Part shown: piece after piece, positions 1 to 64,000 of the stretch
Layout: each line of letters begins with the position of its first letter
Position numbering within the stretch: the first letter of the stretch is position 1
IMG/VR virus record: IMGVR_UViG_3300014501_000012
Location: 20,832 to 84,831 of that record
Length of the DNA: 64,000 nucleotides
Direction: 5' to 3' (one strand)
Source of the DNA: a virus
Notes under the pieces: generated by a model
Seen by the model: only the letters and a program-made list of their open reading frames with translations
Told to the model about the DNA's origin: nothing
Database searches by the model: none
Program-made: the position numbers and the translations under genes

Positions 1-3000
1 GGAACTGGGGCCACGGCTACGACCTCGATCACGACCGGCAACATCGTGGACCAGACGCTCACGATCGCCATGCCGCCGTTCACGGCCGGGGGCGACCTCA
101 CCGGCACGTTCCCGGCACCGACGATCAAGGCAAGCGTTGCGCTCACGGGCGCACCGACCGCCCCCACGCCGCCGATCTCTGACTCAAGCACCAGACTCGC
201 CACCACGGCGTTCGTGAGTGCTCTGGTCGATGGGGCCGACTACAAGGCGGCGCGCCAACTCGCAACCACCGCAGCCCTTCCGACCAACACCTATGCCAAC
301 GGGGCGTCGGGGGTGGGAGCAACACTGACCGGCGTCGACCTTACGGGCGCGGCGCTCGTCATCGACGGGACGAGCAACCCCGCTATCGGCACGACTGTTC
401 TCGTCAAGAACGAGGTGGCGGGAGCGCACAACGGGGCCTACGTCGTCCAGACCGTGGCGGCAGTCGGCACCGCGTGGGTGCTGATCCGGGCGACCGACTA
501 CAACCAGGCAGCGGAGATGGCGCCGGGCGATGCGTTCTACATCTACGGCGGATCGAGTGGAGGCAACCTCTCGACCACCTGGGTGATGAACCAGTCAGCG
601 GCGATCACGGTCGGAACCACCGCCCTGACCTTCGTGCAGATCCAGGGCATCGGCTCGATCACGAGCGGCGCGGGCATCACCATCACCGGCACGTCAATCG
701 CAATGACGACTCCACCGCTGACACCGGGAGCCACGCAAACGGCCAACTTCACCGCCCTGGCTAACCTTTTCTACCCGATCAACACGACGGCGGGGACGTT
801 CACCGGCACGCTCCCGGCTGCTCCCGCCAATGGCACCGTCGTCGGATTCAAGATCACCGTCTCCACCACTCCAGCGACCATCTTCACAGTGGCGGCGGGT
901 GGGAGCGACGTACTCAACGTCGCGGGGACCACCTCGGCCACGATCAAGGTATTCGGTGAGGTCCAGCAGTGGATCTACTTCTCCGGTGTCTGGTACGCGT
1001 ACGTCAGCACGCCCGTGGGGCAGCTCGACCTTCGGTACCCGTTGAACACGGCGACACCTGGCGGCGATCTCGCAGCAGCCGGATCGACCTACGCTGTCCC
1101 GCTGCTCTCGGCCACGGCGAATGTAAAAGCGATCATTGAGGCGAACTCAACGCCGTTCCCGCTCCCCGGCGCGGTTGACTTCATGGGGCACTCCTACATG
1201 GGCGCCACGGACCTCGGACTACCCGAGCCCATGATGCAGGCGAAGTATGTGGCCTCCCGCATCGCGGCGGCGCTCGGTGCTACGCCTGACTCGGTTACCT
1301 CTTTTACCCAGGGGGGCGGCCGCCTCCTCTCCACCGACACTGACGGTTGTGGGTGGGGCACAGCGTTGCAGCGTTGGCTTCCGCCCACGGCCGTCGGTCT
1401 CGCTGCGCAGTCTGGCGGGGCGTACCAACTCGGCGGCCAGGTCAATCCGCCCCTCCCGGCCACGAGCCTGCCCACATTCGTCGGGCTGCACGGCATAAAC
1501 GACGTGGTCTATCCCTTCGGTGGCGGCTTCACGCCGTTCACAGCGTCGGCCAATGGTTCGGGGACTCTCACGAGTTCGACCAATCTCTCGTCGACTGGCA
1601 GTTACCTGGCTGGTCGTATTGGAGGCAACGGCATCCAGGTCGGGGATTACCTCTTGGGCGCTGGTATCCGCGGCGCGGCCCAGGTGGCAAGTGTGACCTG
1701 GAACGGGTCAAACCTCACGACAATCGTTCTCACAACGGTCGGACAGAACACGGCCCCCTCTACCAGCGTCTCTTACAACCTGATCCCCAATAACTTCGCC
1801 ACCCAGGGAAAGGCGGCGATCATAAATGCCGCATCGGCCGTCGTCCAGCGACGGGTTGCGGGGGCCATCGTCCGTTCCGACGACGCGGCGATCACGTACT
1901 CAGGGACCTGGACGACGGTCACGCAGAATGGTGGCAACACCGGGCCGACCATCCGACAATCCATTGTCAACAACTCGGCGCTCAGCTACACCTTCCCCGC
2001 CACGCACCCTGGCGGCATGGTGGGGTTCATCTTCGTCGGCACCAACGACCTCGACGCGTCGGGCTGCACCGTGACGGCGGGAGGCACGAGCGCCGCGGGC
2101 GTACTCGGCGCCGTCACCACGGTGGGACGCGCTGGGTGGTGCGGGTTGAATGCCCCGGTCCTGGTAAGGATCAAGACAACCGCCGCCGACGCGGGCAAGA
2201 CGATCACATTCACATTCGGCACCGGAAGCGGCGGCACGCCGGTTCTCCAGTTCGACTCAATCAACTTCGATGCGCAGTACCAATCACCCGTCATTCTGGT
2301 GACGCAGCCCCTCGTCGTCCCCGACTTTGACGGCGCCGCTGACCCGGTAACCAACATCCCAGCCCTGAACGCTGCTCTCGCTCGGGTCGTCACGAACTTC
2401 CAGACAGCCCCAGCGGGTGGGTTCCCCGCCATCGGCCCGATCACCCCGGCCTACACGAACGTCGTGCTGGCGGACTTCGCCACGGAGATCAACAAGAAGT
2501 CGTTCTACCTCGGGTCATCCATCCTCGCCACGGGGAGCACGTCGTCAAGTGTGACCCTGGTCGGTCAGCGCACCACGACGCAAGGCGACCAACTGCCTCC
2601 GTACGCGGGACAGCAGCTCGGGATTTCGTGCAACAACGTCGGGGACCTGAACGAAGTGGTGTTCGTGACCTCGGTCGCCGCAGGGTCGCCCGTGACTATC
2701 GGCGGGAGCACCTACCCGACGTGGACCGTCAACATGAACCGCAACATCAACCCGTCCGGGTTTGCGGCATTTCAGCAGAACGCCGCCACTGGCTCTATCA
2801 CGTCGCTGGTCTCCCCGGTCGCCGACGTGATGTGGATGGGACCCGATTACATCCACCCCGGAGACGTGGGTGCGGCCCTCATCGCCAGCAACGTGCTCCA
2901 GGCGTACCAGTCGGTTCCGACCACCGCCAACCCCGATTTCATCGCTGCCAGCGGCCAGCGTTGGCTCCAGGGGCGCACGACTCCGTATCCGCGTGCTCTC

Positions 3001-3582
3001 GACGGCGGCATTTGGACGCCCAAAGGCATCGAGGGGACTTTCACCCCCGTCGCCAACACCGTCTATGCCATGCGCTACTACGCGTCCGAATGGCAGCTCA
3101 TCACAGGGGTAGGCGTGAGCGTCGTCGCCCAGCAGGGCAACCTTATGTACGCGGCGTTCCTGCTCGATACGTCGAACGGGTCGTATCCGGGGATGGTCAT
3201 CTGTGACTTCGGGTTGGCTGACGTGGCGCTCAGCTCCAACACGAGCCTCGGCCTTCTCGCTAGTGGCGGCGACGAGTACCTGCTCGCTCCCGGCTCGTAC
3301 TGGGTCGCGGTCGGATTCAATAGCGCCACGGTGTCAACGGTCCGCGGGGTCGCGACACGCACCGATGAGCCGAACGTGGACTGGATCTCCCTGACAGAAC
3401 TCAACACAGAGGCGACCACCTACGGGAAGCAGGGTTACACCTGGACTCCTGCAACGACGGGGGCGGCGATCACCAGCATGGCCGTAGCCGGGACACCAGC
3501 GCCAATCGTGGGCGGAACCACCGCGCAAATGCCCCGCATCTGGGTCCAAAGGACCGTCCAGAAGTACAACTTCGCCGGATGA
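1..3582 (+). CDS. Tail fibre with SGNH/GDSL-type esterase domain (5' partial)
   Basis: The reading frame is open from base 1. A GTG at 46 is the first in-window start, but the true start is probably upstream. The N-terminal part resembles phage tail-fibre beta modules (an LTGxPTAPTPP-type segment, then an LVKNEVAGAHNGAYVV-type domain). From about 1183 comes an SGNH-hydrolase fold: block I reads GHSYM with the serine codon at 1192, block III reads GIND at 1492-1503, and block V reads DYIHP with Asp at 2845 and His at 2854. The catalytic blocks are about 550 residues apart because beta-rich segments are inserted between them. Such domains in tail fibres deacetylate or de-esterify surface glycans, so a host-receptor role is likely; the substrate is unknown. 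Confidence 0.85.
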   Translation, partial: GTGATATTSITTGNIVDQTLTIAMPPFTAGGDLTGTFPAPTIKASVALTGAPTAPTPPISDSSTRLATTAFVSALVDGADYKAARQLATTAALPTNTYANGASGVGATLTGVDLTGAALVIDGTSNPAIGTTVLVKNEVAGAHNGAYVVQTVAAVGTAWVLIRATDYNQAAEMAPGDAFYIYGGSSGGNLSTTWVMNQSAAITVGTTALTFVQIQGIGSITSGAGITITGTSIAMTTPPLTPGATQTANFTALANLFYPINTTAGTFTGTLPAAPANGTVVGFKITVSTTPATIFTVAAGGSDVLNVAGTTSATIKVFGEVQQWIYFSGVWYAYVSTPVGQLDLRYPLNTATPGGDLAAAGSTYAVPLLSATANVKAIIEANSTPFPLPGAVDFMGHSYMGATDLGLPEPMMQAKYVASRIAAALGATPDSVTSFTQGGGRLLSTDTDGCGWGTALQRWLPPTAVGLAAQSGGAYQLGGQVNPPLPATSLPTFVGLHGINDVVYPFGGGFTPFTASANGSGTLTSSTNLSSTGSYLAGRIGGNGIQVGDYLLGAGIRGAAQVASVTWNGSNLTTIVLTTVGQNTAPSTSVSYNLIPNNFATQGKAAIINAASAVVQRRVAGAIVRSDDAAITYSGTWTTVTQNGGNTGPTIRQSIVNNSALSYTFPATHPGGMVGFIFVGTNDLDASGCTVTAGGTSAAGVLGAVTTVGRAGWCGLNAPVLVRIKTTAADAGKTITFTFGTGSGGTPVLQFDSINFDAQYQSPVILVTQPLVVPDFDGAADPVTNIPALNAALARVVTNFQTAPAGGFPAIGPITPAYTNVVLADFATEINKKSFYLGSSILATGSTSSSVTLVGQRTTTQGDQLPPYAGQQLGISCNNVGDLNEVVFVTSVAAGSPVTIGGSTYPTWTVNMNRNINPSGFAAFQQNAATGSITSLVSPVADVMWMGPDYIHPGDVGAALIASNVLQAYQSVPTTANPDFIAASGQRWLQGRTTPYPRALDGGIWTPKGIEGTFTPVANTVYAMRYYASEWQLITGVGVSVVAQQGNLMYAAFLLDTSNGSYPGMVICDFGLADVALSSNTSLGLLASGGDEYLLAPGSYWVAVGFNSATVSTVRGVATRTDEPNVDWISLTELNTEATTYGKQGYTWTPATTGAAITSMAVAGTPAPIVGGTTAQMPRIWVQRTVQKYNFAG

Positions 3583-3586
3583 TGAT

Positions 3587-3628
3587 ATGAGCTACGGCAC
3601 CACCGCCTACGGCACTAGCCCCAGATAG
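3587..3628 (+). other. 13-codon mini-ORF, possible remnant of a structural-gene start
   Basis: ATG to TAG encodes MSYGTTAYGTSPR, between the tail fibre and the next gene. Its pattern (xxGTxxxGxxP) resembles the first residues of the baseplate protein at 22694 (VPFGTDPHGDAPYGD). It has no convincing ribosome binding site. It may be a decayed N-terminus rather than an expressed peptide. Confidence 0.25.
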
Positions 3629-3637
3629 GATGACGAG

Positions 3638-3952
3638 ATGCCAGTAGACCTCAGCGGAATAGCCGACATCACCCAGTTGGAGTCCATCGCCTACAAGCAG
3701 ATGCGCGTGATCGCGGCGGGACAGCAGGCCCAAGAGGTTCTCCAGGCGTGCGAGGGCCGGATAGCCCAGATCCAGGGTGAGCAGCGGGAGGCGGCGGCAC
3801 TTGAGGCGAAGCGGCTGTACGACGAGACGCTGGCTCAGACGAAGCCCCCACCGCGGGCCGAGCGCCGGATCAAGCCCGTGAAGGCGGCGAAGAAGGCGCG
3901 CCCGGTGAAGAAGGCCGCCAAGAAGGTGGCAGCAGCCCGAAAGCGGACGTAG
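3638..3952 (+). CDS. Small protein with Lys/Ala-rich basic C-terminus
   Basis: 104 residues. The first 65 are helical and probably coiled coil (many Ala, Gln and Glu). The last 35 are strongly basic, with repeated KKA and KKAAKK motifs like histone H1 tails. Its place between structural genes suggests a virion or packaged DNA-binding protein, but no family is recognised. The tail composition resembles that of the protein at 53042-53725. Confidence 0.75.
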   Translation: MPVDLSGIADITQLESIAYKQMRVIAAGQQAQEVLQACEGRIAQIQGEQREAAALEAKRLYDETLAQTKPPPRAERRIKPVKAAKKARPVKKAAKKVAAARKRT

Positions 3953-3955
3953 CTC

Positions 3956-4651
3956 ATGGCGGCGGGCCTGCTCGGGCAGGGCCTCTTGGGACAGATGCTC
4001 CTCGGCGCGCACAACGCCGGGAACATCTCGGCCACCATCTCGGATTCGGCCCTCACCTCGGACGCGCTGAGCAGCAACGTCCAACTCCCTCGCTCGTTGT
4101 CCGAGAGCGCGGCGACCTCGGACGGGGTCGGGCGCACGATCCATCTCACCTCGTCTGTCTCGGACACCTCCCTCACCCCCGACGCCGTCGCCGCGGGGTC
4201 TCCCCGCACGCGCACAACGGCCGACTCGTCGCTAACGACGGATACCGCGGCCCGGCTCGCCGGCCTCGTTCGGGCGCTGGCCGATGCCTCGCTGACCGCT
4301 GACTCCGTTGCGACGCGTTTGGCCCTGGCCCGGGTCCTGACCGAGGCGGCTCTGACGCAGGACCAGTTGGTCCAGACCTTCGCGAGAATCCTGGCCGATA
4401 GTGCTCTCACGACCGACACGGTGTCAGCACACTCCGGGATCGCCCGAGCCCTGTCCGAAGACGCTCTCACCGCTGACTCCGTGCTGTTCGTGGTGAGGGT
4501 CGCGAGCGGCATCATCGGATGGGAGTTGGGGCTCGCCCAGAGTCAGTGGCGGTTCGGGTTCGCCCAGGGCCAGTGGCACGTCGGGCCGGCCGTCTGCCAG
4601 TGGCGCGTCGGGAAGGTCGCACCCGTCGCCTTGCTGGTGGTGCGAAGCTAA
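3956..4651 (+). CDS. Structural-region protein built of eight 20-residue tandem repeats
   Basis: 231 residues. A short LLGQ-rich N-terminus is followed by eight repeats at residues 28-175 with the consensus (L/V)(S/A)D(S/T)ALT(T/A)D(S/T)V. The period is 20, with one 18-residue step. The C-terminus holds three 9-residue repeats ending in QW at residues 192-217 (AQSQW, AQGQW, AVCQW). The same ALTTD repeat occurs four times at the N-terminus of the baseplate protein at 22694. The regular period suggests an elongated repeat fold in the virion. The function is unknown. Confidence 0.8.
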   Translation: MAAGLLGQGLLGQMLLGAHNAGNISATISDSALTSDALSSNVQLPRSLSESAATSDGVGRTIHLTSSVSDTSLTPDAVAAGSPRTRTTADSSLTTDTAARLAGLVRALADASLTADSVATRLALARVLTEAALTQDQLVQTFARILADSALTTDTVSAHSGIARALSEDALTADSVLFVVRVASGIIGWELGLAQSQWRFGFAQGQWHVGPAVCQWRVGKVAPVALLVVRS

Positions 4652-4655
4652 CGCC

Positions 4656-4985
4656 ATGCCCCAACACCAACTCCGGTCCTCGCTCGAGAAGTTCCTGATC
4701 CCGGTGGACCTGTTGATCACCGAGGGCGCCAACCCCGACACGTCCCTCGACGTCGTCCAGTTCCAGTTCATCTACGGCGGCCTTCCCCCGCGGTCCCAGC
4801 CGGTAGAGGGCGACTGGGTCGACGGGTTCTGGATCACGTCCGAAGTCGGGACTCTCCTGGCCGGGATCCTGGTCGGGCCGGGCGGGACGGTCACGCTCGA
4901 GAAGGGGGTCTACGCAGCCTGCATGAGGATCATCGACAACCCGACGGTGCCCGTGAAGGCGCCCGACACGCTCACGATCACCTGA
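4656..4985 (+). CDS. Hypothetical structural-region protein
   Basis: 109 residues, ATG start 4 bases after the previous stop, so likely co-transcribed with the repeat protein. It looks like an all-beta protein: alternating hydrophobic strands, a GGLPPRSQPVEGDWVDGFW segment, no transmembrane helix. I do not recognise a family. Position suggests a minor virion component. Confidence 0.7.
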   Translation: MPQHQLRSSLEKFLIPVDLLITEGANPDTSLDVVQFQFIYGGLPPRSQPVEGDWVDGFWITSEVGTLLAGILVGPGGTVTLEKGVYAACMRIIDNPTVPVKAPDTLTIT

Positions 4986-4994
4986 CCATGCGTG

Positions 4995-5020
4995 ACACGG
5001 GACGCGCCCGTGTGCTTTAC
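4995..5020 (+). terminator. Hairpin upstream of the capsid gene, overlapping a promoter-like extended -10
   Basis: ACACGGG (4995-5001) pairs perfectly with CCCGTGT (5007-5013) around a 5-base loop, followed by GCTTTACTT. This could terminate the preceding fibre genes. The same sequence also reads as an extended -10 (TGCTTTACT, 5012-5020) that could start a separate capsid transcript with a leader of about 100 bases. The two readings cannot be separated by eye. Confidence 0.45.
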
Positions 5021-5126
5021 TTCCAGCCCAAGGACACAGTCCCCGCGTAGGACCCCGGCCCGGCCGGCGGAGAAGTGCGGACCCACAGGGTGCCGGTCAG
5101 TTCCGTTTCGAGCTGGAGGTCCCGTC

Positions 5127-7430
5127 GTGGGTGAGTCCTTGAAGAACCGTTTCGGTCAGATCGACGAGCAGGGTCGCATCGTCGCCCTCGTCGCCGAAGG
5201 CCTCCCGGCATGGCCGGACGACGGCAACCTGTCGGAGTTCACCGACGAGCAGCTGGCCGAGGTCGAGGCGGCTCTTCTCACCGAGAGCGCCGAGATCATG
5301 GGTGCCGGCGACGATGCCGACATCGATCGGGCGGAGCAGATCGTCGAGCGCGTGGGTGCTCTTCGCACCGAAGCCGCGACCCGGATGGCCGCGGCCGACG
5401 AGCCCGAAACCAGCCCTGAGCTGGAGGAACTGGCGGCCCTGAGCGACGAGGACCGTGCGGCCGTCGTCCAGTACGCAGCCGACGTGGCCGCCATCCCACC
5501 GCCCGCCGACGAGGACGCCGCCCTCGCCCGCCGGCGCGACGCCCTCGCCCGCCTGGGCGACCTGACCCCGCCCCCGGCGCCGGAACTCCAGGGCCTGAGC
5601 CACGAGGCCGCCGCCTCCTACGCCGAGGCAACCGCCGCTGGCATGGCCCGTGGGTTTGCCCCCGTGGTCGAGGCCCTGACCACGGCCGCGACCGCCCTGG
5701 CCACGGCCAACACCCCGCCCGCCCCCGGAACGACCATCACCGCCCGCGAGCTGGGGCGCTACCGTCCCTCGCAGTTCGCTCCGGCCGCCGGGACCCCCGA
5801 GGCCCCGCGTCCCCGCGGCCATCTCGTCCACCGAGGAGATGTCGCCGGGATGGCCATGGGCGCTGAGTTCACCTCGATGCGCCAACTGGTCGACGCCTTC
5901 GTCACCCGCCACCGGACCATCGGCCAGTCGGCGGCCGAGGACGAGCAAGTCCTGATCGCCTCCTACCAGCAGGACGACCCTCCGCCCGAGCGCGACCTCC
6001 GCCACATGAGCGACAGCCGCGAGGTGCGCCAGATGATCGACCGGGTGGTGGGACCCGATGCCATGGGCCGCGACCCGTGGAACCTCAGCCGGGAGGTCCC
6101 GATCAGCCGGGGCGGCATCGCCGTGACCGACTCAGAGGCCCTGGTGGCCTCCGGGGGCCTGGCCGCGCCGGTCGAGCCGTACTACCCCCAGCTGGTCCTC
6201 GCTGTCTCGGACCGCCCGGGGCTCGGATCGATGCCCGGGTTCATCACCGAGCGCGGAGGCATCCGGCTGGTGCTCCCGCCCAACCTCAACACGCTGGCGA
6301 ACGCCGTCGCGCCGGGGACGTTCGCCGACGGCGTGGCCGCGACCTCGACTGCCTGGACCTCGGCCACCGCTGAATTCACCGACGCCGACGTTGGGCAGCC
6401 GATCATCGGCACCGACATCCCCGCCGGGACGATCATCAACTCGGTGACCAACGGCACGACCCTCGTGCTGTCGGCGGCCACCACCGCCTCGGCCACCGGC
6501 CTGACGTTCTACCTGCCCTCGCGCAACCCGACCAACCTCGGAGGCCCCGTGGGGAAGGTCACCGCGGCCCAGGACGCGGCCGGACCGCCGAACTCGGTCA
6601 AGTTCACCTACGACGTCGCGAACGGGACGCAGGTCGAGCACGACGTGTACTCGGTCTACACGTCCCTCCAGTTCGGCAACCTGACGGCGCGGACGTTCCC
6701 CGAGCAGGTCGAGGCGAACATCCGCCTCGCCAACGCCCTGGCCGCCCGCGTCGCCGAGACGGCGATGCTGGACTACATCACCGGCTGGTCGACCCTGATC
6801 ACGGCGGCCAAGACCTTCGGCACCGCCCGCCAACTGCTCGCCCAGTTCGAGCACATGGCGGCGATGTACCGGAACAACAACCGGATGGACCCCGCCGCCG
6901 TGCTGCGTTTGGGCATCCCGGCCTGGGCGCTCAACGCCATGCGTTCGGACTACATCTCGTCCTTCATCGGGGGAGCGGAGAACTGGGGACTGTCGGACGA
7001 GGAGCTGAACTCCTGGTTCGCCGACCGCAACATCCTCCCGTTCTTCTACCTGGACGGGCCGTCGGACATCTCCCAGCTCTTCCCGGTCATCGGGTCGGGC
7101 GCGATCAACACCGGGGGGACGAATACCGCCACCCCGGTCGCGCTGCCGGACTACCCGGGACAGGGAGCGACGACCTCGTTCCGGACCAAGGTCGTCTCGT
7201 TCATGTGGGCCGAGGGGACGTGGCTCGGGTTGACGACGGGCGAGCTCAACATCGGGCTCGTGCGGGACTCGATCTTGAACTCGAGTAACAGATTCCGTAA
7301 CTTCGAGGAAGTATGGGAATCGCCTGCGTTCGTCGGGCTCCAGTCCCTCCGCTGCGTTCACACCGTCGCCGCCGACGGCACCTACGGTGCGGCCGTGTCG
7401 ATCACGCTCGGTGTCGGGTCCGGCCTGTAA
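5127..7430 (+). CDS. Major capsid protein, HK97-fold type, with long N-terminal extension
   Basis: 767 residues from GTG 5127, chosen because GGAGG lies 7 bases upstream; the frame is open further back but without a ribosome site. Residues 1-235 are acidic and rich in Ala, Glu and Pro with helical stretches, like a fused scaffold (delta) domain. The rest matches actinophage capsid proteins: GGLAAP near 350, LAARVAETAML, and the C-terminal segment RDS-LN-N-FRNFEEVWE. It is about twice the usual length. A beta module of about 66 residues (398-463; FTDADVGQPIIGTDIPAGT) is inserted and recurs in other virion proteins. The protein would form capsid hexamers and pentamers after removal of the N-terminal part. 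Confidence 0.85.
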   Translation: MGESLKNRFGQIDEQGRIVALVAEGLPAWPDDGNLSEFTDEQLAEVEAALLTESAEIMGAGDDADIDRAEQIVERVGALRTEAATRMAAADEPETSPELEELAALSDEDRAAVVQYAADVAAIPPPADEDAALARRRDALARLGDLTPPPAPELQGLSHEAAASYAEATAAGMARGFAPVVEALTTAATALATANTPPAPGTTITARELGRYRPSQFAPAAGTPEAPRPRGHLVHRGDVAGMAMGAEFTSMRQLVDAFVTRHRTIGQSAAEDEQVLIASYQQDDPPPERDLRHMSDSREVRQMIDRVVGPDAMGRDPWNLSREVPISRGGIAVTDSEALVASGGLAAPVEPYYPQLVLAVSDRPGLGSMPGFITERGGIRLVLPPNLNTLANAVAPGTFADGVAATSTAWTSATAEFTDADVGQPIIGTDIPAGTIINSVTNGTTLVLSAATTASATGLTFYLPSRNPTNLGGPVGKVTAAQDAAGPPNSVKFTYDVANGTQVEHDVYSVYTSLQFGNLTARTFPEQVEANIRLANALAARVAETAMLDYITGWSTLITAAKTFGTARQLLAQFEHMAAMYRNNNRMDPAAVLRLGIPAWALNAMRSDYISSFIGGAENWGLSDEELNSWFADRNILPFFYLDGPSDISQLFPVIGSGAINTGGTNTATPVALPDYPGQGATTSFRTKVVSFMWAEGTWLGLTTGELNIGLVRDSILNSSNRFRNFEEVWESPAFVGLQSLRCVHTVAADGTYGAAVSITLGVGSGL

Positions 7431-7493
7431 GCCCTCCCCTCTCGGGGCAGAGGCCCAAGCAACCACGAGAAGACGAGGGGAGGTGATGACCAG

Positions 7494-8894
7494 ATGGCAG
7501 TCCAGGAGTTCTCAGCCGTAACAGGGCTCGACTTCACCCTGGAGACTCCGGTCCCGCTGGTCTCACCGCCCCTCTCGCTCCTTGGCGAGGCCCGGTCGCT
7601 GATCGACCTGGCGGGGATGTACGCCCGCCGGCAGGCGGCGTTGGAGAAGATCCAGTCCGGGGCCGAGCAACTCGAGGCCTACGACCGCGACGGGGTCGTG
7701 GGCGACGACGACCAGCCGGGCGAGGCAGACAGCCTCGAGGACACGGTCAAGGCGCTCGAGCAGCAGATGTCCGAGTGGACGCGTGAGTTCGAGACCTGGG
7801 ACGACGGCATCGCCCGGATGCAGGGCTGGGAGCAGGCGATCCAGTACCTCCCCGAGCTGGGCAACGCCGAGTCGATGTCGGTCTTCGCCCCGGGCACGGT
7901 CCCGCCCGTCGGCTCTGCGCTGGCATCGGGTGCGACGAAGCAGACCGGGTCCAACCAGGAGCCGTTCTACTGGTACGACCCGTTCGTCGCGGTAGGCCGC
8001 GACAGCCGGTCGCTTTTCGGGTGGCCGAACACCGACTTCGCCTCGCGGCTCCAGCGGTGCCAGCGCGCCCTCCTCGCCCACGAGTCGTGGCAGGCCGAGT
8101 ACGAGTTCTGGACGGGCACACAGGTCCCGACGAACTACCACCTCTCGGCGAGCCCGAGCACGGCCGTGGTCAGTCCCCACCGGACGATCGATGCCTGGCC
8201 GAACCCCCTCGCCCCGCCCGGGACGACGCTCGGAACCCCCGAGAGCCTGAGCGACTCGCTCGCCGCCCTCGACCAGTCGATCGCCAACGCCGACGCCGGC
8301 ACGGGGATGATCCACGCCTCGTGCTACCTCGTCCAGAAGTGGGCGCAGGTCTACCCGTACCTCCGGGACCCGTCGGGGAACATCCGGACGGTGAACAACA
8401 ACCTGATCGTCCCCGGCTACGGCTACCCCGGGACCGGGCCGGACCAGGCGAGCCGGTCGGTGACCGACGTGGTCACGACGGACGGAAGCCCCGACATCAC
8501 CTCGGCCTCGGCCGCCTTCACGGACCTCGACATCGGCCGCCCGATCAACGAGACCGACGCCGGGGGTCACATCCCGGCCGGCGCGGTGATCCTCACGGTG
8601 ACGAGCCCCACCGCCGCCGTCCTGAGCGTCCCGGCCACGGGAGCGGCCACGGGGATCGATGCGACGCTTCCGGGGGTCGGGGGCAACGCGACGGGGTCGG
8701 TCGTCCAGTGGGCCTACGCGACGGAGATGGTTTTCCACCTCCAGGGCGACATCGTCTCGTACCCGTCCGACCTCCGCGAGATCTCGCCGGCCTTGTACCA
8801 CAACTCGGCCGACATCCGCGTCGAGCGGTCCCACGCTCTGCTCACCAACCGGCTCCTCCGGGCAGCCGTCGCCGTCGACACGTCCACCACGTAA
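7494..8894 (+). CDS. Head-region structural protein
   Basis: 466 residues following the capsid gene, with GGAGG before the ATG. Residues 30-110 are helical. The region with MIHASCYLVQKWAQ, then VPGYGYPGTGP, then WAYATEMV and a C-terminal RVERSHALLTNRLLRAAVAVD, is typical of a conserved actinophage protein found beside the capsid gene, possibly a second capsid or pentamer component. The shared beta module (FTDLDIGRPI) is inserted at about 8454-8676 between the conserved halves. The exact role is not settled from sequence. Confidence 0.65.
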   Translation: MAVQEFSAVTGLDFTLETPVPLVSPPLSLLGEARSLIDLAGMYARRQAALEKIQSGAEQLEAYDRDGVVGDDDQPGEADSLEDTVKALEQQMSEWTREFETWDDGIARMQGWEQAIQYLPELGNAESMSVFAPGTVPPVGSALASGATKQTGSNQEPFYWYDPFVAVGRDSRSLFGWPNTDFASRLQRCQRALLAHESWQAEYEFWTGTQVPTNYHLSASPSTAVVSPHRTIDAWPNPLAPPGTTLGTPESLSDSLAALDQSIANADAGTGMIHASCYLVQKWAQVYPYLRDPSGNIRTVNNNLIVPGYGYPGTGPDQASRSVTDVVTTDGSPDITSASAAFTDLDIGRPINETDAGGHIPAGAVILTVTSPTAAVLSVPATGAATGIDATLPGVGGNATGSVVQWAYATEMVFHLQGDIVSYPSDLREISPALYHNSADIRVERSHALLTNRLLRAAVAVDTSTT

Positions 8895-8906
8895 GGAGAA
8901 GCAACC

Positions 8907-10067
8907 ATGGCCACAAATGGTCCAGTGCAAATCCAAGGCTGCGCATACCGGTTCGCCCGGCTCGCGGCCGACGGCTCGATCGTCAGCTCCTCGTCGGCGA
9001 TGATCCAAGACGACCGCCCGCTGGTGAAGATCGACATGAAGCCCGAGCTCGAAGAGGGCGTCGAGATCACCCCCAAGTCGGCGTGTGGCGTCCCGGTGAT
9101 CTCGTACAAGGACTGCAACCGGTACAAGCGGTGGACGATCGGCGTGACCCTCGGCGACTGGGACCCCGAGCAGTTGGAGCTCGTCGGGCAGGGCGCCGTC
9201 ATCACCGCGCCGGGATCGTCCGGGCGCGCCTTTGCCGACGGCGTGGTGACGATCAACGACGCCATCGTGACCTCCGCCGCCGACGCGGCGTTCACGGCGG
9301 ACGACGTCGGGCGCCCGATCACCGACGCCGGGTTCACCGTGGCCTCGTGCACCACGGCCAGCACCTCGGCCGACGTCACGACCACGGGGACGTTCGACAC
9401 TGACGGGGTCTCGGCGGGCATGACCGTGACCGGGACGGGGATCGCCACCGGGACCTTCGTCCTGAGCGCGAACTCCCAGACCGACCTCACGCTCAGCCAG
9501 CCGGCGACGGCCAGCGGCACGGTCACCCTGACCTTCTTCATCCTCCCCGCCGGGAACTACATCGCCGAGGTCTTCTCGGCGACCGAGGCCCGGATGAACT
9601 TCATCGCTCTCAAGACCGGGGCGGCCCTGACGCTCACCCTCGGATCGCAGGCGGTGTCCACGATCGGGTACCAGTACCCGCGGCTGCTCGCCGTCGAGTG
9701 CCCGTTCGGGATCTCGATCGAGGTCTGGTCGAAGCTGATCGTGCGCGGCACCGGCTACCAGGGCACCACGCCCTACCCCTCGGCCGGCACGGCGGAGATC
9801 CCCGGATCGGCCTACGTGCGGACCGGCATCTTCCGCGCCTTCCTCTGGCACGGAGCGCGCACGATCGAGAACAAGGAAGCCGGCCCGATGTTCGAGGGCT
9901 GGGCGATCGAGAACCCGAACTTCGGCACGGGTCCGGCCGACGACTGGCGCGTCACCGCTCTGCCGGCTGATGGCGAGCCGGTCCCGACGATCGCCTGGTG
10001 CAACGAGATGGCGGACTTCGAGCTGCCCACTCCGCTCCAGCCCGGGTACCAGACTCTTCCGATCTGA
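8907..10067 (+). CDS. Probable major tail (tube) protein
   Basis: 386 residues, AAGGAG 9 bases before ATG. The N-terminus (GCAYRFARLAADG, DRPLVKIDMKPELEEGVEI) and the C-terminal half (IEVWSKLIVRGTGYQG, then GWAIENPNFGTGPADDWR) resemble actinophage tail-tube proteins. Between them lies the shared beta module (FTADDVGRPI, 9226-9600), itself interrupted by a second module copy (SAGMTVTGTGIATGT). The location before the connector genes is unusual for a tube protein, so a head decoration role is the main alternative. Confidence 0.6.
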   Translation: MATNGPVQIQGCAYRFARLAADGSIVSSSSAMIQDDRPLVKIDMKPELEEGVEITPKSACGVPVISYKDCNRYKRWTIGVTLGDWDPEQLELVGQGAVITAPGSSGRAFADGVVTINDAIVTSAADAAFTADDVGRPITDAGFTVASCTTASTSADVTTTGTFDTDGVSAGMTVTGTGIATGTFVLSANSQTDLTLSQPATASGTVTLTFFILPAGNYIAEVFSATEARMNFIALKTGAALTLTLGSQAVSTIGYQYPRLLAVECPFGISIEVWSKLIVRGTGYQGTTPYPSAGTAEIPGSAYVRTGIFRAFLWHGARTIENKEAGPMFEGWAIENPNFGTGPADDWRVTALPADGEPVPTIAWCNEMADFELPTPLQPGYQTLPI

Positions 10068-10096
10068 TTCCCACCAACTGATCCCGAGGAGGATCC

Positions 10097-11047
10097 ATGC
10101 CCGATTTCGCGAACCCACCCCTCTGGGCGTCCCAGCCGGTACCCGGACAGGTCCCGGTCTACGCCCCTGATGCTCTCGTCCCGACGAGTCCCGGGGTCTA
10201 CGGCGACGGCTCGGACGGTGTCGTCACGTTCGACGGGACCACGACCATTCTCGGGCTCGTACCGTCGAGCGAGGTCTACACGTTGACCCGCGACCTCTAT
10301 CTGGCGGGATGCACGATCAACGCCGGGGTGACGATCATCACCGCGGGGTTCCGGATCCTCTGCAACGGCCCGGTGGTTCACAACGGCGCGATCGAGTGGA
10401 ACGGGAACGCCGGGGCGCTCGGCACGGGATCTGCTGGAACCGCGGGAGCGGCTCTCACCGCTGCGATCGTCGGCGGTGCGACCGCGGGTGGCGCGGGCTC
10501 AGCGACCAACGGTGCCAACGGCGCTGCGGGGCCCGCCAGTTCGTTCGGTGGCAACGGTGGGTCGGCCGGCATCGGCAGCGGTGGCACGGCCGGGGTCCAC
10601 GCCTCGGTGACTGCCATGACCGCGGCGCACGGCTCGATTCGCTCGCTCCCCAACGCCCTGCTTGCGGTCGGCCAGGCCGGGGGAACGATCTCCCAGGCGA
10701 CTGGCGGCGCTGGTGGCGGTGGAGGCGGCGGTGACGCCACGAACTTCGGAGGGGGCGGAGGTGGTGGCGGCGGTGTCGTCGTCCTGATCGCTCTGAGCAT
10801 CTCGGGGACCGGGACGATCTCGGCGAACGGGGGCAAGGGCGGAGGCGGCGCGACGGCCGGGAACTGTGGAGGCGGCGGTGGAGGAGGCGGCGGCCTCGTG
10901 GTCGTGGTCTCGGGAACCGTCTCGGGCGCGACCGTCGACGGGCTGACCGTCACCGCGACCGGTGGTGCCGGCGGGGCGCTCTCGGGCACGGGCTCGGCAG
11001 CCGGTTCGGCCGGGGCAGCCGGCACGGTTCTCCTCCTCGCCGCGTAA
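10097..11047 (+). CDS. Glycine-rich fibre-like protein
   Basis: 316 residues, AGGAGG 5 bases before the ATG. Residues 1-95 look beta-stranded. Residues 95-300 contain runs of 7 to 9 glycines separated by short hydrophobic strands such as VVVLIALSISG and LVVVVSG. Such runs are known from phage adhesins that pack polyglycine-II helices (the gp38 adhesin of Salmonella phage S16). A receptor-binding or capsid-fibre role is inferred. Confidence 0.7.
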   Translation: MPDFANPPLWASQPVPGQVPVYAPDALVPTSPGVYGDGSDGVVTFDGTTTILGLVPSSEVYTLTRDLYLAGCTINAGVTIITAGFRILCNGPVVHNGAIEWNGNAGALGTGSAGTAGAALTAAIVGGATAGGAGSATNGANGAAGPASSFGGNGGSAGIGSGGTAGVHASVTAMTAAHGSIRSLPNALLAVGQAGGTISQATGGAGGGGGGGDATNFGGGGGGGGGVVVLIALSISGTGTISANGGKGGGGATAGNCGGGGGGGGGLVVVVSGTVSGATVDGLTVTATGGAGGALSGTGSAAGSAGAAGTVLLLAA

Positions 11048-11087
11048 TCACCCGCCGAAGTTCGGCACCACATAGGATCGAGAACCA

Positions 11088-11726
11088 GTGGGACTCACCG
11101 ATTCGGTACTCGAGGACCTGTCCGCAGCCGTCACCCGGGACAGCCCGTTCTCGAATCCCGCCATGTGGATGGCCCTGTTCAACCAGGACCCGGGGCCCGG
11201 GGCGGGACTCGTGGGCGAGATCACGAACGGCACGGGGGTCGAGGCGCGCCAGCTCGTCACGTTCTCCGGATCCGACGGGACGGACTCGAGCACCGCGGCC
11301 GATACCTTCACCGTGCCGAGCGGGAGCACCGTGACCTGGATCGGGTTCTTCGACCTCCAAACGGGAGGGGCTTTCCTCGGGGGCTTTCCTCTTGTCGGCG
11401 CTCAGCAATTGGCGATCGGGATCTCGGGCGCGGCCACGATCTACGCGCCGGGCCACGGTCGGTCGATAGGAGATCCCGTCAGGTGCTTCACCGTGCCCGG
11501 CATCACCTCGTCGATCCCCGGCGGCCTGGCAGCCGACACCGTCTACTTCGTCCAGTCCGTCACCGCCAACACCCTCACGCTCTCGGCGACCGACGTCGGC
11601 GCGGCGATCGACCTGATCTCGTCCGGGGCGTTCAGCTTCGCCCTCGACGACAGCCAGACCTTCGCGCTCACGGGCAACTTGGTCTTCCCCGCCACCTCGG
11701 GCGTCGTGTACGAGACGGCGTCGTGA
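11088..11726 (+). CDS. Minor structural protein (fibre-like)
   Basis: 212 residues from GTG. The N-terminus NPAMWMALFNQDPG, then EARQLVTF, belongs to a type common in actinophages that is often labelled tail or head fibre. The C-terminal half has a different small beta module (GHGRSIGDPVRCF, VYFVQSVTANTLTLS) also common in phage virion proteins. It overlaps the next gene by 4 bases (GTGA), so translation is probably coupled. Confidence 0.65.
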   Translation: MGLTDSVLEDLSAAVTRDSPFSNPAMWMALFNQDPGPGAGLVGEITNGTGVEARQLVTFSGSDGTDSSTAADTFTVPSGSTVTWIGFFDLQTGGAFLGGFPLVGAQQLAIGISGAATIYAPGHGRSIGDPVRCFTVPGITSSIPGGLAADTVYFVQSVTANTLTLSATDVGAAIDLISSGAFSFALDDSQTFALTGNLVFPATSGVVYETAS

Positions 11727-12595
11727 CGGTGGCCCTGCCGGCGACCGCCGGCCAAGCCCAGTCGGTCCACATCCTCAACCCCTGGTGCGAGGAGGACGAC
11801 CTCCCGGCCGGCCGGCTCCGCAACGTCACCGACGTCGACCGCCAGACGATGATCCTCGCCGCCACCGAGACCCTCTACCGCTTGAGCGGTCGCCAGTACC
11901 GGTCGGGCCGCTCGATCATCCGCCCGACCCCGATCGGCGGGGCCTACGGGAACCAGAGCTACCTCTACCCCTACTCGTCGATGTCGGGTTACGGCGCGGC
12001 GTGGGGATTCGCCGCTGGGTGGGCGTGGTCGGCGGTGGGCATGGGGTGGTGGCAGAACGGACAGGACCTCTCCGAGGTCGTCCTGCAGGGTCCGGTCCAG
12101 CGGATCAACGACGTGATGGTGAACGGGACGAGCCTCGGCCCCTGGCCACCGGCCAACTCGAACTACACGCTTTATGACGGACGGCGGCTGATTCGCAACA
12201 CCGACGGGGCCGGTCAGAACGTCGGCGCGTGGCCGTGGAACCAGCAGCTACAACTCCCGCTCACCGAGCCCGGAACCTGGGGGATCGACTACGACTGGGG
12301 CCAGTCGCCCGGCGCGATGGGCAAGGCCGCGTGCATCGCGTTGGCGACCGAGTTCATCCTCGCGCTGACCGGGACCTCGAACGTCCTCCCCCAGCGCGTG
12401 GTCTCGGTCGCGTCGCAGGGCGAGACGATCCTGGTCGGTGATCCGCTCGCGTACATACGGGAGGATCTGACGGGCGTCCCGATGGTCGACATTTTTCTCA
12501 ACAGTGTGAACCCCTTTAAATTGCGGCGCAGGGCAGCTTTTCTCAGTCCCAATTCTGTGCAAGGGCGCGAGCAGACCGGGTTCCCCACGCCGTGA
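11723..12595 (+). CDS. Probable head-to-tail adaptor
   Basis: 290 residues from GTG 11723. The N-terminal pattern (NPWCEEDDLPAG, then a helix with AATETLYRLSGRQY) is typical of actinophage adaptor proteins, which bind the portal. The middle is rich in Trp, Tyr and Gly, and the C-terminus has ALATEFILALTGTSNVLPQRVVSVASQG. It overlaps its neighbours by 4 bases on both sides. Confidence 0.65.
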   Translation: MTVALPATAGQAQSVHILNPWCEEDDLPAGRLRNVTDVDRQTMILAATETLYRLSGRQYRSGRSIIRPTPIGGAYGNQSYLYPYSSMSGYGAAWGFAAGWAWSAVGMGWWQNGQDLSEVVLQGPVQRINDVMVNGTSLGPWPPANSNYTLYDGRRLIRNTDGAGQNVGAWPWNQQLQLPLTEPGTWGIDYDWGQSPGAMGKAACIALATEFILALTGTSNVLPQRVVSVASQGETILVGDPLAYIREDLTGVPMVDIFLNSVNPFKLRRRAAFLSPNSVQGREQTGFPTP

Positions 12596-12942
12596 GCGAA
12601 CCCATCACCAAGGGCCGGCGACTCCAGCCGATCGTGGAGGTCGACGGGAAGCGGCACCTTCCCGAGCTCGAGCACCCGGGCGACTACTGCGGCCCCATCA
12701 CGGGCTACAACGGCCCGGGGCAAGAGGCCTGCTTCTTCCTCAAGCCGAACGCCCGCGACGCCGACGCCCCGGCCCGGGCACGCTCAGTGCAGCACGTCCT
12801 ATTCCCACCGCACACCTACCGGGAGTGCCCTGACGGAAGCCTCGAGATCCGCAACAGCATCGGCGACACAGCCGGCGACGACAAGACGAGCGACGGCTGG
12901 CACGGCTACCTCGACGAGGGTCACGTCTGGCGGCAGGTGTGA
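12592..12942 (+). CDS. Hypothetical connector-region protein
   Basis: 116 residues from GTG, overlapping both neighbours by 4 bases. No transmembrane segment or recognised domain; acidic, with two cysteines in the first half and a C-terminal GWHGYLDEGHVW. Its position in the connector run suggests a small head-completion or virion protein. Confidence 0.7.
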   Translation: MSEPITKGRRLQPIVEVDGKRHLPELEHPGDYCGPITGYNGPGQEACFFLKPNARDADAPARARSVQHVLFPPHTYRECPDGSLEIRNSIGDTAGDDKTSDGWHGYLDEGHVWRQV

Positions 12943-13286
12943 GCACCCAGCTACTCGTCGTAGAGCCGTTCCCCCCCAAACCCCGGGAACCCGGGATGAT
13001 GTGGCGATACCCGCCGGGCGACATCGACGGGCGCGAGTGCTGGTGGATCGAACTGCCCCCCGACTCACGCATCGGGACGCCGGGGCATCCGGGGAACCTC
13101 TCGTGGCGAACGACCGACCGGGCCTCGGAGCCCCCGCACGAGATGTGGGACGTATCAGGCACTCCGCCGCTCTTGACGGTCACGCCCTCGATCGACGTGG
13201 AGTGCTGGGTGATCCGCGGCGGCAAGACCGTCCGTGACGGGTCGTACTGGCACGGACACATCACCAATGGAGTGTTCACGCCGTGA
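12939..13286 (+). CDS. Hypothetical Trp- and Pro-rich structural-region protein
   Basis: 115 residues from GTG, overlapping both neighbours by 4 bases. It reads as a beta-rich domain with several Trp residues (MMWRYPPG, CWWIELPPDSR, GSYWHGHI). No family is recognised. It may be a head-completion or decoration component. Confidence 0.7.
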   Translation: MSTQLLVVEPFPPKPREPGMMWRYPPGDIDGRECWWIELPPDSRIGTPGHPGNLSWRTTDRASEPPHEMWDVSGTPPLLTVTPSIDVECWVIRGGKTVRDGSYWHGHITNGVFTP

Positions 13287-13531
13287 CGTGGGACGACACC
13301 GCCCGCCACCCCGATCCGCCGTACTGGTATCGGGCCGTTTACCGACGCCTGACCGGGTGGAACTGGACGAACCTCGTCACCCAGGTTGACGGGGACCAGC
13401 GCACCTGGCTGAATCCGGCGCAGCAGCCGATCCGAACGCTGCTTGCTGACTGGGCGCGCAACCGCATTTTCCGACGCTACCTGCGGCACTTGGGGCGCAC
13501 GGTGAGTCAGATCATCGGTCAAAAGGGATGA
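13283..13531 (+). CDS. Hypothetical small basic protein
   Basis: 82 residues from GTG, overlapping the preceding gene by 4 bases. Rich in Trp and Arg (PPYWYRAVYRRLTGWNW; RNRIFRRYLRHLG). No domain recognised. Found between the adaptor and terminator-like genes, so probably part of the same late transcript. Confidence 0.65.
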   Translation: MTWDDTARHPDPPYWYRAVYRRLTGWNWTNLVTQVDGDQRTWLNPAQQPIRTLLADWARNRIFRRYLRHLGRTVSQIIGQKG

Positions 13532-13535
13532 CTCC

Positions 13536-14117
13536 ATGACCGACCTCACCGGCACGATCACGTTCCCACCGGGCCAGTGGATCCCGAACGTCGACCAGGT
13601 CACCTCGAGCGCGGCGACGCTGCTGGCGATCGCCGGGAAGGTTCTCGACTCCTACGGCCTGGGGGATCCCTACGAGCGGCGTGTGTTCCTCCACGGGGCG
13701 GAGAGCCGGTGGAACGTCACCGACCCACCCCAGTCCCAGTTGATCGTCCGCCTGGAGAAGATGCACTTCGGGAAGGCCGGCCAGGAGCAGTACCAGTTCG
13801 AGGACGGGATGATGGGGAAGTACGCCCAGCGCGTGATCGTCTACCAGGTCGAGGTCGTCAATCCCTGGCCGCAGTTCCAGGGGAACATTGCCGTGGCTCC
13901 CCCCGACGGGGACGCCCTCGAGTTCGCCGCCCAGGGGCTCTGGCGCGACGGGCTGATCGTCTGGTCGGCACTCGCCGCGACCTCACTCGGCGGGGTCAAG
14001 GTCAACCCCCCGGTCGGACCGATCGCCCAGGACAAGATCCTCGTCGGGCCGATGACGCCGGTCGGTCCGTCAGGCCCGCTCGCCGGGCTCTCCACCGAGG
14101 TCCGGGTCGCCTTTTGA
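13536..14117 (+). CDS. Probable tail terminator or neck protein
   Basis: 193 residues. Early TLLAIAGKVLDSYGL helix, a central RVIVYQVEVVNPWP strand, and an LWRDGLIVWSALAA helix fit the size and layout of tail-terminator proteins, which cap the tail tube at the head side. Support is mainly position and length. The last 48 bases overlap the end of a gene on the opposite strand. Confidence 0.5.
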   Translation: MTDLTGTITFPPGQWIPNVDQVTSSAATLLAIAGKVLDSYGLGDPYERRVFLHGAESRWNVTDPPQSQLIVRLEKMHFGKAGQEQYQFEDGMMGKYAQRVIVYQVEVVNPWPQFQGNIAVAPPDGDALEFAAQGLWRDGLIVWSALAATSLGGVKVNPPVGPIAQDKILVGPMTPVGPSGPLAGLSTEVRVAF

Positions 14118-14594
14118 GGTCGGGGCGAGAGCGCCTTCCCGGCGCGCTCTGGCCACCCACTTATCCGCGCCCGACCGGCTGATCTTCCACCGCTCCGCGA
14201 TCGCTACCACCGGGGCCCGTCCCTCTTCGACCGCCTGGCGGTAGCACCCGGCCACCCGCTGCCAGTGGTGGGGCCCGTACGTCCGGGGCCTCCCTCGTCT
14301 GCCTGTTCCGGCCAGATCGACCCCAGATCTCTCCTGGGCCAGGTAGCGGTCCACCAGGTCCCCGATGGTGACGCTCCCGACGTCTGAGGCCCGGAGCGCC
14401 GTAGGGGGCCAAGGAGCGGCCTCTCCGAGGACATCTGCGGCGGGCCCCGGATCGGTCCGAGCCTGGAACGGGGGCTCGGTGAAGATCTCGAGCCCGACGA
14501 TGGCGGAGACGCCTGCCCGCCCGGCCACGTGGACGCCCACCCAGAGCGGCCCGTCGTCGGGATCGGGCCACCGGGTCCAGAATGAATCTCGCAT
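14070..14594 (-). CDS. Helix-turn-helix DNA-binding protein inside the late operon
   Basis: 174 residues, antisense to the surrounding late genes. The N-terminus (WVGVHVAGRAGVSAIVGLEI) and C-terminus (GRPRTYGPHHWQRVAGCYRQA, then VVAIAERWKISRSGADKWVARARR) match an actinobacterial family ending in a helix-turn-helix. A TATATT -10-like box lies about 20 bases before the ATG, and GGGTCTACCC sits just upstream at 14596-14605. It is a moron-like insertion that could act as a regulator. The start has no strong ribosome site. Confidence 0.75.
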   Translation of the reverse strand: MRDSFWTRWPDPDDGPLWVGVHVAGRAGVSAIVGLEIFTEPPFQARTDPGPAADVLGEAAPWPPTALRASDVGSVTIGDLVDRYLAQERSGVDLAGTGRRGRPRTYGPHHWQRVAGCYRQAVEEGRAPVVAIAERWKISRSGADKWVARARREGALAPTSKGDPDLGGEPGERA

Positions 14595-14670
14595 CGGGTC
14601 TACCCTACGCCCAATATAGGGGAGGACCCCGGAGCCCGTTTCGGGAAGTCCGGGGGTCCATGCTGGTCCG

Positions 14671-14874
14671 GTGAGTCCTCCAGCTTCGGGAAGCGTCCGG
14701 GTTTTCGCCCAGTGCGGCGTCGGCCCGCTGCGTCCCCTCCGGTGGGGGGACATCCCATCGAACCACCCACAGCTCGAGGGCTGGCTCGTCGGGGGGCTCG
14801 TGACGCTCAAGGGGCTGCGCGGAGAGGGACCGCCCGACCACCTTCGGGCCGGCTGCTGCGGGAGCAACCGGTGA
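14671..14874 (+). CDS. Hypothetical small protein
   Basis: 67 residues from GTG. Its stop overlaps the GTG of the next gene (GTGA), which supports it being real. It contains VFAQCGVGPLRPLRWGDIPSN and WLVGGLVTLKGL and ends in a CC pair. No family recognised. It restarts the + strand late genes after the antisense insertion. Confidence 0.6.
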   Translation: MSPPASGSVRVFAQCGVGPLRPLRWGDIPSNHPQLEGWLVGGLVTLKGLRGEGPPDHLRAGCCGSNR

Positions 14875-15347
14875 GCGACAGCTCGCCGATCACGATCGAC
14901 CACGTCGACGTCAAGGTCCTCCCGGGCGACCTGGTCGCGTCGGCCGCCGCCGTCGGTCCGCTCTGGCGGGAGTTCGGGTACAAGATCCTCGCCGCGTCGA
15001 AGGCCGACAGCCCGGTCGGTCCCGGACGCAACCGGACGGGTGGTGGAGGATCTGGCCAGAGTCTCCGGGGCTCGCTCAACGTCCGCTTCGAGTTCGGCGA
15101 CGACCCGCGCATCGGGATCTACTCGGCCAAGACCGTCGGGGATAAGAATTACTCGCTCCTCGACATCGTGGTCTCGGGGACGCCCCCGCACCCGATCGAC
15201 CCGGTCACGGCCAAGGTCCTCCGGTTCAAGTCCAAGGGCACGGTGGTGTTCGCCGGGCACGTCAACCATCCGGGGACCAAGGCCAACCCCTTCGTCCAGA
15301 AAGCCATGGTCGCAATCACGAACGAAGCCGGCGGCATCACCGCCTGA
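14871..15347 (+). CDS. HK97 gp10-like tail-completion (neck) protein
   Basis: 158 residues from GTG 14871. The C-terminal motif GHVNHPGTKANPFVQKAM is the hallmark of the HK97-gp10-like family, which joins head and tail. The usual N-terminal helix is followed by a serine and glycine-rich loop. The gene is followed by the chaperone pair, as in many siphophages. Confidence 0.75.
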   Translation: MSDSSPITIDHVDVKVLPGDLVASAAAVGPLWREFGYKILAASKADSPVGPGRNRTGGGGSGQSLRGSLNVRFEFGDDPRIGIYSAKTVGDKNYSLLDIVVSGTPPHPIDPVTAKVLRFKSKGTVVFAGHVNHPGTKANPFVQKAMVAITNEAGGITA

Positions 15348-15360
15348 CGAGAGGAGAGCA

Positions 15361-15729
15361 ATGAGCCCAGTGAAGGTGTTCGAGGTCGCGGCGAAGAACG
15401 CCGAGGTCGAACAGGGGGAAGTCGAGGACTCGGGCGAGCAGTTCCGGATCGAGTGGAAGCACCCGACGGACGCGACGGTCTCGGGGCATGAGGATTTCGT
15501 CTGCTACCCCAACCGCGTGACGTCGTTCGCCGTCCTCCAACTCGCGGGGACCGACCTCGGGGCGATCTTCAAGATCTTCCGCCAGGCGATGGAGCCCGTG
15601 GATTACGCGCGGTTCGAGGCCTGCTGCGAGGACAAGACCCACGAGGTCGAGATGGACAAGCTCATCGAGATCGTGGCGTGGATCGCGGAGGTCACCACGG
15701 GCGTCCCTGGGAAGGGGTCCAGCTCCTAA
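15361..15729 (+). CDS. Tail assembly chaperone, short form
   Basis: 122 residues, GAGGAGAG before the ATG. Its size, acidic composition and place just before the tape measure gene are those of the short chaperone that coats the tape measure during tail assembly. Its 3' end overlaps an open -1 frame, the usual arrangement for a frameshifted long form. Confidence 0.75.
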   Translation: MSPVKVFEVAAKNAEVEQGEVEDSGEQFRIEWKHPTDATVSGHEDFVCYPNRVTSFAVLQLAGTDLGAIFKIFRQAMEPVDYARFEACCEDKTHEVEMDKLIEIVAWIAEVTTGVPGKGSSS

Positions 15730-16079
15730 CGAGTTGGGCCCAAACGAACTGGGCGTGGATCGATTCGCTGCTCTTGGAGAAGGGGCTCAACCCGTTCGAG
15801 GTCCCCTGGCCGAGGCTGGCGAACTTCATCTTCACCCAGTGGGTCGGGAGTATCTGGGACGACGAGGAGCGAGCGGACGTGATCAAGTCACTCAGTTGGC
15901 CGGAGGACGAGATGCAGGGAGCGCAGGGGCAGGACCGGTCGGTCCGGGCCGGCGCGCAGGCGCTCGGGCTGAACCCCGACCAGATGGTGGCCAACGCGTG
16001 GGAGCAGCGCCAGCTCGCGCTCCAGCGCAAGGCGGCGACTGAGGGCATGGCGGCGCGGGCCGAGGAGCCGACCGGGTGA
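15678..16079 (+). CDS. Tail assembly chaperone extension, likely made by -1 frameshift
   Basis: The frame is -1 relative to the preceding gene and has no good start or ribosome site of its own. It encodes a Trp-rich segment (SWAQTNWAWIDSLLLEKG, PWPRLANFIFTQW) and a Gln-rich helix, like C-terminal extensions of siphophage chaperones. The overlap contains GGGAAGGGG at 15709-15717 as a possible slip region, although it is not a canonical heptamer. Its stop overlaps the GTG of the tape measure gene. The start coordinate is only the edge of the open frame. Confidence 0.65.
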   Translation: MDRGGHHGRPWEGVQLLTSWAQTNWAWIDSLLLEKGLNPFEVPWPRLANFIFTQWVGSIWDDEERADVIKSLSWPEDEMQGAQGQDRSVRAGAQALGLNPDQMVANAWEQRQLALQRKAATEGMAARAEEPTG

Positions 16080-19000
16080 CGATCGTCGGCGAGGGGATCA
16101 TCTGGCTCAGGCCGTCGACGGCGGGCTTCGCCGAGGAGGCCGAGGGCAAGCTCAAGTCCTCGCTCGCGTTCTTGGGCGGCGGGAGTTCGGTCGTGGGCGG
16201 GATCGTGGCCGGGACCCTCGCGGCCGGCGCGGCCGTCACCATCGTCACGGCGAAGATGGCGATGGACTTCCAGAGCGCCGAGGCCAAGCTCTCGGGAACC
16301 GCGGACATCTCAGCGAAGGCCGCGGCCAAGATCGGGACGGCCTTCCTCAACACGATGGGGTCCTCGGCGTTCTCCGGCGAGACCCTTCTCAAGGCGTACA
16401 CCCCGGTCTCGGCCCAACTCGCCCGGGTCGAAGGCCGGACCCTCTCGGCCACGCAGGCGACCCGGTTCATGGCGGTCGCGTCGGATCTGGCGAAGGCCTC
16501 GGGTAAGGATCTCAACACCTCGACCTCGACCCTCGCCCAGACCTTGTTCACGTTCGGCATACGGACGAAGGACGCCGCGGGCGCGGCGAACCTCCTCTTC
16601 AACGCCGCCCGGATCACGAACACCCCGATCGACTCCCTCTCGAACATCATCGACAAGCTCCACGCGAAACTCGGGACCCTCGCGCCGACCTTGAAGGACA
16701 CGGCCTCGATCATCGCCCTCCCCTCGGTCGCCGCGCTCGGGAGCCGCGGGGCGATGCAGGTCAGTTCCGCCCTCGAGCACCTCCTGACCCAGGCGTCGGC
16801 GACCTCGTCGGGGATCACGAAGGCCGTGACCGCGGCCCAGGCGAAACTCACGACGGCGAGCGCCGACGTCGCCAAGGCCCAGCTCAAACAGCAGCAGGCC
16901 CAGGAGGAGGTCACCGCGTCGGGGACGAACACCCTCGCCCAGCAGATCAAAATGTCAAACGCCCAGGACGCGGTCACCGCGGCGGTCGGGAAGCAGACCC
17001 TCGCGCAGCAGGCCCTCACCGCGGCGCAAGGGGACAACGTCGCGGGATCGACCCAGGCCAAGGCGCTCCTCGACCAACTCGGCCTGTCGTCCCTCTACGT
17101 CCACGGGAAGTTCGTCGGGCTCCGCGAGGTCATCGCGACCTTGGGCCCACGGCTCGCGGCGATGACCGAGCAGAATCGGAACCTCGCCCTGCAAACCCTC
17201 TTTGGGACCGGCGCCGCTCAGGTCATGGGGCACGTGCTCGCGGGTGGCGTGACCGCTTTCGACAAGTCCACGGCGGCGGTGTCCCGACACAACGCGCTCG
17301 CCCACGCGGCGGCGGCGATCGCCAAGACCCTCTTCGGACAGCTCGACGTGCTCCGGGCGTCCGTCGAGGACGTCGCGGTCAAGCTCGGACAGATGCTCCT
17401 CCCGTACATCCAGAAGTTCGTCCACCTTCTGACCGAGGGCTTCGGGTGGGCGTTGAAACACAAGGAGGTGATGATCGCTCTGGCCGGGGTTCTTGCCGGC
17501 ATCGTTGTCGGCTCACTCATGGCCGTCGCAGCGGCGTTGCTCGCGGTCGACGTCGCCGGGCTTCCGATCTGGTTGATCGCCGCCGCGATCGCCGCGCTGG
17601 CCGTGGGCGTGTTCGAGGCCTACAAGCACATCCCGGCTTTCCGGGACGAGGTCCACAAGCTCGGCGACGACATCAAACGGATCAACTGGAAGGACGTCGA
17701 ACGGGACGTGAAGTCCTTCGCCAAGGTCGTGGGCAAGGATCTGACCGAGGCCTTCCGCGACGCCTCGGCGTGGCTGAAAGAGGGGATGAAGATCTTCGAC
17801 GCGCTCCCGGGTCCGCTCAAGGACATCGTCTCGCCGATCCTCGGGATCGTCGTCGCCGTGAAATTCGTTGCCCAGCACTGGAAGGCGGCCTTCACCGATA
17901 TTGACCACGCGACACGGGACTTCGTCGGCGGTCTCGAGGCCGCGTGGCGGGACTTCCTCGACCCGATCGTCCAATGGGTCGTGGATTTTTGGCACTCGCT
18001 CGTGAACTTCTGGCACACCTACGGCGGGGAGATCACCCGGATCACCCGCGGGCTGTTCGGCCTGATCGAATCCGTCGTCCGGACCTTCATCCACGTGACG
18101 ACCGACATCTCGAAGGCCCTGTTCGACCTGCTCATCCCGATCTTCCGCGCCGGGTGGGCACTCGTCAAGGGCGTCTTCCAGGCGGCCTGGGACTTGATCG
18201 TGGGCGTGGTCAAGGTCGCGTGGCGGACGGTCGAGGGCGTCATGGAGGTGGCGAAGGACGTCGTGCTCGGGATCTTCGAGATCTTCGTCTCGCTCCTGAC
18301 CGGGCACTGGTCGAAGGCCTGGAAGGCGCTCGTCCATATGGTGGTCTCGGTCAAGAGCGACATCGTCAACGCAGCCAAGGGCGTCCTCGAGGCCGTGCTC
18401 AACGCCGTCGGCCGGGCCGCCCTCGATCTCTACAAGGGGGCGTTCGCTGCGGGGAAGGATCTGGTGATGGGATTGTGGAAGGGGATCAAGGAGGCCGCGC
18501 ATCTGGCGACCGACGCCGTGAAGTCCGTCGGCCACGGGATCCTCTCGGCGGCCAAGTCCGTGCTCGGGATCTTCTCGCCCTCGATCCACTTTCAGGAGTA
18601 CGGGAAGGGAACCATGCAGGGCCTGGCCAAGGGGATCCGGGACAACGCGAACCTCCCCCAGGCCGAGCTCAACAAGCTCAACCTCCACATCGCACCGAAG
18701 GACAAGCAGAAGGCGGTCGACTGGTTCAAGGACGTCGCCAAACTCGCCAAGCAGAACCACGAAAGCGCCGGATCAGCGGCCGGTCAGCTCGCCCACCTCT
18801 TCGGCGCCGGCCCGTCGGGGTCTGACGCGGCGAAGAAGGCTGCGACCCAGCTCAAGCAACTCACCGAGGCGATCACACTCCGCAAGTACCTCCAAGCGAT
18901 GGCCCACCAGAACCACCAGGATGTGACGGCCGGGAACAAGACAAGCCGCGACGGGTCGAGCCAGGTCGGCAAGCACGTCGACATGGCATCACTCCACGCG

Positions 19001-19174
19001 ATGACCAACCACCGTCAACTCCTCGACGAGCAGAAAACTCAGACGGCGATCCTCCGCCAGTTGAAGATCGACGGGGAGAAGCCGAAGAAGATCACGATCA
19101 AGGGGATGCCCGGAACGACCACGGGGGCCGGTAGCAACGCGGTCGGGGCGATCGCTTCGGGGACGATCCGATGA
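16076..19174 (+). CDS. Tail tape measure protein
   Basis: 1032 residues from GTG. It sets tail length and crosses the host envelope at injection. Early residues show the TMP pattern with a membrane-like GGIVAGTLAAGAAVTIV stretch. A coiled coil rich in Ala and Gln spans about 240-330, and hydrophobic segments near 465-520 (ALAGVLAGIVVGSLMAVAAALL) follow. The C-terminal half repeats FHS-LVNFW-like and AWKALV-like helices. Expected tail length is about 150 nm if the usual 0.15 nm per residue applies. Confidence 0.92.
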   Translation: MTIVGEGIIWLRPSTAGFAEEAEGKLKSSLAFLGGGSSVVGGIVAGTLAAGAAVTIVTAKMAMDFQSAEAKLSGTADISAKAAAKIGTAFLNTMGSSAFSGETLLKAYTPVSAQLARVEGRTLSATQATRFMAVASDLAKASGKDLNTSTSTLAQTLFTFGIRTKDAAGAANLLFNAARITNTPIDSLSNIIDKLHAKLGTLAPTLKDTASIIALPSVAALGSRGAMQVSSALEHLLTQASATSSGITKAVTAAQAKLTTASADVAKAQLKQQQAQEEVTASGTNTLAQQIKMSNAQDAVTAAVGKQTLAQQALTAAQGDNVAGSTQAKALLDQLGLSSLYVHGKFVGLREVIATLGPRLAAMTEQNRNLALQTLFGTGAAQVMGHVLAGGVTAFDKSTAAVSRHNALAHAAAAIAKTLFGQLDVLRASVEDVAVKLGQMLLPYIQKFVHLLTEGFGWALKHKEVMIALAGVLAGIVVGSLMAVAAALLAVDVAGLPIWLIAAAIAALAVGVFEAYKHIPAFRDEVHKLGDDIKRINWKDVERDVKSFAKVVGKDLTEAFRDASAWLKEGMKIFDALPGPLKDIVSPILGIVVAVKFVAQHWKAAFTDIDHATRDFVGGLEAAWRDFLDPIVQWVVDFWHSLVNFWHTYGGEITRITRGLFGLIESVVRTFIHVTTDISKALFDLLIPIFRAGWALVKGVFQAAWDLIVGVVKVAWRTVEGVMEVAKDVVLGIFEIFVSLLTGHWSKAWKALVHMVVSVKSDIVNAAKGVLEAVLNAVGRAALDLYKGAFAAGKDLVMGLWKGIKEAAHLATDAVKSVGHGILSAAKSVLGIFSPSIHFQEYGKGTMQGLAKGIRDNANLPQAELNKLNLHIAPKDKQKAVDWFKDVAKLAKQNHESAGSAAGQLAHLFGAGPSGSDAAKKAATQLKQLTEAITLRKYLQAMAHQNHQDVTAGNKTSRDGSSQVGKHVDMASLHAMTNHRQLLDEQKTQTAILRQLKIDGEKPKKITIKGMPGTTTGAGSNAVGAIASGTIR

Positions 19175-20292
19175 ACAGCGCCGGCTACCCGACCTATCTG
19201 GTCAACGGCGCGGTCTCGGTCAACAGCGGGGTCGCCGACGAGAACGGGTCGTTCTGGTACCTCGACGGGGAGATCGCCGGGTGGGACTCGCCGGACATGC
19301 GCCAGACGATGCTCACGCGGATCGGCAACACGCCCTCGGCCGACGGGGAGATCGCGGCGGACAACCACTACCGCGGCCGATCGCTGGTCTTCACCCTCAT
19401 CGCCGAGTGCGCGTCCGAGGCCGCCCGGGAAGCGTCTCGCCTCCTCCTGGCCGGCGCGCTGGACCTGATCAGCACCACCGGGACGTTCCTGGCCGAGGAG
19501 GTGATCCCCAAACAGGTCTCGATCATCCGCTCGGGGAACTCGAACCAGGGCAAGCTTGTGATGACCGACTGTGGCTTCGCCATGAAGAACGCCACCGAGG
19601 CCCTGTCGCGCACCGTCACCGATGCCGTGACCACGGGCAGTTCGGAGAACCTGGTCAGCGCGTCGGCGAACTTCGGGACGGGTGACATCGGGCAACCGGT
19701 GACGGGGACGAACATCCCGCCCGGCACCGTGGTCGTCTCGATCACGTCCACGATCGAGGTCGTGATGTCGAACGAGGCCACCGCGTCAGGGAGCGACCAG
19801 ACGGTGACGATCGGCGGGTACCCGGGCTTCCCCGTCGGGACCGTCGTGTGGCTGCTCAAGGCCGAGATCGAGATCTACGCGCAGGACCCCCGGAAATACT
19901 CGCCCGTCCCCAACGAGGCACCGTTCGAGTCGAACGTGGCGATGGTGACGAACGAGGGGAACACCGCCACCCAGAACGCGGTGATCACGATCGAGGTGAC
20001 CGGAGGCGGGGACGGTCCGTTCCACATCGAGATCGTCAGCGTCGCCGACATGGAGTTGCTCGTCCCCCCGCTCCCGGCCGGCGCGCCCGCCCTCGATCCG
20101 ATCCCGACCGAACTCGTGGTCGACCTCTACAACAAGACCATCACCGACGGGGAGGAACGCAGCTACTACTACCTGCGGAACCTCCAGACCCCGTGGCTCA
20201 CGATTCCCCCGGGGGTCTGGGCGGTCTCGATCAGCGGGGCGGGCGGCAGCAACATCCCCGGGAGCGTCGTCAGTTACTCGGCGTGGATCTGA
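19171..20292 (+). CDS. Distal tail (Dit-like) or minor tail protein
   Basis: 373 residues. ATG overlaps the tape measure stop (ATGA). The first gene after the tape measure is normally the distal tail protein. The N-terminal half has the phage pattern LVNGAVSVNSG, WYLDGEIAGWDSP. It carries the shared beta module (VTDAVTTG, then FGTGDIGQPVTGTNIPPGT, 19609-19818). It would form the hub joining tube and baseplate. Confidence 0.65.
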   Translation: MNSAGYPTYLVNGAVSVNSGVADENGSFWYLDGEIAGWDSPDMRQTMLTRIGNTPSADGEIAADNHYRGRSLVFTLIAECASEAAREASRLLLAGALDLISTTGTFLAEEVIPKQVSIIRSGNSNQGKLVMTDCGFAMKNATEALSRTVTDAVTTGSSENLVSASANFGTGDIGQPVTGTNIPPGTVVVSITSTIEVVMSNEATASGSDQTVTIGGYPGFPVGTVVWLLKAEIEIYAQDPRKYSPVPNEAPFESNVAMVTNEGNTATQNAVITIEVTGGGDGPFHIEIVSVADMELLVPPLPAGAPALDPIPTELVVDLYNKTITDGEERSYYYLRNLQTPWLTIPPGVWAVSISGAGGSNIPGSVVSYSAWI

Positions 20293-20295
20293 TCC

Positions 20296-21744
20296 GTGGC
20301 CCGCGTCCGCGTCAACAACCAGTTCGGGTTTCTCGGGGCTGACCCCGGTATCAGCGGAACCACGCTGACCTTCGGCGCGGCCCCCGTTCCCCCGTTGCCC
20401 ACCCTCACTGGCGAGGACTACATACCGTTCACCCTTGACGCTCTGTCTGACCGGTTCGAGATCGTTCACCTGGTCGCGCCCTACACGTCGGGAGATCTGA
20501 CCGGGCCGATGGTGCGGGAGGCCGAGGATGCCGTCAACTTCCCCGCGGTCGCCCACAACCTGCCGGCGACGTGGAAGGCGTGCCCCACGGCCCTCGACTA
20601 CAGCGCCACGATCTTCAACGTCCTCTACTACGGGGCCGATCCGACTGGGGTGAACGACAGCACTGCGGCGTTCCAGGCGGCGATCAACGACGCCACGGCC
20701 AACGCTGGGTCAGACGCGCTCGGTCCGGTCTACGTGCCAGCCGGCAAGTACAAGATCAGCGGCACGCTCACGGTGGAGAACGTGATCGGGTTCCGCATCT
20801 ACGGGGACGGTAAGTGGCTGACGTTCATTCAACCCACCACGGCGCTCGCGGGTCTGGCCGTGTTCAGGCTCCAGGACTGTGACTCCCCGGCGTTCGAGGA
20901 GATGAACGTCGCCGGGAACTCGAGCGGCGCACCGCTTTACCTGCTCCAGTTCAACGTTGGCAACCCGATCCTGCTGGTCAACACCCGGGCCTTCGTCAAG
21001 AGCGTGTTCTTCGGATCCTCGAGCGCCGGGAGTGCGACGAACGGGATCGCGTGGACGACATCGGGACCGGACGACAACAACGATCAGTCGGTGGTTCTCG
21101 ACTGCGACTTCTACAACATGACGAACGCCTACTACATCGGGCACTCGAACTCCGAGCAACACACGTTCATCGGCGGCACCACGAATGTGACGGGGGCGAC
21201 CGTCCTCTGCGCCGGGGGTGGGTACAAGATGATCAGCACGGTCATCATTAACACCTCGGGGACGATGTTCGAGTTCGGGGCCGGGACCTACCGGCGCGGG
21301 ACGGAGATCATCGGGGTCAGCTCAGAACAGTCCGGCGCCTGGGTGAACGCCGTCACGGGGGCGATCGGACTCAACCTGCGGATGGTCGGGTGCGTGTGTG
21401 ACGGAGCACCGGCCAGCTCGACGCCAATCAACTTCGAGGCGGACATCACGTCCCACTTCCGGGCGACCAACTGCGATTTCGTCAGCGGGCAGACGGGAAC
21501 GATCCTCAACTTTCCCACAGCGGCTCTGTCGTCGTTCACTGACTGCACCCTGGACTGCTACTCGATCACCTTCGACTCGGCGCTGAACCTAATCGGCAAC
21601 CTGTTCCTCGCCGGAAACGTGACGATGACCAACGGCGGTTCGGGGGTCTATCTGGGATTCGCCAACACCGGGGGCAACGTGCCGGACAGCGACCTGAGCG
21701 CAGATGATCTCATCGCTCCCTTCCTCAACCAAAACTACTTCTAA
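20296..21744 (+). CDS. Tailspike-like beta-helix protein (pectate-lyase-3 type)
   Basis: 482 residues from GTG. Residues from about 105 contain NVLYYGADPTGVNDSTAAFQAAIN, the standard entry of pectate-lyase-3 beta-helices, followed by YVPAGKYKISGTLTV, then regular short strands to the end. Such proteins bind or cleave host polysaccharide. The N-terminal 100 residues are probably the virion attachment domain. Catalytic residues cannot be picked out. Confidence 0.8.
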   Translation: MARVRVNNQFGFLGADPGISGTTLTFGAAPVPPLPTLTGEDYIPFTLDALSDRFEIVHLVAPYTSGDLTGPMVREAEDAVNFPAVAHNLPATWKACPTALDYSATIFNVLYYGADPTGVNDSTAAFQAAINDATANAGSDALGPVYVPAGKYKISGTLTVENVIGFRIYGDGKWLTFIQPTTALAGLAVFRLQDCDSPAFEEMNVAGNSSGAPLYLLQFNVGNPILLVNTRAFVKSVFFGSSSAGSATNGIAWTTSGPDDNNDQSVVLDCDFYNMTNAYYIGHSNSEQHTFIGGTTNVTGATVLCAGGGYKMISTVIINTSGTMFEFGAGTYRRGTEIIGVSSEQSGAWVNAVTGAIGLNLRMVGCVCDGAPASSTPINFEADITSHFRATNCDFVSGQTGTILNFPTAALSSFTDCTLDCYSITFDSALNLIGNLFLAGNVTMTNGGSGVYLGFANTGGNVPDSDLSADDLIAPFLNQNYF

Positions 21745-21753
21745 GGAGCCACA

Positions 21754-22170
21754 ATGGGAACGTCCATCAACCCATCCCCGGCGTTCGCGTCGGCCCAGGT
21801 CCGTTCGGCTGCCGTGACCCTGAGTCTCACCGCTGACACGCTGGGAAGCACCCCAACGCACGGCCAGGTGCTGTTAGCCGCGGGTAATAGCGGGACGAAG
21901 ATCAGGCAACTGGTGTTCATGGCTACGGGTGAGACCGTGGCTGGACTAGTCGGTGTCTATCTCGACCGAGGTGGGATTTTTACGCTTGAGGACACCGTGC
22001 TCGTGCCGGGCGGCATCACCCCTTCAACGACGGTCGCTCCGTGGCGCCTCGCCCGCCCGTACCCGGCCCTGCTCATGCCCCCCTATGCCCTCATCACCTC
22101 CTCCCTCATCGTCACGTCCTTCGTCGCCAACCAGCCCATGCAGGTGCACGCGTTCGGAGGAGACTTCTAA
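21754..22170 (+). CDS. Hypothetical minor tail protein
   Basis: 138 residues, AAGGAG before ATG. Beta-rich, with a repeated SLTADTL-like N-terminus and a C-terminal SSLIVTSFVANQPMQVHAFGGDF. No family recognised. It lies directly behind the tailspike and its TAATG junction couples it to the next gene. Confidence 0.7.
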   Translation: MGTSINPSPAFASAQVRSAAVTLSLTADTLGSTPTHGQVLLAAGNSGTKIRQLVFMATGETVAGLVGVYLDRGGIFTLEDTVLVPGGITPSTTVAPWRLARPYPALLMPPYALITSSLIVTSFVANQPMQVHAFGGDF

Positions 22171-22694
22171 TGAGCGACGGGATGGCTGGGAACGTGGGTG
22201 ACGGGTTCTCCATCGAGCCACCGTTCCCCAACACCGAGCCCGTGTACCAGGGCGTTCTAACGCTCGACCCAACGTCCGAGACCTTCCTCCGCTGGTCGCC
22301 GTTCCTCGCGCTGCCCCCACAGTTCCAAACGTTGACAGCCAACGGGGCGGTCACGATCGACGCGGCGATGGGGGACGTCATCGTCAACCTCGAGGCGAAC
22401 GCCACGAGCACTACCATCGTCAACTCGCTCTACAACGAGGACCAGTATCCAGGGTACTCACCGCGGCCGGGTCAACTCCTGAGGGTCACCTTCGTGCAAG
22501 ATGCCACGGGTGGCCGCACCTACGCGTGGCCCTCCAACTGCGCCTTCGGCGCGGGCGTGACCACGACGTCGCCGATCGTGACCGTCGCGGCGGGAGCACC
22601 CACCGACACGGTGGCCCTCTCTCAGACCTCGGTCCTGTTTCGTTGGGACGGGACCACGTGGCAGGAGATGTCCAGAGCGGTGAGCGTCGGGTAG
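22170..22694 (+). CDS. Hypothetical tail fibre component
   Basis: 174 residues, start overlapping the previous stop. The segment QTLTANGAVTIDAAMG, then GQLLRVTFVQDATGGRTYAWP and VLFRWDGTTWQEM, is a beta-sandwich module common in phage fibres, and the tail fibre at the window start carries a related segment (about 720-1010). Confidence 0.7.
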   Translation: MSDGMAGNVGDGFSIEPPFPNTEPVYQGVLTLDPTSETFLRWSPFLALPPQFQTLTANGAVTIDAAMGDVIVNLEANATSTTIVNSLYNEDQYPGYSPRPGQLLRVTFVQDATGGRTYAWPSNCAFGAGVTTTSPIVTVAAGAPTDTVALSQTSVLFRWDGTTWQEMSRAVSVG

Positions 22695-24868
22695 TGCCCT
22701 TCGGTACCGATCCCCACGGGGACGCTCCCTATGGCGACTCGTCCTCGGAGGGGGCGGTCTTCCCGAGCATCGTCACCGACGACGCGCTGACGACCGACTC
22801 GTGCGGGGGTGGAGTGGTGCTGGCGCGCCCGACCACCGACACGGCCCTGACTACCGACACTCTGTTCGATCACGCCGTCTCGGTGAGCGACACGGCCCTG
22901 ACCACGGACGCGGTCGGGGTGGGGAAACACTTCGCACGGCTCTCCCCGGACGTCTCGTACACGACCGACGGGCTCCTCGGTCCGATCGTCTTCGTCTCGG
23001 TCCGCTGCCTGACCCGCGTCGTGGTCTCGGTCGCTTGCTACCGTCCACTCCCGCCGCCCCAGCCCGTCCCCGGGCCGAGCGGTCTGCACGACTATGAGGT
23101 GATCACCTGCGACCAGTTCGGGGTCGCCTACGGAGAGATCGTCACGGCCGTCCCGACTCAGATCGACTGGGACCTTGACGACCTCGGATCGGTCCTGATC
23201 GACATCGACATCCTCGACCCGAGCCTCTTGAACCTCCTCCCGCAGTCGGCGATCCCGGCCGTGCGTGAGATCCAGATCTGGCGCGACCAGTCGTTGATCT
23301 TCTGGGGCCTCCCGATCTCGGCCACCTACGACGCGTCACAGGTCCACCTCACGTGCTCGGGCCATCTCTGGTTCCTCTCCACGAGGAACTTCGGCCCGGT
23401 GATCACCGAGTACCTGACCAACCCCCAGTTCGAGCAGGGCTTCCTCGATTGGGTCCCGGTCGGGGTCACGAGTTCGATCGAGGACGCCCGGGCCGGCGGG
23501 ATCGTGGCCCTCGGTCGGTACGCTGCGCGGCTCACCCAGTCCAGCGCCAACGAGGACACGTACATCCACCAGATCCTCACCGGGATCTCCGCGCCGCCAG
23601 AGGAGTCGACCTTCTTCGACCTCGCCGCCTGGCTCTACATTGACCCCGCCTACGCGTCCCCCGGACCGGCGCTCGACCAGCGCGGGCTCTTCATCCAGTC
23701 GGTCATCGGATCGACCGTCCAGGACTTCGAGTTCGAGACGATCACGGCCTCGACCGTCATCGGTCAGTGGGTGCGTTTGGAGACGGGGATCCTCGTCGAG
23801 GCCGGGACGACGGTGGACCTCGACATCCGGCTCTACGCGCCGGGGGGTTCGGTCATCTGGGACGCCGTACAACTCACGGTCGAGGAGTCGGTCGGGTCGA
23901 CGCTCGCGGGCTCCGATGTCTATTTCATCATCCTCGAGATCCTCCAGTACGCCCAGGACCCGACACGCGGGAAGTCCAACGTGAACCTCCCCGTGATCGG
24001 AGCGAACACAGGGGTCGTCCTCCAGCGCAACTACCAGTTCTCGGACAACGGCGGGATCCTCGACGCGCTCAACGAGTTCCCCACGATCGGCGCGTGCGAC
24101 TTCGAGGTGACCTACGACGAGACCGGTCACTTCCGCGGGTTCCAGGTGTTCTCCCCGGCGAAGGGCTCGGTCAAGTACAACGCGGCGATCGAGATGGACC
24201 TGGGCCAGGTCACCGACCTCCAGGGCGCGGTCGACGGCTCGCAGGTGGGGACGGCCGTCCGATACCTCGGCCAGGGCTCGACCGGTTCGTCGGCCGAGAT
24301 CGGGTTCGCCAACTTCCCCTGCTATCTGGGTGGGCGTGTCTCGGGCGTCGCCGTCCTCGTCCAGGGATCGACCACGGCCCAGGCGGGCGACATCGACTTC
24401 ACCGCCCTCGACGTAGGACAGGGGATCTACTGCCAGACCCCGGGGGTGATCCCCGTCGGGACGGTCATCGTCGAGGTCCTGAGCGCGACCGAGGCCGTGA
24501 TGTCGAACCCATCGGCGATCACGGCCAACCCCTCGGTGATCGGTATCGGCGGGATCATCATCGACTCCGTGCAATCGGCGATGCCCGACCAGATGATCGA
24601 CACCCTCCAGGCCTCGGCCGAGCAGATGTTGGCCCTGACCCAACGCCCGCAGAACCTCCCGACGCCGAAGATGCGCGCCGACGGGCCGGCGGGACTCTTC
24701 GGGAAAGTCGAGACCGGTGACGTCCTCCCGGTGATGTTCAACTACGGCTGGTGTACCTTCGGCCCGGTCTACATGCGCCTCGTGACCCTGACCCTCTACC
24801 CACCGACCGAAGAGTTGGAGTTCACCTTGAACCTTCCGGGGACGCTCTCGACCGTGGGGGGTGGCTGA
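22694..24868 (+). CDS. Baseplate (tail-associated) protein with ALTTD repeats and carbohydrate-binding-like domain
   Basis: 724 residues from GTG 22694 (overlaps TAG). Residues 27-92 hold four copies of the (S/T)DxALTTD repeat seen at 3956-4651. Residues 130-280 resemble siphophage minor tail proteins (DWDLDDLGSVLIDIDILDP, VREIQIWRDQSLIFWG). Residues 285-420 have a carbohydrate-binding jelly-roll look (NPQFEQGFLDW, ARLTQSS). Near 555-620 is the shared beta module. The C-terminus QRPQNLPTPKMRADG is typical of the hub. Likely part of the tail tip. Confidence 0.75.
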   Translation: MPFGTDPHGDAPYGDSSSEGAVFPSIVTDDALTTDSCGGGVVLARPTTDTALTTDTLFDHAVSVSDTALTTDAVGVGKHFARLSPDVSYTTDGLLGPIVFVSVRCLTRVVVSVACYRPLPPPQPVPGPSGLHDYEVITCDQFGVAYGEIVTAVPTQIDWDLDDLGSVLIDIDILDPSLLNLLPQSAIPAVREIQIWRDQSLIFWGLPISATYDASQVHLTCSGHLWFLSTRNFGPVITEYLTNPQFEQGFLDWVPVGVTSSIEDARAGGIVALGRYAARLTQSSANEDTYIHQILTGISAPPEESTFFDLAAWLYIDPAYASPGPALDQRGLFIQSVIGSTVQDFEFETITASTVIGQWVRLETGILVEAGTTVDLDIRLYAPGGSVIWDAVQLTVEESVGSTLAGSDVYFIILEILQYAQDPTRGKSNVNLPVIGANTGVVLQRNYQFSDNGGILDALNEFPTIGACDFEVTYDETGHFRGFQVFSPAKGSVKYNAAIEMDLGQVTDLQGAVDGSQVGTAVRYLGQGSTGSSAEIGFANFPCYLGGRVSGVAVLVQGSTTAQAGDIDFTALDVGQGIYCQTPGVIPVGTVIVEVLSATEAVMSNPSAITANPSVIGIGGIIIDSVQSAMPDQMIDTLQASAEQMLALTQRPQNLPTPKMRADGPAGLFGKVETGDVLPVMFNYGWCTFGPVYMRLVTLTLYPPTEELEFTLNLPGTLSTVGGG

Positions 24869-25446
24869 TGGCGAACGACACCGGCCCGCTCGGTGGGTCA
24901 GGACCCGTCACCCGGCCGAACCTCGGCCTCGCCGCCATCCGGGCGCGGTTCGAGAACATCGAGCGCCGGCTGTCCCTCCGAGAGAGGAACCGAACACCCG
25001 AACCCCTCCCGCTGCACCTGGCCGCGTCGAACGCTGGCCCGGTGAGCCAGGCCCAGCACGGCCACGGCGTGGTCTACTCCGAGCCCCAGGGGATGTTCGT
25101 CCCGAGCCCGGTGCTGGCCGAACTCCCGTTCCACATGCCCGGGCCTCTTAGTCTCGCCACCTCCCCGCCGCTGCACGCCCGCTACGCCTGCTCGATCACG
25201 GGCATCGCCGCGGACCTCGGGGTGTTCTCGACCGACGTCGAGTTCGAGGTGCTGGTGAACGGGACGATGGTCTACACGATCAACCAGACGTCCCAGAGCA
25301 CGGGACTGATCCCGGTCGCGCCCACCGCGCTCGTCGCCTACACCGACCTCATCACCGTCCAGACGACGTCGATCGGCACGGGGAACTCGGATCTTGTGGT
25401 CCACGTCGAGCTCGGGGTCGTGGTCGGGACGACGCCCGGCCCGTGA
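24868..25446 (+). CDS. Minor tail protein, collar or fibre type
   Basis: 192 residues, start overlapping the previous stop. An N-terminal helix (LAAIRARFENIERRLSLRERN) precedes a beta domain (EFEVLVNGTMVYTINQTSQS, VVHVELGVVVG). This helix plus beta-sandwich plan is common among small baseplate proteins. No enzymatic motif. Confidence 0.65.
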   Translation: MANDTGPLGGSGPVTRPNLGLAAIRARFENIERRLSLRERNRTPEPLPLHLAASNAGPVSQAQHGHGVVYSEPQGMFVPSPVLAELPFHMPGPLSLATSPPLHARYACSITGIAADLGVFSTDVEFEVLVNGTMVYTINQTSQSTGLIPVAPTALVAYTDLITVQTTSIGTGNSDLVVHVELGVVVGTTPGP

Positions 25447-25449
25447 CAC

Positions 25450-26517
25450 GTGGGTAACTTCACCGTCTACACGACGTCCGACCTCAACACCTGGACGCAG
25501 CAGACCACCCCGGCCGACAGCGCGTCCTTCCCGCAGGCGCTGTGCATCTCCGAGGGCGCCGGTCTTTTCGTCGTCGGCGGCCGTGGGTTCGGGGCCGTCA
25601 CGGGCCCCCCGATCATGTATTCGTCAGACGGGGTCACGTGGAACTTCCCTAGCGGAAGCGGGTTCACCTCGACCGACCTGGTGGAGGCCATCGCCTGGAA
25701 CGGGAGCTTGTTCGTCGCGGTGGGGAACTTCGGCCCGAGTGGGTACACGGCGGCCACCTCCCCGGATGGGATCACCTGGACGATCCAGCCGGTGGGAACG
25801 TCGGGCAGCACCTGGTCCTGGCTTGCCTGGTGCGCGGGCCCGGACATCTTCATGGCCTGGGCGACTGATCCGGGTAACGCGTTCACCTCCCCCGATGGCG
25901 TCACCTGGACGGCGGTGCCAGGAGCCCCTACGTACATGAACGGTGGATTCACCTGGGACGGGTCTGGTCTCGGGGTGTGGGGGAACTCTTACAGGGGAGG
26001 AGGTGCCGCCGGCACCACGGACACCACGACCTTCGCCGTCATCGGTGGGCTGGCTCTCAACCTATACACGGAGGCGGTCGGTTGGATCGGCGGCCAGTGG
26101 GTACTCACGGGGCCAAACTTCGACGGCCCCACTCTCCCTTCCGTGCAGATATCTCCTGACACGCTCACGTGGACAGCGGTAGCGACGCCCATGGACGGGA
26201 ACCAGTTCCCCCGGAACGCAGTAGTCGACGGGGATGGCCTCGCGGTGATCCTGGCCACGGGAGCCAACTTCGGCGACATCACCTGCATGAGCAGTTCGGA
26301 CGATGGCGCTAGCTGGTCGTCCCACTACTCCCCCTTCGACTATCCGGGGTCAGGCGGGAGCAACAGCTGCAGGGATGCCCTCTGGACGGGGACCGAGTGG
26401 ATCGTGGTCGGGTTCGTCCGATCCCCGGCCCCTCCGCCGGTCATCCCCTGGCACGTGGGCCAGGTCGGCTTCGGAGCGAACACCGGGACCGACTGGCTGG
26501 TGGGGGTCAACCCCTGA
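25450..26517 (+). CDS. Asp-box (BNR-like) beta-propeller tail protein
   Basis: 355 residues from GTG. At least five blades carry the Asp-box pattern S-x-D-G-x-T-W or close variants (SSDGVTWNF, SPDGITWTI, SPDGVTWTA, SPDTLTWTA, SSDDGASWSS), spaced 45-65 residues. The propeller fold is known from sialidases, but the catalytic arginine triad is not obvious, so a glycan-binding role is more likely than hydrolysis. It lies among fibre genes. Confidence 0.75.
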   Translation: MGNFTVYTTSDLNTWTQQTTPADSASFPQALCISEGAGLFVVGGRGFGAVTGPPIMYSSDGVTWNFPSGSGFTSTDLVEAIAWNGSLFVAVGNFGPSGYTAATSPDGITWTIQPVGTSGSTWSWLAWCAGPDIFMAWATDPGNAFTSPDGVTWTAVPGAPTYMNGGFTWDGSGLGVWGNSYRGGGAAGTTDTTTFAVIGGLALNLYTEAVGWIGGQWVLTGPNFDGPTLPSVQISPDTLTWTAVATPMDGNQFPRNAVVDGDGLAVILATGANFGDITCMSSSDDGASWSSHYSPFDYPGSGGSNSCRDALWTGTEWIVVGFVRSPAPPPVIPWHVGQVGFGANTGTDWLVGVNP

Positions 26518-26534
26518 TCCTCAGTGCCAGGTCT

Positions 26535-26981
26535 ATGCTCAGCGCCGTGACCCCCAAGAACTCCGCGGAGGGCGACGGCGAACAAGGCCTCGTATCGGCT
26601 CCCCTCGACGAGCCTGACGCGGACGGGGGCACGGAGGAGGATGCCGCGGAGGGCGCGGACCCCGCGGCTCAGCCCACATCAGATCCCCCGGTCGATGACG
26701 GGCTTCAGGCCGAAGAGGCTCCCGATGCCGTCGAGGAGCCGGCGGAATCCGCGCCCGCGGTGTCCTCCGAGCCCGACGAGGGATCGATCCAGGTCCCGCT
26801 CAACGCTGACGGCGTGGGGTCGGTGCGCGTCCCGGTCAACTGCATGGAGATCCTCGACGTCCGCGGCGACGGGATGCGGACCTGCACCTGGAACTCCGTC
26901 CCCCGCCACCCCGAGCTGACCCGCGTCACGCTCGCGGGCGAACCCTTCGCTACGATCTCGATCACCGTCCTCACCCGATAA
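26535..26981 (+). CDS. Hypothetical acidic protein with beta C-terminal domain
   Basis: 148 residues; ATG 26535 chosen, GTG 26547 is an alternative. Residues 1-80 are very acidic and rich in Ala, Glu, Asp and Pro and look unstructured. The C-terminal part (VRVPVNCMEILDVRGDGMRTCTW) is a compact beta domain. No family recognised. Confidence 0.6.
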   Translation: MLSAVTPKNSAEGDGEQGLVSAPLDEPDADGGTEEDAAEGADPAAQPTSDPPVDDGLQAEEAPDAVEEPAESAPAVSSEPDEGSIQVPLNADGVGSVRVPVNCMEILDVRGDGMRTCTWNSVPRHPELTRVTLAGEPFATISITVLTR

Positions 26982-26992
26982 GGAGAACCCGA

Positions 26993-27712
26993 ATGTCCGA
27001 CACGACAGGAACACCCCCAGCAGGTTCGCAGCCCCTCGCCGGCCCACCGGGCTCCGACCCGACCGAAGCCCTGACCGGAGCGGGCAAGCCCGCCGAGGGC
27101 GCGCCGGAAACGATGGCGGCCGGCCAGCCTCCAGCGGGCGACGGGGTCGAGTCCCTGACGGGATCCGGAGCCCCGGCCGAAGGCGACGGACTGGCGGACG
27201 AGCCGGCGGATCCGGCCGAGGTCGAGGCGCTTGAGGTCGACATCCAGACCGACGCCGAGGGGACCGGGTGGGAGATCATCGACGAGCCCCTCGCCGGCCT
27301 CGTGGCGACCCTCCCCGCCGGGGAGCAGGGGTCGGTGGCTCTCACCGCCCCCGAGGGCGACCCCGAAGGCAAGGAGTCGGCGTGCGTGACGGTGACCGGG
27401 GCCGCGCCGAACTCGGTCGTGATCGTCACCGTGACCGAGGGCGAGACGCCCCCGGCCCTCCCGCCCCAACCCGAGCCCGTCCCTGCAGGCGGAGTCCACA
27501 CGATCCAGGACAACGTCACCGACCCGGAGAACCCGCGCACGGTCCAGGCCGAGGGCATCACCGTCCAGGACAACGTCTCGTGGGCCGACGAGGAGAAGGA
27601 AGAGGACCGGGTCCTGACCGAGCGCACCGTCCAGGCCGACGGGACCACGAGCGACCACCGACCCCTTCCGCCCGTCGACGCCGACGAGGAGCCCGCCGCC
27701 GAGGACGAGTGA
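26993..27712 (+). CDS. Hypothetical acidic low-complexity protein
   Basis: 239 residues, AAGGAG before the ATG. Gly, Pro, Ala, Glu-rich N-terminus, a central beta segment (GWEIIDEPLAGLVATLPAGEQGSVAL, about 90-150), and near the C-terminus two copies of a TIQDNV / TVQDNV motif about 28 residues apart. No known domain. Possibly a virion linker protein. Confidence 0.65.
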   Translation: MSDTTGTPPAGSQPLAGPPGSDPTEALTGAGKPAEGAPETMAAGQPPAGDGVESLTGSGAPAEGDGLADEPADPAEVEALEVDIQTDAEGTGWEIIDEPLAGLVATLPAGEQGSVALTAPEGDPEGKESACVTVTGAAPNSVVIVTVTEGETPPALPPQPEPVPAGGVHTIQDNVTDPENPRTVQAEGITVQDNVSWADEEKEEDRVLTERTVQADGTTSDHRPLPPVDADEEPAAEDE

Positions 27713-28245
27713 GCACCACCATCGTCGTCCTGGGGCTCTGGACCCCACCGGGCGGCGCGGTCCCTCCCGACGGAGAGATCACCTTCCAGCTCGACCAGGA
27801 CCTGATCGACCTCGCGACGGGCGAGACGATCTTCGCCCAGACCATCCCGTCACCCCTCGTCCTCGGGGCCATCGCCCAACCCCTGGTGGCGAACGACGCC
27901 GGGGTGAGCCCGACGAACAGCCAGTACCGGGTCGACGAGAACCTCCTGGGCGCGCCGGAGCAGAGCTACTACGCCACCGTCCCGGCGGTTCCCCCGGGCT
28001 CGCGGTCGATCACCGACGGGGCGATGACGGTCGGGTCACAGATCCTCGAGTCGGCCACGGCCAACTTCACCAGCGCCGACGTGGGGGCCTTCCTCTTCGC
28101 CCCGTTCCTGCCGATCGCGGTGACAGTCCAGTCGGTGATCGACTCCGCCCACGCCTCGCTCACGAGCGCCCCGAGTGAGAATCTTTCGAGCCTGCCGGTC
28201 CTGATCGGGGCCTCGGTCCTGCTGTCGGCTATCCGGCCGACGTAG
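27709..28245 (+). CDS. Minor tail protein carrying the shared beta module
   Basis: 178 residues from GTG overlapping the previous stop. Residues 1-95 form a beta domain (GEITFQLDQDLIDLATGETIFA, SQYRVDENLLGAPEQSYYATVP) resembling phage fibre N-terminal domains. Residues 98-170 are the shared module in a divergent form (SITDGAMTVG, ATANFTSADVG). It is the last late gene; its stop is 3 bases from the end of a gene on the other strand. Confidence 0.7.
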   Translation: MSTTIVVLGLWTPPGGAVPPDGEITFQLDQDLIDLATGETIFAQTIPSPLVLGAIAQPLVANDAGVSPTNSQYRVDENLLGAPEQSYYATVPAVPPGSRSITDGAMTVGSQILESATANFTSADVGAFLFAPFLPIAVTVQSVIDSAHASLTSAPSENLSSLPVLIGASVLLSAIRPT

Positions 28246-28248
28246 GAC

Positions 28249-28491
28249 TCATTCCCAGGCCCATACCGCCCACAGGGCGCCGTCGGGATCGAACACCATC
28301 TCAGTCCAGAACCCGGTGTATCCACCACGGTGCGGTTGCTCCGTGTACGGGGGTTCTTCACCTTCGCGGATGTACAGGAGCGTGGACCCTTCCGGTGGGG
28401 CATCGACTGTCGACCGAGACACAGCTAGATGCGTGTGAAAAGGAATGGACGCTCGGGTGAGCATGGCCACCACCTGCTCCAGGTCGCTCAC
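28249..28491 (-). CDS. Hypothetical small protein
   Basis: 80 residues from GTG 28491, which overlaps the preceding stop by 4 bases. Contains TLLYIREGEEPPYTEQPHRGGYTGFWTEMVFDPDG and ends in WAVWAWE. No family recognised. Last gene of the leftward operon, converging head-on with the late genes without a visible terminator. Confidence 0.65.
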   Translation of the reverse strand: MSDLEQVVAMLTRASIPFHTHLAVSRSTVDAPPEGSTLLYIREGEEPPYTEQPHRGGYTGFWTEMVFDPDGALWAVWAWE

Positions 28492-28721
28492 GGCTTCGCC
28501 GTCCGATCGAGCGACCGCCGCACGGTCAACCGGGTCACGCCCGCCCACTCGGCGACGTCCTCCTGGCGCACGCCCGGGATCGACATCGCCAGAGCGAACG
28601 CGTCGTCCATGGCCGCGCGTCGCATGAGGACGACGGCGCGCCCGTCGTTGAAACGCTTCCCCGCCGCGGCCACCTGAGCCTTCGCCGCGGCCAGGGTCTT
28701 TTCCTTCTCGGTCTTTGTCAT
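28488..28721 (-). CDS. Small helix-turn-helix protein
   Basis: 77 residues. After a lysine-rich helix comes AMDDAFALAMSIPGVRQEDVAEWAGVTRLTVRRSLDR, a clear helix-turn-helix. Similar in plan to the protein at 51373 (ISVATIAERAKVSPQTVRF). Probably a DNA-binding regulator; target unknown. Confidence 0.7.
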   Translation of the reverse strand: MTKTEKEKTLAAAKAQVAAAGKRFNDGRAVVLMRRAAMDDAFALAMSIPGVRQEDVAEWAGVTRLTVRRSLDRTAKP

Positions 28722-29014
28722 CGGTCCTCCGTGTCGTTGGCATAGCGATGCTCGATCTCAATCTGACGCCCGATCGTGACGAGTGCGTGGACTAACGGAT
28801 CGGATAAGAGCAGATCATCAAGGCGCCCCTGGTCACCGCTGCGGATGATCTCTTCGATGTGGCGCACCCTCAGAGCGGCGTCAGACGGCTCGGCTCCGGT
28901 TAGTCCGCCCATGCAGCGCCTTCCTTGCCACTCATTGGCGTAGCGGGACGATCCGTGGGTCCATACGTCGCCCAGGTAACGAATCGGCAGCTCGCAATTC
29001 TTGCAAAGATTCAC
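28718..29014 (-). CDS. Hypothetical protein with CxxC motif
   Basis: 98 residues from GTG 29014, overlapping both neighbours. The N-terminus NLCKNCELPIRYLGDVW looks like half a zinc ribbon, with a third cysteine at RRCMGG. The C-terminus is helical (VRHIEEIIRSGDQGRLDDLLLS). Function unknown. Confidence 0.65.
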   Translation of the reverse strand: MNLCKNCELPIRYLGDVWTHGSSRYANEWQGRRCMGGLTGAEPSDAALRVRHIEEIIRSGDQGRLDDLLLSDPLVHALVTIGRQIEIEHRYANDTEDR

Positions 29015-29361
29015 CGGTCCTCCGTCTCTGTCGGTGTTCGGTCTGGAAAACAGAACTCGGGGAGATTGTCGTAGTTGCGCAGCCACCCGCAGGCCCACTC
29101 AAAGGAACCGGGAACCGGCAGGTGGAACGCCGTCTTTTCAGGAGACAGCTTATGCAGTCCGCAGACGCCATCTTCACGGCTTGGTCGTCCAGCGCACCCA
29201 CTCAGGTGCCATTCGCAACCCTCCATGTGGCAGTGCGGATTGACAAGGCCCTTGAATCCGAGCGGCGGGTTCGGACACATGAACGCGTCGAGCCCTTCGT
29301 AGTGGCACGGGTCGCCGTTCGGGCATGGGCAGGTCGCATCACCGTGCGGGCACTCAGCCAT
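29011..29361 (-). CDS. Cys/His-rich small protein, paralogue of 47870-48235
   Basis: 116 residues with a dense cysteine pattern (CPHGDATCPCPNGDPCHYEG, HCHMEGCEW, CGLH, WACGWLRN). The spacing and many intervening residues are repeated in the protein at 47870-48235, so the two are paralogues. Probably binds zinc. The start overlaps the preceding stop by 8 bases (GATGGCTGA). Confidence 0.75.
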   Translation of the reverse strand: MAECPHGDATCPCPNGDPCHYEGLDAFMCPNPPLGFKGLVNPHCHMEGCEWHLSGCAGRPSREDGVCGLHKLSPEKTAFHLPVPGSFEWACGWLRNYDNLPEFCFPDRTPTETEDR

Positions 29362-29737
29362 CGGATCCCTCTCCCCCTGTCCGGGCGCTCACCTTTTCCC
29401 AGTTTCGGTGGTACCGGCCGCACCGGTACTCGCCCGGCTCGAACGAGCCTGTTGCCAAGACGATCTGTAGGGCCGTCTCGGTCTGCTTATGCAACTCCCA
29501 CAGCGGAGCACGCCAGGCGGCGTCATCGTCCGTGTCGTAGAGCACCGGGCGCCCAAGGATCTCGGCTATGTCCCGGTGGATGTTCCCGTTGCCATAGGGG
29601 CGTTTGCCGTCGATGGCGGGCGCTCCCCACTCAGTCTCTTCCCAGCGAACGTAGGCCGCTCGGAGCAGCTTGACGTGGTCCTCCGTGAGCGTGAAGGTCT
29701 TCCAACCCCCTATTGGATCCACCTCGGGTTCACCCAT
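29354..29737 (-). CDS. Hypothetical protein
   Basis: 127 residues; ATG 29737 overlaps the preceding stop by 8 bases. Helical N-terminal part (TFTLTEDHVKLLRAAYVRWEETEWGAPAIDGKRPYGNG, about 12-50) and IHRDIAEILG follow a pattern seen in other actinophage small proteins. No known function. Confidence 0.65.
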   Translation of the reverse strand: MGEPEVDPIGGWKTFTLTEDHVKLLRAAYVRWEETEWGAPAIDGKRPYGNGNIHRDIAEILGRPVLYDTDDDAAWRAPLWELHKQTETALQIVLATGSFEPGEYRCGRYHRNWEKVSARTGGEGSDG

Positions 29738-30143
29738 CCTCGCCCCTTCGTCCACTCCCACCGCATCGCCCGCACAGATCCTCAGTCGTCTCCCGGTTCC
29801 CGAAGCTGTCGGGTGGACCTGAGTGGTACTGGTGGCCCTGGCCTTCGCAGGCGGGGCAATCGTCGACTCCGAGATCGGCAAGCAGCGACAGCCCCTCTGC
29901 GTGGTCTTCTGTGCAGGCGGGCCAAAGGTCCATGTGGTACTCCCCGCAGCGCGCCTCTTCGGCGGCGTCGATATAAGCGACCAGGCGGGATCTTTGGTCG
30001 TGGTAGGCATCCCACCCGATGGCGTCCAGCGCGGCCGTGGCGAGTTCTTCGGGCACGACTTCGACAAAGCCGTCGTAGAACGCGTCCGCTATCGCTTGCA
30101 GGATCTTGTCGATCGCCTCGCGTCGGTCCGCGGGGGTGCTCAC
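29730..30143 (-). CDS. Hypothetical protein with two CxxCxG motifs
   Basis: 137 residues from GTG. N-terminal helices (REAIDKILQAIADAFYDGF), then CGEYHMDLWPAC and finally DDCPACEGQGHQYHSG and EDLCGRCGGSGRRG, the paired CxxCxGxG motifs of DnaJ-type zinc fingers. Probably a zinc protein; partner unknown. Confidence 0.65.
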   Translation of the reverse strand: MSTPADRREAIDKILQAIADAFYDGFVEVVPEELATAALDAIGWDAYHDQRSRLVAYIDAAEEARCGEYHMDLWPACTEDHAEGLSLLADLGVDDCPACEGQGHQYHSGPPDSFGNRETTEDLCGRCGGSGRRGEDG

Positions 30144-30424
30144 TAGCCCTCCTTCATATCCGTGCAACCGCACACGGGACACGCGTACAGGAGACCGTTG
30201 GCCAGCCGAAGATGGGTGACCGACCAGTGGCCGCATTGGCACATGAACCCGACGATCCGACTGAGCCCGAGCAAGTCGTCCCGCTCGACCTCTTCGAGGA
30301 CCGACACCTGACCGGCCAAGAACCCCTCGCAGTACTCGTCGGAGTAGTCCGAGATGTCAACACCGATCGGGTCCGTCTTCGCCCGCGCCCGTAGCTTCGC
30401 AAACTGCTCGGTCAGTCCTCTCAC
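30143..30424 (-). CDS. Small zinc-ribbon protein
   Basis: 93 residues from GTG. The C-terminal half contains FMCQCGHWSVTHLRLANGLLYACPVCGCTDM, a complete four-cysteine ribbon. The N-terminal half is an acidic helix region. Start overlaps the upstream stop by 4 bases; its stop overlaps the next start by 1. Confidence 0.65.
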   Translation of the reverse strand: MRGLTEQFAKLRARAKTDPIGVDISDYSDEYCEGFLAGQVSVLEEVERDDLLGLSRIVGFMCQCGHWSVTHLRLANGLLYACPVCGCTDMKEG

Positions 30425-30771
30425 GACGCCACCCGTTGCCGCGCCAACTTGACCGCCTCGTCGTGGCCCTTGTCGAGCAGGACCGCCTCGACCTCGCGGA
30501 GGACCGCGTCGTTCACGTCGTCCTCGTCGAGGAGGTGGAGTACGGCGACCGAGTACGGCCCGTCGGGGTAGCGGTCGAAGGCCTCGGCGCGGATGTACCC
30601 GAGCCCGAGAAGCCACCGGTCGACCGGTGCCTGGTTGTTCGTGTCGGACCATCCGCCGATCTCGAACGTCTCCTCGACGGTCCCGGCTTCGTTCGTGACG
30701 ACGTACCGGGAGAACGTCTGCTCGTCGTCCTCGTCGCGCTCGATGCCGAGCCGGTAGGCGGTGCTGGTCAT
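30421..30771 (-). CDS. Hypothetical acidic protein, first gene of the leftward operon
   Basis: 116 residues, AAGGAGG 6 bases before the ATG. Acidic, with a beta N-terminus (TAYRLGIERDEDDEQTFSRYVVTNEAGTVEETFEIGGW, about 3-40) and helical C-terminus. Expressed from the promoter at 30805-30816. No family recognised. Confidence 0.7.
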   Translation of the reverse strand: MTSTAYRLGIERDEDDEQTFSRYVVTNEAGTVEETFEIGGWSDTNNQAPVDRWLLGLGYIRAEAFDRYPDGPYSVAVLHLLDEDDVNDAVLREVEAVLLDKGHDEAVKLARQRVAS

Positions 30772-30804
30772 GGGTTCCTCCTTGGGGGTGGAATGCTTGG
30801 TGAC

Positions 30805-30816
30805 TACTAGTATACA
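30805..30816 (-). promoter_or_regulatory. GTATACTAGTA promoter element, copy 1
   Basis: Read leftward this is TGTATACTAGTA with a near-perfect -10 (TATACT). It is followed by a leader (AGTCACCAAGC, then CCCCAAGGAGG) closely matching the leader at 62071. It would drive the eight minus-strand genes. No clear -35 is visible. Confidence 0.7.
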
Positions 30817-30840
30817 TGACGGGAGGGGCCAGGGCCAGAG

Positions 30841-30886
30841 GCACCCCGGGGACCTGGATAAACACCCTCCCACCGCCCCCGGGTGC
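30841..30886. other. GC-rich hairpin between the leftward operon and the endolysin gene
   Basis: GCACCCCGGGG (30841-30851) can pair with CCCCCGGGTGC (30876-30886) with one bulge and a 24-base loop. It lies 21 bases before the endolysin start. It could limit read-through or shape the endolysin leader. No U tract follows. Confidence 0.4.
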
Positions 30887-30907
30887 TGCCCCATAGACTC
30901 AGCGGCG

Positions 30908-31873
30908 ATGACCGAGACCGACCTCGCTCCCCCGAACGTGGGTGCTCCCCAGGGGCACTATGGGGTGGACGTCAGCTCGAACAACGCCCACCCGATCGAC
31001 TGGCCGGCGGTCGCCACCTACCTGCGCGGACTCGGGGGTGGCCAGCCCTTCGCCATCATCAAAGTCAACGAGGGGACGGGCTACGTCAACCCCGACTTCG
31101 CAGCGGACCTGGCTGCAGCTCGAGCGGCAGGCTTCGCCACGGCGGGCTACCTCATGGATCAGGCGTCGGCCAGCGTGTCAGCCGAGGAGGCGCTGTACCG
31201 AAAGATCGCCGGGGTGCTGCCGCAGACCGACGACGACGAGGAGCCCCAGGGCGACTCACCCGCCCAGTACGCCGCTCACCTGGCGGCTCTGGTTGCTCAG
31301 GACCCAGCCGCGCCGCAGTACGACAACCAGTCGGAGGTGGCCGCTGGGTTTCCCGAGGGCGCCGGGCTTTGGCTCGCGGAGTACAACGGGCAGCCGGGGA
31401 GCGTCAGTCACCCGTGTCTCATGCACCAGTACAGTTCGTCCGCTTCGATCCCGGGCACCGCGGGCCAGTTCGACCTCAACATCTGGCTAGGGAGCGGCGG
31501 GCAGTTTGCAGCGTTCTTCGGGACCGCACCGCCCGCCCCCGGCCCGAATCCCAACCCCGTACCGACCAGCACCCAGGAGGACGACATGATCTGCACTGAC
31601 CCCGAGAGCGGGGACCTGATGGCGACCGACGTCAACGGCGCGCTGTATGCCGACATCCCGTCGCTCACGAACGGGAACCTCATTGACCACCCGAACTTTG
31701 ACGCGGGCGACGCGGAGAGTGGGAACCAGAACCCGTGTATCGGCATCACGCCGTGGAAGGACCCGAGTGGCAAGTGGGGGTGGACGTTCGTGACCAAGCC
31801 CACGTCGGGCGCCGGGGGCTTCGGCCCATACGACCGATACAACTTCGGGCGCGACGGGCAGCCCAACACGTAG
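30908..31873 (+). CDS. Endolysin, GH25 (Ch-type) muramidase
   Basis: 321 residues. Residues 18-205 follow the GH25 barrel: GVDVSSNNAHPIDW at the N-terminus with the first aspartate at 21, FAIIKVNEGTGYVNPDF, then AAGFATAGYL, and LWLAEYN near 155; acidic DDDEE near 113 may supply the catalytic pair. A Pro-rich linker leads to a C-terminal domain of about 90 residues (from ICTDPESGDL) that probably binds the cell wall. It would cut peptidoglycan at lysis. The membrane proteins that follow fit a lysis cassette. Confidence 0.8.
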   Translation: MTETDLAPPNVGAPQGHYGVDVSSNNAHPIDWPAVATYLRGLGGGQPFAIIKVNEGTGYVNPDFAADLAAARAAGFATAGYLMDQASASVSAEEALYRKIAGVLPQTDDDEEPQGDSPAQYAAHLAALVAQDPAAPQYDNQSEVAAGFPEGAGLWLAEYNGQPGSVSHPCLMHQYSSSASIPGTAGQFDLNIWLGSGGQFAAFFGTAPPAPGPNPNPVPTSTQEDDMICTDPESGDLMATDVNGALYADIPSLTNGNLIDHPNFDAGDAESGNQNPCIGITPWKDPSGKWGWTFVTKPTSGAGGFGPYDRYNFGRDGQPNT

Positions 31874-31877
31874 CCCG

Positions 31878-32066
31878 ATGAGCGCCAACGACATCATCGC
31901 CGTGAGCGCCATGATCTCCGCCGTCGCCGCGTGCATCGCCGCGGTGGCGACTCTGCGTGGCAACGGCCGGACTGGGCGCCATCTCCACGCTCAGGACGCC
32001 GCTCTCGTCCAAGCTGGAGTGATCGAACCCGTCGTCCTGCCAGCAGATCAGAAGGGATCGACCTGA
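31878..32066 (+). CDS. Small membrane protein
   Basis: 62 residues with one N-terminal transmembrane helix (IIAVSAMISAVAACIAAVATL) and a short basic then polar tail. Position directly behind the endolysin suggests a holin-like or lysis-accessory role; one helix only, so this is tentative. Confidence 0.6.
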   Translation: MSANDIIAVSAMISAVAACIAAVATLRGNGRTGRHLHAQDAALVQAGVIEPVVLPADQKGST

Positions 32067-32683
32067 TGGTAAAGGGCAACACGCCTCCCGGTCCTGGTGT
32101 CGACGCGTCCGGCCAAGCCGTGATTGACCCTACCGCCAACGTCATCGCGATCCTGACAGCGGCGGTCGATCGGCAGGACGATCTTCGGGACCTCGGGTTC
32201 AGCTGTATCCGGGAGGTACAAGCACTCCAGCGTGAGTTCGACAAGGAACGCCGTGAGTTTGCCCACGAGATCAGAGCGGCTGAATCTGCTCGCATCGACG
32301 CCATCCGAACCGTCGATGTTGCTGCCGTCCAGCGGGCGGCGGAGGTGGCCGCCGAGGCCGTGCAGACGCTCGCGGCTCAGGTCCCGATCACCGCCGAGGC
32401 TGTCCGGACGTCTCTTGCCGCCGCGCTCGGCCCGATCCTGAACGACATTGGCGAGTTGCGGAAGGTGCAATACGAGCAACAGGGGCAGAAGGCTGCTGGT
32501 GATGATCCGATGGTGCGGGCGCTGGCCGAGTTCCGGCAGTTCATGATCGAGACACAAACACAGAAGGACGTGGCGGTCGAGCAGAAGGGATCGAACCAAT
32601 GGGGGATCGGGCTCGCCGTGATCGGGTTCCTGTCGTTCGCTTCGATCATGACATCCGTCGTCGTACTTATCATCCACGGATAG
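32066..32683 (+). CDS. Coiled-coil protein with C-terminal transmembrane anchor
   Basis: 205 residues, start overlapping the previous stop. Residues 40-160 are long helices rich in Ala, Glu, Gln and Arg. The C-terminus has one membrane segment (WGIGLAVIGFLSFASIMTSVVVLII). The single-helix topology resembles membrane-anchored lysis accessory proteins of actinophages. Function inferred from position only. Confidence 0.65.
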   Translation: MVKGNTPPGPGVDASGQAVIDPTANVIAILTAAVDRQDDLRDLGFSCIREVQALQREFDKERREFAHEIRAAESARIDAIRTVDVAAVQRAAEVAAEAVQTLAAQVPITAEAVRTSLAAALGPILNDIGELRKVQYEQQGQKAAGDDPMVRALAEFRQFMIETQTQKDVAVEQKGSNQWGIGLAVIGFLSFASIMTSVVVLIIHG

Positions 32684-32693
32684 GGAGAAACTT

Positions 32694-32960
32694 ATGGGAC
32701 CACTGAGTGCAGTAGCCGGAATCGGTTGGCTGATCTTTTTCGGAGGTATCCAGATCGGATGGTGGGCGACGGACAAGCCTGCCGTACTTGGCTGGGTGTC
32801 CATCATTGCCGCGGCACTGATCGCGCTTGATCTGTTCTGGCACCACGGGCGCGAATGGTTCGGCCGTAAGCGGTCCGAGTCGGGCCAGGTCGTCACCGTG
32901 CTCGTGGTGATCTTGATCGTCATCGTGATCTGCATCCTGCTCGGGGTCGTCGTCCGCTGA
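32694..32960 (+). CDS. Holin-like membrane protein
   Basis: 88 residues with three predicted membrane segments (VAGIGWLIFFGGIQIGWW; LGWVSIIAAALIALDLFW; VVTVLVVILIVIVICILLGVVV) and a basic loop HHGREWFGRKR. This size and topology fit class I holins. AGGGAG precedes the ATG. Confidence 0.65.
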   Translation: MGPLSAVAGIGWLIFFGGIQIGWWATDKPAVLGWVSIIAAALIALDLFWHHGREWFGRKRSESGQVVTVLVVILIVIVICILLGVVVR

Positions 32961-33418
32961 TGGTCGACACCCCGCCAGTCGAGGACAAGCCCATCCCGTT
33001 GTGGCAGACGTTGACCGTCATCGGGTACGTGGTCGCGGTCATCGGGATCACCGTCGGACTCGGCATCGCCTGCGGATGGGAGTGGCTGTGGCAGCGGATC
33101 CTCGCGGATTTCTGGCCGTTGGACAACGCGCACGTCGCCCCCAACATCCTGGCCTCGGTCATCCAGTACACGGTGATAGCGATCGCCGTGGTCCTGCTCT
33201 GGCCGACGGTTCGCAGGCGGATCCACAAGTTCGTTGACGCCAAGGTCCAACATGTCAAGGACCACGTGACCGAGAGCCACCGGAAGCTGGCCGCCCACGT
33301 GACCGCTGAGCACGACGCCATCCATGAGAGGTTTGACCATCTACACGAGCACTTGAAGATCCCCCCGTTGCCAGAGGGCAAAGGGGTTCGCCCACCACGA
33401 CCCGAGGAGAAACCATGA
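32960..33418 (+). CDS. Two-helix membrane protein with His-rich coiled tail
   Basis: 152 residues. Two membrane segments (LTVIGYVVAVIGITVGLGIACG and LASVIQYTVIAIAVVLLW) followed by a basic, histidine-rich amphipathic helix (HKFVDAKVQHVKDHVTESHRKL) and proline-rich end. Part of the lysis gene set; a role beside the holin is likely but not shown. Confidence 0.65.
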   Translation: MVDTPPVEDKPIPLWQTLTVIGYVVAVIGITVGLGIACGWEWLWQRILADFWPLDNAHVAPNILASVIQYTVIAIAVVLLWPTVRRRIHKFVDAKVQHVKDHVTESHRKLAAHVTAEHDAIHERFDHLHEHLKIPPLPEGKGVRPPRPEEKP

Positions 33419-34626
33419 ACACCGTCCGCCGCATCCCCGAGCTCATCGTCCCAGGCAAGCGCCTCGGGCGACACGTCAACCACGACGACCGCTCGCTGGC
33501 CTACGCGCTCCCCGAGGCCGACACCGTGGTCAGCGTCCAATGGTCCCGGGTCATCCCAATTTTGGATCAGGGGGCCGTCGGCGCCTGTACTGGCAACGCA
33601 TGCACCGGGATCCTTGGGACCGTGCCCGATTATCGGGACCTCGCGGCCAAGCTCGCCGCTGGCCTGGTTCTCGACGAAGCCGAGGCTTTGACGCTGTACT
33701 CGGCGGCCGAGACGATCGACGGTGACGGCCCGTACCCGCCGAACGACAACGGGTCCTCGGGACTCTCGGTAGCTCAGGCGGCCAAGAACGCCGGGCTGTG
33801 CTCGGGCTACGTCCACGCCCTGAGCGTTGCCGGGGCCCACACCGCCATCCAGGCCGGCCCGTTCATGGTCGGCTCGGACTGGTACACGAGCTTCGACACC
33901 CCCGACCCCAACGGGCTTGTGGCGATCGCTCCCGGCGCCACCGTCCGCGGCGGCCACGAGTACGAGTGCATCGGCTACGACGCGGCCAGCGACCTGTGGC
34001 ACCTGGTCAACTCCTGGGGGACCACCTACGGCGTCGAGGGGCACTTCTACTACTCGACGGCCACCTTCGCCGATCTTCTCGCCAGCGATGGGGACGTGAC
34101 CTCGTTGGTCCCGTTGAGCCTGCCTGCCCCCACGCCCTCCCCGGCGCCCGCTCCCCCGGCTCCTGCGCCGACGCCGAGCCCACCGCCATCCCCCGCACCA
34201 GTCCCAACCCCACCGCCGTCCGGGTGCAGCCCGTTCGGCTCGAACAGAGGAGCAGCCATGGCCGCCTACCAGAACGCGACGGACGTCCCCGACCGCGTCA
34301 TCGTTCCCTCGGTGCCGATCCCTTCGATCCCCCTGCCGACGTGGAGCGATCCGGCGTCGGTGACTGCCTTCATCATCTCGGCCACCACCCTCACGCTCGG
34401 CATCCTGACGATGTTGCACGTGACCGTCCCCGCGAGCGTGTCGAACAACGTCACCACGTGGGCGGGGCTCGCCGGAGTCGCCATCGCCGCGCTGGTGCCG
34501 GTGTTCAACTGGGTCCGGGTCCACCTCGGGAGCAAGGTGGCGATGCAGATGGGGGTCCCGGTGCGCAACCGCTACGGGGCGGTCTATCTGACGCAGGGGC
34601 CTGCCAGACCATCCATACAGGGCTGA
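33415..34626 (+). CDS. Papain-like (C1) cysteine peptidase fused to a holin-like membrane domain
   Basis: 403 residues, GAGGAGA before the ATG. Residues 40-225 have the C1 peptidase layout: DQGAVGACTG with Gln52 and Cys58, GGHEYECIGYD with His181, and LVNSWG with Asn199. A proline-rich linker follows (about 233-268). The C-terminal part from 282 has two hydrophobic segments (AFIISATTLTLGILTMLHV; AGLAGVAIAALVPVFNWV). All catalytic residues are present. The location in the lysis cassette suggests a role in envelope breakdown, or cleavage of a host surface protein. Confidence 0.8.
   Translation: MNTVRRIPELIVPGKRLGRHVNHDDRSLAYALPEADTVVSVQWSRVIPILDQGAVGACTGNACTGILGTVPDYRDLAAKLAAGLVLDEAEALTLYSAAETIDGDGPYPPNDNGSSGLSVAQAAKNAGLCSGYVHALSVAGAHTAIQAGPFMVGSDWYTSFDTPDPNGLVAIAPGATVRGGHEYECIGYDAASDLWHLVNSWGTTYGVEGHFYYSTATFADLLASDGDVTSLVPLSLPAPTPSPAPAPPAPAPTPSPPPSPAPVPTPPPSGCSPFGSNRGAAMAAYQNATDVPDRVIVPSVPIPSIPLPTWSDPASVTAFIISATTLTLGILTMLHVTVPASVSNNVTTWAGLAGVAIAALVPVFNWVRVHLGSKVAMQMGVPVRNRYGAVYLTQGPARPSIQG
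34258..34626 (+). CDS. Internal in-frame start giving a free holin-like protein
   Basis: ATG 34258 lies inside the peptidase frame with AGAGGAG at 34246-34252, 5 bases upstream, a better ribosome site than most annotated starts here. The 122-residue product would hold only the two membrane segments and a basic tail. The phage may thus make both a peptidase-holin fusion and a separate holin from one gene. Confidence 0.55.
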   Translation: MAAYQNATDVPDRVIVPSVPIPSIPLPTWSDPASVTAFIISATTLTLGILTMLHVTVPASVSNNVTTWAGLAGVAIAALVPVFNWVRVHLGSKVAMQMGVPVRNRYGAVYLTQGPARPSIQG

Positions 34627-34633
34627 GAGTCCT

Positions 34634-34648
34634 CGCCGCTTAGCGGCG
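34634..34648. terminator. Short hairpin between convergent genes
   Basis: CGCCGC (34634-34639) pairs with GCGGCG (34643-34648) around TTA, which is the stop codon of the minus-strand gene. It could serve both strands as a terminator; no T tract follows. Confidence 0.35.
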
Positions 34649-34774
34649 CGCCCAGCACGGGTCGTCCATCTCCAGGTCCATCACGGCGATCCGGATCCGG
34701 AGGAGCGCCCTCTTGGCCTCGGGGCTCATGGCGTCCCACTGGGACTGGGTGGTCGGGGTTTCGATCGGGTTCAT
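34640..34774 (-). CDS. 44-residue protein, probably from a leaderless transcript
   Basis: MNPIETPTTQSQWDAMSP begins 7 bases after the -10 box TATACT, the distance expected if transcription starts at or next to the A of ATG. There is no ribosome site. The middle is a helix (EAKRALLRIRIAVMDLEM) and the end is CWARR. Function unknown. The perfect promoter spacing is the main evidence. Confidence 0.6.
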   Translation of the reverse strand: MNPIETPTTQSQWDAMSPEAKRALLRIRIAVMDLEMDDPCWARR

Positions 34775-34777
34775 GGG

Positions 34778-34788
34778 TACTAGTATAC
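34778..34788 (-). promoter_or_regulatory. GTATACTAGTA promoter element, copy 2
   Basis: Reads leftward as GTATACTAGTA with TATACT as -10, driving the 44-residue gene. It faces away from copy 3, about 90 bases to the right. Confidence 0.65.
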
Positions 34789-34805
34789 ACGGCCGACCCC
34801 CGAAT

Positions 34806-34857
34806 ACCAGGGGTTTCGACCAGAAATAGGCGGGAGTTTCTCCCCGTTTGCCCTGGT
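34806..34857. promoter_or_regulatory. Inverted repeat between divergent promoters
   Basis: ACCAGGG (34806-34812) and CCCTGGT (34851-34857) form a 7-base inverted repeat lying between two outward-facing promoters, a typical place for an operator. The binding protein is unknown. Confidence 0.35.
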
Positions 34858-34874
34858 AATCGGGTGGGGACCAT

Positions 34875-34885
34875 GTATACTAGTA
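34875..34885 (+). promoter_or_regulatory. GTATACTAGTA promoter element, copy 3
   Basis: TGTATACTAGTA with TATACT at 34876-34881, followed by CCCACCAGGC and CCCAAGGAGG, the conserved leader type. It drives the gene at 34923. Confidence 0.7.
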
Positions 34886-34922
34886 CCCACCAGGCAGGAC
34901 CCGACCCAAGGAGGAAGCCCAG

Positions 34923-35288
34923 ATGGGACTCGTAATCAGTGTTTGCAGGGAAGTCGAGACCGGAGATTGCACGGCTGGCGGGATCTCCGGTCGGCACGGC
35001 CGCCTGACCGTGGTCAACATCGACGGGCCGTTCGACCCGACGCCTGACGCGCCCGCCGTCGCCCTGATCGACGGGCATCGGCCCGGCGACAAGATCCTGG
35101 TCCCGGTCATCTCTAACGGCGTCGCGTACCAGCGCGTCAGCCCAGAGGGGTTCACGGGTCCGATGTTCGGCGGCAACTTCGGGGCCACCTCGGACAGCCG
35201 ATTCGGTCGGGCGACGGGGATCTACGGCGCCATCCCGATCCACGACCGGTTCGAGACCCATGAGGTCTATGCCGCGATGTCGGACTGA
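34923..35288 (+). CDS. Hypothetical early protein
   Basis: 121 residues, AAGGAGG upstream. Beta-rich with two cysteines near the N-terminus (VCREVETGDC) and a glycine-rich end (GPMFGGNFGATSDSRFGRATG). No family recognised. It stands alone behind its own promoter, which suggests strong early expression. Confidence 0.7.
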   Translation: MGLVISVCREVETGDCTAGGISGRHGRLTVVNIDGPFDPTPDAPAVALIDGHRPGDKILVPVISNGVAYQRVSPEGFTGPMFGGNFGATSDSRFGRATGIYGAIPIHDRFETHEVYAAMSD

Positions 35289-35326
35289 CCCTCGGTAGCA
35301 TCATGGCTGGGCCTTTCAGGAGGGGT

Positions 35327-35374
35327 CCCACGACGCGGGAGGTTCTTTCGAGGGACCTCCCGTTGTCGCGTGGG
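35327..35374. terminator. Long hairpin after the early gene
   Basis: CCCACG (35327-35332) and CGGGAGGT (35336-35343) pair with ACCTCCCG (35355-35362) and CGTGGG (35369-35374) with internal bulges. The right arm contains AGGGACCTCCC, also found in the hairpin at 63082. The 290-base gap from 35289 to 35585 otherwise holds only the palindrome at 35541 and no ORF that I support. Confidence 0.5.
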
Positions 35375-35540
35375 TGGTGTTACGATCCGCGGCCAGGGAA
35401 CCGTCGCCATAGCGGCGTTTCCTCCTTGGGGCGAGCGTCCGCTCTTCCGGGTTCGACGGGTCCTTTGCGGGTCGCCCAGCCAACTCCGGGGGGGCGGGCG
35501 TTCGCATGTCACACCCTCGTCGTAGGGTTGGTGCTGGCTC

Positions 35541-35554
35541 GCTACACCTGTAGC
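35541..35554. promoter_or_regulatory. GCTACACCTGTAGC palindrome, copy A
   Basis: A 14-base palindrome with an asymmetric centre, 31 bases before the YqaJ gene. GGGTCTACCC follows at 35560-35569. Likely operator or promoter core of the recombination and replication operon. Confidence 0.6.
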
Positions 35555-35585
35555 GGGTAGGGTCTACCCACCCAAGGAGGTGCCC

Positions 35586-36557
35586 ATGACCGTGACTAGC
35601 GAAGTGATCGACGCCCACGCCGAGGTCGTCGTCGAAGACACGACGAAGTTGGAGCGGCCCGAGTGGCTGGCTTTGCGCCGGCTCGGGATCGGCGGCTCCG
35701 ACGCGGCGGCCGCTCTCTCGCTCAGCCCCTACGACTCGCGCTACGCCCTGTGGGTGGACAAGACCATGGGCGTCGACGACGAGGACAACGAGTCGATGTT
35801 CTGGGGGCGCCAGCTCGAAGAGGCCATCGGGCGCGGCTACGCCATCAAGACGGGCAAGGTCGTCGAGCGGTTCCCCAAGCTCCTGCGGTCTCGGCGGTGG
35901 CCCCACATGCAGGTGAACCTCGACTTCATCAACCCGGCCGAACTCGAGGTCGTCGAGGTCAAGAACACGGGGGCCCACATGGGCGACCTGTGGCAGGACG
36001 ACGATGGCCGCCCGGTCGTCCCCCCGCACTACGCCATCCAAGGGCTGCACGAGCTGGCGGTGACCGGCTTCGAGCGCACCACGTTCCCCGTCCTCGTCGG
36101 TGGCAACCGGATGAAGATGGTCACCATCGAGCGCGACGACAAGGTCATCGAAGACCTGGCCGAGGCCGAGGCGGCGTTCTGGAAGCTCGTCGAAGAGAAC
36201 ACCCCTCCGGCCGTGGATGGCAGCCGGGCGACGTCGGAGACCCTCGCCGCCATCTACGGGGACCCCGACCCCGACAGCATCATCGCCCTCGACGACTATC
36301 GCACCTCCGACGGGGAGTCGGTACCTGATCTGGTGAAGGGCTACAAAGACGCCGCCGCCCGAGTGAAGGCGGCGAAGGACGACCAGGACTACTACAAGAA
36401 CAACCTTTTGGCGGCCATGGGTGACTTCGAGGTCGCCATCATCGGTGGCCATCCCGTCGTGACCTTCAAGAAGGTCGACAACGGGGGCTACACCAGCGTC
36501 GTTCAACCGTTCTCCTACCGCCGTATCAACACCAAACCCAAGGGAGCCCAGAAATGA
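35586..36557 (+). CDS. YqaJ-like exonuclease (phage recombination nuclease)
   Basis: 323 residues, AAGGAGG before ATG. Residues 25-210 follow the YqaJ fold: RRLGIGGSDAAAAL, then the core E-V-K pattern VVEVKNTG near 120, and HYAIQGLHELAVTG. It would degrade one strand of linear DNA and hand single strands to RecT, whose gene follows with a 4-base overlap. Metal-binding acidic residues are in place. Confidence 0.85.
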   Translation: MTVTSEVIDAHAEVVVEDTTKLERPEWLALRRLGIGGSDAAAALSLSPYDSRYALWVDKTMGVDDEDNESMFWGRQLEEAIGRGYAIKTGKVVERFPKLLRSRRWPHMQVNLDFINPAELEVVEVKNTGAHMGDLWQDDDGRPVVPPHYAIQGLHELAVTGFERTTFPVLVGGNRMKMVTIERDDKVIEDLAEAEAAFWKLVEENTPPAVDGSRATSETLAAIYGDPDPDSIIALDDYRTSDGESVPDLVKGYKDAAARVKAAKDDQDYYKNNLLAAMGDFEVAIIGGHPVVTFKKVDNGGYTSVVQPFSYRRINTKPKGAQK

Positions 36558-37906
36558 CCACGACAGCGACACCCACCGCCAGCACCGACTCGGTCGGCGC
36601 CGCCATCGCCGAGCGCCGCAACAGTCCTGAACGCGCCGGCAAGACGATGGCTGAGCACGTCCGGGACCACCGCGAGGCGATCGCCAGCATGCTCGGTAGC
36701 GAGGCCAAGGCCGACCGATTTATCTCGGTCGCGTTGCACCACTACAACGAGAACGGGTCGCTCAAGAACGTGACCATGCCGCTCACGATCCTGGGTGCCA
36801 TCATGCGGGCGGCCTCGCTACGACTCGACTTCACGCTGGACACTTGCTACATCGGCCCGCGCAAGAAGAAGGTCGGCAGCGGGTGGGCCACCGTGGCGCA
36901 GTTCCAGCTCGGATACAAAGGAATCATCGACCTCGCTCGGCGGTCACAAGAAATCAAGGAGATCGTCGCGCGGCCCGTATACGCGGGCGAGCCCTTCCAG
37001 ATCTGGACGGATGAACTAGGCGACCACATGCGCCACGAGCGTCACCCTGAGCTGCAAACCGGCGATATCCTTTTTCACTACTCGCTGGCCGTGTTCACGA
37101 ACGGCGGCAGCAACATTCAGATCGCCACGCTGGAGGATGTCGCCAAGCGGCGCGAGGCGAGCGACATGGGAACGTCCGAGTACGGGCCGTGGGTCAAGTG
37201 GCCGGTCGAGATGGCCAACAAGACGGCTGTCAGGATGCAGTCACCGTGGCTCCCCCTCAGCGTGGAAGCCCGCCAGGGAATCGAAGCGGACGAGACGGTC
37301 GTCGAATACACTCCGAGCGGCTTCATCCGGGAGGCGCCGAGCCCGGCCGAGGAGCCTCAGCCCCCCGACGGGCTGGACGCCGGGACCCCGACGCTCGGGC
37401 GCGAGAACGTCCTGGAGAACATCGTGGGCTACATGGAGGCGCTCGAGCCCAAGGACCGCAACGCCTGCGGGTCGTACCTCTTGCGTACCTACGGATCGCT
37501 CGACCGGGTCCCCGACGAGCAGTTGGCCACGGTCCTCGAGATCGCCCGAGACTGGGCGGAGAAGGGCCAGCCGGGCGGTGGCCCCCAGACGGCCTCAGAT
37601 GCCCCAGGAGCCCCGGGGGGTGCCGAACCCCCGTCAGAGGCGCCAGCGGGGCGGGACGGTGCCGATCTGGGGGAGTCGGGGCAAACGGGCGACCCCCAGC
37701 CTGGGCCATCGGGCCGGATCGATGAAGACCTCCTCGACAAGACCCAGCGGGTGATCGAGACCTGGACACCCGAGCAGGTGGACCGGATCAGCCGGGAGTG
37801 GGAGATCCCGGTGCAGGGCAAGATCGAGGCGCGCCGGCTCCGTCTCGTCGAGCGCCTGACCCGCGAGCGCCAGGCCGGGAACCAGGCGGCGATAGATCTC
37901 TTCTAG
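36554..37906 (+). CDS. recT: RecT-like single-strand annealing protein
   Basis: 450 residues, overlapping the nuclease gene by 4 bases. Residues 50-250 show the RecT pattern (FISVALHHYNENGSLKNVTMP, LDTCYIGPRKKK, AQFQLGYKGIIDLARRS, VYAGEPFQ). The C-terminal 200 residues are longer than usual: a Pro/Gly-rich linker surrounds two helical segments (about 275-345 and 385-445). Works with the YqaJ nuclease in phage recombination. Confidence 0.9.
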   Translation: MTTTATPTASTDSVGAAIAERRNSPERAGKTMAEHVRDHREAIASMLGSEAKADRFISVALHHYNENGSLKNVTMPLTILGAIMRAASLRLDFTLDTCYIGPRKKKVGSGWATVAQFQLGYKGIIDLARRSQEIKEIVARPVYAGEPFQIWTDELGDHMRHERHPELQTGDILFHYSLAVFTNGGSNIQIATLEDVAKRREASDMGTSEYGPWVKWPVEMANKTAVRMQSPWLPLSVEARQGIEADETVVEYTPSGFIREAPSPAEEPQPPDGLDAGTPTLGRENVLENIVGYMEALEPKDRNACGSYLLRTYGSLDRVPDEQLATVLEIARDWAEKGQPGGGPQTASDAPGAPGGAEPPSEAPAGRDGADLGESGQTGDPQPGPSGRIDEDLLDKTQRVIETWTPEQVDRISREWEIPVQGKIEARRLRLVERLTRERQAGNQAAIDLF

Positions 37907-37932
37907 GTCCCCGGCCCGATCTGGGCTCCCGC

Positions 37933-37943
37933 GTATACTAGTA
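37933..37943 (+). promoter_or_regulatory. GTATACTAGTA promoter element, copy 4
   Basis: GTATACTAGTA with TATACT at 37934-37939, then a short leader with CCCAAGGAGG before the ATG at 37974. It would re-initiate transcription behind recT. Confidence 0.65.
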
Positions 37944-37973
37944 ACCATCCCCAAACCCAAGGAGGGAAACCCC

Positions 37974-38237
37974 ATGAGACCAGTGCACCCGGAGGACAAG
38001 TCCGTCGTCGAGATCCTGCTACTCGGCGCGGCGGTCGGCGCGTTCATCACCGGGGCGGTCCTCGCCCTGGCGCTGTCGCCGGGGGAGATCGGCCCGGAGG
38101 TCGGGGTCTTCGTCGGTGGCGTCGCCGTGGCGGTGATGTTCGTCGGGCTCGCGCTCGCCGTCCACTTTCACCGTCAGGCGCGGTTTGCTGAGGCCCGCGA
38201 CTTCTGGGCGTGGAAGCGCCGCGGGCAGCTCCGGTGA
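37974..38237 (+). CDS. Two-helix membrane protein
   Basis: 87 residues with two membrane segments (ILLLGAAVGAFITGAVLALAL and VGVFVGGVAVAVMFVGLALAV) and a basic cytoplasmic tail. It is the first gene behind promoter copy 4. Early phage membrane proteins of this type often act in superinfection exclusion, but nothing in the sequence proves this. Confidence 0.65.
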   Translation: MRPVHPEDKSVVEILLLGAAVGAFITGAVLALALSPGEIGPEVGVFVGGVAVAVMFVGLALAVHFHRQARFAEARDFWAWKRRGQLR

Positions 38238-38947
38238 AAGCGGCGGTCATCCCGATCGGTCGGATCAAACCCTCCGAGGTCAACCCCCGCTTCGAGCCCC
38301 GTGAACTCGAGGGCCTGACGCAGTCGATCCGGCAGTACGGGATCCTCGAGCCCCTGTTGGTCCGGGCGATCCCGGGTGACCGGGAGCACGTCGAACTCGT
38401 CGCCGGTTCGCGCCGGCTGGCGGCAGCGAGACTCGCCCGGCTGAGCGAGGTCCCGGTTGTGTTCATGGCGGCGATGACCATCCCCGACCAGCGCGTCCTC
38501 TCGTTGACGGAAAACCTCCACCGGTTGGACATGACGCCGATCGAGAAGGGTGAGACGTACTTACAGATCGCCCGGGAGCGCGGGATCAACCAGACCGAGG
38601 TGGCGAAGCTCTGCTCCGTCTCCCCGTCCGAGGTGAGCAACTTCATCGGGCTCGTCCGGCGGGCCTGTCCCGAACTTCGGGAGGCGGCGCACCTAGGGAC
38701 CGTCCCGCTTTACGTCGCCATGGAGTTGGTCAAGCTCCCCCACGAGCGCCAGCAGGCGCGACTGGCATCGAGGAAGACCAAACACAAGACCGGCCAGGAG
38801 CGGGTCCGCAACTCGGCGACGTCGGGGTACGAGCAGTACTCGGTCAATCTCGGGCGCGCCCGAAGCGCCTTCCTCAACGAGGACTGGGAGACGGCCGTGG
38901 AGTACCTGGAGAAAGCCGTGGCGATGTGCGAGCGGCGGTTAGCGTAG
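38234..38947 (+). CDS. ParB-like protein
   Basis: 237 residues from GTG, 4-base overlap. The N-terminal ParB/Srx-like domain shows IPIGRIKPSEVNPR, LTQSIRQYGILEPLLVR and ELVAGSRRLAAARLA. A helix-turn-helix follows (INQTEVAKLCSVSPSEVSNFIGLVRRA, about 124-150). It could bind specific phage sites and act in partition or replication. No ParA gene is nearby. Confidence 0.85.
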   Translation: MKAAVIPIGRIKPSEVNPRFEPRELEGLTQSIRQYGILEPLLVRAIPGDREHVELVAGSRRLAAARLARLSEVPVVFMAAMTIPDQRVLSLTENLHRLDMTPIEKGETYLQIARERGINQTEVAKLCSVSPSEVSNFIGLVRRACPELREAAHLGTVPLYVAMELVKLPHERQQARLASRKTKHKTGQERVRNSATSGYEQYSVNLGRARSAFLNEDWETAVEYLEKAVAMCERRLA

Positions 38948-38951
38948 ATGC

Positions 38952-39266
38952 GTGGTGATGATCGCCCGATTCCCCTGGCAGGCAGGAGCCATCTGCGAGG
39001 ACGTCGACCTGTTCTACGGAGACGACCAGGACGCCCGGGAGGAAGCCCTCGCCACCTGCGCCCAGTGTCCGGTCATCGTCGAGTGCCGGGAATACGCGAT
39101 CTACCACGAGGAGTTCGGAACGTGGGGTGGCACGTCCGAACGCTACCGACGGCGTTACCGGGCGCGCCACGACATCGCGATCTCGTCCCCCCAGACGGTG
39201 TTCGACCTGAGCGAGCGGGCGCTGGCCCGACGCGCGGCGGCGGCCGCGGCAGCGGAAGCCTCCTGA
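38952..39266 (+). CDS. WhiB-family iron-sulphur regulator
   Basis: 104 residues from GTG. Four conserved cysteines (GAICEDVDLFYGD; ATCAQCPVIVEC) and FGTWGGTSERYRRRYR, a variant of the G-V/I-W-G-G turn, define a WhiB-like protein. These bind a 4Fe-4S cluster and sigma factor in actinobacteria, and phage versions repress host genes. Confidence 0.85.
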   Translation: MVMIARFPWQAGAICEDVDLFYGDDQDAREEALATCAQCPVIVECREYAIYHEEFGTWGGTSERYRRRYRARHDIAISSPQTVFDLSERALARRAAAAAAAEAS

Positions 39267-39278
39267 CCGGAGCGTCCC

Positions 39279-39503
39279 ATGGCTGACGAGGCCGCCCGCC
39301 TCCGCGACGTCGTCCAGGTCCTCGAGGAGGAACTGAACCTCACGGCGACGACCGCCGGGGACCTCCTGGGTTACATCGACGGGATCCTGCGCGAGGTCCA
39401 CCGGACCCACCACGACGGGGCGACGAAGTGGAAGGACTGTCCGCGGTCGTTGTGTGAGCGCGGCCGGATCTCGTTCGCCAAGCTCGGGATCGAGCCGACG
39501 TGA
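39279..39503 (+). CDS. Hypothetical small protein
   Basis: 74 residues. Helical (RDVVQVLEEELNLTATTAGDLLGYIDGILREV, about 9-42), two cysteines near the end. Overlaps the exonuclease gene by 4 bases. Unknown function. Confidence 0.65.
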   Translation: MADEAARLRDVVQVLEEELNLTATTAGDLLGYIDGILREVHRTHHDGATKWKDCPRSLCERGRISFAKLGIEPT

Positions 39504-40237
39504 CCGACCGCTGGCCAGCCGGGCTACTCGCTGGCTTCGACCTCGAGACCACCTCCGCCTCGCCGCACGAAGCCCTCCCCGTCTCCTACGCCATCGTCCG
39601 CTTCGACTTCGGCCAGCCGACAAAAGGCAAGACCGGACTCATCGACCCCGGCGTTGAGGTCCCCGAAGAGGCGACGAAGATCCACGGGATCACGACCGAC
39701 CGCGTGCGGAGCGAGGGGCAGCCGATCGAGGAGGCGGTGCCCGAGATCTGCGCGACACTGCTCAAGGCCCGAGACGCCGGCGCGCCGATCGTCGGGATGA
39801 ACATCGCCTACGACCTGACGATCATGGACCGCCTCTCGCGTCAGATCATGGGGACCCCGCTCCCCGACCTCGCCCCGGTGCTCGACCTCTACGTCATGGA
39901 CAAGCACTACGACAAATGGCGGAAGGGAAAACGGACGCTCACCGACCTCGCCGCGCACTACGGGGTGGAGATGGGCGAGGCCCACGACGCGGTGGCCGAT
40001 GTCGAAGCCGCCGTTCGATGCGTCCTGGCGCTCGTCGACAAGCACCCGGGCATCGCGCGCTTCGACCCGAAACACCTTCACGACTGGCAGGTGAAATGGA
40101 GCCTGGCGCAGAACGAGGACTTCTCGGCGTACCGGGTCAAGCAAGGCGGCAAGCCCCTCGACCCCTGGGACTTCGGGTGGCCGATCCGCAACGCTCTCCC
40201 CGGATCGCCCGTGGATTCCGCGGCGGCGGAGGGCTAG
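39500..40237 (+). CDS. DnaQ-like 3'-5' exonuclease
   Basis: 245 residues from GTG. DEDDh motifs are all present: GFDLETTSA (Exo I), VGMNIAYDLTIMD (Exo II) and HDAVADVEAA (Exo III). It resembles the proofreading subunit of polymerase III. A second gene of this type lies at 60357. No polymerase is seen in the window, so it may act on its own or with the host enzyme. Confidence 0.85.
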   Translation: MTDRWPAGLLAGFDLETTSASPHEALPVSYAIVRFDFGQPTKGKTGLIDPGVEVPEEATKIHGITTDRVRSEGQPIEEAVPEICATLLKARDAGAPIVGMNIAYDLTIMDRLSRQIMGTPLPDLAPVLDLYVMDKHYDKWRKGKRTLTDLAAHYGVEMGEAHDAVADVEAAVRCVLALVDKHPGIARFDPKHLHDWQVKWSLAQNEDFSAYRVKQGGKPLDPWDFGWPIRNALPGSPVDSAAAEG

Positions 40238-40263
40238 GGTCGCGCGGTCATCGAACGCGACGA

Positions 40264-40291
40264 AGGCTCCCCATTGCAGGACAGGGAGCCT
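40264..40291. terminator. Hairpin before the initiator gene
   Basis: AGGCTCCC (40264-40271) pairs with GGGAGCCT (40284-40291), loop 12 bases. It could end the recombination operon transcript or attenuate the initiator gene. No T tract. Confidence 0.45.
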
Positions 40292-40319
40292 CCGCCAAAA
40301 CCGCACGATGGAGGTGCGC

Positions 40320-40361
40320 ATGGAAAGCCTATCCGATCTGGCGGCGAGCATCCCTAAATGA
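40320..40361 (+). CDS. 13-residue leader peptide coupled to the initiator gene
   Basis: ATG 40320 has GGAGG 5 bases upstream and encodes MESLSDLAASIPK. Its stop overlaps the ATG of the next gene (ATGA). The initiator start at 40358 has no good ribosome site of its own, so this mini-ORF probably feeds ribosomes into it. Confidence 0.4.
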   Translation: MESLSDLAASIPK

Positions 40362-41227
40362 CGGCGAAGAAGCCGCAGGAGGGGGTCGTCCTCAAAACCA
40401 GGTTCGCCCAGGTCCCCGAATGGGTGGCCCTGCACCCCGCCATTCTCAAGCACCCTACGGCCCTGGCCGCCTACGTCCACCTCTTCCTGCTGGGAGATTT
40501 CAAGGCGCGGATCACCACCAGCGACTGGCGGGAGCTGAGCGACGTGACCGGGTGGTCGAAACCCACGGTCATGCGAGCGATGAAGGTGCTCCGGGATGCC
40601 GGGGTGGTGGTCAGGGAAGGGGCTGACCTGCGGCTGCCCATGGACCTCCCCGGTATCAAATCTGACACCGAAGCCCCAGATCTCGGTATCAAATCTGATA
40701 CCGGACCGCGTCAGATCCGAGACCCGATCGCGTCAGATGTGAGACCCCCTCCTTTTAGTACAGAGAATTCAGAGGTTCCTCATAGTGTCGACGCTGTCGC
40801 GTCGACCGACATTCGGTCTCTGTGCGATCTTCTCTCCGAAGAAGTGGGCAGATACCTTGGCGATCCGATCAAAGCACCAGCGGTCACTGCCCGGTGGACA
40901 AACGACATGCGGCTCCTACTTGAAAAGGGGCCTCTCCACCGAGCCAAGTCGGAAGTGATCGCACCTGACCGGGTTCGTCGGTGCATTCGGGTCGTGTTCG
41001 ATGAGTTGGCCGAACCAACTGGTAGCCGCGGGTTCTGTTGGGCGGCGCAGATCCGCTCCCCCGGCGCCCTTCGGGATCATTGGGATCAGGTCGCTGAGGC
41101 CGCCAAGCAATCACGAGCAACTGGGTCGAACGGCAAGAAAGATCCACTCCGCCGCGGCCTCCCTTCTCTCAGCGATCTGTGGAAAATCGCAGAGGGTGCC
41201 GATCAACAAAAGGAGCTGACCCCATGA
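40358..41227 (+). CDS. Replication initiator, lambda O-like in plan
   Basis: 289 residues. Residues 30-90 form a winged helix-turn-helix (TTSDWRELSDVTGWSKPTVMRAMKVLRDAGVVV). Residues 99-130 are a linker encoded by four iteron-like repeats. The C-terminal part (155-250) is helical and probably recruits partners. A DNA-binding domain, ori inside the gene and a loader-like gene next to it reproduce the lambda O and P layout without evident sequence similarity. Confidence 0.65.
   Translation: MTAKKPQEGVVLKTRFAQVPEWVALHPAILKHPTALAAYVHLFLLGDFKARITTSDWRELSDVTGWSKPTVMRAMKVLRDAGVVVREGADLRLPMDLPGIKSDTEAPDLGIKSDTGPRQIRDPIASDVRPPPFSTENSEVPHSVDAVASTDIRSLCDLLSEEVGRYLGDPIKAPAVTARWTNDMRLLLEKGPLHRAKSEVIAPDRVRRCIRVVFDELAEPTGSRGFCWAAQIRSPGALRDHWDQVAEAAKQSRATGSNGKKDPLRRGLPSLSDLWKIAEGADQQKELTP
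40652..40747. repeat. Four iterons inside the initiator gene, candidate replication origin
   Basis: Four copies of TCARATNYGANACC start at 40656, 40689, 40711 and 40733, spaced 33, 22 and 22 bases, close to whole helical turns. The second is part of the palindrome GGTATCAAATCTGATACC. A comparatively AT-rich stretch follows at 40752-40790, suitable for unwinding. Confidence 0.65.
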
Positions 41228-41745
41228 CCATGATTCCTCAGGAAGATCCGAACCCTCGAGCACGGGCCGTGATCTCTACGCTGCGCCAGGCCGGGTGTCG
41301 GCCGGAGTTCGGATTCGACCAGGAGCAGGCCGAGGAACTATGGGAGACGAAGCTCGCCGCGTTCACGCTGCCCATGTGCGCGGCGGCGGCGAACGCCTGG
41401 ATCGAGGCAGGCGACAGAGAGTTCCCGACTCTGGGCGAGTTGATGACGCTGGCCCAGGGCTTCGCCATAGCTGAGCGCGAGGAAGTGCAGCGGCGGGAGC
41501 GGATGAACCGGGACCCCTTAGCGATGGTTGTTTGCCCGGAGTGTTTCGACGAGCCAGTCGGGTGGGTCGAGGTGATCGAGCTGGCCGGCGCGAGGGCTCT
41601 GCGCCCGTGTTCGAGGTGTCTCCCCGATAGGTACCGAGCCTGGCGCGGCGGCCATTTCGCCCTAGGCCACGACGAGGCCCGGTGCCGGGATACGTGGTGC
41701 GTCGAGACGGTGAGGCGGCGCAAGCATGGCCGAAAGGCTTCCTGA
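41224..41745 (+). CDS. Helicase-loader-like protein with zinc ribbon
   Basis: 173 residues, 4-base overlap with the initiator. Residues 15-75 (EELWETKLAAFTLPMCAAAANAWI, then REFPTLGELMTLA) follow the N-terminal domain of SPP1 G39P-type helicase loaders. The C-terminal half contains CPECFDEP and CSRCLPD, a zinc ribbon, and ends basic. It would deliver host DnaB-type helicase to the origin. Confidence 0.55.
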   Translation: MTMIPQEDPNPRARAVISTLRQAGCRPEFGFDQEQAEELWETKLAAFTLPMCAAAANAWIEAGDREFPTLGELMTLAQGFAIAEREEVQRRERMNRDPLAMVVCPECFDEPVGWVEVIELAGARALRPCSRCLPDRYRAWRGGHFALGHDEARCRDTWCVETVRRRKHGRKAS

Positions 41746-41797
41746 CCAGTGAAAAGGGGCGACGCGCCGAGGAGGCACGAGAACCCCCATCGCCCGC

Positions 41798-41811
41798 GCT
41801 ACAGGTGTAGT
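41798..41811. promoter_or_regulatory. GCTACAGGTGTAGT palindrome, copy B
   Basis: One base from the GCTACAGGTGTAGC form, 44 bases before the MerR-like gene at 41856. TGTAGTAT within it resembles a -10 box. Confidence 0.55.
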
Positions 41812-41855
41812 ATCGGCGGAACGAACGGACCACCTACCCAAGGAGGGGGACCGCG

Positions 41856-42320
41856 ATGCAGACGATGTACGACACCTACTCGAGCCGGGACGTGGTGAGG
41901 ATCGCCGGGATCTCGTACCGGCAGCTCGACTACTGGGCGCGAATCGGGCTTGTCCCCGAACCCCAGCCGAGAATCCAGACCGGCGCGCCAGCATGGACTC
42001 GACAGCCGAGGACGTCCCGGCGCTGGACGCGGCGCTGGACGACCGAGGACCTGTTCTCCGTTGCCACGCTTGCCGAAGCCCGGAAGATGGTATCGATCGA
42101 TGGGCTGCAAGCCGCGGCCGATCGCCTGTTCGCGATGGAGGTCGGGGAGTGGCGGTCCGCGGTCGAGTGTGACTCGCTGCTGGTGATCGCCTCGGATCTG
42201 GCGGTCGTGATCAATCGCGTCGACCTCGAAACCTTCTGCCGGGCGAAGGGCGCGTTCGTGGTCGTCCCGCTCGGCGCGGTCGTCCAGGACGTGACGCTCG
42301 GACTCCGGGTGGCGGCGTGA
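41856..42320 (+). CDS. MerR-like helix-turn-helix protein
   Basis: 154 residues, AAGGAGG upstream. Residues 8-60 match the MerR N-terminal helix-turn-helix (YSSRDVVRIAGISYRQLDYWARIGLVPEP), with RRWTTEDLFSVATLAEARKM completing the wing region. The C-terminal domain is short and has no effector motif I can name. First gene of the long small-gene operon, so a candidate regulator or excisionase-like factor. Confidence 0.75.
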   Translation: MQTMYDTYSSRDVVRIAGISYRQLDYWARIGLVPEPQPRIQTGAPAWTRQPRTSRRWTRRWTTEDLFSVATLAEARKMVSIDGLQAAADRLFAMEVGEWRSAVECDSLLVIASDLAVVINRVDLETFCRAKGAFVVVPLGAVVQDVTLGLRVAA

Positions 42321-42868
42321 GTTCCATGACAAAGGGCGAGCGCGCCGAGCTGAGGTCTGTAGTACGCGGTCAGTTCAAGGTGCTGCGTTCAGAGATTGGC
42401 CAGCGGGAGAAGGAACTACTGGCCGATACCGAGCACGGCATCGACGACCTCTTGAAAGCCGAAGAGGACAAGGCCGAGTCAATCGCATTCCTTGTCCTCG
42501 AGGTCATGCGCGAGTGCAACCGCAAGATCAACGACCTTCTCTACGAGCACGGCTACCAGGCCAAATCCGGGACCGAGAAGGTTTGGGTGAAAGAACCAAC
42601 CATGGACTTCGGAACCCGGACCAAGCGCAGCCAGTTGAAGTGGGGGGCGGTTGCCGAACTGAACCAGCGCGTGGCCGCGGCCAAGGTGATACTCGACCGA
42701 CAAGAGCAAGACCTCCTTCGCAAGCTGGCGGTCGATGCGCTTGAGACAGAGGAGGCGCGTGCGTTCCTTGACTCCATCCCCACCGTTAGCGAGTTGGTAC
42801 CGGCGACGCGGCTGGCGGAGTTGGAGAGGGCGTTGGACACCGGACCCACTGAGGTAGACGACATATGA
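42317..42868 (+). CDS. Hypothetical coiled-coil protein
   Basis: 183 residues from GTG, 4-base overlap. Almost all helix (RSEIGQREKELLADTEHGIDDLLKAEEDKAESIAFLVLEVMREC, about 25-68). No enzymatic motif. Position in the early operon only. Confidence 0.7.
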   Translation: MSSMTKGERAELRSVVRGQFKVLRSEIGQREKELLADTEHGIDDLLKAEEDKAESIAFLVLEVMRECNRKINDLLYEHGYQAKSGTEKVWVKEPTMDFGTRTKRSQLKWGAVAELNQRVAAAKVILDRQEQDLLRKLAVDALETEEARAFLDSIPTVSELVPATRLAELERALDTGPTEVDDI

Positions 42869-43164
42869 GCTTCCCCGACCCCACACCCGCGGGCCCCGAA
42901 GAGGATCGGACGATCGTGTACGTGGTCAAGGTCCGGTCGTTCGGCAACGGCGAGCAACCCCATGTCGCGGAGATGGCGAAGTTCGTTGCCCTCGGCCTCA
43001 ACCGGACGGTCGGAATCGACCGGGTCGAGATCTGGAACGACGGGGCGAGGTTCACCTTCGACCCAGCGGCCTACGACGGAGAGCACGACACCGACGACGT
43101 CATCGCCATCGAGCGGCCCTACGCGCCGGCCGTCAACGGCCACGATCCGAAGGTCCCGTCGTGA
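42865..43164 (+). CDS. Hypothetical protein
   Basis: 99 residues, 4-base overlap. Mixed alpha-beta: TIVYVVKVRSFGNGEQPHVAEMAKFVALGLNR, then VEIWNDGARFTFDPAAY. No family recognised. Confidence 0.65.
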   Translation: MSFPDPTPAGPEEDRTIVYVVKVRSFGNGEQPHVAEMAKFVALGLNRTVGIDRVEIWNDGARFTFDPAAYDGEHDTDDVIAIERPYAPAVNGHDPKVPS

Positions 43165-43622
43165 CACAATCGACCAAGTGGAAGCAAGTGGCGGGGGGCG
43201 TCTTTGAGACCAAGATGCCGTGGGGCGGCAAGCTCACGGTGTGGGAGGGACCTTCTGGGCGCAGTTACTCGGCTGAGATGCAAGAGGGATCGATCTGGAT
43301 GTCAATGGGTTTCGACCCCACCATGTCACGAGCTGACATCGTTCAGCGGTGCATCGAAAATCACGCCGAGTCCCACGCACGCGACGGATTCCCCGACAAG
43401 GTCGAGCGAGAACGCCTCCAGCGAATCCAGAGACGGGAAGACGAACGGCGGGCACAGGAGAACTACCCGGCTGCCCTGACGCTCTTGCGAAAGGCCCGAG
43501 ATCATCAGGCGACCACCGAAGAGATCACGGCGTTTCTTGATTACGACGAGGCGTTGCAGAAAGTCGGAACGGCCAAAGTAGAGAAGGAACGTACCGCACA
43601 TCTGGAGCGTCAGAAGTGGTAA
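43161..43622 (+). CDS. Hypothetical protein
   Basis: 153 residues from GTG. A small beta N-terminus (GGVFETKMPWGGKLTVWEGPSG) followed by long Arg/Glu-rich helices (KVERERLQRIQRREDERRAQE). Overlaps the next gene by 7 bases. Unknown function. Confidence 0.65.
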   Translation: MTQSTKWKQVAGGVFETKMPWGGKLTVWEGPSGRSYSAEMQEGSIWMSMGFDPTMSRADIVQRCIENHAESHARDGFPDKVERERLQRIQRREDERRAQENYPAALTLLRKARDHQATTEEITAFLDYDEALQKVGTAKVEKERTAHLERQKW

Positions 43623-43957
43623 CCGCGTTTGACCCCCCGACGCTGTTCGACGCGGCGCTGAACCTGCGGAAGCCCCTGACGATCGAGGCGTACTTCGAGC
43701 AGTTCCACGCGGCGAACCCCCACGTCTACCGACGCCTGGTCGAGATGACGCGCCAACTCGTCGAGCGCGGCCACAAGAAGGTGGGGATCGGGGTGTTGTT
43801 CGAGGCGCTCAGGTGGGAGCACGCCATGACGACCGCGGATCCCGAGACCCCGTTCAAGCTCAATAACAGTCTTCGCTCTCGGTATGCGCGGCGCATCATG
43901 GACGACCACCCGGACCTCGAGGGCGTTTTCGAGACGCGGGAGTTGAAGGCGGCGTGA
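43616..43957 (+). CDS. Hypothetical phage protein
   Basis: 113 residues from GTG. The core (TIEAYFEQFHAANPHVYRRLVEMTRQLVERGHKKVGIGVLFEALRWE, about 22-68) is a helical pattern found in many phages beside recombination genes. No catalytic motif known. Confidence 0.7.
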   Translation: MVTAFDPPTLFDAALNLRKPLTIEAYFEQFHAANPHVYRRLVEMTRQLVERGHKKVGIGVLFEALRWEHAMTTADPETPFKLNNSLRSRYARRIMDDHPDLEGVFETRELKAA

Positions 43958-43961
43958 TCGG

Positions 43962-44396
43962 GTGACCCTCGGAAGCGGTGGACCCCTCCAGAGAAAAGCC
44001 CCGATGAACCGCGGGACCTCGACCCTCAAGCGGTCGTGGATCAAGCGCGGCGACTCCCGGCTCGAACGCAAGACCCCAATGCCCCGGAGGAAGTCTCAGC
44101 GGGTCCTCGACTACGAGGCCGAGCTCGACGCCATCACCCCGGCGCTCAAGGCGCGGTCACGCGGTCGGTGCGAGGTCCAGATCCCCGGCGTCTGCATGAA
44201 GCGCGCCGCGGTGCGCCATCATCGGTGGCGCCGCAGCCAACGCGGGCCCAACATCTTGAGCAATCTTTTGCACTCCTGTGTCGACTGCCACGGTTGGGGG
44301 CACGACAGCGGGGCCGGACTGGCGATCGGGTTCCTGCTCAAGCGGGGCGAGGATCCCGAGCAGAACCCGTACGTCCCTCCGAGGAGGATGGCATGA
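43962..44396 (+). CDS. HNH-type endonuclease
   Basis: 144 residues from GTG. A basic N-terminus is followed by a Cys/His cluster (CEVQIPGVC, AVRHHRWRRSQRG, NLLHSCVDCHGWGH), the beta-beta-alpha metal site of HNH nucleases with the central asparagine in RGPNILSNL. Could nick or cut DNA for packaging or recombination. Confidence 0.75.
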   Translation: MTLGSGGPLQRKAPMNRGTSTLKRSWIKRGDSRLERKTPMPRRKSQRVLDYEAELDAITPALKARSRGRCEVQIPGVCMKRAAVRHHRWRRSQRGPNILSNLLHSCVDCHGWGHDSGAGLAIGFLLKRGEDPEQNPYVPPRRMA

Positions 44397-44692
44397 CCAT
44401 CGCCGCGCCGATAACGAAGCCCGACACGACCCCGGTCCCGCTCCCCACCGACGGCGACCACGACCGGTTCGCCCACATCGTCCTCGAGGGCTACTGGCCG
44501 AGCGGGACGAGGGACGAGGGGGAGTTCGTCACGACCGGCAACTGCGTGGTCGAGGGGATGGTGACCGGGGCCTCCGTGCGCGCCGTCTGCGGGACCTGGA
44601 TACGTCCCGGCCGCGACCCGAAGAAGTTCCCGCTCTGCCCGACGTGCCGGGAGATCGCAGAGGTCCGCGGGTGGAAGATCCCGATTCAATGA
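44393..44692 (+). CDS. DUF3039-like actinobacterial protein
   Basis: 99 residues, 4-base overlap. The pattern FAHIV, then VVEGMVTGASVRAVCGTWIRPGRDPKKFPLCPTCREI is that of DUF3039-like small proteins of actinobacteria, with three cysteines that probably bind zinc. Function unknown. Confidence 0.75.
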   Translation: MTIAAPITKPDTTPVPLPTDGDHDRFAHIVLEGYWPSGTRDEGEFVTTGNCVVEGMVTGASVRAVCGTWIRPGRDPKKFPLCPTCREIAEVRGWKIPIQ

Positions 44693-44706
44693 TCCGAAGG
44701 AGAGCG

Positions 44707-45567
44707 ATGAACAGAACGCGGATAGCAGCAGGAGTGGCCGGGGCGATCGCCGCGACCGTGTGTCTCGTGGGGGTCTTCGTCCCGGACGCCTGGGGCCACG
44801 CCAACATCGTCAACATGTCCGAGACGTGCAGCGTCGGCCAACAGGTGGTCACGGTGACGGTGATGAACGACTACAACCTGACCGAGACGGCGACCGTGGC
44901 TTCGGCAACCGTTGACGGCTCCTCGGTCCCGGCGTCGGACCTCACGCCGTCGAGCGTCCCGATAGCGGCCAGTCCGAGCGAGCCGTACCAGGAGGGGACG
45001 TTCTCCTGGGTCTTCACCGGGTCATCGACCCCGACGATCTCGGTCAAGATCCACGGCCACTGGAGCGACGGGTTCACGACCAACGATCTGGGGGGTCCGA
45101 TCACGCTCGTCGGAGGATGCGAGACGCCCACCACCACGACAACCTCCACCACGACGACCACGGTCCCGGCGACCACCACCACGACCGAGGCACCGGCCAC
45201 CACGACAACGACCGGGTCGCCCTCGTCGACCACGACCTCGACCACCGGCCCGAAGCCCCCCGGATCAGCCACGACCCTGCCGAAGCCCCCGTCACCGACC
45301 ACGCCCCCCCCGACGGTCCCCCTGGCCGGCCAGCCCCCGGCGTCCGGTCCCACACCCCCGTCATTTGCCGCTCCTGCCCCGATCACGAGCATTCCGCCAT
45401 CTCCTACCACGACAACCGTTCCGTCCCCGGGAACCGTGCCCCTGGCCTTCACCGGGTTCGATCCGATCCCGGCCCTGCTGACCGGGCTCCTGTTCCTCGT
45501 CCTCGGCGCGGTGGCGGTCGTGGTCTACCGGGTCAGGCGGCGACCCAGTGAAAGATCCGGCCGATGA
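44707..45567 (+). CDS. Secreted surface protein with LAFTG sortase signal
   Basis: 286 residues. ATG 44707 is preferred over 44689 because AAGGAGAG lies just before it. A signal peptide spans 1-32 (IAAGVAGAIAATVCLVGVF), followed by a beta domain to about 138 with Cys41 and Cys138, then a Thr-rich and Pro-rich stalk (140-245). The end carries LAFTG (246-250), a membrane helix (256-274) and an Arg-rich tail, the LAxTG signal for class E sortases. It would be anchored to the host cell wall during infection. Confidence 0.85.
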   Translation: MNRTRIAAGVAGAIAATVCLVGVFVPDAWGHANIVNMSETCSVGQQVVTVTVMNDYNLTETATVASATVDGSSVPASDLTPSSVPIAASPSEPYQEGTFSWVFTGSSTPTISVKIHGHWSDGFTTNDLGGPITLVGGCETPTTTTTSTTTTTVPATTTTTEAPATTTTTGSPSSTTTSTTGPKPPGSATTLPKPPSPTTPPPTVPLAGQPPASGPTPPSFAAPAPITSIPPSPTTTTVPSPGTVPLAFTGFDPIPALLTGLLFLVLGAVAVVVYRVRRRPSERSGR

Positions 45568-46433
45568 GTGAAGGGGACGAGAGGTTGAAAGAGATCGCAG
45601 AGGACGAGATGAAAACGGCACGTCGTCTGCACGTCCAGGTGCGCTACGACACTGACGCCGCCTTTCACGCCGCGTGCGTTGTGGTCGGCCACACCGGCTG
45701 GAGAGACGAAGACGGGGTCTACCACGAGGGGCCAACTCTCGGCACGGCGCTCAAGGTGGCGGAACTGTTCGACGCCATCGGCTTCGACGGCATCGTCACC
45801 TCTCTCACTGAGCTGCAGGAGAAGTTGACACTGGCGGAAGCCTCCCGTGACCAGTGGAAGCGCCGAACGGGGAACGGCGGCGAGGAGTCCGTCCGATTCG
45901 GGCCGCTCAAAGCAGAACCATGGGAGGGGAACGGGCCGTGTGATGACTGCGCCGGAAGGTCGCCGTACTGGCACGCGCCGGACGACCTGTGGCAGAAGGT
46001 GATGAGTGAGCCGGGCAAGGACCCGCACGACCCTGGTGGCGTGATCTGCCCGGTGTGCTTCGTCATCCGAGCGTGGAAGAAGGAGCTGCCGGAGTTTGCG
46101 TCATGGTGGACGTGGACTCCGATACCCACCGGGTTCCTACCCGAAGGCGATTTCCATTGGGCCATCGACCGGCGTGATGAGGCGCTGGAGGAACGGGACG
46201 CTCTCGCCTCCCGTCTCTCAGCCGCCGAAGCCGTGATCGAAGCAGCGGAGGGACTGGCCGAAAAGCTGGACGAGTGCGATCCCCACGTCACGGCCGCCTA
46301 CAGCTTCATGCAAATCCACGGCGGCCAGTACAACGGCCCGGAGTACGGCACCGCAAAAACGAAACTCCGCGCCGCTCTAACCACCTACCGCACCACTGTG
46401 CCCCGCTCTAGTGAAGGAGAGACAGATGGGTGA
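45564..46433 (+). CDS. Hypothetical protein with zinc-binding CxxC pairs
   Basis: 289 residues, 4-base overlap. The middle has PCDDCAGRSPYWHAPDDLWQKVM, then VICPVCFVIRAW, a four-cysteine pattern seen in phage and bacterial small proteins. N-terminal helical part and C-terminal coiled coil (LEERDALASRLSAAEAVIEAAE). Unknown function. Confidence 0.7.
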   Translation: MSEGDERLKEIAEDEMKTARRLHVQVRYDTDAAFHAACVVVGHTGWRDEDGVYHEGPTLGTALKVAELFDAIGFDGIVTSLTELQEKLTLAEASRDQWKRRTGNGGEESVRFGPLKAEPWEGNGPCDDCAGRSPYWHAPDDLWQKVMSEPGKDPHDPGGVICPVCFVIRAWKKELPEFASWWTWTPIPTGFLPEGDFHWAIDRRDEALEERDALASRLSAAEAVIEAAEGLAEKLDECDPHVTAAYSFMQIHGGQYNGPEYGTAKTKLRAALTTYRTTVPRSSEGETDG

Positions 46434-46833
46434 GGCGGTTTGGTTCATCGGGCCGTGGCAACGCCCGGGGTACTTTCTACGGCTCTCTACGGAACCTGGG
46501 TGTTCTGAGCGTGCGCCGAGGGTCACCGCTGAGGATGTTTACCGACCTCACGGGTTCCCGTGGCGCTCGATGGATCGCAAGTGGAAAGCGGTTCACGGGG
46601 CTCAGGGGATGACCTCGGTGGAGTACGCCGAAGGCTGGTCGGTGCTCTCGGTGGCTGACTACACCGTGGACCCTAGACCGGGGGGCCATGTGACCCTCGC
46701 CGTTCAGCGAGCCGACGTTCCCGAGGCCGAGATGCGCAAGCTGGCGCAGGAACGTTACCCGTCCGTGTGGGCACGACTACAAACCGAAAGTCCCGCGGCC
46801 CCCACGGGGGTCGGAGAAGGGGAGGAGCCGTGA
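46426..46833 (+). CDS. Hypothetical protein
   Basis: 135 residues; ATG 46426 has AAGGAGAG upstream and overlaps the previous stop by 8 bases (GATGGGTGA). Trp-rich (AVWFIGPWQRPGYFLRL, HGFPWRSMDRKWKAVHG). No family recognised. Confidence 0.65.
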   Translation: MGEAVWFIGPWQRPGYFLRLSTEPGCSERAPRVTAEDVYRPHGFPWRSMDRKWKAVHGAQGMTSVEYAEGWSVLSVADYTVDPRPGGHVTLAVQRADVPEAEMRKLAQERYPSVWARLQTESPAAPTGVGEGEEP

Positions 46834-47141
46834 GCGGAGAATCAGCGGTTGAAATGTTGCGGGCGATGGAGGAGGACCGTTGCCACGGCGACTGGCAAGG
46901 ACCGAGCGACGACGAGTGCGTTGACGACCTGCTCGTGGTTGCTTGTGAGGAGTTGCGGGGCCACAAGGATCTGCACCACGGCCGATGCGACGACGGCCTA
47001 CGAGTCATGTGGGTCAAAGGGACCGGCAACCTCTTGCTGGAATGCGACGGGTCGATCTACCGCCGTCAGTTCGCCCGTACGCAATACGTCGGAGAACCAG
47101 ATTCGCAAAATCCAAAAGGTCTGAGGGAAGGGGAGGGATAG
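46830..47141 (+). CDS. Hypothetical acidic protein
   Basis: 103 residues from GTG, 4-base overlap. Acidic, four cysteines (EEDRCHGDW, DDECVDD, VACEEL, GRCDDG). A C-terminal strand pair (VMWVKGTGNLLLECDGSIYRRQF) is visible. Unknown. Confidence 0.6.
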   Translation: MSGESAVEMLRAMEEDRCHGDWQGPSDDECVDDLLVVACEELRGHKDLHHGRCDDGLRVMWVKGTGNLLLECDGSIYRRQFARTQYVGEPDSQNPKGLREGEG

Positions 47142-47350
47142 TGAGCGACTTCCCGCTGCATATGATCGAAGGCCCCATCACGGTAACGCCCACGGGCGCT
47201 GGCTGCGTGTCGGCCGTACGTTGCCGTTGCGGCGAAGGGTTTGGCGGCTTCGAGCCCGGGATGATCGAGGCCAACGAGTCCGCCCTGGCGAAACTTCGGG
47301 AGCACGTTCGCTCGTCGGCCACCATAGAAGGGGAGCCCAGTGATGGGTGA
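47141..47350 (+). CDS. Small protein with CRCG motif
   Basis: 69 residues from GTG overlapping the previous TAG. Contains GCVSAVRCRCGEGFGGF, a small zinc-ribbon-like beta hairpin, then a helix (NESALAKLREHVRS). Ends in DG before an 8-base overlap with the next gene. Confidence 0.6.
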   Translation: MSDFPLHMIEGPITVTPTGAGCVSAVRCRCGEGFGGFEPGMIEANESALAKLREHVRSSATIEGEPSDG

Positions 47351-47507
47351 GCCGTTCTTTCGACTTTTGAAGTTGCGGAGCCTCCGAGCGTGGTGGCGCA
47401 CACGCCATTGCAATCACGATGGGACGGAGCGGTCGCAGCTAATCGAGACCGGAACAAACAAGATGTTCTGGTGCACCCGTTGCCAGCGGACGTGGTTCGC
47501 ATGGTGA
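47343..47507 (+). CDS. 54-residue zinc-ribbon protein
   Basis: ATG overlaps the previous stop by 8 bases. RHCNHDGTERSQLI followed by MFWCTRCQRTWFAW supplies a compact ribbon with three cysteines and a histidine. N-terminus is basic. Expression is supported by exact overlap with both neighbours. Confidence 0.6.
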   Translation: MGEPFFRLLKLRSLRAWWRTRHCNHDGTERSQLIETGTNKMFWCTRCQRTWFAW

Positions 47508-47713
47508 CGAAGGCAGACCCAGTGATGGCCGGGGTTCGGCGTAGACCGTCGTGCGGCCACGAGATGCTGGTGCAATGCCCGCTCACCGCCCGTGACTGGG
47601 AGGAAGTGTTCTTCGCCTACCTCGCCTGGCGCTCGGTCTGCCGGTCAGTGTCCGAAAGAGCCCACGGTCGTGCCAGTCGAATCGAAATCGAAAGTGCGGC
47701 CGGTGATGGGTGA
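47504..47713 (+). CDS. Hypothetical small protein
   Basis: 69 residues from GTG, 4-base overlap. Contains RRPSCGHEMLVQCPLTARDWEEVFFAYLAWRSVC, then a basic end. No family recognised. Confidence 0.6.
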   Translation: MTKADPVMAGVRRRPSCGHEMLVQCPLTARDWEEVFFAYLAWRSVCRSVSERAHGRASRIEIESAAGDG

Positions 47714-47873
47714 GGAAAGGAGCAAAGCAGCAATGAAGCGTGAGAGACAGATCCGAGAGGCGTTTATCGACGGGTACACGAGTGCGATGGATCGGTGCCG
47801 TCCCGGTGCTGGCGCCAACACATTGCAGGCCGAGGCCGAGCGTGTCTGGTCGGAAGAGAACGTAACGTCGTGA
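47706..47873 (+). CDS. Hypothetical small protein
   Basis: 55 residues from ATG 47706, which overlaps the previous stop by 8 bases as at other junctions here. ATG 47733, with AAAGGAG upstream, is an alternative start. Helical (MKRERQIREAFIDGYTSAMD). Unknown. Confidence 0.55.
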   Translation: MGEERSKAAMKRERQIREAFIDGYTSAMDRCRPGAGANTLQAEAERVWSEENVTS

Positions 47874-48235
47874 CTGATTTCGATCCCACCGAGGAAAGGA
47901 GCGAAGAGAAAATGGTGAGATCAGTTTCGTGTCCGCACGGTGACCTGACGTGTCCCTGCGTCGACGGCGATTCGTGCCACTACGAAGGCCGGGACGCGAT
48001 GCAGTGCCCGACCCCGTTGGACGACGAGCACCGGAGATACCACTGCCACGTCGAAGGGTGCCCCTGGGACGACGGTCACGGATGTGGACAGGCCAAACTC
48101 GGACGCAACTGGAACCTCTGCGCATTTGCGGATCTCCGAGGCACGCCTGAATGGATGTGCGGTGCGGCCCGGAACCTGACCAGCGACCCGGACAAGCTAC
48201 GAGTCCTGACGGAAGGGCCGGTGCCCCGTGTCTGA
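47870..48235 (+). CDS. Cys/His-rich small protein, paralogue of 29011-29361
   Basis: 121 residues from GTG (4-base overlap); ATG 47912, with AAAGGAG upstream, is an alternative and matches the paralogue's length better. Contains CPHGDLTCPCVDGDSCHYEG, HCHVEGCPW and PEWMCGAARN. Its first 8 codons share a 20-base repeat with the next gene. Probably zinc-binding. Confidence 0.7.
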   Translation: MTDFDPTEERSEEKMVRSVSCPHGDLTCPCVDGDSCHYEGRDAMQCPTPLDDEHRRYHCHVEGCPWDDGHGCGQAKLGRNWNLCAFADLRGTPEWMCGAARNLTSDPDKLRVLTEGPVPRV

Positions 48236-48701
48236 TTTCGATCCCACCGAGGCAGCCGCATTGCGAGAAGTGCACGGTAAGCGGCGAATCGTTGGAGGCG
48301 ATCTAACGGGATGGTGTCGAGCGTGCAGCACTGACTATCCTTGCCTAACCGCCCAAGCTCTCGATGCTCTCGCGGCGCTCCAAGCGGAACGGGACCGATT
48401 TCGTGACGCTTTGAGCCGGATCACGACGAGTGGCAGGGCGTCCAGCTACACGGTCAGGATTGCTCGGGCCTCGTTGCGACTCGACATGGCGGGGCAGACG
48501 GGAAGCGGTGAGACGATAACGGTTGCGTTGGAGCGCCGAGACGATGCGCCAGTACCGATGGTGTCGGGGGGGTGGCCAATGCATAACCTCGTCGCTCACC
48601 CGTTGAGCGAAATCTTGTACTGGCTGGGCCTCGGAAACTTGGGCAACCAGATTCACGACGCAACGCTTCCCGAACACGAGGAGGGGACTGGACGTGGGTG
48701 A
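48228..48701 (+). CDS. Hypothetical phage protein with C-terminal HNLVAHP domain
   Basis: 157 residues from GTG. N-terminus DFDPTEAAALREVHGK, then WCRACSTDYPC, a helical part, and GGWPMHNLVAHPLSEILYWLG near the end, a motif common in small phage proteins. Function unknown. Confidence 0.65.
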   Translation: MSDFDPTEAAALREVHGKRRIVGGDLTGWCRACSTDYPCLTAQALDALAALQAERDRFRDALSRITTSGRASSYTVRIARASLRLDMAGQTGSGETITVALERRDDAPVPMVSGGWPMHNLVAHPLSEILYWLGLGNLGNQIHDATLPEHEEGTGRG

Positions 48702-48882
48702 CACCTGTGGTGAGCTTGGCCGGGCTCTCGTAGATGCCAAGGTCGGGCTCGTTTCATGTATCCGAGAAGGCCACGACATCTGGACCTGCGAGTGTTTCCC
48801 GTGCGTCGGATTGCGGGGAATCTTGAAAATCGAGTTACGTGACGGATTGCTCCATGAGCGTTTTCCCACGAAAGAGGGGTGA
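48694..48882 (+). CDS. Hypothetical small cysteine-rich protein
   Basis: 62 residues from GTG, 8-base overlap. Cysteines at the N-terminus and in SCIREG and CECFPCVG could bind metal. No family recognised. Confidence 0.55.
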   Translation: MGDTCGELGRALVDAKVGLVSCIREGHDIWTCECFPCVGLRGILKIELRDGLLHERFPTKEG

Positions 48883-48883
48883 G

Positions 48884-49039
48884 ATGGTGCCTGACCCGCA
48901 GATAGTTTGCACGGGGTGTGGCGAGAAGAAGCCGCTTCACATCTCACCACTCGGCTGCTTTTTATGCGACAAGTGTGAGGGAGCCCTCAAAGGAAATGCG
49001 CAGCCGGGTTCCCAGGGGGACGGAGAGCCGAAAAAGTGA
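48884..49039 (+). CDS. 51-residue zinc-finger protein
   Basis: ATG 48884 follows GAGGGG. It contains VCTGCGEKKPLHISPLGCFLCDKCEG, a clear four-cysteine finger, and a polar tail. It overlaps the next gene by 4 bases. Unknown partner. Confidence 0.65.
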   Translation: MVPDPQIVCTGCGEKKPLHISPLGCFLCDKCEGALKGNAQPGSQGDGEPKK

Positions 49040-49191
49040 GCCTGTTTTACGCATCGCCAACCATGCTCCGACGTTGGGTCGCCGGGCGTCGGTTCCCAGG
49101 CGTGTGGCTGACACTCCCCAGCGGGCGCTCCCGTTGCGTGTTGCCGATGGGGCACCGGGTGACTTCGGTCTACGGCCGAGGAGCGGCGTGA
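49036..49191 (+). CDS. 51-residue basic protein
   Basis: GTG 49036 to TGA, overlapping both neighbours by 4 bases. Sequence is basic and hydrophobic (MLRRWVAGRRFPGVWLTLPSGRSR). The double overlap is the main support. Confidence 0.5.
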   Translation: MSLFYASPTMLRRWVAGRRFPGVWLTLPSGRSRCVLPMGHRVTSVYGRGAA

Positions 49192-49433
49192 GCAACCGCG
49201 ACGACCTCGCCACGGTCATAGCCCTGGCCTGCCTCACTGAGGACCGCTCCAACGCCGAGCAGTTGGCACTCCTGCGCGTGGCCGACAAGGTGGACCTCGA
49301 GTTCAACCAGGACACGGTGACGAACCAGCCACCGGGGAGCAGCCGTCTGGTGGACGAGGTGATGGGCAGTCGGGTGCTCGACGACGGGCAGCGCGAAGTC
49401 CGGTTGAAGAATCGGAAGGGGGCGCCGCGGTGA
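49188..49433 (+). CDS. Hypothetical small protein
   Basis: 81 residues from GTG, overlapping both neighbours by 4 bases. A helical half (DDLATVIALACLTEDRSNAEQLALLRVADKV, about 5-36) and a polar C-terminus. No family recognised. Confidence 0.6.
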   Translation: MSNRDDLATVIALACLTEDRSNAEQLALLRVADKVDLEFNQDTVTNQPPGSSRLVDEVMGSRVLDDGQREVRLKNRKGAPR

Positions 49434-49687
49434 GCGTCCCCACGTGCAAACGGTGCGGCCACCCGATCCGCTGGATCATCACGCCCAAGGCCCGGAGGAT
49501 GCCGATCGACTCCCGGCCGGTCCCCGACGGAAACGTCGTGATCGACGAGGTCATGCGGACGGGCGACTGGCGCGGCCACGTCCTGACCAAGTCCGAGACC
49601 CCGATGAGCGATCGGTACATGGCGCACGCGGCCACCTGCCCGGTGCTTCTGACGAGCCGGCGGCGCGAGAAGTACAAGGTCCGATGA
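49430..49687 (+). CDS. Zinc-ribbon protein common in actinophages
   Basis: 85 residues from GTG. CKRCGHPIRWIITPKARRMPIDSRP, then HAATCPVLL supplies three cysteines and a histidine. The type is frequent in actinophage early regions. Function unknown. Confidence 0.75.
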   Translation: MSVPTCKRCGHPIRWIITPKARRMPIDSRPVPDGNVVIDEVMRTGDWRGHVLTKSETPMSDRYMAHAATCPVLLTSRRREKYKVR

Positions 49688-50163
49688 GCGACATTCTACG
49701 GATGGCGACCATTTCGGACGACGGCCTGTACCGCTATGAGTTGACACGGCGATGGGACATTACGAAGCCATCGCTCGTGTGGATCCTGCTCAATCCAAGC
49801 GTGGCGAACGAAGAGATAGATGACCCGACCACCCGTAGGTGCATGGGCTACGCCCGCCGCGAGGGCTTTGGCGGGGTCACCCTGATCAATCTGTTTGCGC
49901 TGCGAGCCACCAGGCCCGTTCATTTGCTCGACCACCCGGACCCCGAAGGTCCACAGAACGCAGAGACGTGGAGGCGCATCCTCAGGTACGGCGCCCCGGC
50001 CGTCGCTGGATGGGGGGCGAACGCCGACAACCCATCTCTGCCGGTCAGCAGGGCGTTGGCCACGGCGGATCAATCCGAGTGGTTCTGCCTCGGTCACACG
50101 AAATCCGGGCAGCCCCTTCACCCGCTCTATCTCGACAAGGATCTCCCGCTGGTGCCGCTATGA
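49684..50163 (+). CDS. DUF1643-family protein
   Basis: 159 residues, 4-base overlap. RYELTRRWDITKPSLVWILLNPSVANEEIDDPTTRRC (about 18-55), then GFGGVTLINLFALRAT and the C-terminal HTKSGQPLHPLYL define DUF1643. Members are found in phages and bacteria; the biochemical role is not established. Confidence 0.85.
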   Translation: MSDILRMATISDDGLYRYELTRRWDITKPSLVWILLNPSVANEEIDDPTTRRCMGYARREGFGGVTLINLFALRATRPVHLLDHPDPEGPQNAETWRRILRYGAPAVAGWGANADNPSLPVSRALATADQSEWFCLGHTKSGQPLHPLYLDKDLPLVPL

Positions 50164-50369
50164 CCGACCAGCGCACGCCCACCCACGCCATGATCTTCTG
50201 GAAGCGGTCGTTCGACGGGGTGGGATTCTCGAAGAGGACTGAGGCCCCGGTCCATCCCGACCAGGTCGCAGCACTCCTTGAGGCGGAGGAGACCGCGCCG
50301 GGCCACGTCCTCGGGGCGATGGTCCGGTACTACGACGAGCGCGGGGAGGTCCGGGTGGAGCACCGATGA
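50160..50369 (+). CDS. Hypothetical small protein
   Basis: 69 residues, 4-base overlaps on both sides. FWKRSFDGVGFSKRTEAPVHPDQVAALL then VLGAMVRYYDERGEVRVEHR. No family recognised. Confidence 0.6.
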   Translation: MTDQRTPTHAMIFWKRSFDGVGFSKRTEAPVHPDQVAALLEAEETAPGHVLGAMVRYYDERGEVRVEHR

Positions 50370-50875
50370 TCCGGATCGAGGTCATGGGGCTTCCGTTTCC
50401 TCAAGGATCCAAGTCGGCGTTTATCCGCGGCGGGCACGCGGTGGTGGTCGAGGGGTCGAGCAAGAAAGGGCGAAGCGGTCATGCCGCGTGGCGCCAGGCA
50501 GTGGCCACCGCGGCGCGGGACTGGCTAGGGGAGAACCCCCGAGAGGCGATCCACGAGCCGGTGGTTCTCCGGATGAAGTTCCGGTTCCCGACAGTGGCGA
50601 GTGACAAGTACCGCTCACGTCATTTCACCAAACCTGACCTGAGCAAGCTTGTGAGGGCGGTCGAGGACGCGCTCGTCGACGGCGGCGTGCTGGCCGACGA
50701 CTCCTGCGTGTTCGCTCTCCACGCGTCGAAGCGTCACGTCCGCCATGAGCCTCCTGGATGCTCGATCGAGATCGCCCTGGCAGGCGAGGAGGAGGCGCGG
50801 GATCGACAGTTCCTCAAGGACCAGGCCGCCGCCGAGAGATCGAACAAGAGAAACCAAACCAACCAAGGAGAGTGA
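50366..50875 (+). CDS. RusA-family Holliday junction resolvase
   Basis: 169 residues. GLPFPQGSKSAF at the N-terminus and KPDLSKLVRAVEDALVDGGVLADDSCV with the acidic residues of the active site identify RusA. It would resolve branched DNA before packaging, together with YqaJ and RecT. The C-terminus is a long polar helix. Confidence 0.85.
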   Translation: MIRIEVMGLPFPQGSKSAFIRGGHAVVVEGSSKKGRSGHAAWRQAVATAARDWLGENPREAIHEPVVLRMKFRFPTVASDKYRSRHFTKPDLSKLVRAVEDALVDGGVLADDSCVFALHASKRHVRHEPPGCSIEIALAGEEEARDRQFLKDQAAAERSNKRNQTNQGE

Positions 50876-50879
50876 CCAG

Positions 50880-51320
50880 ATGGGACAGGCAGTAACCGAC
50901 ATCAGCGACGAGTACCCGCTCGGGGACTTCGAGGGTATCCCGGTCGTGGGCGCGGGGGTGGAAGTGCGCAACGCTTCGGGAGGACTGAACGACGCGCTCG
51001 GCATCGACCCGGTGGTGATGCAGAAGGGGGACATGGCGATCGTCGTCCTGCGCGTCGACGTGACCGATGTCCACTTCCCCGACGTCAAGGGCGAAGAGGG
51101 AACGTGCATCCGGGCCCACGTCATGCGGGCGACCGACGCGGCGATCGTCACCGACGAGGCTCTGTCGAAGAAGATCCTCAAGGTGCTGAACGACCAGCGG
51201 GAGAAGATCGTCGAGGACCAGCGCAAGAAGGCGGAGGCGAAGAAGGGACAGCTCACGTTGACCGGCGACGGCGGGGCGGACGAGCCGATCGACGACGGCG
51301 AACCGGGCGACCCCGACTGA
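50880..51320 (+). CDS. Hypothetical early protein
   Basis: 146 residues, AAGGAGAG upstream. A beta domain (GMPVV-like VVGAGVEVRNASGG, DMAIVVLRVDVTDVHF) and a Lys/Glu-rich helix near the C-terminus, ending acidic. No family recognised; it could be a DNA-associated protein but there is no direct sign. Confidence 0.65.
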   Translation: MGQAVTDISDEYPLGDFEGIPVVGAGVEVRNASGGLNDALGIDPVVMQKGDMAIVVLRVDVTDVHFPDVKGEEGTCIRAHVMRATDAAIVTDEALSKKILKVLNDQREKIVEDQRKKAEAKKGQLTLTGDGGADEPIDDGEPGDPD

Positions 51321-51336
51321 TCCCGACCGCTTCCCC

Positions 51337-51350
51337 GCTACACCTGTAGC
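51337..51350. promoter_or_regulatory. GCTACACCTGTAGC palindrome, copy C
   Basis: Exact copy of the palindrome at 35541, ending one base before an ATG (51351) and 22 bases before the HTH gene start. Confidence 0.6.
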
Positions 51351-51372
51351 ATGACCGAGCACGAGAGGACCG

Positions 51373-51618
51373 ATGACCGCCAAGACCGCAACCGAACGAC
51401 CGCCGACCGAGAAGGAGATCGAGGCCGCATGGGCAGAATCCGACGAGGCAACCCCGGCCGCGAGAGACACGAGGGATCGGTACGAGGCGACGATCGAGCG
51501 GAGGAACGCGGCGTGGACGACGCTGCGGCGGGCCGGGATCTCGGTGGCGACGATCGCGGAGCGGGCGAAGGTCAGCCCGCAGACGGTGAGGTTCGGGGTC
51601 GAGGGGCGTCGGCGTTGA
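51373..51618 (+). CDS. Small helix-turn-helix protein
   Basis: 81 residues. A Glu-rich N-terminal helix and TLRRAGISVATIAERAKVSPQTVRF, a clear helix-turn-helix. GAGGA precedes the ATG. First gene behind palindrome copy C, so it may regulate its own promoter. Confidence 0.7.
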   Translation: MTAKTATERPPTEKEIEAAWAESDEATPAARDTRDRYEATIERRNAAWTTLRRAGISVATIAERAKVSPQTVRFGVEGRRR

Positions 51619-52940
51619 GCGGGCACCGCATCGAGGCCATGCCGCTCGCAGAGTTAGAGACGCGCACGCACCCGGAGAACCCCAAGGCCCACGACATCCC
51701 CGAGCTCGTCAAGTCCATTCGCCGGCTCGGGATGGCCGCGCCGGTCCTGCTCTGCGAACGAACGGGGATGATCGCGGCCGGACATGGACGCGTCGAAGCT
51801 CTGGCCGAGATGAGCCGGAGCCTGGAGGACCACGACCCGCCACCAGAGGGGATAGCGGTGGACGGGGATCTGCTCTGGCTCGTCCCCGTCGTCCGCGGGT
51901 GGTCGTCGAAGGACGACGACGAACTCAGGGCCTATCTCGTCGCTGATAATCGTCAGACCGAGATCGGGGGATGGCATGATGACGCACTCGCTCGGCTGCT
52001 GTCGGGGATCTCCGAATCGCCGGCCGGCCTTGAGGGGACGGGGTACAACCCGGACGGCTTGAAGCAATTGCTGGGGGCGCTCGCCACACCAGCACCGACA
52101 CTGATCGACCCCGACGAGGTGCCCGAACCACCTGCGGAGCCTGTCTCGAAGCTGGGGGACGTTTGGATCATCGGACCCCATCGCGTCCTATGTGGTGACG
52201 CAACGGTGAAGGAGGATTACGACCGGGCGCTCGGCGGTGAGCGCCTGGCCGGCGCGGTCGCAACCGACCCGCCCTACGGCGTTGCTATCGGAGCCAAGAA
52301 CCGGTCACTCGATGCGATCGACCGCGCCGGCCGGGCGCTCACCGACCTGTCTGGCGACCAGGGGATGGAGGAGGTCGAAGCACTGTGGCGCGATTCGTTC
52401 GCCGTGCTGAACGACGTCATGCCACCAGGGACTCCGTACTACATCTTCGGGCCGCAAGGTGGCGACCTCGGCCTCCTCCTCCTCCTCCTCCGCGATGCTG
52501 GTCTTTCACCGAGGCACATTCTGATCTGGGTCAAGAACCGCCCGTCGTTCTCCATCGGTCGGCTGGACTACGACTACCAGCACGAGCCCATCGTGTACGG
52601 CTGGCGCCCCGGTGCGGCGCATCCCTGGTACTCGACCGAGACGCAGCAATCGGTGCTGATGTTCGACCGGCCGCAACGGTCGCCTGATCATCCGACAGTG
52701 AAGCCGGTCGGACTCATGGCGAAGTTGATCGTCAACAGCGTCCCGCTTGGTGGCACGGTCCTCGATCCATTCGGCGGGTCGGGCTCGACGCTGATCGCTG
52801 CTGAGCAGACGGGACGGGTGGGCGTACTCATGGAGATCTCCCCGGCCTACACCGACCTGATCTGTCGGCGCTTCCAGGAGGTATTCGGGACGGTCCCGAT
52901 TCTTGAGTCCACGGGGGAAGCTCATAGTTTCGTGCCCTGA
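51615..52940 (+). CDS. ParB-domain fused to N6/N4-type DNA methyltransferase
   Basis: 441 residues from TTG 51615, chosen because GAGGGG lies 7 bases upstream and the TTG overlaps the previous stop; ATG 51639 is an alternative. Residues 8-75 form a ParB/Srx-like domain (RTHPENPKAHDIPELVKSIRRLG, AAGHGRVEAL). Then come DPPYG (motif IV) and later DPFGGSGSTLIAAEQTGR (motif I), the beta-class order. It methylates adenine or cytosine in DNA, possibly to protect phage DNA from restriction. No restriction gene is nearby. Confidence 0.88.
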   Translation: MSGHRIEAMPLAELETRTHPENPKAHDIPELVKSIRRLGMAAPVLLCERTGMIAAGHGRVEALAEMSRSLEDHDPPPEGIAVDGDLLWLVPVVRGWSSKDDDELRAYLVADNRQTEIGGWHDDALARLLSGISESPAGLEGTGYNPDGLKQLLGALATPAPTLIDPDEVPEPPAEPVSKLGDVWIIGPHRVLCGDATVKEDYDRALGGERLAGAVATDPPYGVAIGAKNRSLDAIDRAGRALTDLSGDQGMEEVEALWRDSFAVLNDVMPPGTPYYIFGPQGGDLGLLLLLLRDAGLSPRHILIWVKNRPSFSIGRLDYDYQHEPIVYGWRPGAAHPWYSTETQQSVLMFDRPQRSPDHPTVKPVGLMAKLIVNSVPLGGTVLDPFGGSGSTLIAAEQTGRVGVLMEISPAYTDLICRRFQEVFGTVPILESTGEAHSFVP

Positions 52941-52970
52941 CCTGCGGATACGGGGCCGGTCCTGGACTTC

Positions 52971-52984
52971 GCTACAGGTGTAGC
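52971..52984. promoter_or_regulatory. GCTACAGGTGTAGC palindrome, copy D
   Basis: Exact reverse complement of copies A and C, in the gap before the gene at 53042. Confidence 0.6.
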
Positions 52985-53041
52985 GTACAGTCGCACTGGG
53001 ACCAGGAACCTGGCCCCCGACTCCCCAAGGAGGAACCCAGA

Positions 53042-53725
53042 ATGAGCACTACCAAAGAGGCGAAGCATGTGCGGATGCAGTACTCCCGCGACGGCAAGCC
53101 CATCGTCAACCCCTCGGTCAACAGCCTGTCGGGGTTCGCCTACTTCTACACGAAGGGCATCGACGACAAGCCACGCGTGAGCGTCGCCAGACTTGAGAAG
53201 ATCCTCAAGGGCCTGGGCGTCACCGATCCACGGTCCGAAGCGTTCGAGGTCGCACTCCCCAACGGCGTCGTGATCGCTGGCACCCCGACAGAGGGAGACG
53301 CGCCGAAGGCGGCGAAGAAAGCGACCGCGGTCGAGGACCCCGCTGCGGTGGCCGCGGCGAAAGAGGCAGCGGCCAAGACGAAGCTGGCCCGCATCGACGA
53401 GATGAAAGCCGAAGGGACGAAGGTCAAGGCGTGGAAGGATGGCGGCGAAGTCGGCCCCCGTCCGGAGACGCCCGTGACCGACAAGCGCACGGCCGAACTC
53501 GAAGCGAAGAAGCCGAACAAGGTGGCCGCGACGGTCAAGGGCAAGGCGGCAGAGAAGGCAGCGGTGAAGGCGACGAAGGTCCCGGCGAAGAAAGCCACGA
53601 GTGCCACGGGCAAGCGGGCGCACGCAGCGAAGAAAGCCCCGGCCCGGCGCGTCGCCCCGAAGCGCAACACCACGCCGATCCCCAAGTCCACAACCGCCCG
53701 TCGGGCCGCCCGCCAGGCGAGCTGA
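53042..53725 (+). CDS. Protein with histone H1-like Lys/Ala-rich C-terminus
   Basis: 227 residues, AAGGAGG upstream. Residues 1-80 form a compact domain (VRMQYSRDGKPIVNPSVNSLSGFAYFYTKG). From about 145 the sequence is repeats of KKA, PAKK and ARR with strong positive charge, like histone H1 or mycobacterial HupB tails. It likely coats DNA or RNA. Expressed from its own palindrome-type promoter. Confidence 0.75.
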   Translation: MSTTKEAKHVRMQYSRDGKPIVNPSVNSLSGFAYFYTKGIDDKPRVSVARLEKILKGLGVTDPRSEAFEVALPNGVVIAGTPTEGDAPKAAKKATAVEDPAAVAAAKEAAAKTKLARIDEMKAEGTKVKAWKDGGEVGPRPETPVTDKRTAELEAKKPNKVAATVKGKAAEKAAVKATKVPAKKATSATGKRAHAAKKAPARRVAPKRNTTPIPKSTTARRAARQAS

Positions 53726-53742
53726 CCAGTTCATACCGACTA

Positions 53743-53788
53743 CCCCGCGGGCTCCGGGTTTCACCGACATGGCTCGGGGCCCGCGGGG
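53743..53788. terminator. 14-base-pair GC hairpin abutting the next ribosome site
   Basis: CCCCGCGGGCTCCG (53743-53756) pairs with CGGGGCCCGCGGGG (53775-53788), one G-U pair, 18-base loop. AAGGAG of the next gene begins at 53791. It could terminate the H1-like gene or control entry to the following genes. Confidence 0.55.
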
Positions 53789-53804
53789 GGAAGGAGCAAG
53801 AACG

Positions 53805-53954
53805 ATGATCTCACCGACGACCGCCGACGAGTGGCTCGCCCTCTTCGACCACCAGGGTCAGTTGGCGATGCGCCAGCAGCTCCACCTCATCGAGCGTCTG
53901 CGTGAGGTCGAGAGGGCGCTCAGCGAGAGGGAGAGTTCCGATGCCCCAGGATGA
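53805..53954 (+). CDS. 49-residue helical protein
   Basis: ATG with AAGGAG upstream. Mostly one amphipathic helix (LALFDHQGQLAMRQQLHLIERLREVERALSE, about 11-41). Overlaps the next gene by 14 bases. Unknown. Confidence 0.6.
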   Translation: MISPTTADEWLALFDHQGQLAMRQQLHLIERLREVERALSERESSDAPG

Positions 53955-54264
53955 GGAAGGCCGGATGCTTCCGGTCGAGGGGAGCGAGCCCGAGGGGCCG
54001 GGGTTCGGCAAGCCCTGGGTCCCGCGCGCCGGGGTCACGTTCGTCGTCGGTAGCTGCCACGTCCGCTCCGCGATCGATGTCATGCGCTCGGAGGGCATCG
54101 TCTGTGTCGACCTGGACGGAAAGTGGAACCATGGAGCCCACGACATCCTCTCGCTGATCATGGCCGTCGAGCAGGCCGACGAACTCGGGGCGTACCTTCG
54201 GGAAGCGGCGAAGGCCGCGCCGGCGGACCTGGAGCGGTGGAAGGTGGAGCGCCGTGACCGATGA
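53941..54264 (+). CDS. Hypothetical protein
   Basis: 107 residues. GVTFVVGSCHVRSAIDVMRSEGIVCVDLDGKWNHG is a short alpha-beta segment, followed by helices. Overlaps the zinc-finger gene behind it by 11 bases. No family recognised. Confidence 0.6.
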   Translation: MPQDEEGRMLPVEGSEPEGPGFGKPWVPRAGVTFVVGSCHVRSAIDVMRSEGIVCVDLDGKWNHGAHDILSLIMAVEQADELGAYLREAAKAAPADLERWKVERRDR

Positions 54265-54472
54265 CCTCTGCATCCACGACCTCACCCCGGCAACCTGCTC
54301 TCTGTGCCTCCACGGCCCGACGCCCCGTCCCGAGCCCGCCTACCCCGTCACCCGCGCCTTCGCGGCCAAGTACGACGGGACCTGCCGAGACTGCGGGTGC
54401 GACTTCGCTCTGGGCGACCCGATCGTGAAGATGAGCGACGAGAGCTACTGGCACGCGAGGTGCGCGCTGTGA
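54254..54472 (+). CDS. Zinc-finger protein
   Basis: 72 residues from GTG. Two cysteine clusters: CIHDLTPATCSLC and CRDCGCDFALG, then YWHARC. The first is frequent in actinophage small proteins, the second resembles a LIM-like or PARP-like finger found in phages. Function unknown. Confidence 0.7.
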   Translation: MTDDLCIHDLTPATCSLCLHGPTPRPEPAYPVTRAFAAKYDGTCRDCGCDFALGDPIVKMSDESYWHARCAL

Positions 54473-54783
54473 CGACGGAGACTGAGATTCCGAGTGTCGG
54501 TGAAGTGATCGACCGCATGAGGGCGGCCCTCGCCGAGATGGGCTATGGAGACAGTGTTTTGGAGCCAGATGGATCCGACGACAAAGACGGCTGGCCGATG
54601 GTAATGGGTTCGGGATCCATCCCTCGAGCCGTCTGGTGGACGGCTTGCTTTCTGGTCTATCCGTCGATGGGATGCTGGGCTTGCGACGAGGACTACCGCA
54701 CGCAGCAATGCGAGACTGGCCATTGCCAACACCCCGAAGGCCCCGCCAAGCCCCCTCGCGAACTCCTTGTTCGGAGGGCGTGA
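54469..54783 (+). CDS. Hypothetical cysteine-containing protein
   Basis: 104 residues from GTG, 4-base overlap. Helical start (VGEVIDRMRAALAEMGYGD), then WWTACFLVYPSMGCWACDEDYRTQQCETGHC with five cysteines. Probably zinc-binding. Unknown. Confidence 0.6.
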   Translation: MTTETEIPSVGEVIDRMRAALAEMGYGDSVLEPDGSDDKDGWPMVMGSGSIPRAVWWTACFLVYPSMGCWACDEDYRTQQCETGHCQHPEGPAKPPRELLVRRA

Positions 54784-54986
54784 TGTGCGGCTACTGCGAG
54801 CGTCCGCTCGTCCTGCGTGCAGCGTACGGACGACGTGACCGGTGGGAGTGCCCGCGCTGCGCACCGATCCTCGCCACGCTCGGAGCGGGCATGGACCTGG
54901 GCGAGATGGTCCGAGCGTTCAGGACGTTCCAGCGCGAGGCGGCGCGGTCCTACACGAAACGCGAGCGAGCCAATGCCGACCGCTGA
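54783..54986 (+). CDS. Small zinc-ribbon protein
   Basis: 67 residues, start overlapping the previous stop. MCGYCERPLVLRAAYGRRDRWECPRCAP (1-28) is a complete four-cysteine ribbon, followed by a basic helix. No partner known. Confidence 0.65.
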   Translation: MCGYCERPLVLRAAYGRRDRWECPRCAPILATLGAGMDLGEMVRAFRTFQREAARSYTKRERANADR

Positions 54987-55353
54987 GCCCGCTCCCGGCA
55001 CCATCGAGAAGCTTCGCCGTGGAGTGGAGATGGCGCTGTGCGCTGGGTGCGACGAGGACCTGCTGCGAACCGAAGGCTGGGACTGGGTGCATTGGGACAC
55101 CGACGAAGAGGAGTGCGCGATCACTCCACCGCAGCCCGAGTCGAAGCCCGAACCGGACCCGGACCCGGATCGCGAATGGGACCACGACCTGCCGGCCCAC
55201 TACTTCCGCGAGCACGACCCTCCGGGGTGGGGCGTGAGGTGCCCCGTTCACGGCGTGCTGGCCACTGGGCTCGACAAGATGGCCGCGCTCCGGGGCGCAC
55301 GGCGCCACGAGCGGCGGTATCACCCGGAACGGTTCGAGGCGCGCGATGCCTGA
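54973..55353 (+). CDS. Hypothetical protein with cysteine and histidine pairs
   Basis: 126 residues, 14-base overlap. LCAGCDEDLL near the start, an acidic PEPDPDPD linker, then GVRCPVHGVLATG and a basic helix. Unknown function. Confidence 0.6.
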   Translation: MPTAEPAPGTIEKLRRGVEMALCAGCDEDLLRTEGWDWVHWDTDEEECAITPPQPESKPEPDPDPDREWDHDLPAHYFREHDPPGWGVRCPVHGVLATGLDKMAALRGARRHERRYHPERFEARDA

Positions 55354-55690
55354 CGCCATGCGATCGACCGTGATGGTTGACGGCGTAGAGATGCCCTGTC
55401 TCGCCAAGGGGATCGGTGGCGGGTGCGACTGGTGGTTCGCCGTCCCGATGGAGAACGGCTGGGTCGCGTGGGTGCAGGCGTATGAACGGCGGCATGAAAC
55501 CGAGTACCGCGTTCGCTGTGTGACCCCGGAGGAATCTGAGCGCGTCCTTGATTTCGAGATCCCGACCGCCGCTACCGTTTATGTGCGCGACGATCGGCCC
55601 CCAATGGAGTTCCCTCGATCCGACCGGGACTTGCGGGAGACGCTGGTCGACCTGTCCCGTTGGCCGTCACCGAGGTCAGTCGATGCCTGA
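55346..55690 (+). CDS. Hypothetical protein
   Basis: 114 residues, 8-base overlap (GATGCCTGA). A beta domain (GCDWWFAVPMENGWVAWVQAYERRH) with further strands. No family recognised. Confidence 0.6.
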   Translation: MPDAMRSTVMVDGVEMPCLAKGIGGGCDWWFAVPMENGWVAWVQAYERRHETEYRVRCVTPEESERVLDFEIPTAATVYVRDDRPPMEFPRSDRDLRETLVDLSRWPSPRSVDA

Positions 55691-56087
55691 CGAGTACGGC
55701 AACCCGATCCGGATTCAACTCAAGCGCACGAAGGGATGGCGCAAGCCCGAAGGGGCGATCGTGGTCTCTCGACCGTCAAAGTTTGGCAACCCCTACAAGG
55801 CTGGCCAACCCCCGCCGCTCTGGCCGAAGGGCCGACCGTTCACGGTCCAGGACGCGGTCGACTGCTACACGCTCATGGTCGCGGTCGGGTACCAGCACCG
55901 CAAAGAGCCGGGGACCTCAATCGTGCGGATGGCGATGGAGGAGCTGGCCGGGCATGACCTCGCCTGCTGGTGCCCGTTAACTTACCCAGATGGGACGCCG
56001 CACCCCTGTCACGCGAACCTCTTACTTAGGTATTCGTCCGAAGCAGTCGATCTAGTAAACCCAACAACCCAAGGAGAAAACAAATGA
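55683..56087 (+). CDS. DUF4326-like protein
   Basis: 134 residues, 8-base overlap. IQLKRTKGWRKPEGAIVVSRPSKFGNPYK, then LACWCPLTYPDGTPHPCHANLLL are the conserved ends of DUF4326, a small domain of phages and bacteria of unsettled function. Confidence 0.8.
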   Translation: MPDEYGNPIRIQLKRTKGWRKPEGAIVVSRPSKFGNPYKAGQPPPLWPKGRPFTVQDAVDCYTLMVAVGYQHRKEPGTSIVRMAMEELAGHDLACWCPLTYPDGTPHPCHANLLLRYSSEAVDLVNPTTQGENK

Positions 56088-56860
56088 GCGAGCCCATGGT
56101 CGAAAAGGTGCTGGTCCTCTGGACATGCAATGCCGATATGTCAGGGAGGAACCGGGAATGGAGTTACCCGGAGTCCGGACATATCGAGGCACGCCGTCCT
56201 GCTACGGCAGACGCCGCCTGCTCGAACGGGCTCCAAGGGTTGATGTGGGGTGTCGGCGAGGGGGGGAACCTCCACCTGACAGTCGAAGATGCGAAGTGGC
56301 TTGTTATGGAAGTCGATGCGGCATCGGTCACCGACCTCGGCGGGAAAGTGAAGTTCCAGAGCGCCGATGTCGTCTACTGCGGTGACCGCGCTGGGGCGAT
56401 TGCCTATCTCGATGCCAACGGAGGAGCCGACAAGGCGGTGTTCGGTGCGGCGCGCACCGCCGGGTACCAGGGCTCAGCCACCGCCGGGTACCGGGGCTCA
56501 GCCACCGCCGGGTACCAGGGCTCAGCCACCGCCGGGTACCAGGGCTCAGCCACCGCCGGGGACCGGGGCTCAGCCACCGCCGGGGACCGGGGCTCAGCCA
56601 GGGCGTCATCGAGTGGCGTCATCGTCATCCATTGGTATGACAGCAAGATCGGTCGGACGCGTTTGGTTGTCGGCTACGTCGGAGAGGACGGACTAAAAGC
56701 AAACACCTGGTACTGCCTCGACGAGGATCACCAGTTCATCCAGTGCAGCGAACTTGAGAGCGAGAGCGAGAAGCCACGGCCGTTCGATGCCAGGGTCAAG
56801 TGGAATGCTGGGACACCAGAGGCCGACCTACAAACCCCAACCCAAGGAGAGAACCCATGA
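56084..56860 (+). CDS. Protein with six perfect-period 8-residue repeats
   Basis: 258 residues. Residues 125-172 are six tandem copies of TAG(Y/D)(Q/R)GSA. N-terminal domain (1-120, with DVVYCGDRAGAIAYLDANGG) and C-terminal domain (VIVIHWYDSKIGRTRLVVGYVGEDG) flank it. The repeat could form a small beta-helix. Function unknown. Confidence 0.75.
   Translation: MSEPMVEKVLVLWTCNADMSGRNREWSYPESGHIEARRPATADAACSNGLQGLMWGVGEGGNLHLTVEDAKWLVMEVDAASVTDLGGKVKFQSADVVYCGDRAGAIAYLDANGGADKAVFGAARTAGYQGSATAGYRGSATAGYQGSATAGYQGSATAGDRGSATAGDRGSARASSSGVIVIHWYDSKIGRTRLVVGYVGEDGLKANTWYCLDEDHQFIQCSELESESEKPRPFDARVKWNAGTPEADLQTPTQGENP
56456..56599 (+). repeat. Six 24-bp tandem repeats
   Basis: Six head-to-tail units of ACCGCCGGGTACCAGGGCTC plus AGCC, differing mainly at the base changing Gln to Arg and Tyr to Asp. 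They are in frame with the gene at 56084 and encode its octapeptide repeat. Confidence 0.95.
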
Positions 56861-58068
56861 AGATAATCGAACTGCGTGCGAGCAACGTCAAGCGACTCAA
56901 GGCGGTGACGATCACGCCGGACGGACCCATGGTGGTCGTGTCCGGTCGCAATGCGCAAGGGAAGTCCTCCGTCCTCGATGCGATCTGGATGGCGCTCGGT
57001 GGAGGCGCCGCGCAAAAGGACACGGCCCGGCCGATCCGCGATGGCGAGAACCAGGCCGAGGTCCGGCTCGACCTCGGGGACTTCATCGTGACGAGGCGAT
57101 GGGTTGGGGAGAAATCCACGCTGACGGTGATGTCGAAGGACGGAGCGAAGTACGGCTCGCCGCAGGCGTTCCTCGACGAGAAGCTGGGGCGCCTGTCGTT
57201 CGACCCCCTGGCCTTCTCGCTCAAGCCCGACAAGGAGCAGGTGGCCGACCTCCTGTCGCTCGTGTCCCTCCCGTTCGATCCGGTGGAACTCGACGCCCGG
57301 CGACGGGGGATCTTCGACGAGAGGACCGAGGTCGGGCGCGAGGTGAAGGTTCTCGAAGGGCAGCTCGACGGGATCGAGGACCCCGGCGATGTGGGCGACA
57401 GCGCGCCGGACCCGGACCCGATCCGCCAGGAGTTGCGAGAGGCGCGCACGGGGAACGCTGACCGCGACAATGTGGAGGCCGTTCTTGCGGAATGGAGAGG
57501 ACGTCTGCGCCGGGCCAAGGAGGAGGTCGCCGATGCCGAGAAGGCGATCAAGGACGCGGTCCGGGTACTGGACGAGATGCCAGGGACCATCGACATCGAC
57601 GAGATCGAGGAGCGCATGAACGCCACCTACGCGGCGAGTGCGGCCCACGGCGAGGCGGTGCTGAACCGCAGACGCCACGACGAACTCAAGGAGCGCCGGA
57701 GCGTCGTCCACGAACTGACTAAGCAGCTCCAACACATCGCCGAGGAGAAGGCCACGGCGCTCTCGAAGGCCGAGATGCCGATCGACGGCCTCTCGTTCGA
57801 CGACGAGGGCGTGACGTACCAGGGCATCCCATTCCGCCAGTGCTCGGCGGCCGAGCGGCTCCGGGTGTCGGTGGCGATGGCCCTCGCCATGAACCCCACG
57901 ATCAAGGTCATCCGGATCACCGACGGGTCCCTGCTCGACCGGGAGAACCTGGCGCTGATCGAGGAGATGGTGAAGGGTCGGGACGCCCAGTGCTGGATCG
58001 AGCGGGTTGAGGACGAGAGCGGCGTCGGGTTTGTGGTCGAGGATGGGGAGATTCGGGCCGATGCGTGA
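56857..58068 (+). CDS. SMC/RecF-like AAA ATPase
   Basis: 403 residues, AAGGAGAG upstream. Walker A GRNAQGKSS at 30-38; long coiled coil in the middle (from about 170 to 320); QCSAAERLRVSVAMALA near 330 is an ABC-type signature; VIRITDGSLLD may be a Walker B variant with Thr-Asp-Gly. It belongs to the RecF/SbcC-like group of phages, probably acting on DNA ends or recombination. Confidence 0.8.
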   Translation: MKIIELRASNVKRLKAVTITPDGPMVVVSGRNAQGKSSVLDAIWMALGGGAAQKDTARPIRDGENQAEVRLDLGDFIVTRRWVGEKSTLTVMSKDGAKYGSPQAFLDEKLGRLSFDPLAFSLKPDKEQVADLLSLVSLPFDPVELDARRRGIFDERTEVGREVKVLEGQLDGIEDPGDVGDSAPDPDPIRQELREARTGNADRDNVEAVLAEWRGRLRRAKEEVADAEKAIKDAVRVLDEMPGTIDIDEIEERMNATYAASAAHGEAVLNRRRHDELKERRSVVHELTKQLQHIAEEKATALSKAEMPIDGLSFDDEGVTYQGIPFRQCSAAERLRVSVAMALAMNPTIKVIRITDGSLLDRENLALIEEMVKGRDAQCWIERVEDESGVGFVVEDGEIRADA

Positions 58069-58774
58069 GCCGATGGACGTCACTGGCCAGCGCCGGGTCG
58101 CCACGACGCCAGAGCCAGCGATGTCGTCCGATGGTGGGGCACCTCCACCCCCACCTCACCTCCACGACTGGCGCGTGTGCCCTCCGACCACGGGCCTGCC
58201 AGCCGAACCCGGCATCGCCATCGTCTGCCTGTCGATCGGGTGCGATCTCCACCTCCATCTGCCGCTGGACGAGGAGGACCCGAATACCTGGCCGCGGTGG
58301 GAGGGCCCGGTGCCACCCGAGCCCACGGGAGACATCTGCCCGACCTGCGTCGCACGATTCCACGCTCGGGCGGGGCGAAGCCCGATGCCTGACGACCCGA
58401 CCTCGATCGAGTTCTACCATCGGGAGATCCGGCCGCTGGTCGAGAAGGCGGCGGTCGCTCTCAACGGGCACGACCTGATCTCGGTCGCGCTACCAGGGCG
58501 GTGGGCCTGCTCGTGCGACGAGTTTCATTCGGTCGCTCCTGGCAATGACGACTTCAACGAGCACCTGGCCCAGGTCGTCGTCGACGCGATCGACCTGCAC
58601 CTGATCCTTGCCAAGGCGCCGGTTACGAGCCTGGACCTCGGCAAGGCACTGAGCAACCTGCGGCTCGCGGTGGCTGTCGACAAGACGGTCACCGAGTACG
58701 CAGAGCTTGTCGAGGAGCTGGTGGCGGCGATCGAGGCGGCGTGGGGCCAAGACCCGAGACCGAGGCTTCCGTGA
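58061..58774 (+). CDS. Hypothetical protein with C-terminal helical domain
   Basis: 237 residues, 8-base overlap. N-terminal half has Cys/His pairs (HLHDWRVCPPT, DICPTCVARFHAR); C-terminal half is helical (LAQVVVDAIDLHLILAKAPV, then LVEELVAAIEAAWG). No family recognised. Confidence 0.65.
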   Translation: MREPMDVTGQRRVATTPEPAMSSDGGAPPPPPHLHDWRVCPPTTGLPAEPGIAIVCLSIGCDLHLHLPLDEEDPNTWPRWEGPVPPEPTGDICPTCVARFHARAGRSPMPDDPTSIEFYHREIRPLVEKAAVALNGHDLISVALPGRWACSCDEFHSVAPGNDDFNEHLAQVVVDAIDLHLILAKAPVTSLDLGKALSNLRLAVAVDKTVTEYAELVEELVAAIEAAWGQDPRPRLP

Positions 58775-59088
58775 CCGACGACCTCCAGCCAGCCCTCCGT
58801 TGTCGGTGCGTGTATGACGAGAGCAACCCGACCGTCCTCGACGCCAAGCGGATCTACTGGCACCGCTGTCCGCTCCAGGCATCCCAGGAGGACGGGCTCT
58901 GCGACTGGTGCCGAGGACCGCTGGTGAATGGTGCGCTCCTGGTCGGTACGCCGCCCGATAGCTGCCACGCGATGGGGGAGTGGACCCCTCCGTGTTGGGA
59001 ACCAGGCGCCGATCGAATCCTCCTCCCGGTCGAGCTGATCGGCGAGCCCTGCTTCGACCACTACGCCGAAGAGGGAGTCCCGTTCTAA
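58771..59088 (+). CDS. Hypothetical cysteine-rich protein
   Basis: 105 residues from GTG, 4-base overlap. Seven cysteines in CRCVYDESN, HRCPLQ, LCDWCRGPL and CFDHY. Probably zinc-binding. Unknown. Confidence 0.6.
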   Translation: MTDDLQPALRCRCVYDESNPTVLDAKRIYWHRCPLQASQEDGLCDWCRGPLVNGALLVGTPPDSCHAMGEWTPPCWEPGADRILLPVELIGEPCFDHYAEEGVPF

Positions 59089-59312
59089 TGAGAGTGGGCG
59101 AATCAACCAACGAGTTCGGGACGCCGATCTCGGTCCACGTCTGCGATGCCTGCGGCGGTCGGTTCACGTGCTGCCCGGCCATCCCCGCAGGGAATCCACA
59201 CTGGGAGAACTGCCTCGCCGTCACGTGTCCCTCCTACGACATCACGCGGGACATCGATCTGGCGTGGGACCTGGGAGTGGCTGGTGGCATTGTCAGGTCG
59301 GTGCCGATCTGA
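59088..59312 (+). CDS. Small zinc-finger protein
   Basis: 74 residues, start overlapping the previous TAA. HVCDACGGRFTCCPAIPAGNPHWENC supplies a finger, then an acidic helix. Unknown partner. Confidence 0.6.
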   Translation: MRVGESTNEFGTPISVHVCDACGGRFTCCPAIPAGNPHWENCLAVTCPSYDITRDIDLAWDLGVAGGIVRSVPI

Positions 59313-59536
59313 TGATGGCCCGCGAGGTCGTGTTCGGTGGAGGACGAGGCGGTGGGAAGACCAAAGCGCGGGACGAATGGGTGGCCGAACGGATGGCAGA
59401 GATCACGGCGCTCGGGCGTCGATGCGACTGCGGCGGTCCCATCGTCGGGGCGAAGATCCTCAGTGCGAAAGACAGGGCGATGTTCGTCGGAGGCGTGTGT
59501 GAATTGTGCGAGAGAGCCTGGAGGGTGGAACCGTGA
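59312..59536 (+). CDS. Small protein with orphan P-loop and zinc pairs
   Basis: 74 residues, start overlapping the previous stop. VVFGGGRGGGKTKARDEW looks like a Walker A loop of the terminase type, but no other ATPase motif follows. DCGGPIV and CELCERAW could bind zinc. It may be a remnant or a phosphate-binding loop with another use. Confidence 0.6.
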   Translation: MMAREVVFGGGRGGGKTKARDEWVAERMAEITALGRRCDCGGPIVGAKILSAKDRAMFVGGVCELCERAWRVEP

Positions 59537-60360
59537 GCGACAAGACGAGCATCGGATGGACGGACGCGACCTGGTCGCCGACAACCGGGTGTGATCGGGT
59601 AAGCCCAGGCTGCGAAAAATGTTATGCCCTTACGATGGCGGGCCGGCTCAAACTGATGGGCAGTGCGAAGTACCAGACGGACGGCGACCCTCGGACGAGC
59701 GGACCGGGCTTCGGCGTGGCACTCCACGAGGACGCGTTGACGGTCCCGATCCGGTGGAAGAAGCCTCGGCTTATCTTCGTGGATTCAATGAGCGATCTGT
59801 GGCATAAGGACATCCCCGACCCGTTCATCCTCGACGTGTTCTCGACCATGGGGCAGACCCCGCGACACACGTACCAGATCCTCACGAAGCGCCCGCAGCG
59901 CCAAGCCCTCTTCTCGCGCCGGCTGGCGTGGCACGACACCGGGGTCGGCATGGAGCCCTACCTCCGCGCCGCGGACACCGTTTCGGAGGGGTCGGAGGAA
60001 CCGCTGCCCAACGTGATGTTGGGCACGTCGATCGAGTCCGACCGGTACACGTTCCGAGCGAACTTCTTGCGCGAGACGAACGCGGCAGTGCGGTTCCTTT
60101 CGTGCGAGCCATTGCTCGGGCCGCTACCGTCGCTCAACCTCGCTGGCATCGGGTGGGTCATCGCGGGCGCCGAGTCCGGACACGGTGCGCGCCCGATGGA
60201 CCTGGACTGGGTGCGAGAGATCCGCGACCGGTGCGTGCTGAGCGGCGTTCCGTTCTTCTTCAAGCAGGCGGCGACGGCCTCGGGGCACAAGATCCCGCTC
60301 CCGGAGCTGGACGGGCGACAGTGGGCCGAGATGCCGGAACTAACAGGAGGATCGCAATGA
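59533..60360 (+). CDS. DUF5131 (phage Gp37/Gp68) protein
   Basis: 275 residues from GTG. SIGWTDATWSPTTGCDRVSPGCEKCYALTMAGRL (about 6-39) with the CxxxxxxCxxC cluster, then IFVDSMSDLWHKDIP, ILTKRPQR, and WVIAGAESGHGARPMDLDWVREIRDRC are conserved in DUF5131, thought to be radical-SAM-like. The activity is unknown. Confidence 0.88.
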   Translation: MSDKTSIGWTDATWSPTTGCDRVSPGCEKCYALTMAGRLKLMGSAKYQTDGDPRTSGPGFGVALHEDALTVPIRWKKPRLIFVDSMSDLWHKDIPDPFILDVFSTMGQTPRHTYQILTKRPQRQALFSRRLAWHDTGVGMEPYLRAADTVSEGSEEPLPNVMLGTSIESDRYTFRANFLRETNAAVRFLSCEPLLGPLPSLNLAGIGWVIAGAESGHGARPMDLDWVREIRDRCVLSGVPFFFKQAATASGHKIPLPELDGRQWAEMPELTGGSQ

Positions 60361-61040
60361 CCGCACCGCTGGCGTTCATCGACTGTGAAACGACGGGCCT
60401 GGACCCTGATCGGCACGAGGTGTGGGAGGTGGCGGTCATCCTGCGCGAAGCCCCGCGACCCAATGATGCCGAACGTGTTGTCGATTGGAAGCGTGAGACT
60501 CGTCACGCCTGGCAACTCCCGGTCGATCTCAGTCGGGCCGACCCGTTCGCTCTCGAGATCGGGCACTTCCATGAGCGCCATTTGTTGCAGGGCTATGACT
60601 CACCTGGGACCATCACTTCCTTGGACACGGGCAGTCACTTTGTAAATGGCGTGCAGATCATCGACTCGACCACCCTGCGCCGGTTTTGCCGTGACTTCGC
60701 CAAACTGACAAAGGGAGCGCATCTGACCGGCAATGTCGTGAGCTTCGACGCGGAACGCATGGCGAAACTCCTCAAGCGCCACGGCGAGGTCCCCTCCTGG
60801 CACTACCACCTGATCGACACCGAGGCCCTGGCGGTCGGATGGATCATGGGCAAGTACGGGACGGCTGACGAGGCCGAACGCCAGGCGGTCGAGCTGCCGT
60901 GGGATTCGGAGAAGGTGAGCGGGGCCATCGGTCTCGACGTCACGAAGTACGAACGCCACACGGCGATGGGCGATGCGGAGTGGGCACGCGATATGTACGA
61001 CGCGGTGATAGACCACACCTTCGCTCCACCGGTCGGGTAG
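60357..61040 (+). CDS. Second DnaQ-like exonuclease
   Basis: 227 residues, 4-base overlap. FIDCETTGLDPDRHEVWEVAVI (Exo I), TGNVVSFDAERM (Exo II) and ERHTAMGDAEWARDMYDAV (Exo III, HxAxxD) are all present. It differs in sequence and length from the exonuclease at 39500. RNase T-like trimming or proofreading are both possible. Confidence 0.85.
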   Translation: MTAPLAFIDCETTGLDPDRHEVWEVAVILREAPRPNDAERVVDWKRETRHAWQLPVDLSRADPFALEIGHFHERHLLQGYDSPGTITSLDTGSHFVNGVQIIDSTTLRRFCRDFAKLTKGAHLTGNVVSFDAERMAKLLKRHGEVPSWHYHLIDTEALAVGWIMGKYGTADEAERQAVELPWDSEKVSGAIGLDVTKYERHTAMGDAEWARDMYDAVIDHTFAPPVG

Positions 61041-61053
61041 GGTTTCCGTCCGG

Positions 61054-61245
61054 ATGCCACCGGCCGCGGACTCCCGCGAACCCGACGAGGCGATCCTGCG
61101 ACGGTGGATCGACGCCGAGCAGGCGAAGCTCGACGCGTCCCTCAAGGACTCGACCGTTGCGGCGTTCGCCATGGCGAGCACCTACCGGGCGAATCTCAAA
61201 CGCTGGCACGGGATGCTCGCAGCGCACGAGGTGGCCGTGGGATAA
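61054..61245 (+). CDS. Hypothetical small helical protein
   Basis: 63 residues. DEAILRRWIDAEQAKLDASLKDSTVAAFAMASTYRANLKRW (about 11-51) is a helical segment. The 170 bases after it hold no gene I can support. Confidence 0.6.
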   Translation: MPPAADSREPDEAILRRWIDAEQAKLDASLKDSTVAAFAMASTYRANLKRWHGMLAAHEVAVG

Positions 61246-61415
61246 CCCGGGCTCCCTACACAGCACCCGAGCACGCGGTACGACTCCCCGAGAGCCAGCG
61301 TCACGCAACCAGCGCGACGTGCCGCACGAATGCGACGGCGGTGCCAAGCCCTCATCCAAACCAATCAGACAGAGGTGTCCCGTCCAAGGGGGACGCCAAA
61401 GAAAGGGAGGCGAAG

Positions 61416-61901
61416 ATGCGGAACCGCATCGCTATCGCGTTAACCATGGCCGTCGCGGTCGTGGGATTGTCAATTGCTTTACCGTCAGGCGCGGTCGAAT
61501 CGCCGCAACCAGCACGGCCCGCCGTGTCATCGCACGTGATCCTCGATCCGAGCTACGTGGCGTGGCTCACCGAGTACCAGCAACTCTCGACGCTCCACGC
61601 AGCCGTCCAGCAGCAGGAGTTCTACGCTGCCGCGTCGAGCGACGCGACCGACGCCGCTACGTCGGACTGGTGGGCGTGCGTTATCACGCCTGAGTCCGGT
61701 GGTGACTTCGGTGATGCGAGCGGCGCGTACGGGGTACTCGGTGCCACGTGGTGGGCCTACGAGTGGGTCTGGGATCAGTTCGGCTACTGGTCGAGTCCCG
61801 GTGCGGCTCCACCACTCGTGCAGGCCGCGGTGGCGCTGGCGCTCTACCGAGCGAACGGGGGCTTCGGGCCGTCGGCCTGGAACAACCAGGCGCGGTGCTG
61901 A
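61416..61901 (+). CDS. Secreted Rpf-like or transglycosylase-like protein
   Basis: 161 residues, GGGAGG upstream. Signal peptide 1-26 (IAIALTMAVAVVGLSIALPSGA). After a helical spacer, SDWWACVITPESGGDFGDASGAYGVLGATWW (83-113) resembles the resuscitation-promoting factor fold with the catalytic glutamate as Glu93; three cysteines or fewer. It would act outside the membrane on host peptidoglycan. It stands far from the lysis genes. Confidence 0.75.
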   Translation: MRNRIAIALTMAVAVVGLSIALPSGAVESPQPARPAVSSHVILDPSYVAWLTEYQQLSTLHAAVQQQEFYAAASSDATDAATSDWWACVITPESGGDFGDASGAYGVLGATWWAYEWVWDQFGYWSSPGAAPPLVQAAVALALYRANGGFGPSAWNNQARC

Positions 61902-61961
61902 CGGGGTGACGTAGAATCGTTCCCGGTCGGGCTCCCGCCCGGCCACGGTTGGACACGGTTA

Positions 61962-61991
61962 CGAGTGGGCTCCCTTCGGGGAGCCTGCTCG
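61962..61991. terminator. UUCG-capped hairpin after the Rpf-like gene
   Basis: GGCTCCC (61968-61974), loop TTCG, GGGAGCC (61979-61985), extended by CGAG (61962-61965) with CTCG (61988-61991). A smaller hairpin CGGGC TCCC GCCCG lies at 61928-61941. A strong terminator site before the next promoter. Confidence 0.65.
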
Positions 61992-62026
61992 CGTTCGGGG
62001 GGTGTAAGCCCAGGTCAGGGGCGATA

Positions 62027-62040
62027 ACTACAGGGGTAGC
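62027..62040. promoter_or_regulatory. Variant GCTACA palindrome (ACTACAGGGGTAGC), copy E
   Basis: Matches the palindrome at 12 of 14 positions, 20 bases before promoter copy 5, the only place where both element families occur together. Confidence 0.4.
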
Positions 62041-62059
62041 GCCCGGTGCTCGGATCTGT

Positions 62060-62070
62060 GTATACTAGTA
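62060..62070 (+). promoter_or_regulatory. GTATACTAGTA promoter element, copy 5
   Basis: TGTGTATACTAGTA with TATACT at 62061-62066, followed by GTCACCAAGC and CCCAAGGAGG, nearly the same leader as copy 1. Drives the genes from 62107. Confidence 0.7.
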
Positions 62071-62106
62071 GTCACCAAGCAACACCCGACTCCCAAGGAG
62101 GGAACC

Positions 62107-62388
62107 ATGGCCATGACCGCTCAGGAAATGTTCGAGAGCAAGGTCACGCGCGAAGTGATCTGCCGCCAGTGCGAAGGACGCGGCCACTGGACCGGTGGAT
62201 ACCGCGAGATCACTTGCTCTCTCTGCGATGGGACTGGGAGACGCACGGTCCGTATCATCGCTCACGACCCTTCTTGCTCGCCTTGCAAGGGAACGGGCAA
62301 AGTCGCTCGAAGTCGCTGGGACGGGCGCCGCTGGGTCGCCACAACCGAGACCTGCTTCGGTCACGGACTCGGAAGCGGGGACTCGTGA
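62107..62388 (+). CDS. DnaJ-type zinc-finger protein
   Basis: 93 residues, AAGGAGG upstream. Three CxxCxGxG-type motifs: CRQCEGRGHW, CSLCDGTGRR, CSPCKGTGKV. No J domain. Such free fingers may bind unfolded protein or nucleic acid. Confidence 0.75.
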   Translation: MAMTAQEMFESKVTREVICRQCEGRGHWTGGYREITCSLCDGTGRRTVRIIAHDPSCSPCKGTGKVARSRWDGRRWVATTETCFGHGLGSGDS

Positions 62389-62603
62389 TGGAGAGGGACA
62401 ACCCGATGTCGGAGCACCTCCAGACAATGCACGGGCAGGACATCGACGGGGAGTGGCGACACGCCCCCGACCGATACCGTGCGAACGTGATGAGCGACGA
62501 GGCGCTGAGGTCTCGCCACGCCGACCTTCACGAAGAAGAGTCCTGGAACGAAGCCTCGGAGCGCCACGCCCACGTCGGCGGATCCCTGGAGGTGGCACCG
62601 TGA
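62388..62603 (+). CDS. Hypothetical acidic protein
   Basis: 71 residues, start overlapping the previous stop. Acidic and His-rich (SRHADLHEEESWNEASERHAHV). No family recognised. Confidence 0.6.
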   Translation: MERDNPMSEHLQTMHGQDIDGEWRHAPDRYRANVMSDEALRSRHADLHEEESWNEASERHAHVGGSLEVAP

Positions 62604-62794
62604 CCACCGCCTGCTCGCGTTGCGACAGGACGCCCGCAGCGGGCTTCGCACACCTCGACCACAAGCGGTACTGCCAGCACGAGGACCCGGCGCGTGACTG
62701 CTACTCGATAGCGCAAGAGGTCACGCTCGTCGGTGAACGGATCACGCTGGCCACCGAGGGGCCGGAGCGCCCGCTGTTCGAGGTGGTGGCGTGA
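62600..62794 (+). CDS. Hypothetical small cysteine-containing protein
   Basis: 64 residues from GTG, 4-base overlap. CSRCDRTPAAGFAHLDHKRYCQHEDPARDCYS could bind one zinc. Unknown. Confidence 0.55.
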   Translation: MTTACSRCDRTPAAGFAHLDHKRYCQHEDPARDCYSIAQEVTLVGERITLATEGPERPLFEVVA

Positions 62795-63057
62795 TGGCCA
62801 CTCCGAAGTCCGACCCGGTGATCTTGGATCACGACGGACGCCGGATCCGCGTGGGGGCGATCGCGACCGTCCGGATGCGCCCGGGGACATCGGGCGAGGT
62901 GGTCGGGTTCAAGGTGGTGGGCGAGCGCGAGGGCGGCGACAACGCGACCGCTCACTGGGTCAAGATCCAACTGTCAACGGACGGCCCGTTCGCAGCCTCG
63001 GCCACGATCTTGATGCCCTCGATCGACCTGGTGGTCGAGGACGAGGGAGGCGACTGA
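62794..63057 (+). CDS. Hypothetical small beta protein
   Basis: 87 residues; ATG 62794 overlaps the previous stop. HDGRRIRVGAIATVRMRPGTSGEVVGFKVVGEREGG looks like a small SH3-like barrel. Possibly an RNA- or DNA-binding protein, unproven. Confidence 0.6.
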   Translation: MATPKSDPVILDHDGRRIRVGAIATVRMRPGTSGEVVGFKVVGEREGGDNATAHWVKIQLSTDGPFAASATILMPSIDLVVEDEGGD

Positions 63058-63081
63058 TCGGCGGCGCGGGCTGAGTGCTCG

Positions 63082-63132
63082 CGTGGGAGGTCCCTCGGGT
63101 CTTGCTTGGTAGCGGTTCAGGGACCTCCCACG
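63082..63132. terminator. 14-base-pair perfect hairpin
   Basis: CGTGGGAGGTCCCT (63082-63095) pairs exactly with AGGGACCTCCCACG (63119-63132), loop 23 bases. The right arm shares AGGGACCTCCC with the hairpin at 35327. It separates the genes ending at 63057 and starting at 63157. Terminator or leader structure. Confidence 0.55.
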
Positions 63133-63156
63133 AGAACACCCAACCAAGGAGGAAGC

Positions 63157-63747
63157 ATGGATGACCTGGCAGCAGCCCCAAACCCAAGGGGAAATCCGAT
63201 AGAGGCATACGACGCCTTCATGTCGATGCCGCAGAGCGAGTGGACGGGGCTGGTCGGGAGCCTCCTCCGCGGCGGTGTCCTGACTCCCGCCGAGCAGGAA
63301 GGATTCGAGCGGGCGGTGGTCGACCGCGGAAAACTCGCCCCGACCTACGAAGCCGAACCGACGGTGGCGACATCGGGCGCCGTGCCCACCGAAGCCTTCG
63401 GCGGCCCGGTCGCGAGTGGTCGATGCGACGAGTGTGGGGCGATCGAATTCGCTGACCCGGCCCGACCGAACCAGCAGCACGCCGAGACCTGCTCGGTGAA
63501 CGCCGTCGAGGTCTCCTACCCCCCAACCCAGAACCTCGAAGTAGAGGTCCTCCGGGCGACCACCGAGACCGACCCCGCAGTCCTCCATGCGATGATCGAG
63601 CGCCTGCGCCTGGTGGTCTCGGCCCTGACGAAGCTCGTCTACGAGGACAACGATCCAGACCTCCCCCTGGCCGAGATCTCGAATCTCTGGGGCAACGGGA
63701 CGCCCGAAGAGATGGCCGCGCTCGAAGCCTGGGAAGCGACCCTCTGA
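63157..63747 (+). CDS. Hypothetical protein with central CxxC motif
   Basis: 196 residues, AAGGAGG upstream. Central RCDECGAIEFADPARPNQQHAETC looks like a zinc knuckle. The C-terminus is helical (AVLHAMIERLRLVVSALTKLVYED). No family recognised. Confidence 0.65.
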   Translation: MDDLAAAPNPRGNPIEAYDAFMSMPQSEWTGLVGSLLRGGVLTPAEQEGFERAVVDRGKLAPTYEAEPTVATSGAVPTEAFGGPVASGRCDECGAIEFADPARPNQQHAETCSVNAVEVSYPPTQNLEVEVLRATTETDPAVLHAMIERLRLVVSALTKLVYEDNDPDLPLAEISNLWGNGTPEEMAALEAWEATL

Positions 63748-63917
63748 TGCACGGACCCCACGAGAGCCTCCCCGGCTACCACCCCGACCAGCTCCTCGTC
63801 GACGGGTGCGACGAGTGCGAAGAGCGGGGATGCTTGCTCGTCAGGCATACCTGCCTCCTCTGTTTGCCTCACGGTGGGCATAAGGCAAGCAAGTCGCCCG
63901 TGCAAGTCATTGCCTAA
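63747..63917 (+). CDS. 56-residue zinc-ribbon protein
   Basis: ATG overlaps the previous stop. GYHPDQLLVDGCDECEERG, then HTCLLCLPHGGH, gives two cysteine pairs plus histidines; the first segment is common in phage early proteins. Confidence 0.65.
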   Translation: MHGPHESLPGYHPDQLLVDGCDECEERGCLLVRHTCLLCLPHGGHKASKSPVQVIA

Positions 63918-63970
63918 GATTCTGCCAGATTTCTGCCTCCTACCTCCAAAATGCCTCGTAAGCTGGAGTT

Positions 63971-64000
63971 ATGAACTCCACCAATGTAGTTTCAGGAAGC
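63971..64000 (+). CDS. Possible 5' end of a further gene
   Basis: ATG with CTGGAG just upstream, open for 10 codons to the window edge. Too short to judge. Confidence 0.3.
   Translation, partial: MNSTNVVSGS

Follow-up and report, generated by a model that had tools for sequence, protein, structure and literature searches.

The window analysed here is a stretch of DNA of 64,000 nucleotides from the IMG/VR virus record IMGVR_UViG_3300014501_000012. It contains seven copies of a self-contained module of ~65-75 residues, distributed over six late genes: the capsid, the head protein, the tail tube (with two copies), the distal tail, the baseplate and the last late gene (Table 1). No free-standing form was found in the window, where every copy is part of a larger protein. 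Homologues of the capsid protein are annotated as major capsid proteins in Arthrobacter phage Atuin, DSL-LC01 and Gordonia GMA2. For the baseplate gene the GTG at 22691, which overlaps the preceding stop, is the more likely start, and for the last late gene the GTG at 27709.

Table 1. Late genes of the window that carry the module, and positions of the module copies
Feature	Position	Strand	Evidence
Major capsid protein (phrog_777), module carrier	4992..7430	+	phrog_777 E 1.9e-42
Module copy 1, in major capsid protein, N-terminal to predicted spine helix	6318..6516	+	HMM E 4e-20
Head protein (phrog_779), gene next after capsid	7494..8894	+	phrog_779 E 7e-10
Module copy 2, in head protein	8454..8676	+	HMM E 2e-17
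Tail-tube protein	8907..10067	+	homologue of DSL-LC01 annotated major tail protein E 2.7e-9; phrog_792 weak
Module copy 3 (outer), N-terminal half	9225..9332	+	profile positions 1-36
Module copy 4 (inner), inside copy 3	~9333..9542	+	E 5e-16
Module copy 3 (outer), C-terminal half	9543..9656	+	profile positions 37-74
Distal-tail-like protein	19171..20292	+	weak phrog_33 Dit and phrog_5577 minor tail matches; directly after tape measure (16076-19174)
Module copy 5, in distal-tail-like protein	19609..19818	+	HMM E 1.5e-18; AlphaFold2-modelled copy (19606-19833)
Baseplate / tail hub-like minor tail protein	22691..24868	+	phrog_1885 minor tail E 5e-4
Module copy 6, in baseplate protein	24355..24555	+	HMM E 4.7e-12
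Last late gene: ~95-residue N-terminal part plus module	27709..28245	+	homologues of 180-200 aa with module in G005, G004
Module copy 7, most divergent, C-terminal in last late gene	28003..28212	+	HMM E 4.2e-10

Some other features of these late genes can be mentioned here. A second repeat of ~20 residues ([SA]D[ST]ALTTD[AS]V...), unrelated to the module, occurs seven times in the ORF at 3956-4651 and three times in the N-terminal part of the baseplate protein. The ORF just after the tail tube (10097-11047) codes for a late protein rich in glycine, which includes long stretches of poly-glycine. Farther along are a tail-spike-like protein (20296-21744) with an N-terminal beta-helix region of the pectate-lyase type, and a late protein (25450-26517) with repeated SSDGVTWT-like motifs and only a weak family match, which probably forms a beta-propeller fibre or a sialidase-like domain. 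The head gene of the phrog_779 family is kept in related phages. Its product was considered as a paralogue of the capsid (a penton), an idea that we have discarded, as profile comparison finds no detectable homology to the major capsid protein.

All six segments that carry the module translate in frame within their genes, and when the complete 84.8-kb record was searched with the sequence of a single copy, these six places and no others were recovered. In a leave-one-out analysis, each copy was sought among the 623 window ORFs with a profile made from the remaining window copies only. Every held-out copy was recovered (capsid, E 4.4e-15; head, 3.3e-15; tube, 2.2e-8; distal tail, 4.2e-15; baseplate, 5.5e-9; last gene, 1.7e-6), and no further ORF of the 623 matched at E<10. 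The biased composition of these T/S/A/G-rich beta segments could in principle create a false similarity by chance, an explanation refuted by these E values (1.7e-6 to 3.3e-15) without a single off-target match and by the scores of the real copies (17.6-50.1 bits) against those of residue-shuffled versions (at most 6.6 bits in 200 shuffles per protein). The clean insertion boundaries and the confidently predicted fold also speak against it. The homology of the six segments, as one module, is confirmed at the sequence level. The initial annotation had proposed one module in at least six virion proteins, and a profile does link the copies as it expected; its six places were also correct, save for tube and baseplate coordinates that were off by 1-2 bases.

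The greater length of the tail-tube segment (9225-9656) is due to the presence of two modules inside it. The initial annotation had rightly placed the module here, but what it took for a single long copy is an outer module interrupted by a complete inner one. The outer module breaks off after DVGRPITDAG and restarts at LPAGNYIAEV, and the inner one runs uninterrupted from FTVASC to TLTFFI. The same nesting was found only in L007/L090. A single uninterrupted module is present in the tubes of the relatives L091, L092, L094 and L096, and the tubes of L098, L099, L105, L106, L109, Atuin and DSL-LC01 have none. This series of none, one and nested modules among the relatives indicates a history that went from no module to one module and then to a module inside a module, and the inner tube copy is, from the sequences compared, derived within the clade.

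An AlphaFold2 model of the module, built from 58 module copies with the distal-tail copy as the one modelled, is confident (pLDDT 93.4) and compact. It has six strands, and the first (2-9) and last (62-69) belong to the longest of them. When the profile of the module copies from the clade of the window was compared with the PDB, a single entry, 8eci, was retrieved (E 2.4e-7, residues 11-71). Foldseek with the model gave the same entry first (E 3.2e-4, probability 1.00, TM 0.78 of the query, 74 aligned columns), as the sole PDB match below 1e-3. The title of 8eci is 'Decoration protein', and by tblastn its sequence corresponds to gp7 of Arthrobacter phage Bridgette and of the relatives of this phage, which some records annotate as 'capsid decoration protein'. 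The structure paper of Podgorski (2023) is the likely source of this entry. Among the predicted viral proteins of BFVD, a 756-residue protein of Arthrobacter phage Jinkies was on top (TM 0.88), followed by a pectin-lyase-like protein of Bcep22, tail collar proteins, cyanophage virion proteins and one HK97 capsid protein. Neither Pfam nor NCBIfam provided a fitting model for the module (the six proteins, and 58 module copies against Pfam), and PHROGs contains it, unrecognised, within a few virion families. Membership of the Ig, Big or Fn3 families and of the carbohydrate-binding modules (CBMs) was rejected, as the six proteins and the 58 copies gave no Pfam match of any of these kinds; among the 50 Foldseek PDB matches listed, none was described as an Ig-like domain.

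Sequence and model taken together, the module belongs to the family of the Bridgette decoration domain, here put to a different use. Both are homologous in sequence and fold, and the Bridgette protein is also a virion surface protein, but it is a separate protein of 126 residues found only on the capsid, whereas the domain of the window is covalently inserted in six virion proteins and once in itself. The idea of a surface decoration, already put forward in the initial annotation, is supported by this homology to a capsid decoration protein. The glycan binding that it had also suggested finds no such support, as no carbohydrate-binding family matches and the module is poor in aromatic and charged residues. 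The beta-rich fold that it had described was found as well, in the form of a compact six-stranded domain, but with the Bridgette decoration protein as nearest solved relative and not an Ig-type sandwich.

Capsids, head proteins and tubes of relatives that lack the module have clean empty sites in its place. Capsids without it, continuous across the insertion site, were found in L098-L109, Atuin, DSL-LC01, GMA2 and Pumpernickel, and the head protein has an empty site in L098, L099, L105, L106 and L109. A tree of the capsid core, from which the module columns were left out, separates carriers from non-carriers with a support of 1.000. The distal-tail, baseplate and last-gene copies recur at the same places in relatives, as illustrated by the distal-tail homologue of L092 and the baseplate homologues of G004 (53% identity) and G002 (45%), and all sampled members of the clade keep the module at the same positions. 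Mean identity was 48.7% for the same position across phages; for different positions it was 33.4% within one genome and 33.5% across genomes. Copies cluster therefore by host protein and not by genome, which indicates that they were dispersed before the radiation of the clade and that their sites have been kept since. Apart from the derived inner tube copy, recent duplication or gene conversion can be discarded, since copies of the same genome are no more alike than those of different genomes. The initial annotation, which had considered the module old, spread and kept, and not the product of recent duplication, agrees well with these values (means of 33% between positions against 49% within a position).

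The modules are also less conserved than the cores of the proteins that carry them (52 vs 73% in the capsid, 42 vs 53% in the head protein and 51 vs 60% in the tube), a faster divergence that would be expected of exposed, weakly constrained surfaces. The structure prediction of the capsid was of low confidence (pLDDT 53); this model has a long helix downstream of the insert, which is probably the spine helix. The capsid alignment, searched against the sequences of the PDB, gave no homologue. With a weak model and no PDB homologue, the placement on the HK97 fold follows from the order along the chain, and the E-loop region is the likely insertion site.

Outside the clade the module is widespread. 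When IMG/VR was scanned with a single module sequence close to the consensus, at least 600 pattern matches were obtained, of which at least 75 loci were confirmed. A second major capsid family (phrog_10), represented by L015 and L040, carries it, as do a tail sheath (L028:5623-7485, an internal insertion at residues 132-193), a head decoration protein of the lambda-D type (L079), a central fibre J with two copies (L026), minor tail proteins (phrog_290) and fibres. The stand-alone Bridgette decoration protein was present in the scan too (L038). The spread is thus promiscuous, extending among the matches listed to major capsid proteins of both phrog_777 and phrog_10, sheath, tube, decoration and minor tail proteins, J and fibres. 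At least five copies are found in one protein annotated as 'hydrolase' (L088:7479-9932) of a spring-water phage record (MW202566), and at least six matching loci are located in bacterial genomes. A tblastn search of isolated phages with the consensus module gave no match, probably due to the low-complexity filter, which would mask the module.

What could such a domain do for the phage? Its insertion into loops, the capsid-surface relative, the lower conservation and the self-insertion together point to an autonomous, outward-pointing domain with neighbouring termini. The first and last strands would lie side by side, and a module of this kind could be fitted into a loop, which may even belong to another copy, leaving the host fold undisturbed. 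The copies are probably exposed on the virion surface, given that they are loop insertions missing from relatives, that they diverge faster and that 8eci is their relative. We favour, with a probability of about 0.55, the reading that the module is an outward-facing plug-in domain on most structural proteins, serving for weak multivalent contacts, either with the host cell or with environmental surfaces. Most structural proteins would have received a Bridgette-type domain in exposed loops, and hundreds of copies over head and tail would provide these contacts. By analogy, the preferred function is an avidity coat like that of the mycobacteriophage Douge, in which Ig-like domains project from capsid and tube, the purified domains bind mycobacterial glycans and changes in the host-cell glycans alter adsorption (PMC13033339). 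The composition of the module (W+Y 1.1%, charged residues 6%, T/S/A/G/V 68%) fits this less well: so few aromatics speak weakly against a classical glycan site, and the scarcity of aromatic and charged residues, unlike typical carbohydrate-binding sites, argues against this reading.

The main alternative is a built-in cement, that is, a decoration protein internalised in capsid and tube that clamps neighbouring subunits and stabilises the particle. The solved relative, matched in both sequence and fold, is itself a cement-type capsid protein that bridges P-hexons next to or around the penton (PMC13033339); the position of the capsid copy in the predicted E-loop region would suit such a role, as would the copy within the lambda-D-like protein of L079. 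Nevertheless, sheath, tube, distal tail, J, fibres and a small late protein have no common interface, and the divergence of the module outpaces that of the host cores, as would not be expected of a conserved clamp between subunits, making this explanation unlikely, if a serious one. The bland composition and the low conservation beyond the fold would also suit a tolerated, mostly neutral spacer that spreads as an autonomous, harmless insert, with no specific binding or cement role. We regard this as rather improbable, as the same positions are kept in all sampled clade members despite ~33% identity between copies, and nesting has added a module rather than any being lost.

Ig-like domains are the textbook example of promiscuous accessory domains of phages. 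Those of tailed phages were reportedly described by Fraser et al. in 2006 and 2007. The module resembles them, including those in the major capsid protein and tube of Douge (PMC13033339), in being a promiscuous, outward-facing accessory beta domain, present in unrelated phages and with the same proposed role. It differs from them in family (no Pfam Ig, Big or Fn3 match, and 8eci as nearest structure) and in being mostly an internal insertion and not an appended domain. A second comparable system is that of the 936 lactococcal phages, which carry CBMs on the evolved Dit, TpeX, the neck passage protein and the major tail protein (PMC6669499). Here the likeness lies in having accessory domains on several virion proteins of one phage, Dit and major tail protein included, but those CBMs are of the BppA type and their host binding has been tested, whereas the module has no CBM match and few aromatics and extends to the capsid. 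Domains common to otherwise unrelated phage proteins, as in the present case, were surveyed by Smug et al. 2023 (PMC10684548), who found such mosaicism chiefly in replication, receptor-binding and baseplate proteins and endolysins; the passages compared mention neither the module nor its spread, within a single virion, over capsid, head, tube and baseplate. No description of the module as a mobile virion domain was found in the open-access literature searched.

Promiscuous accessory virion domains are thus known as a habit, and the module, by the sequence and model tests run, is outside the Ig-like and CBM families. Through it, a decoration protein that stands free on the capsid is connected with the inserts of capsid, tube, sheath and baseplate, and the natural set of carrier, module-less and nested orthologues makes the function of the domain directly testable. 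The chances seem to us evenly balanced that it represents an unrecognised, global class of plug-in domains of virions, which would be a second 'Ig-like' system from another family. Such a class would comprise free decoration proteins, inserts acquired by capsids on at least two occasions, sheath and tube inserts and nesting, and would let phages shift a given surface patch between capsid and tail. That an unrelated domain absent from Pfam and NCBIfam has the habit of the Ig-like domains suggests that convergent coating of virions by cheap plug-in domains is commoner than annotated.

What the first reader, a model, noticed from the sequence alone, without database searches (positions are those of the whole stretch)
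40652..40790. Lambda-like origin inside the initiator gene, made of four iterons
Four TCARATNYGANACC repeats at spacings of 33, 22 and 22 bases lie between the DNA-binding and C-terminal parts of the gene at 40358, followed by an AT-richer stretch. Lambda gene O has its origin in the same place. Next door is a loader-like gene. The arrangement is visible; the role is inferred from that parallel.
Basis: partly seen in the sequence, partly recalled or inferred. Interest (0 to 1): 0.8.

Follow-up and report, generated by a model that had tools for sequence, protein, structure and literature searches.

The report
Phage replication origin inside initiator gene
An actinobacterial phage appears to start copying its DNA at four short mirror-image repeats that lie inside the gene for its own origin-binding protein, the arrangement classically known from phage lambda; the same repeat also serves other, unrelated phage initiator genes.

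Summary
Four TCARATNYGANACC repeats start at 40656, 40689, 40711 and 40733 (spacings 33, 22, 22). None is expected by chance, and they fall in all three reading frames, so they are DNA signals and not a peptide repeat. Each is the core of an 18-bp dyad, GGTATCA-N4-TGATACC (copies 3 and 4 have one weak arm). The most AT-rich 40 bp of the gene (40749-40788; top 0.02% of the 84.8-kb record) follows directly. The record's GC-skew minimum region spans the locus.

The carrier gene (289 aa) has an N-terminal winged helix that weakly matches 'replication initiation O-like'. The next gene overlaps by ATGA, as lambda P does O, and has a weak G39P-loader-like stretch. No DnaB was found in the record.

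Lambda, a P22-type phage, Arthrobacter phages and several prophages show the same layout. The same dyad recurs in Paenibacillus Phage_rep_O genes, a RepA_N gene and others; a scrambled control gave no hits.

Verdict: a lambda-like intragenic origin, very probably correct in function, with an orphan initiator that fails Pfam Phage_rep_O. New member of a known kind; one operator shared by unrelated initiators is the more interesting lead. Nothing was tested experimentally.

The parts
40358..41227 (+). Initiator gene (289 aa): N-terminal winged helix (about residues 46-92), linker encoded by the iterons, C-terminal part of unknown family
   Evidence: ORF; MarR_2/HTH_24 sub-threshold; phrog_391 'replication initiation O-like' E=8e-5 over residues 59-89
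40652..40669 (+). Iteron 1, GGTATCAAATCTGACACC (17 of 18 to the strongest copy)
40685..40702 (+). Iteron 2, GGTATCAAATCTGATACC (best dyad)
40707..40724 (+). Iteron 3, CGCGTCAGATCCGAGACC (weaker left arm; different reading frame)
40729..40746 (+). Iteron 4, CGCGTCAGATGTGAGACC (third reading frame)
40749..40788 (.). AT-rich block after the last iteron, putative DNA-unwinding element (60% AT)
   Evidence: only 0.024% of 40-bp windows of the 84.8-kb record are as AT-rich; same position in 12 other initiator genes, weak in the two Arthrobacter ones
41224..41745 (+). Downstream gene (173 aa), 4-nt ATGA overlap with the initiator; candidate helicase loader with a G39P-like stretch (residues 23-81) and a CxxC...CxxC motif
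   Evidence: BLASTP E=0.001 (single comparison) to a Moorella phage protein that passes Pfam Inhibitor_G39P; own PF11417 search negative

Best explanation
The four dyads are initiator-binding iterons and, with the AT-rich block to their right, form the phage's theta-type replication origin inside the initiator gene. A dimer of the N-terminal winged helix binds each 18-bp dyad; about two-turn spacing stacks the dimers on one face of the DNA as in the lambda O-some; the adjacent AT-rich block (40749-40788) melts; the C-terminal part, with the protein of the overlapping downstream gene, brings in the host DnaB helicase and primase. Shown here: repeats, dyads, frame independence, AT-rich block, gene order, skew, recurrence in other initiators. 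Inferred: binding, melting, helicase recruitment, direction.
For: Repeats beyond chance and beyond codon constraint, in three frames. Initiator-like winged helix. Same architecture in lambda O, P22-type Emek, Arthrobacter phages Renna12 and Marchesin, phiOH2, CBP1, four Paenibacillus genes, L012 and an E. ruminantium RepA_N gene: 4-6 repeats at mostly 18-24 bp (some gaps 30-66), 30-59% into the gene, followed by an AT-rich 40-mer. The dyad itself recurs in tandem in initiator genes elsewhere, with no hits for a scrambled control. A matrix from those external iterons ranks exactly these four sites as the top four in 84.8 kb (partly circular). Cumulative GC skew minimum at 37.1 kb, lowest positions 34.3-41.3 kb. 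No DnaB_C, Prim-Pol, Toprim_3 or DNA_pol_A in the record, so host replisome recruitment is needed. ATGA overlap as in lambda O/P.
Against: No experiment. Skew minimum is 3.5 kb upstream, and the largest mean shift is placed at 45.5 kb, so skew only brackets the origin. The record is a virus contig of unknown completeness. The AT-rich block is modest (60%). Pfam HTH hits are below cut-offs; Phage_rep_O does not match. Structure models had low confidence (41.7 and 47.8 pLDDT). The downstream loader is not recognised by PF11417 directly.
Confidence: 0.87

Rival explanations
1. The repeats are an operator array through which the protein (or another regulator) controls its own operon, and replication starts elsewhere.
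For: Dyads with a winged-helix protein are also typical of repressors (general knowledge); the gene is compactly packed in an operon.
Against: Autoregulatory operators usually sit at the promoter, and these lie over 290 nt inside the gene; spaced dyads plus an AT-rich block is the origin layout of lambda and of the other compared initiators; GC skew turns in this region.
Confidence: 0.06
2. Peptide-level repetition (GIKSDT twice) in a flexible linker, not a DNA signal.
For: Copies 1 and 2 are in the same frame and encode GIKSDT.
Against: Copies 2, 3 and 4 are in three different frames and encode unrelated peptides; codon shuffles never give four copies; Paenibacillus and Eubacterium copies also change frame. 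The 24-bp array at 56455-56600 shows what a peptide repeat looks like: a period that is a multiple of three, all copies in one frame.
Confidence: 0.02
3. Partition (parS-like) or other binding sites, for example for the ParB-like protein encoded at 38210.
For: A ParB_N/HTH protein is encoded 2 kb upstream.
Against: No ParA of family AAA_31 found; the sites lie within an initiator gene, and the same dyad sits inside initiator genes of unrelated phages.
Confidence: 0.03

Closest known systems
Phage lambda oriLambda within gene O (and P22-type gene 18)
   Same: Four ~18-bp dyad iterons at 20-24 bp in the middle of the initiator gene, AT-rich block immediately right, downstream gene (P) overlapping by ATGA; PMC7466680 for iterons as inverted repeats and the AT-rich unwinding region.
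   Different: Different iteron sequence (lambda ATCCCTCAAAACGAGGGA; here GGTATCA-N4-TGATACC); first gap is 33 bp; the protein does not match Pfam Phage_rep_O; no sequence link of the next gene to lambda P was found.
SPP1 gp38 (replisome organizer) with oriL inside gene 38, plus loader gp39
   Same: Repeats and AT-rich element inside the origin-binding-protein gene, with a separate small loader protein (PMC6316719).
   Different: SPP1 encodes its own DnaB-type helicase gp40 and a second origin oriR (PMC6316719); no DnaB and no second array of these iterons found here.
Paenibacillus-type prophage Phage_rep_O genes (L002, L005, L010, L026, L075, L076)
   Same: Same dyad (GGTATCAGATTTGATACC), four copies in mixed frames, AT-rich block directly after.
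   Different: Their N-terminal domain passes PF04492 (three tested); the window protein does not, and a profile comparison is not significant.
Mycobacteriophage Redi gp61 and Arthrobacter phages Renna12/Marchesin initiators
   Same: Actinobacterial phages with RecT/RusA-type modules and initiator genes holding internal repeats at 22 bp.
   Different: Unrelated iteron sequences and no significant protein similarity.

Membership tests
Lambda-type intragenic iteron origin (functional class) | Three or more repeated sequences inside the initiator gene | tested here: met
   that the protein binds them is not testable here
Lambda-type intragenic iteron origin (functional class) | Iterons are inverted repeats | tested here: met
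   Copies 1 and 2 clearly; copies 3 and 4 with one degenerate arm
Lambda-type intragenic iteron origin (functional class) | AT-rich region adjacent to the iterons | tested here: met
   60% AT at 40749-40788, top 0.024% of record; melting itself not testable
Lambda-type intragenic iteron origin (functional class) | Initiator binds the iterons and supports replication from the site | not testable with these tools
   needs binding and plasmid replication assays
Lambda-type intragenic iteron origin (functional class) | Helicase loader encoded next door; host DnaB used | tested here: inconclusive
   Weak G39P-like similarity, PF11417 negative; no phage DnaB_C in record
Pfam Phage_rep_O (PF04492) | N-terminal domain passes the family profile | tested here: not met
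   Not among hits for the window protein at E<=1; lambda O 6e-36 as control; Paenibacillus-type genes 2e-16 to 3e-20
PHROG O-like initiators (phrog_391) | Match along the protein | tested here: inconclusive
   E=8e-5 but only residues 59-89, the HTH
SPP1-type loader Inhibitor_G39P (downstream gene) | Profile match | tested here: not met
   only pairwise similarity to a member

The most novel reading that the evidence does not exclude
One 18-bp operator, GGTATCA-N4-TGATACC, is a recurrent and perhaps portable replication-origin unit, used by initiators of different families (Phage_rep_O in Paenibacillus-type prophages, RepA_N in Eubacterium, HTH_36 and orphan winged helices elsewhere) in phages of different phyla, through exchange of ori modules or repeated convergence on one winged-helix recognition solution.
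Probability: 0.35. Interest if true: 0.6.

Novelty: new member of a known kind. Interest (0 to 1): 0.42.

Why it matters
It locates a probable origin and initiator in a phage with no close sequenced relative, and shows that the lambda layout (origin inside the initiator gene, dyads at about two turns, AT-rich block on one side) can be used as a sequence-only detector of phage origins. It also gives a directly testable set of unrelated initiators predicted to bind the same site, which would tell whether origin specificity is as private to each phage as is assumed.

Tried and rejected
Protein searches for close relatives of the initiator in viral contigs and phages gave nothing; the downstream gene likewise. 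PDB sequence searches gave nothing meaningful. Single-sequence structure models were of low confidence, and the fold search on one gave only noise. RecE gene as anchor in viral contigs: none. Exonuclease gene as anchor: eight distant loci, none with a convincing tandem array of this operator. Of 30 genome-contig pattern hits, most are low-complexity or chance palindromes; only L026 and L033 are clear intragenic arrays, L023 a weaker one. Most of the 16 single-site hits lie in unrelated genes and are chance. The variant GGTCTC tandem pattern gave none in viral contigs. Among the tandem hits, L004 and L078 could not be assigned to an initiator gene. A second array at 56455-56600 was considered as an alternative origin and rejected as a peptide repeat. 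No text match for the iteron sequence in the held papers.

Full report
What was claimed and whether it is there. A pattern scan finds exactly these on the + strand, at 40656, 40689, 40711 and 40733. The two minus-strand matches are the reverse reading of copies 1 and 2, and shuffled sequence gives 0.01 matches on average. Keeping the protein and shuffling its synonymous codons 20,000 times never gave more than two copies. Copies 2, 3 and 4 are read in three different frames and encode unrelated peptides (IKSDTG, RQIRDP, SDVRPP). The repeat is therefore a property of the DNA, not of the protein.

Anatomy. Directly to the right lies the most AT-rich 40 bp of the gene, 40749-40788, 60% AT; only 0.024% of 40-bp windows in the 84,831-bp record are as AT-rich. 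The host gene (40358-41227, 289 aa) carries a winged helix at about residues 46-92 (sub-threshold MarR_2/HTH_24), which PHROGs matches best to 'replication initiation O-like' (phrog_391, E=8e-5, HTH only). The dyads fall between this domain and the C-terminal part. The downstream gene starts at 41224 within the initiator's stop (ATGA).

Context. The record is a virus contig of which the window is the last 64 kb. A WhiB-like gene (by inspection of the translation) and RecE/RecT-type genes whose best-represented relatives are in Gordonia and Mycobacterium phages point to an actinobacterial phage. No DnaB_C, Toprim_3, Prim-Pol or DNA_pol_A is found in the record, so a host replisome must be recruited, with the caution that the contig may be incomplete. 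The cumulative GC skew of the whole record is lowest at window position 37128; its 2,000 lowest positions lie within 34308-41322. Third-position skew of + strand genes changes from -0.13 left to +0.01 right. The skew therefore brackets the locus but does not pinpoint it.

Comparison with lambda and others. In the lambda record, gene O has 299 aa, its four annotated iterons lie at 39-48% of the gene at spacings 20, 24 and 23, and P overlaps O by ATGA. The window gene has 34-45% and 33, 22, 22. A de novo repeat search in other initiators found the same plan in P22-type phage Emek, Arthrobacter phages Renna12 and Marchesin, phage phiOH2, Caldibacillus phage CBP1, four Paenibacillus-type genes, L012 and an Eubacterium ruminantium gene. 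Mycobacteriophage Redi gp61 also has internal dyads at 22 bp. Mimir87, SDFMU, YPHTV1 and Spoks gave none with that search, so the plan is common but not shown to be universal; the same 12-mer search with its strict three-copy rule also scored the window gene zero, so a zero is not proof of absence. In the genes with arrays, an AT-rich 40-mer near the gene maximum follows the last iteron; it is weak in the two Arthrobacter phages. Published work describes lambdoid origins as inverted-repeat iterons plus an AT-rich tract in the middle of gene O (PMC7466680) and SPP1 oriL inside gene 38 (PMC6316719).

The same operator elsewhere. Scans for the dyad, single and in tandem, brought in initiator genes from unrelated phages and prophages: Phage_rep_O genes of Paenibacillus type (L002, L005, L010, L026, L075, L076), L012, L073/L077 and L074 (initiator-like by PHROGs), L018, and a RepA_N gene of E. 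ruminantium whose six copies carry TGAGACC arms like copies 3 and 4 here. A tandem pattern with scrambled arms gave no hit in the same collection, against eleven for the real one. A matrix made only from external iterons ranks the four window sites first to fourth in 84.8 kb. This is partly circular, because those loci were found by searching for the dyad of copies 1 and 2. Sharing by chance cannot be excluded: many thousands of initiators exist, and a 7-bp half-site will recur. The window protein and L012 align over the winged helix and iteron-encoded linker (E=5e-6, single comparison), while comparison with a Phage_rep_O profile aligns the recognition helix in register but is not significant.

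Loader. The 173-aa downstream protein has no family and PF11417 does not find it. Its residues 23-81 match the G39P-like part of a Moorella phage protein that passes PF11417 and sits in the same 4-nt-overlap position behind its initiator gene (E=0.001, single comparison). 'Loader-like' is a reasonable lead, no more.

Verdict. The best reading is a theta origin of lambda type within the initiator gene, confidence 0.87. It works like lambda ori; the protein is not shown to be a member of Phage_rep_O, since that profile was tested and not met. As a kind of system it is well known. The part that would surprise a specialist is the recurrence of one operator in unrelated initiators, which needs binding experiments.

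Noticed in passing
window 56455-56600: Six-copy 24-bp tandem array inside an ORF; all copies in one frame, giving an octapeptide repeat (TAGYQGSA-type), so a protein repeat and not iterons.
   Followed up: partly
window 40320-40361: Possible 13-codon leader ORF (ATGGAAAGC...AAATGA) preceded by GGAGG, whose stop overlaps the initiator's ATG: suggests translational coupling of initiator synthesis.
   Followed up: no
window 38210-38947: ParB-like protein (ParB_N plus ParB HTH) with no AAA_31 ParA and no PF00589 integrase found in the record: lifestyle of the phage unclear.
   Followed up: partly
L059 (Redi) 12897-13775: Mycobacteriophage Redi gp61, annotated replication initiation protein, holds internal dyads TCGCGAGACCCTCGCGA at 22-bp spacing; probable intragenic origin of this phage group.
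   Followed up: partly
L033 612-1733: RepA_N/DUF6017 gene of Eubacterium ruminantium with six GTCTCA-N4-TGAGAC iterons at exact 23-bp spacing inside the gene, followed by an AT-rich block.
   Followed up: partly
window 40358-41227: Third-position GC falls from 0.89 in the first third of the initiator gene to 0.48 over the iterons and 0.61 after them.
   Followed up: no
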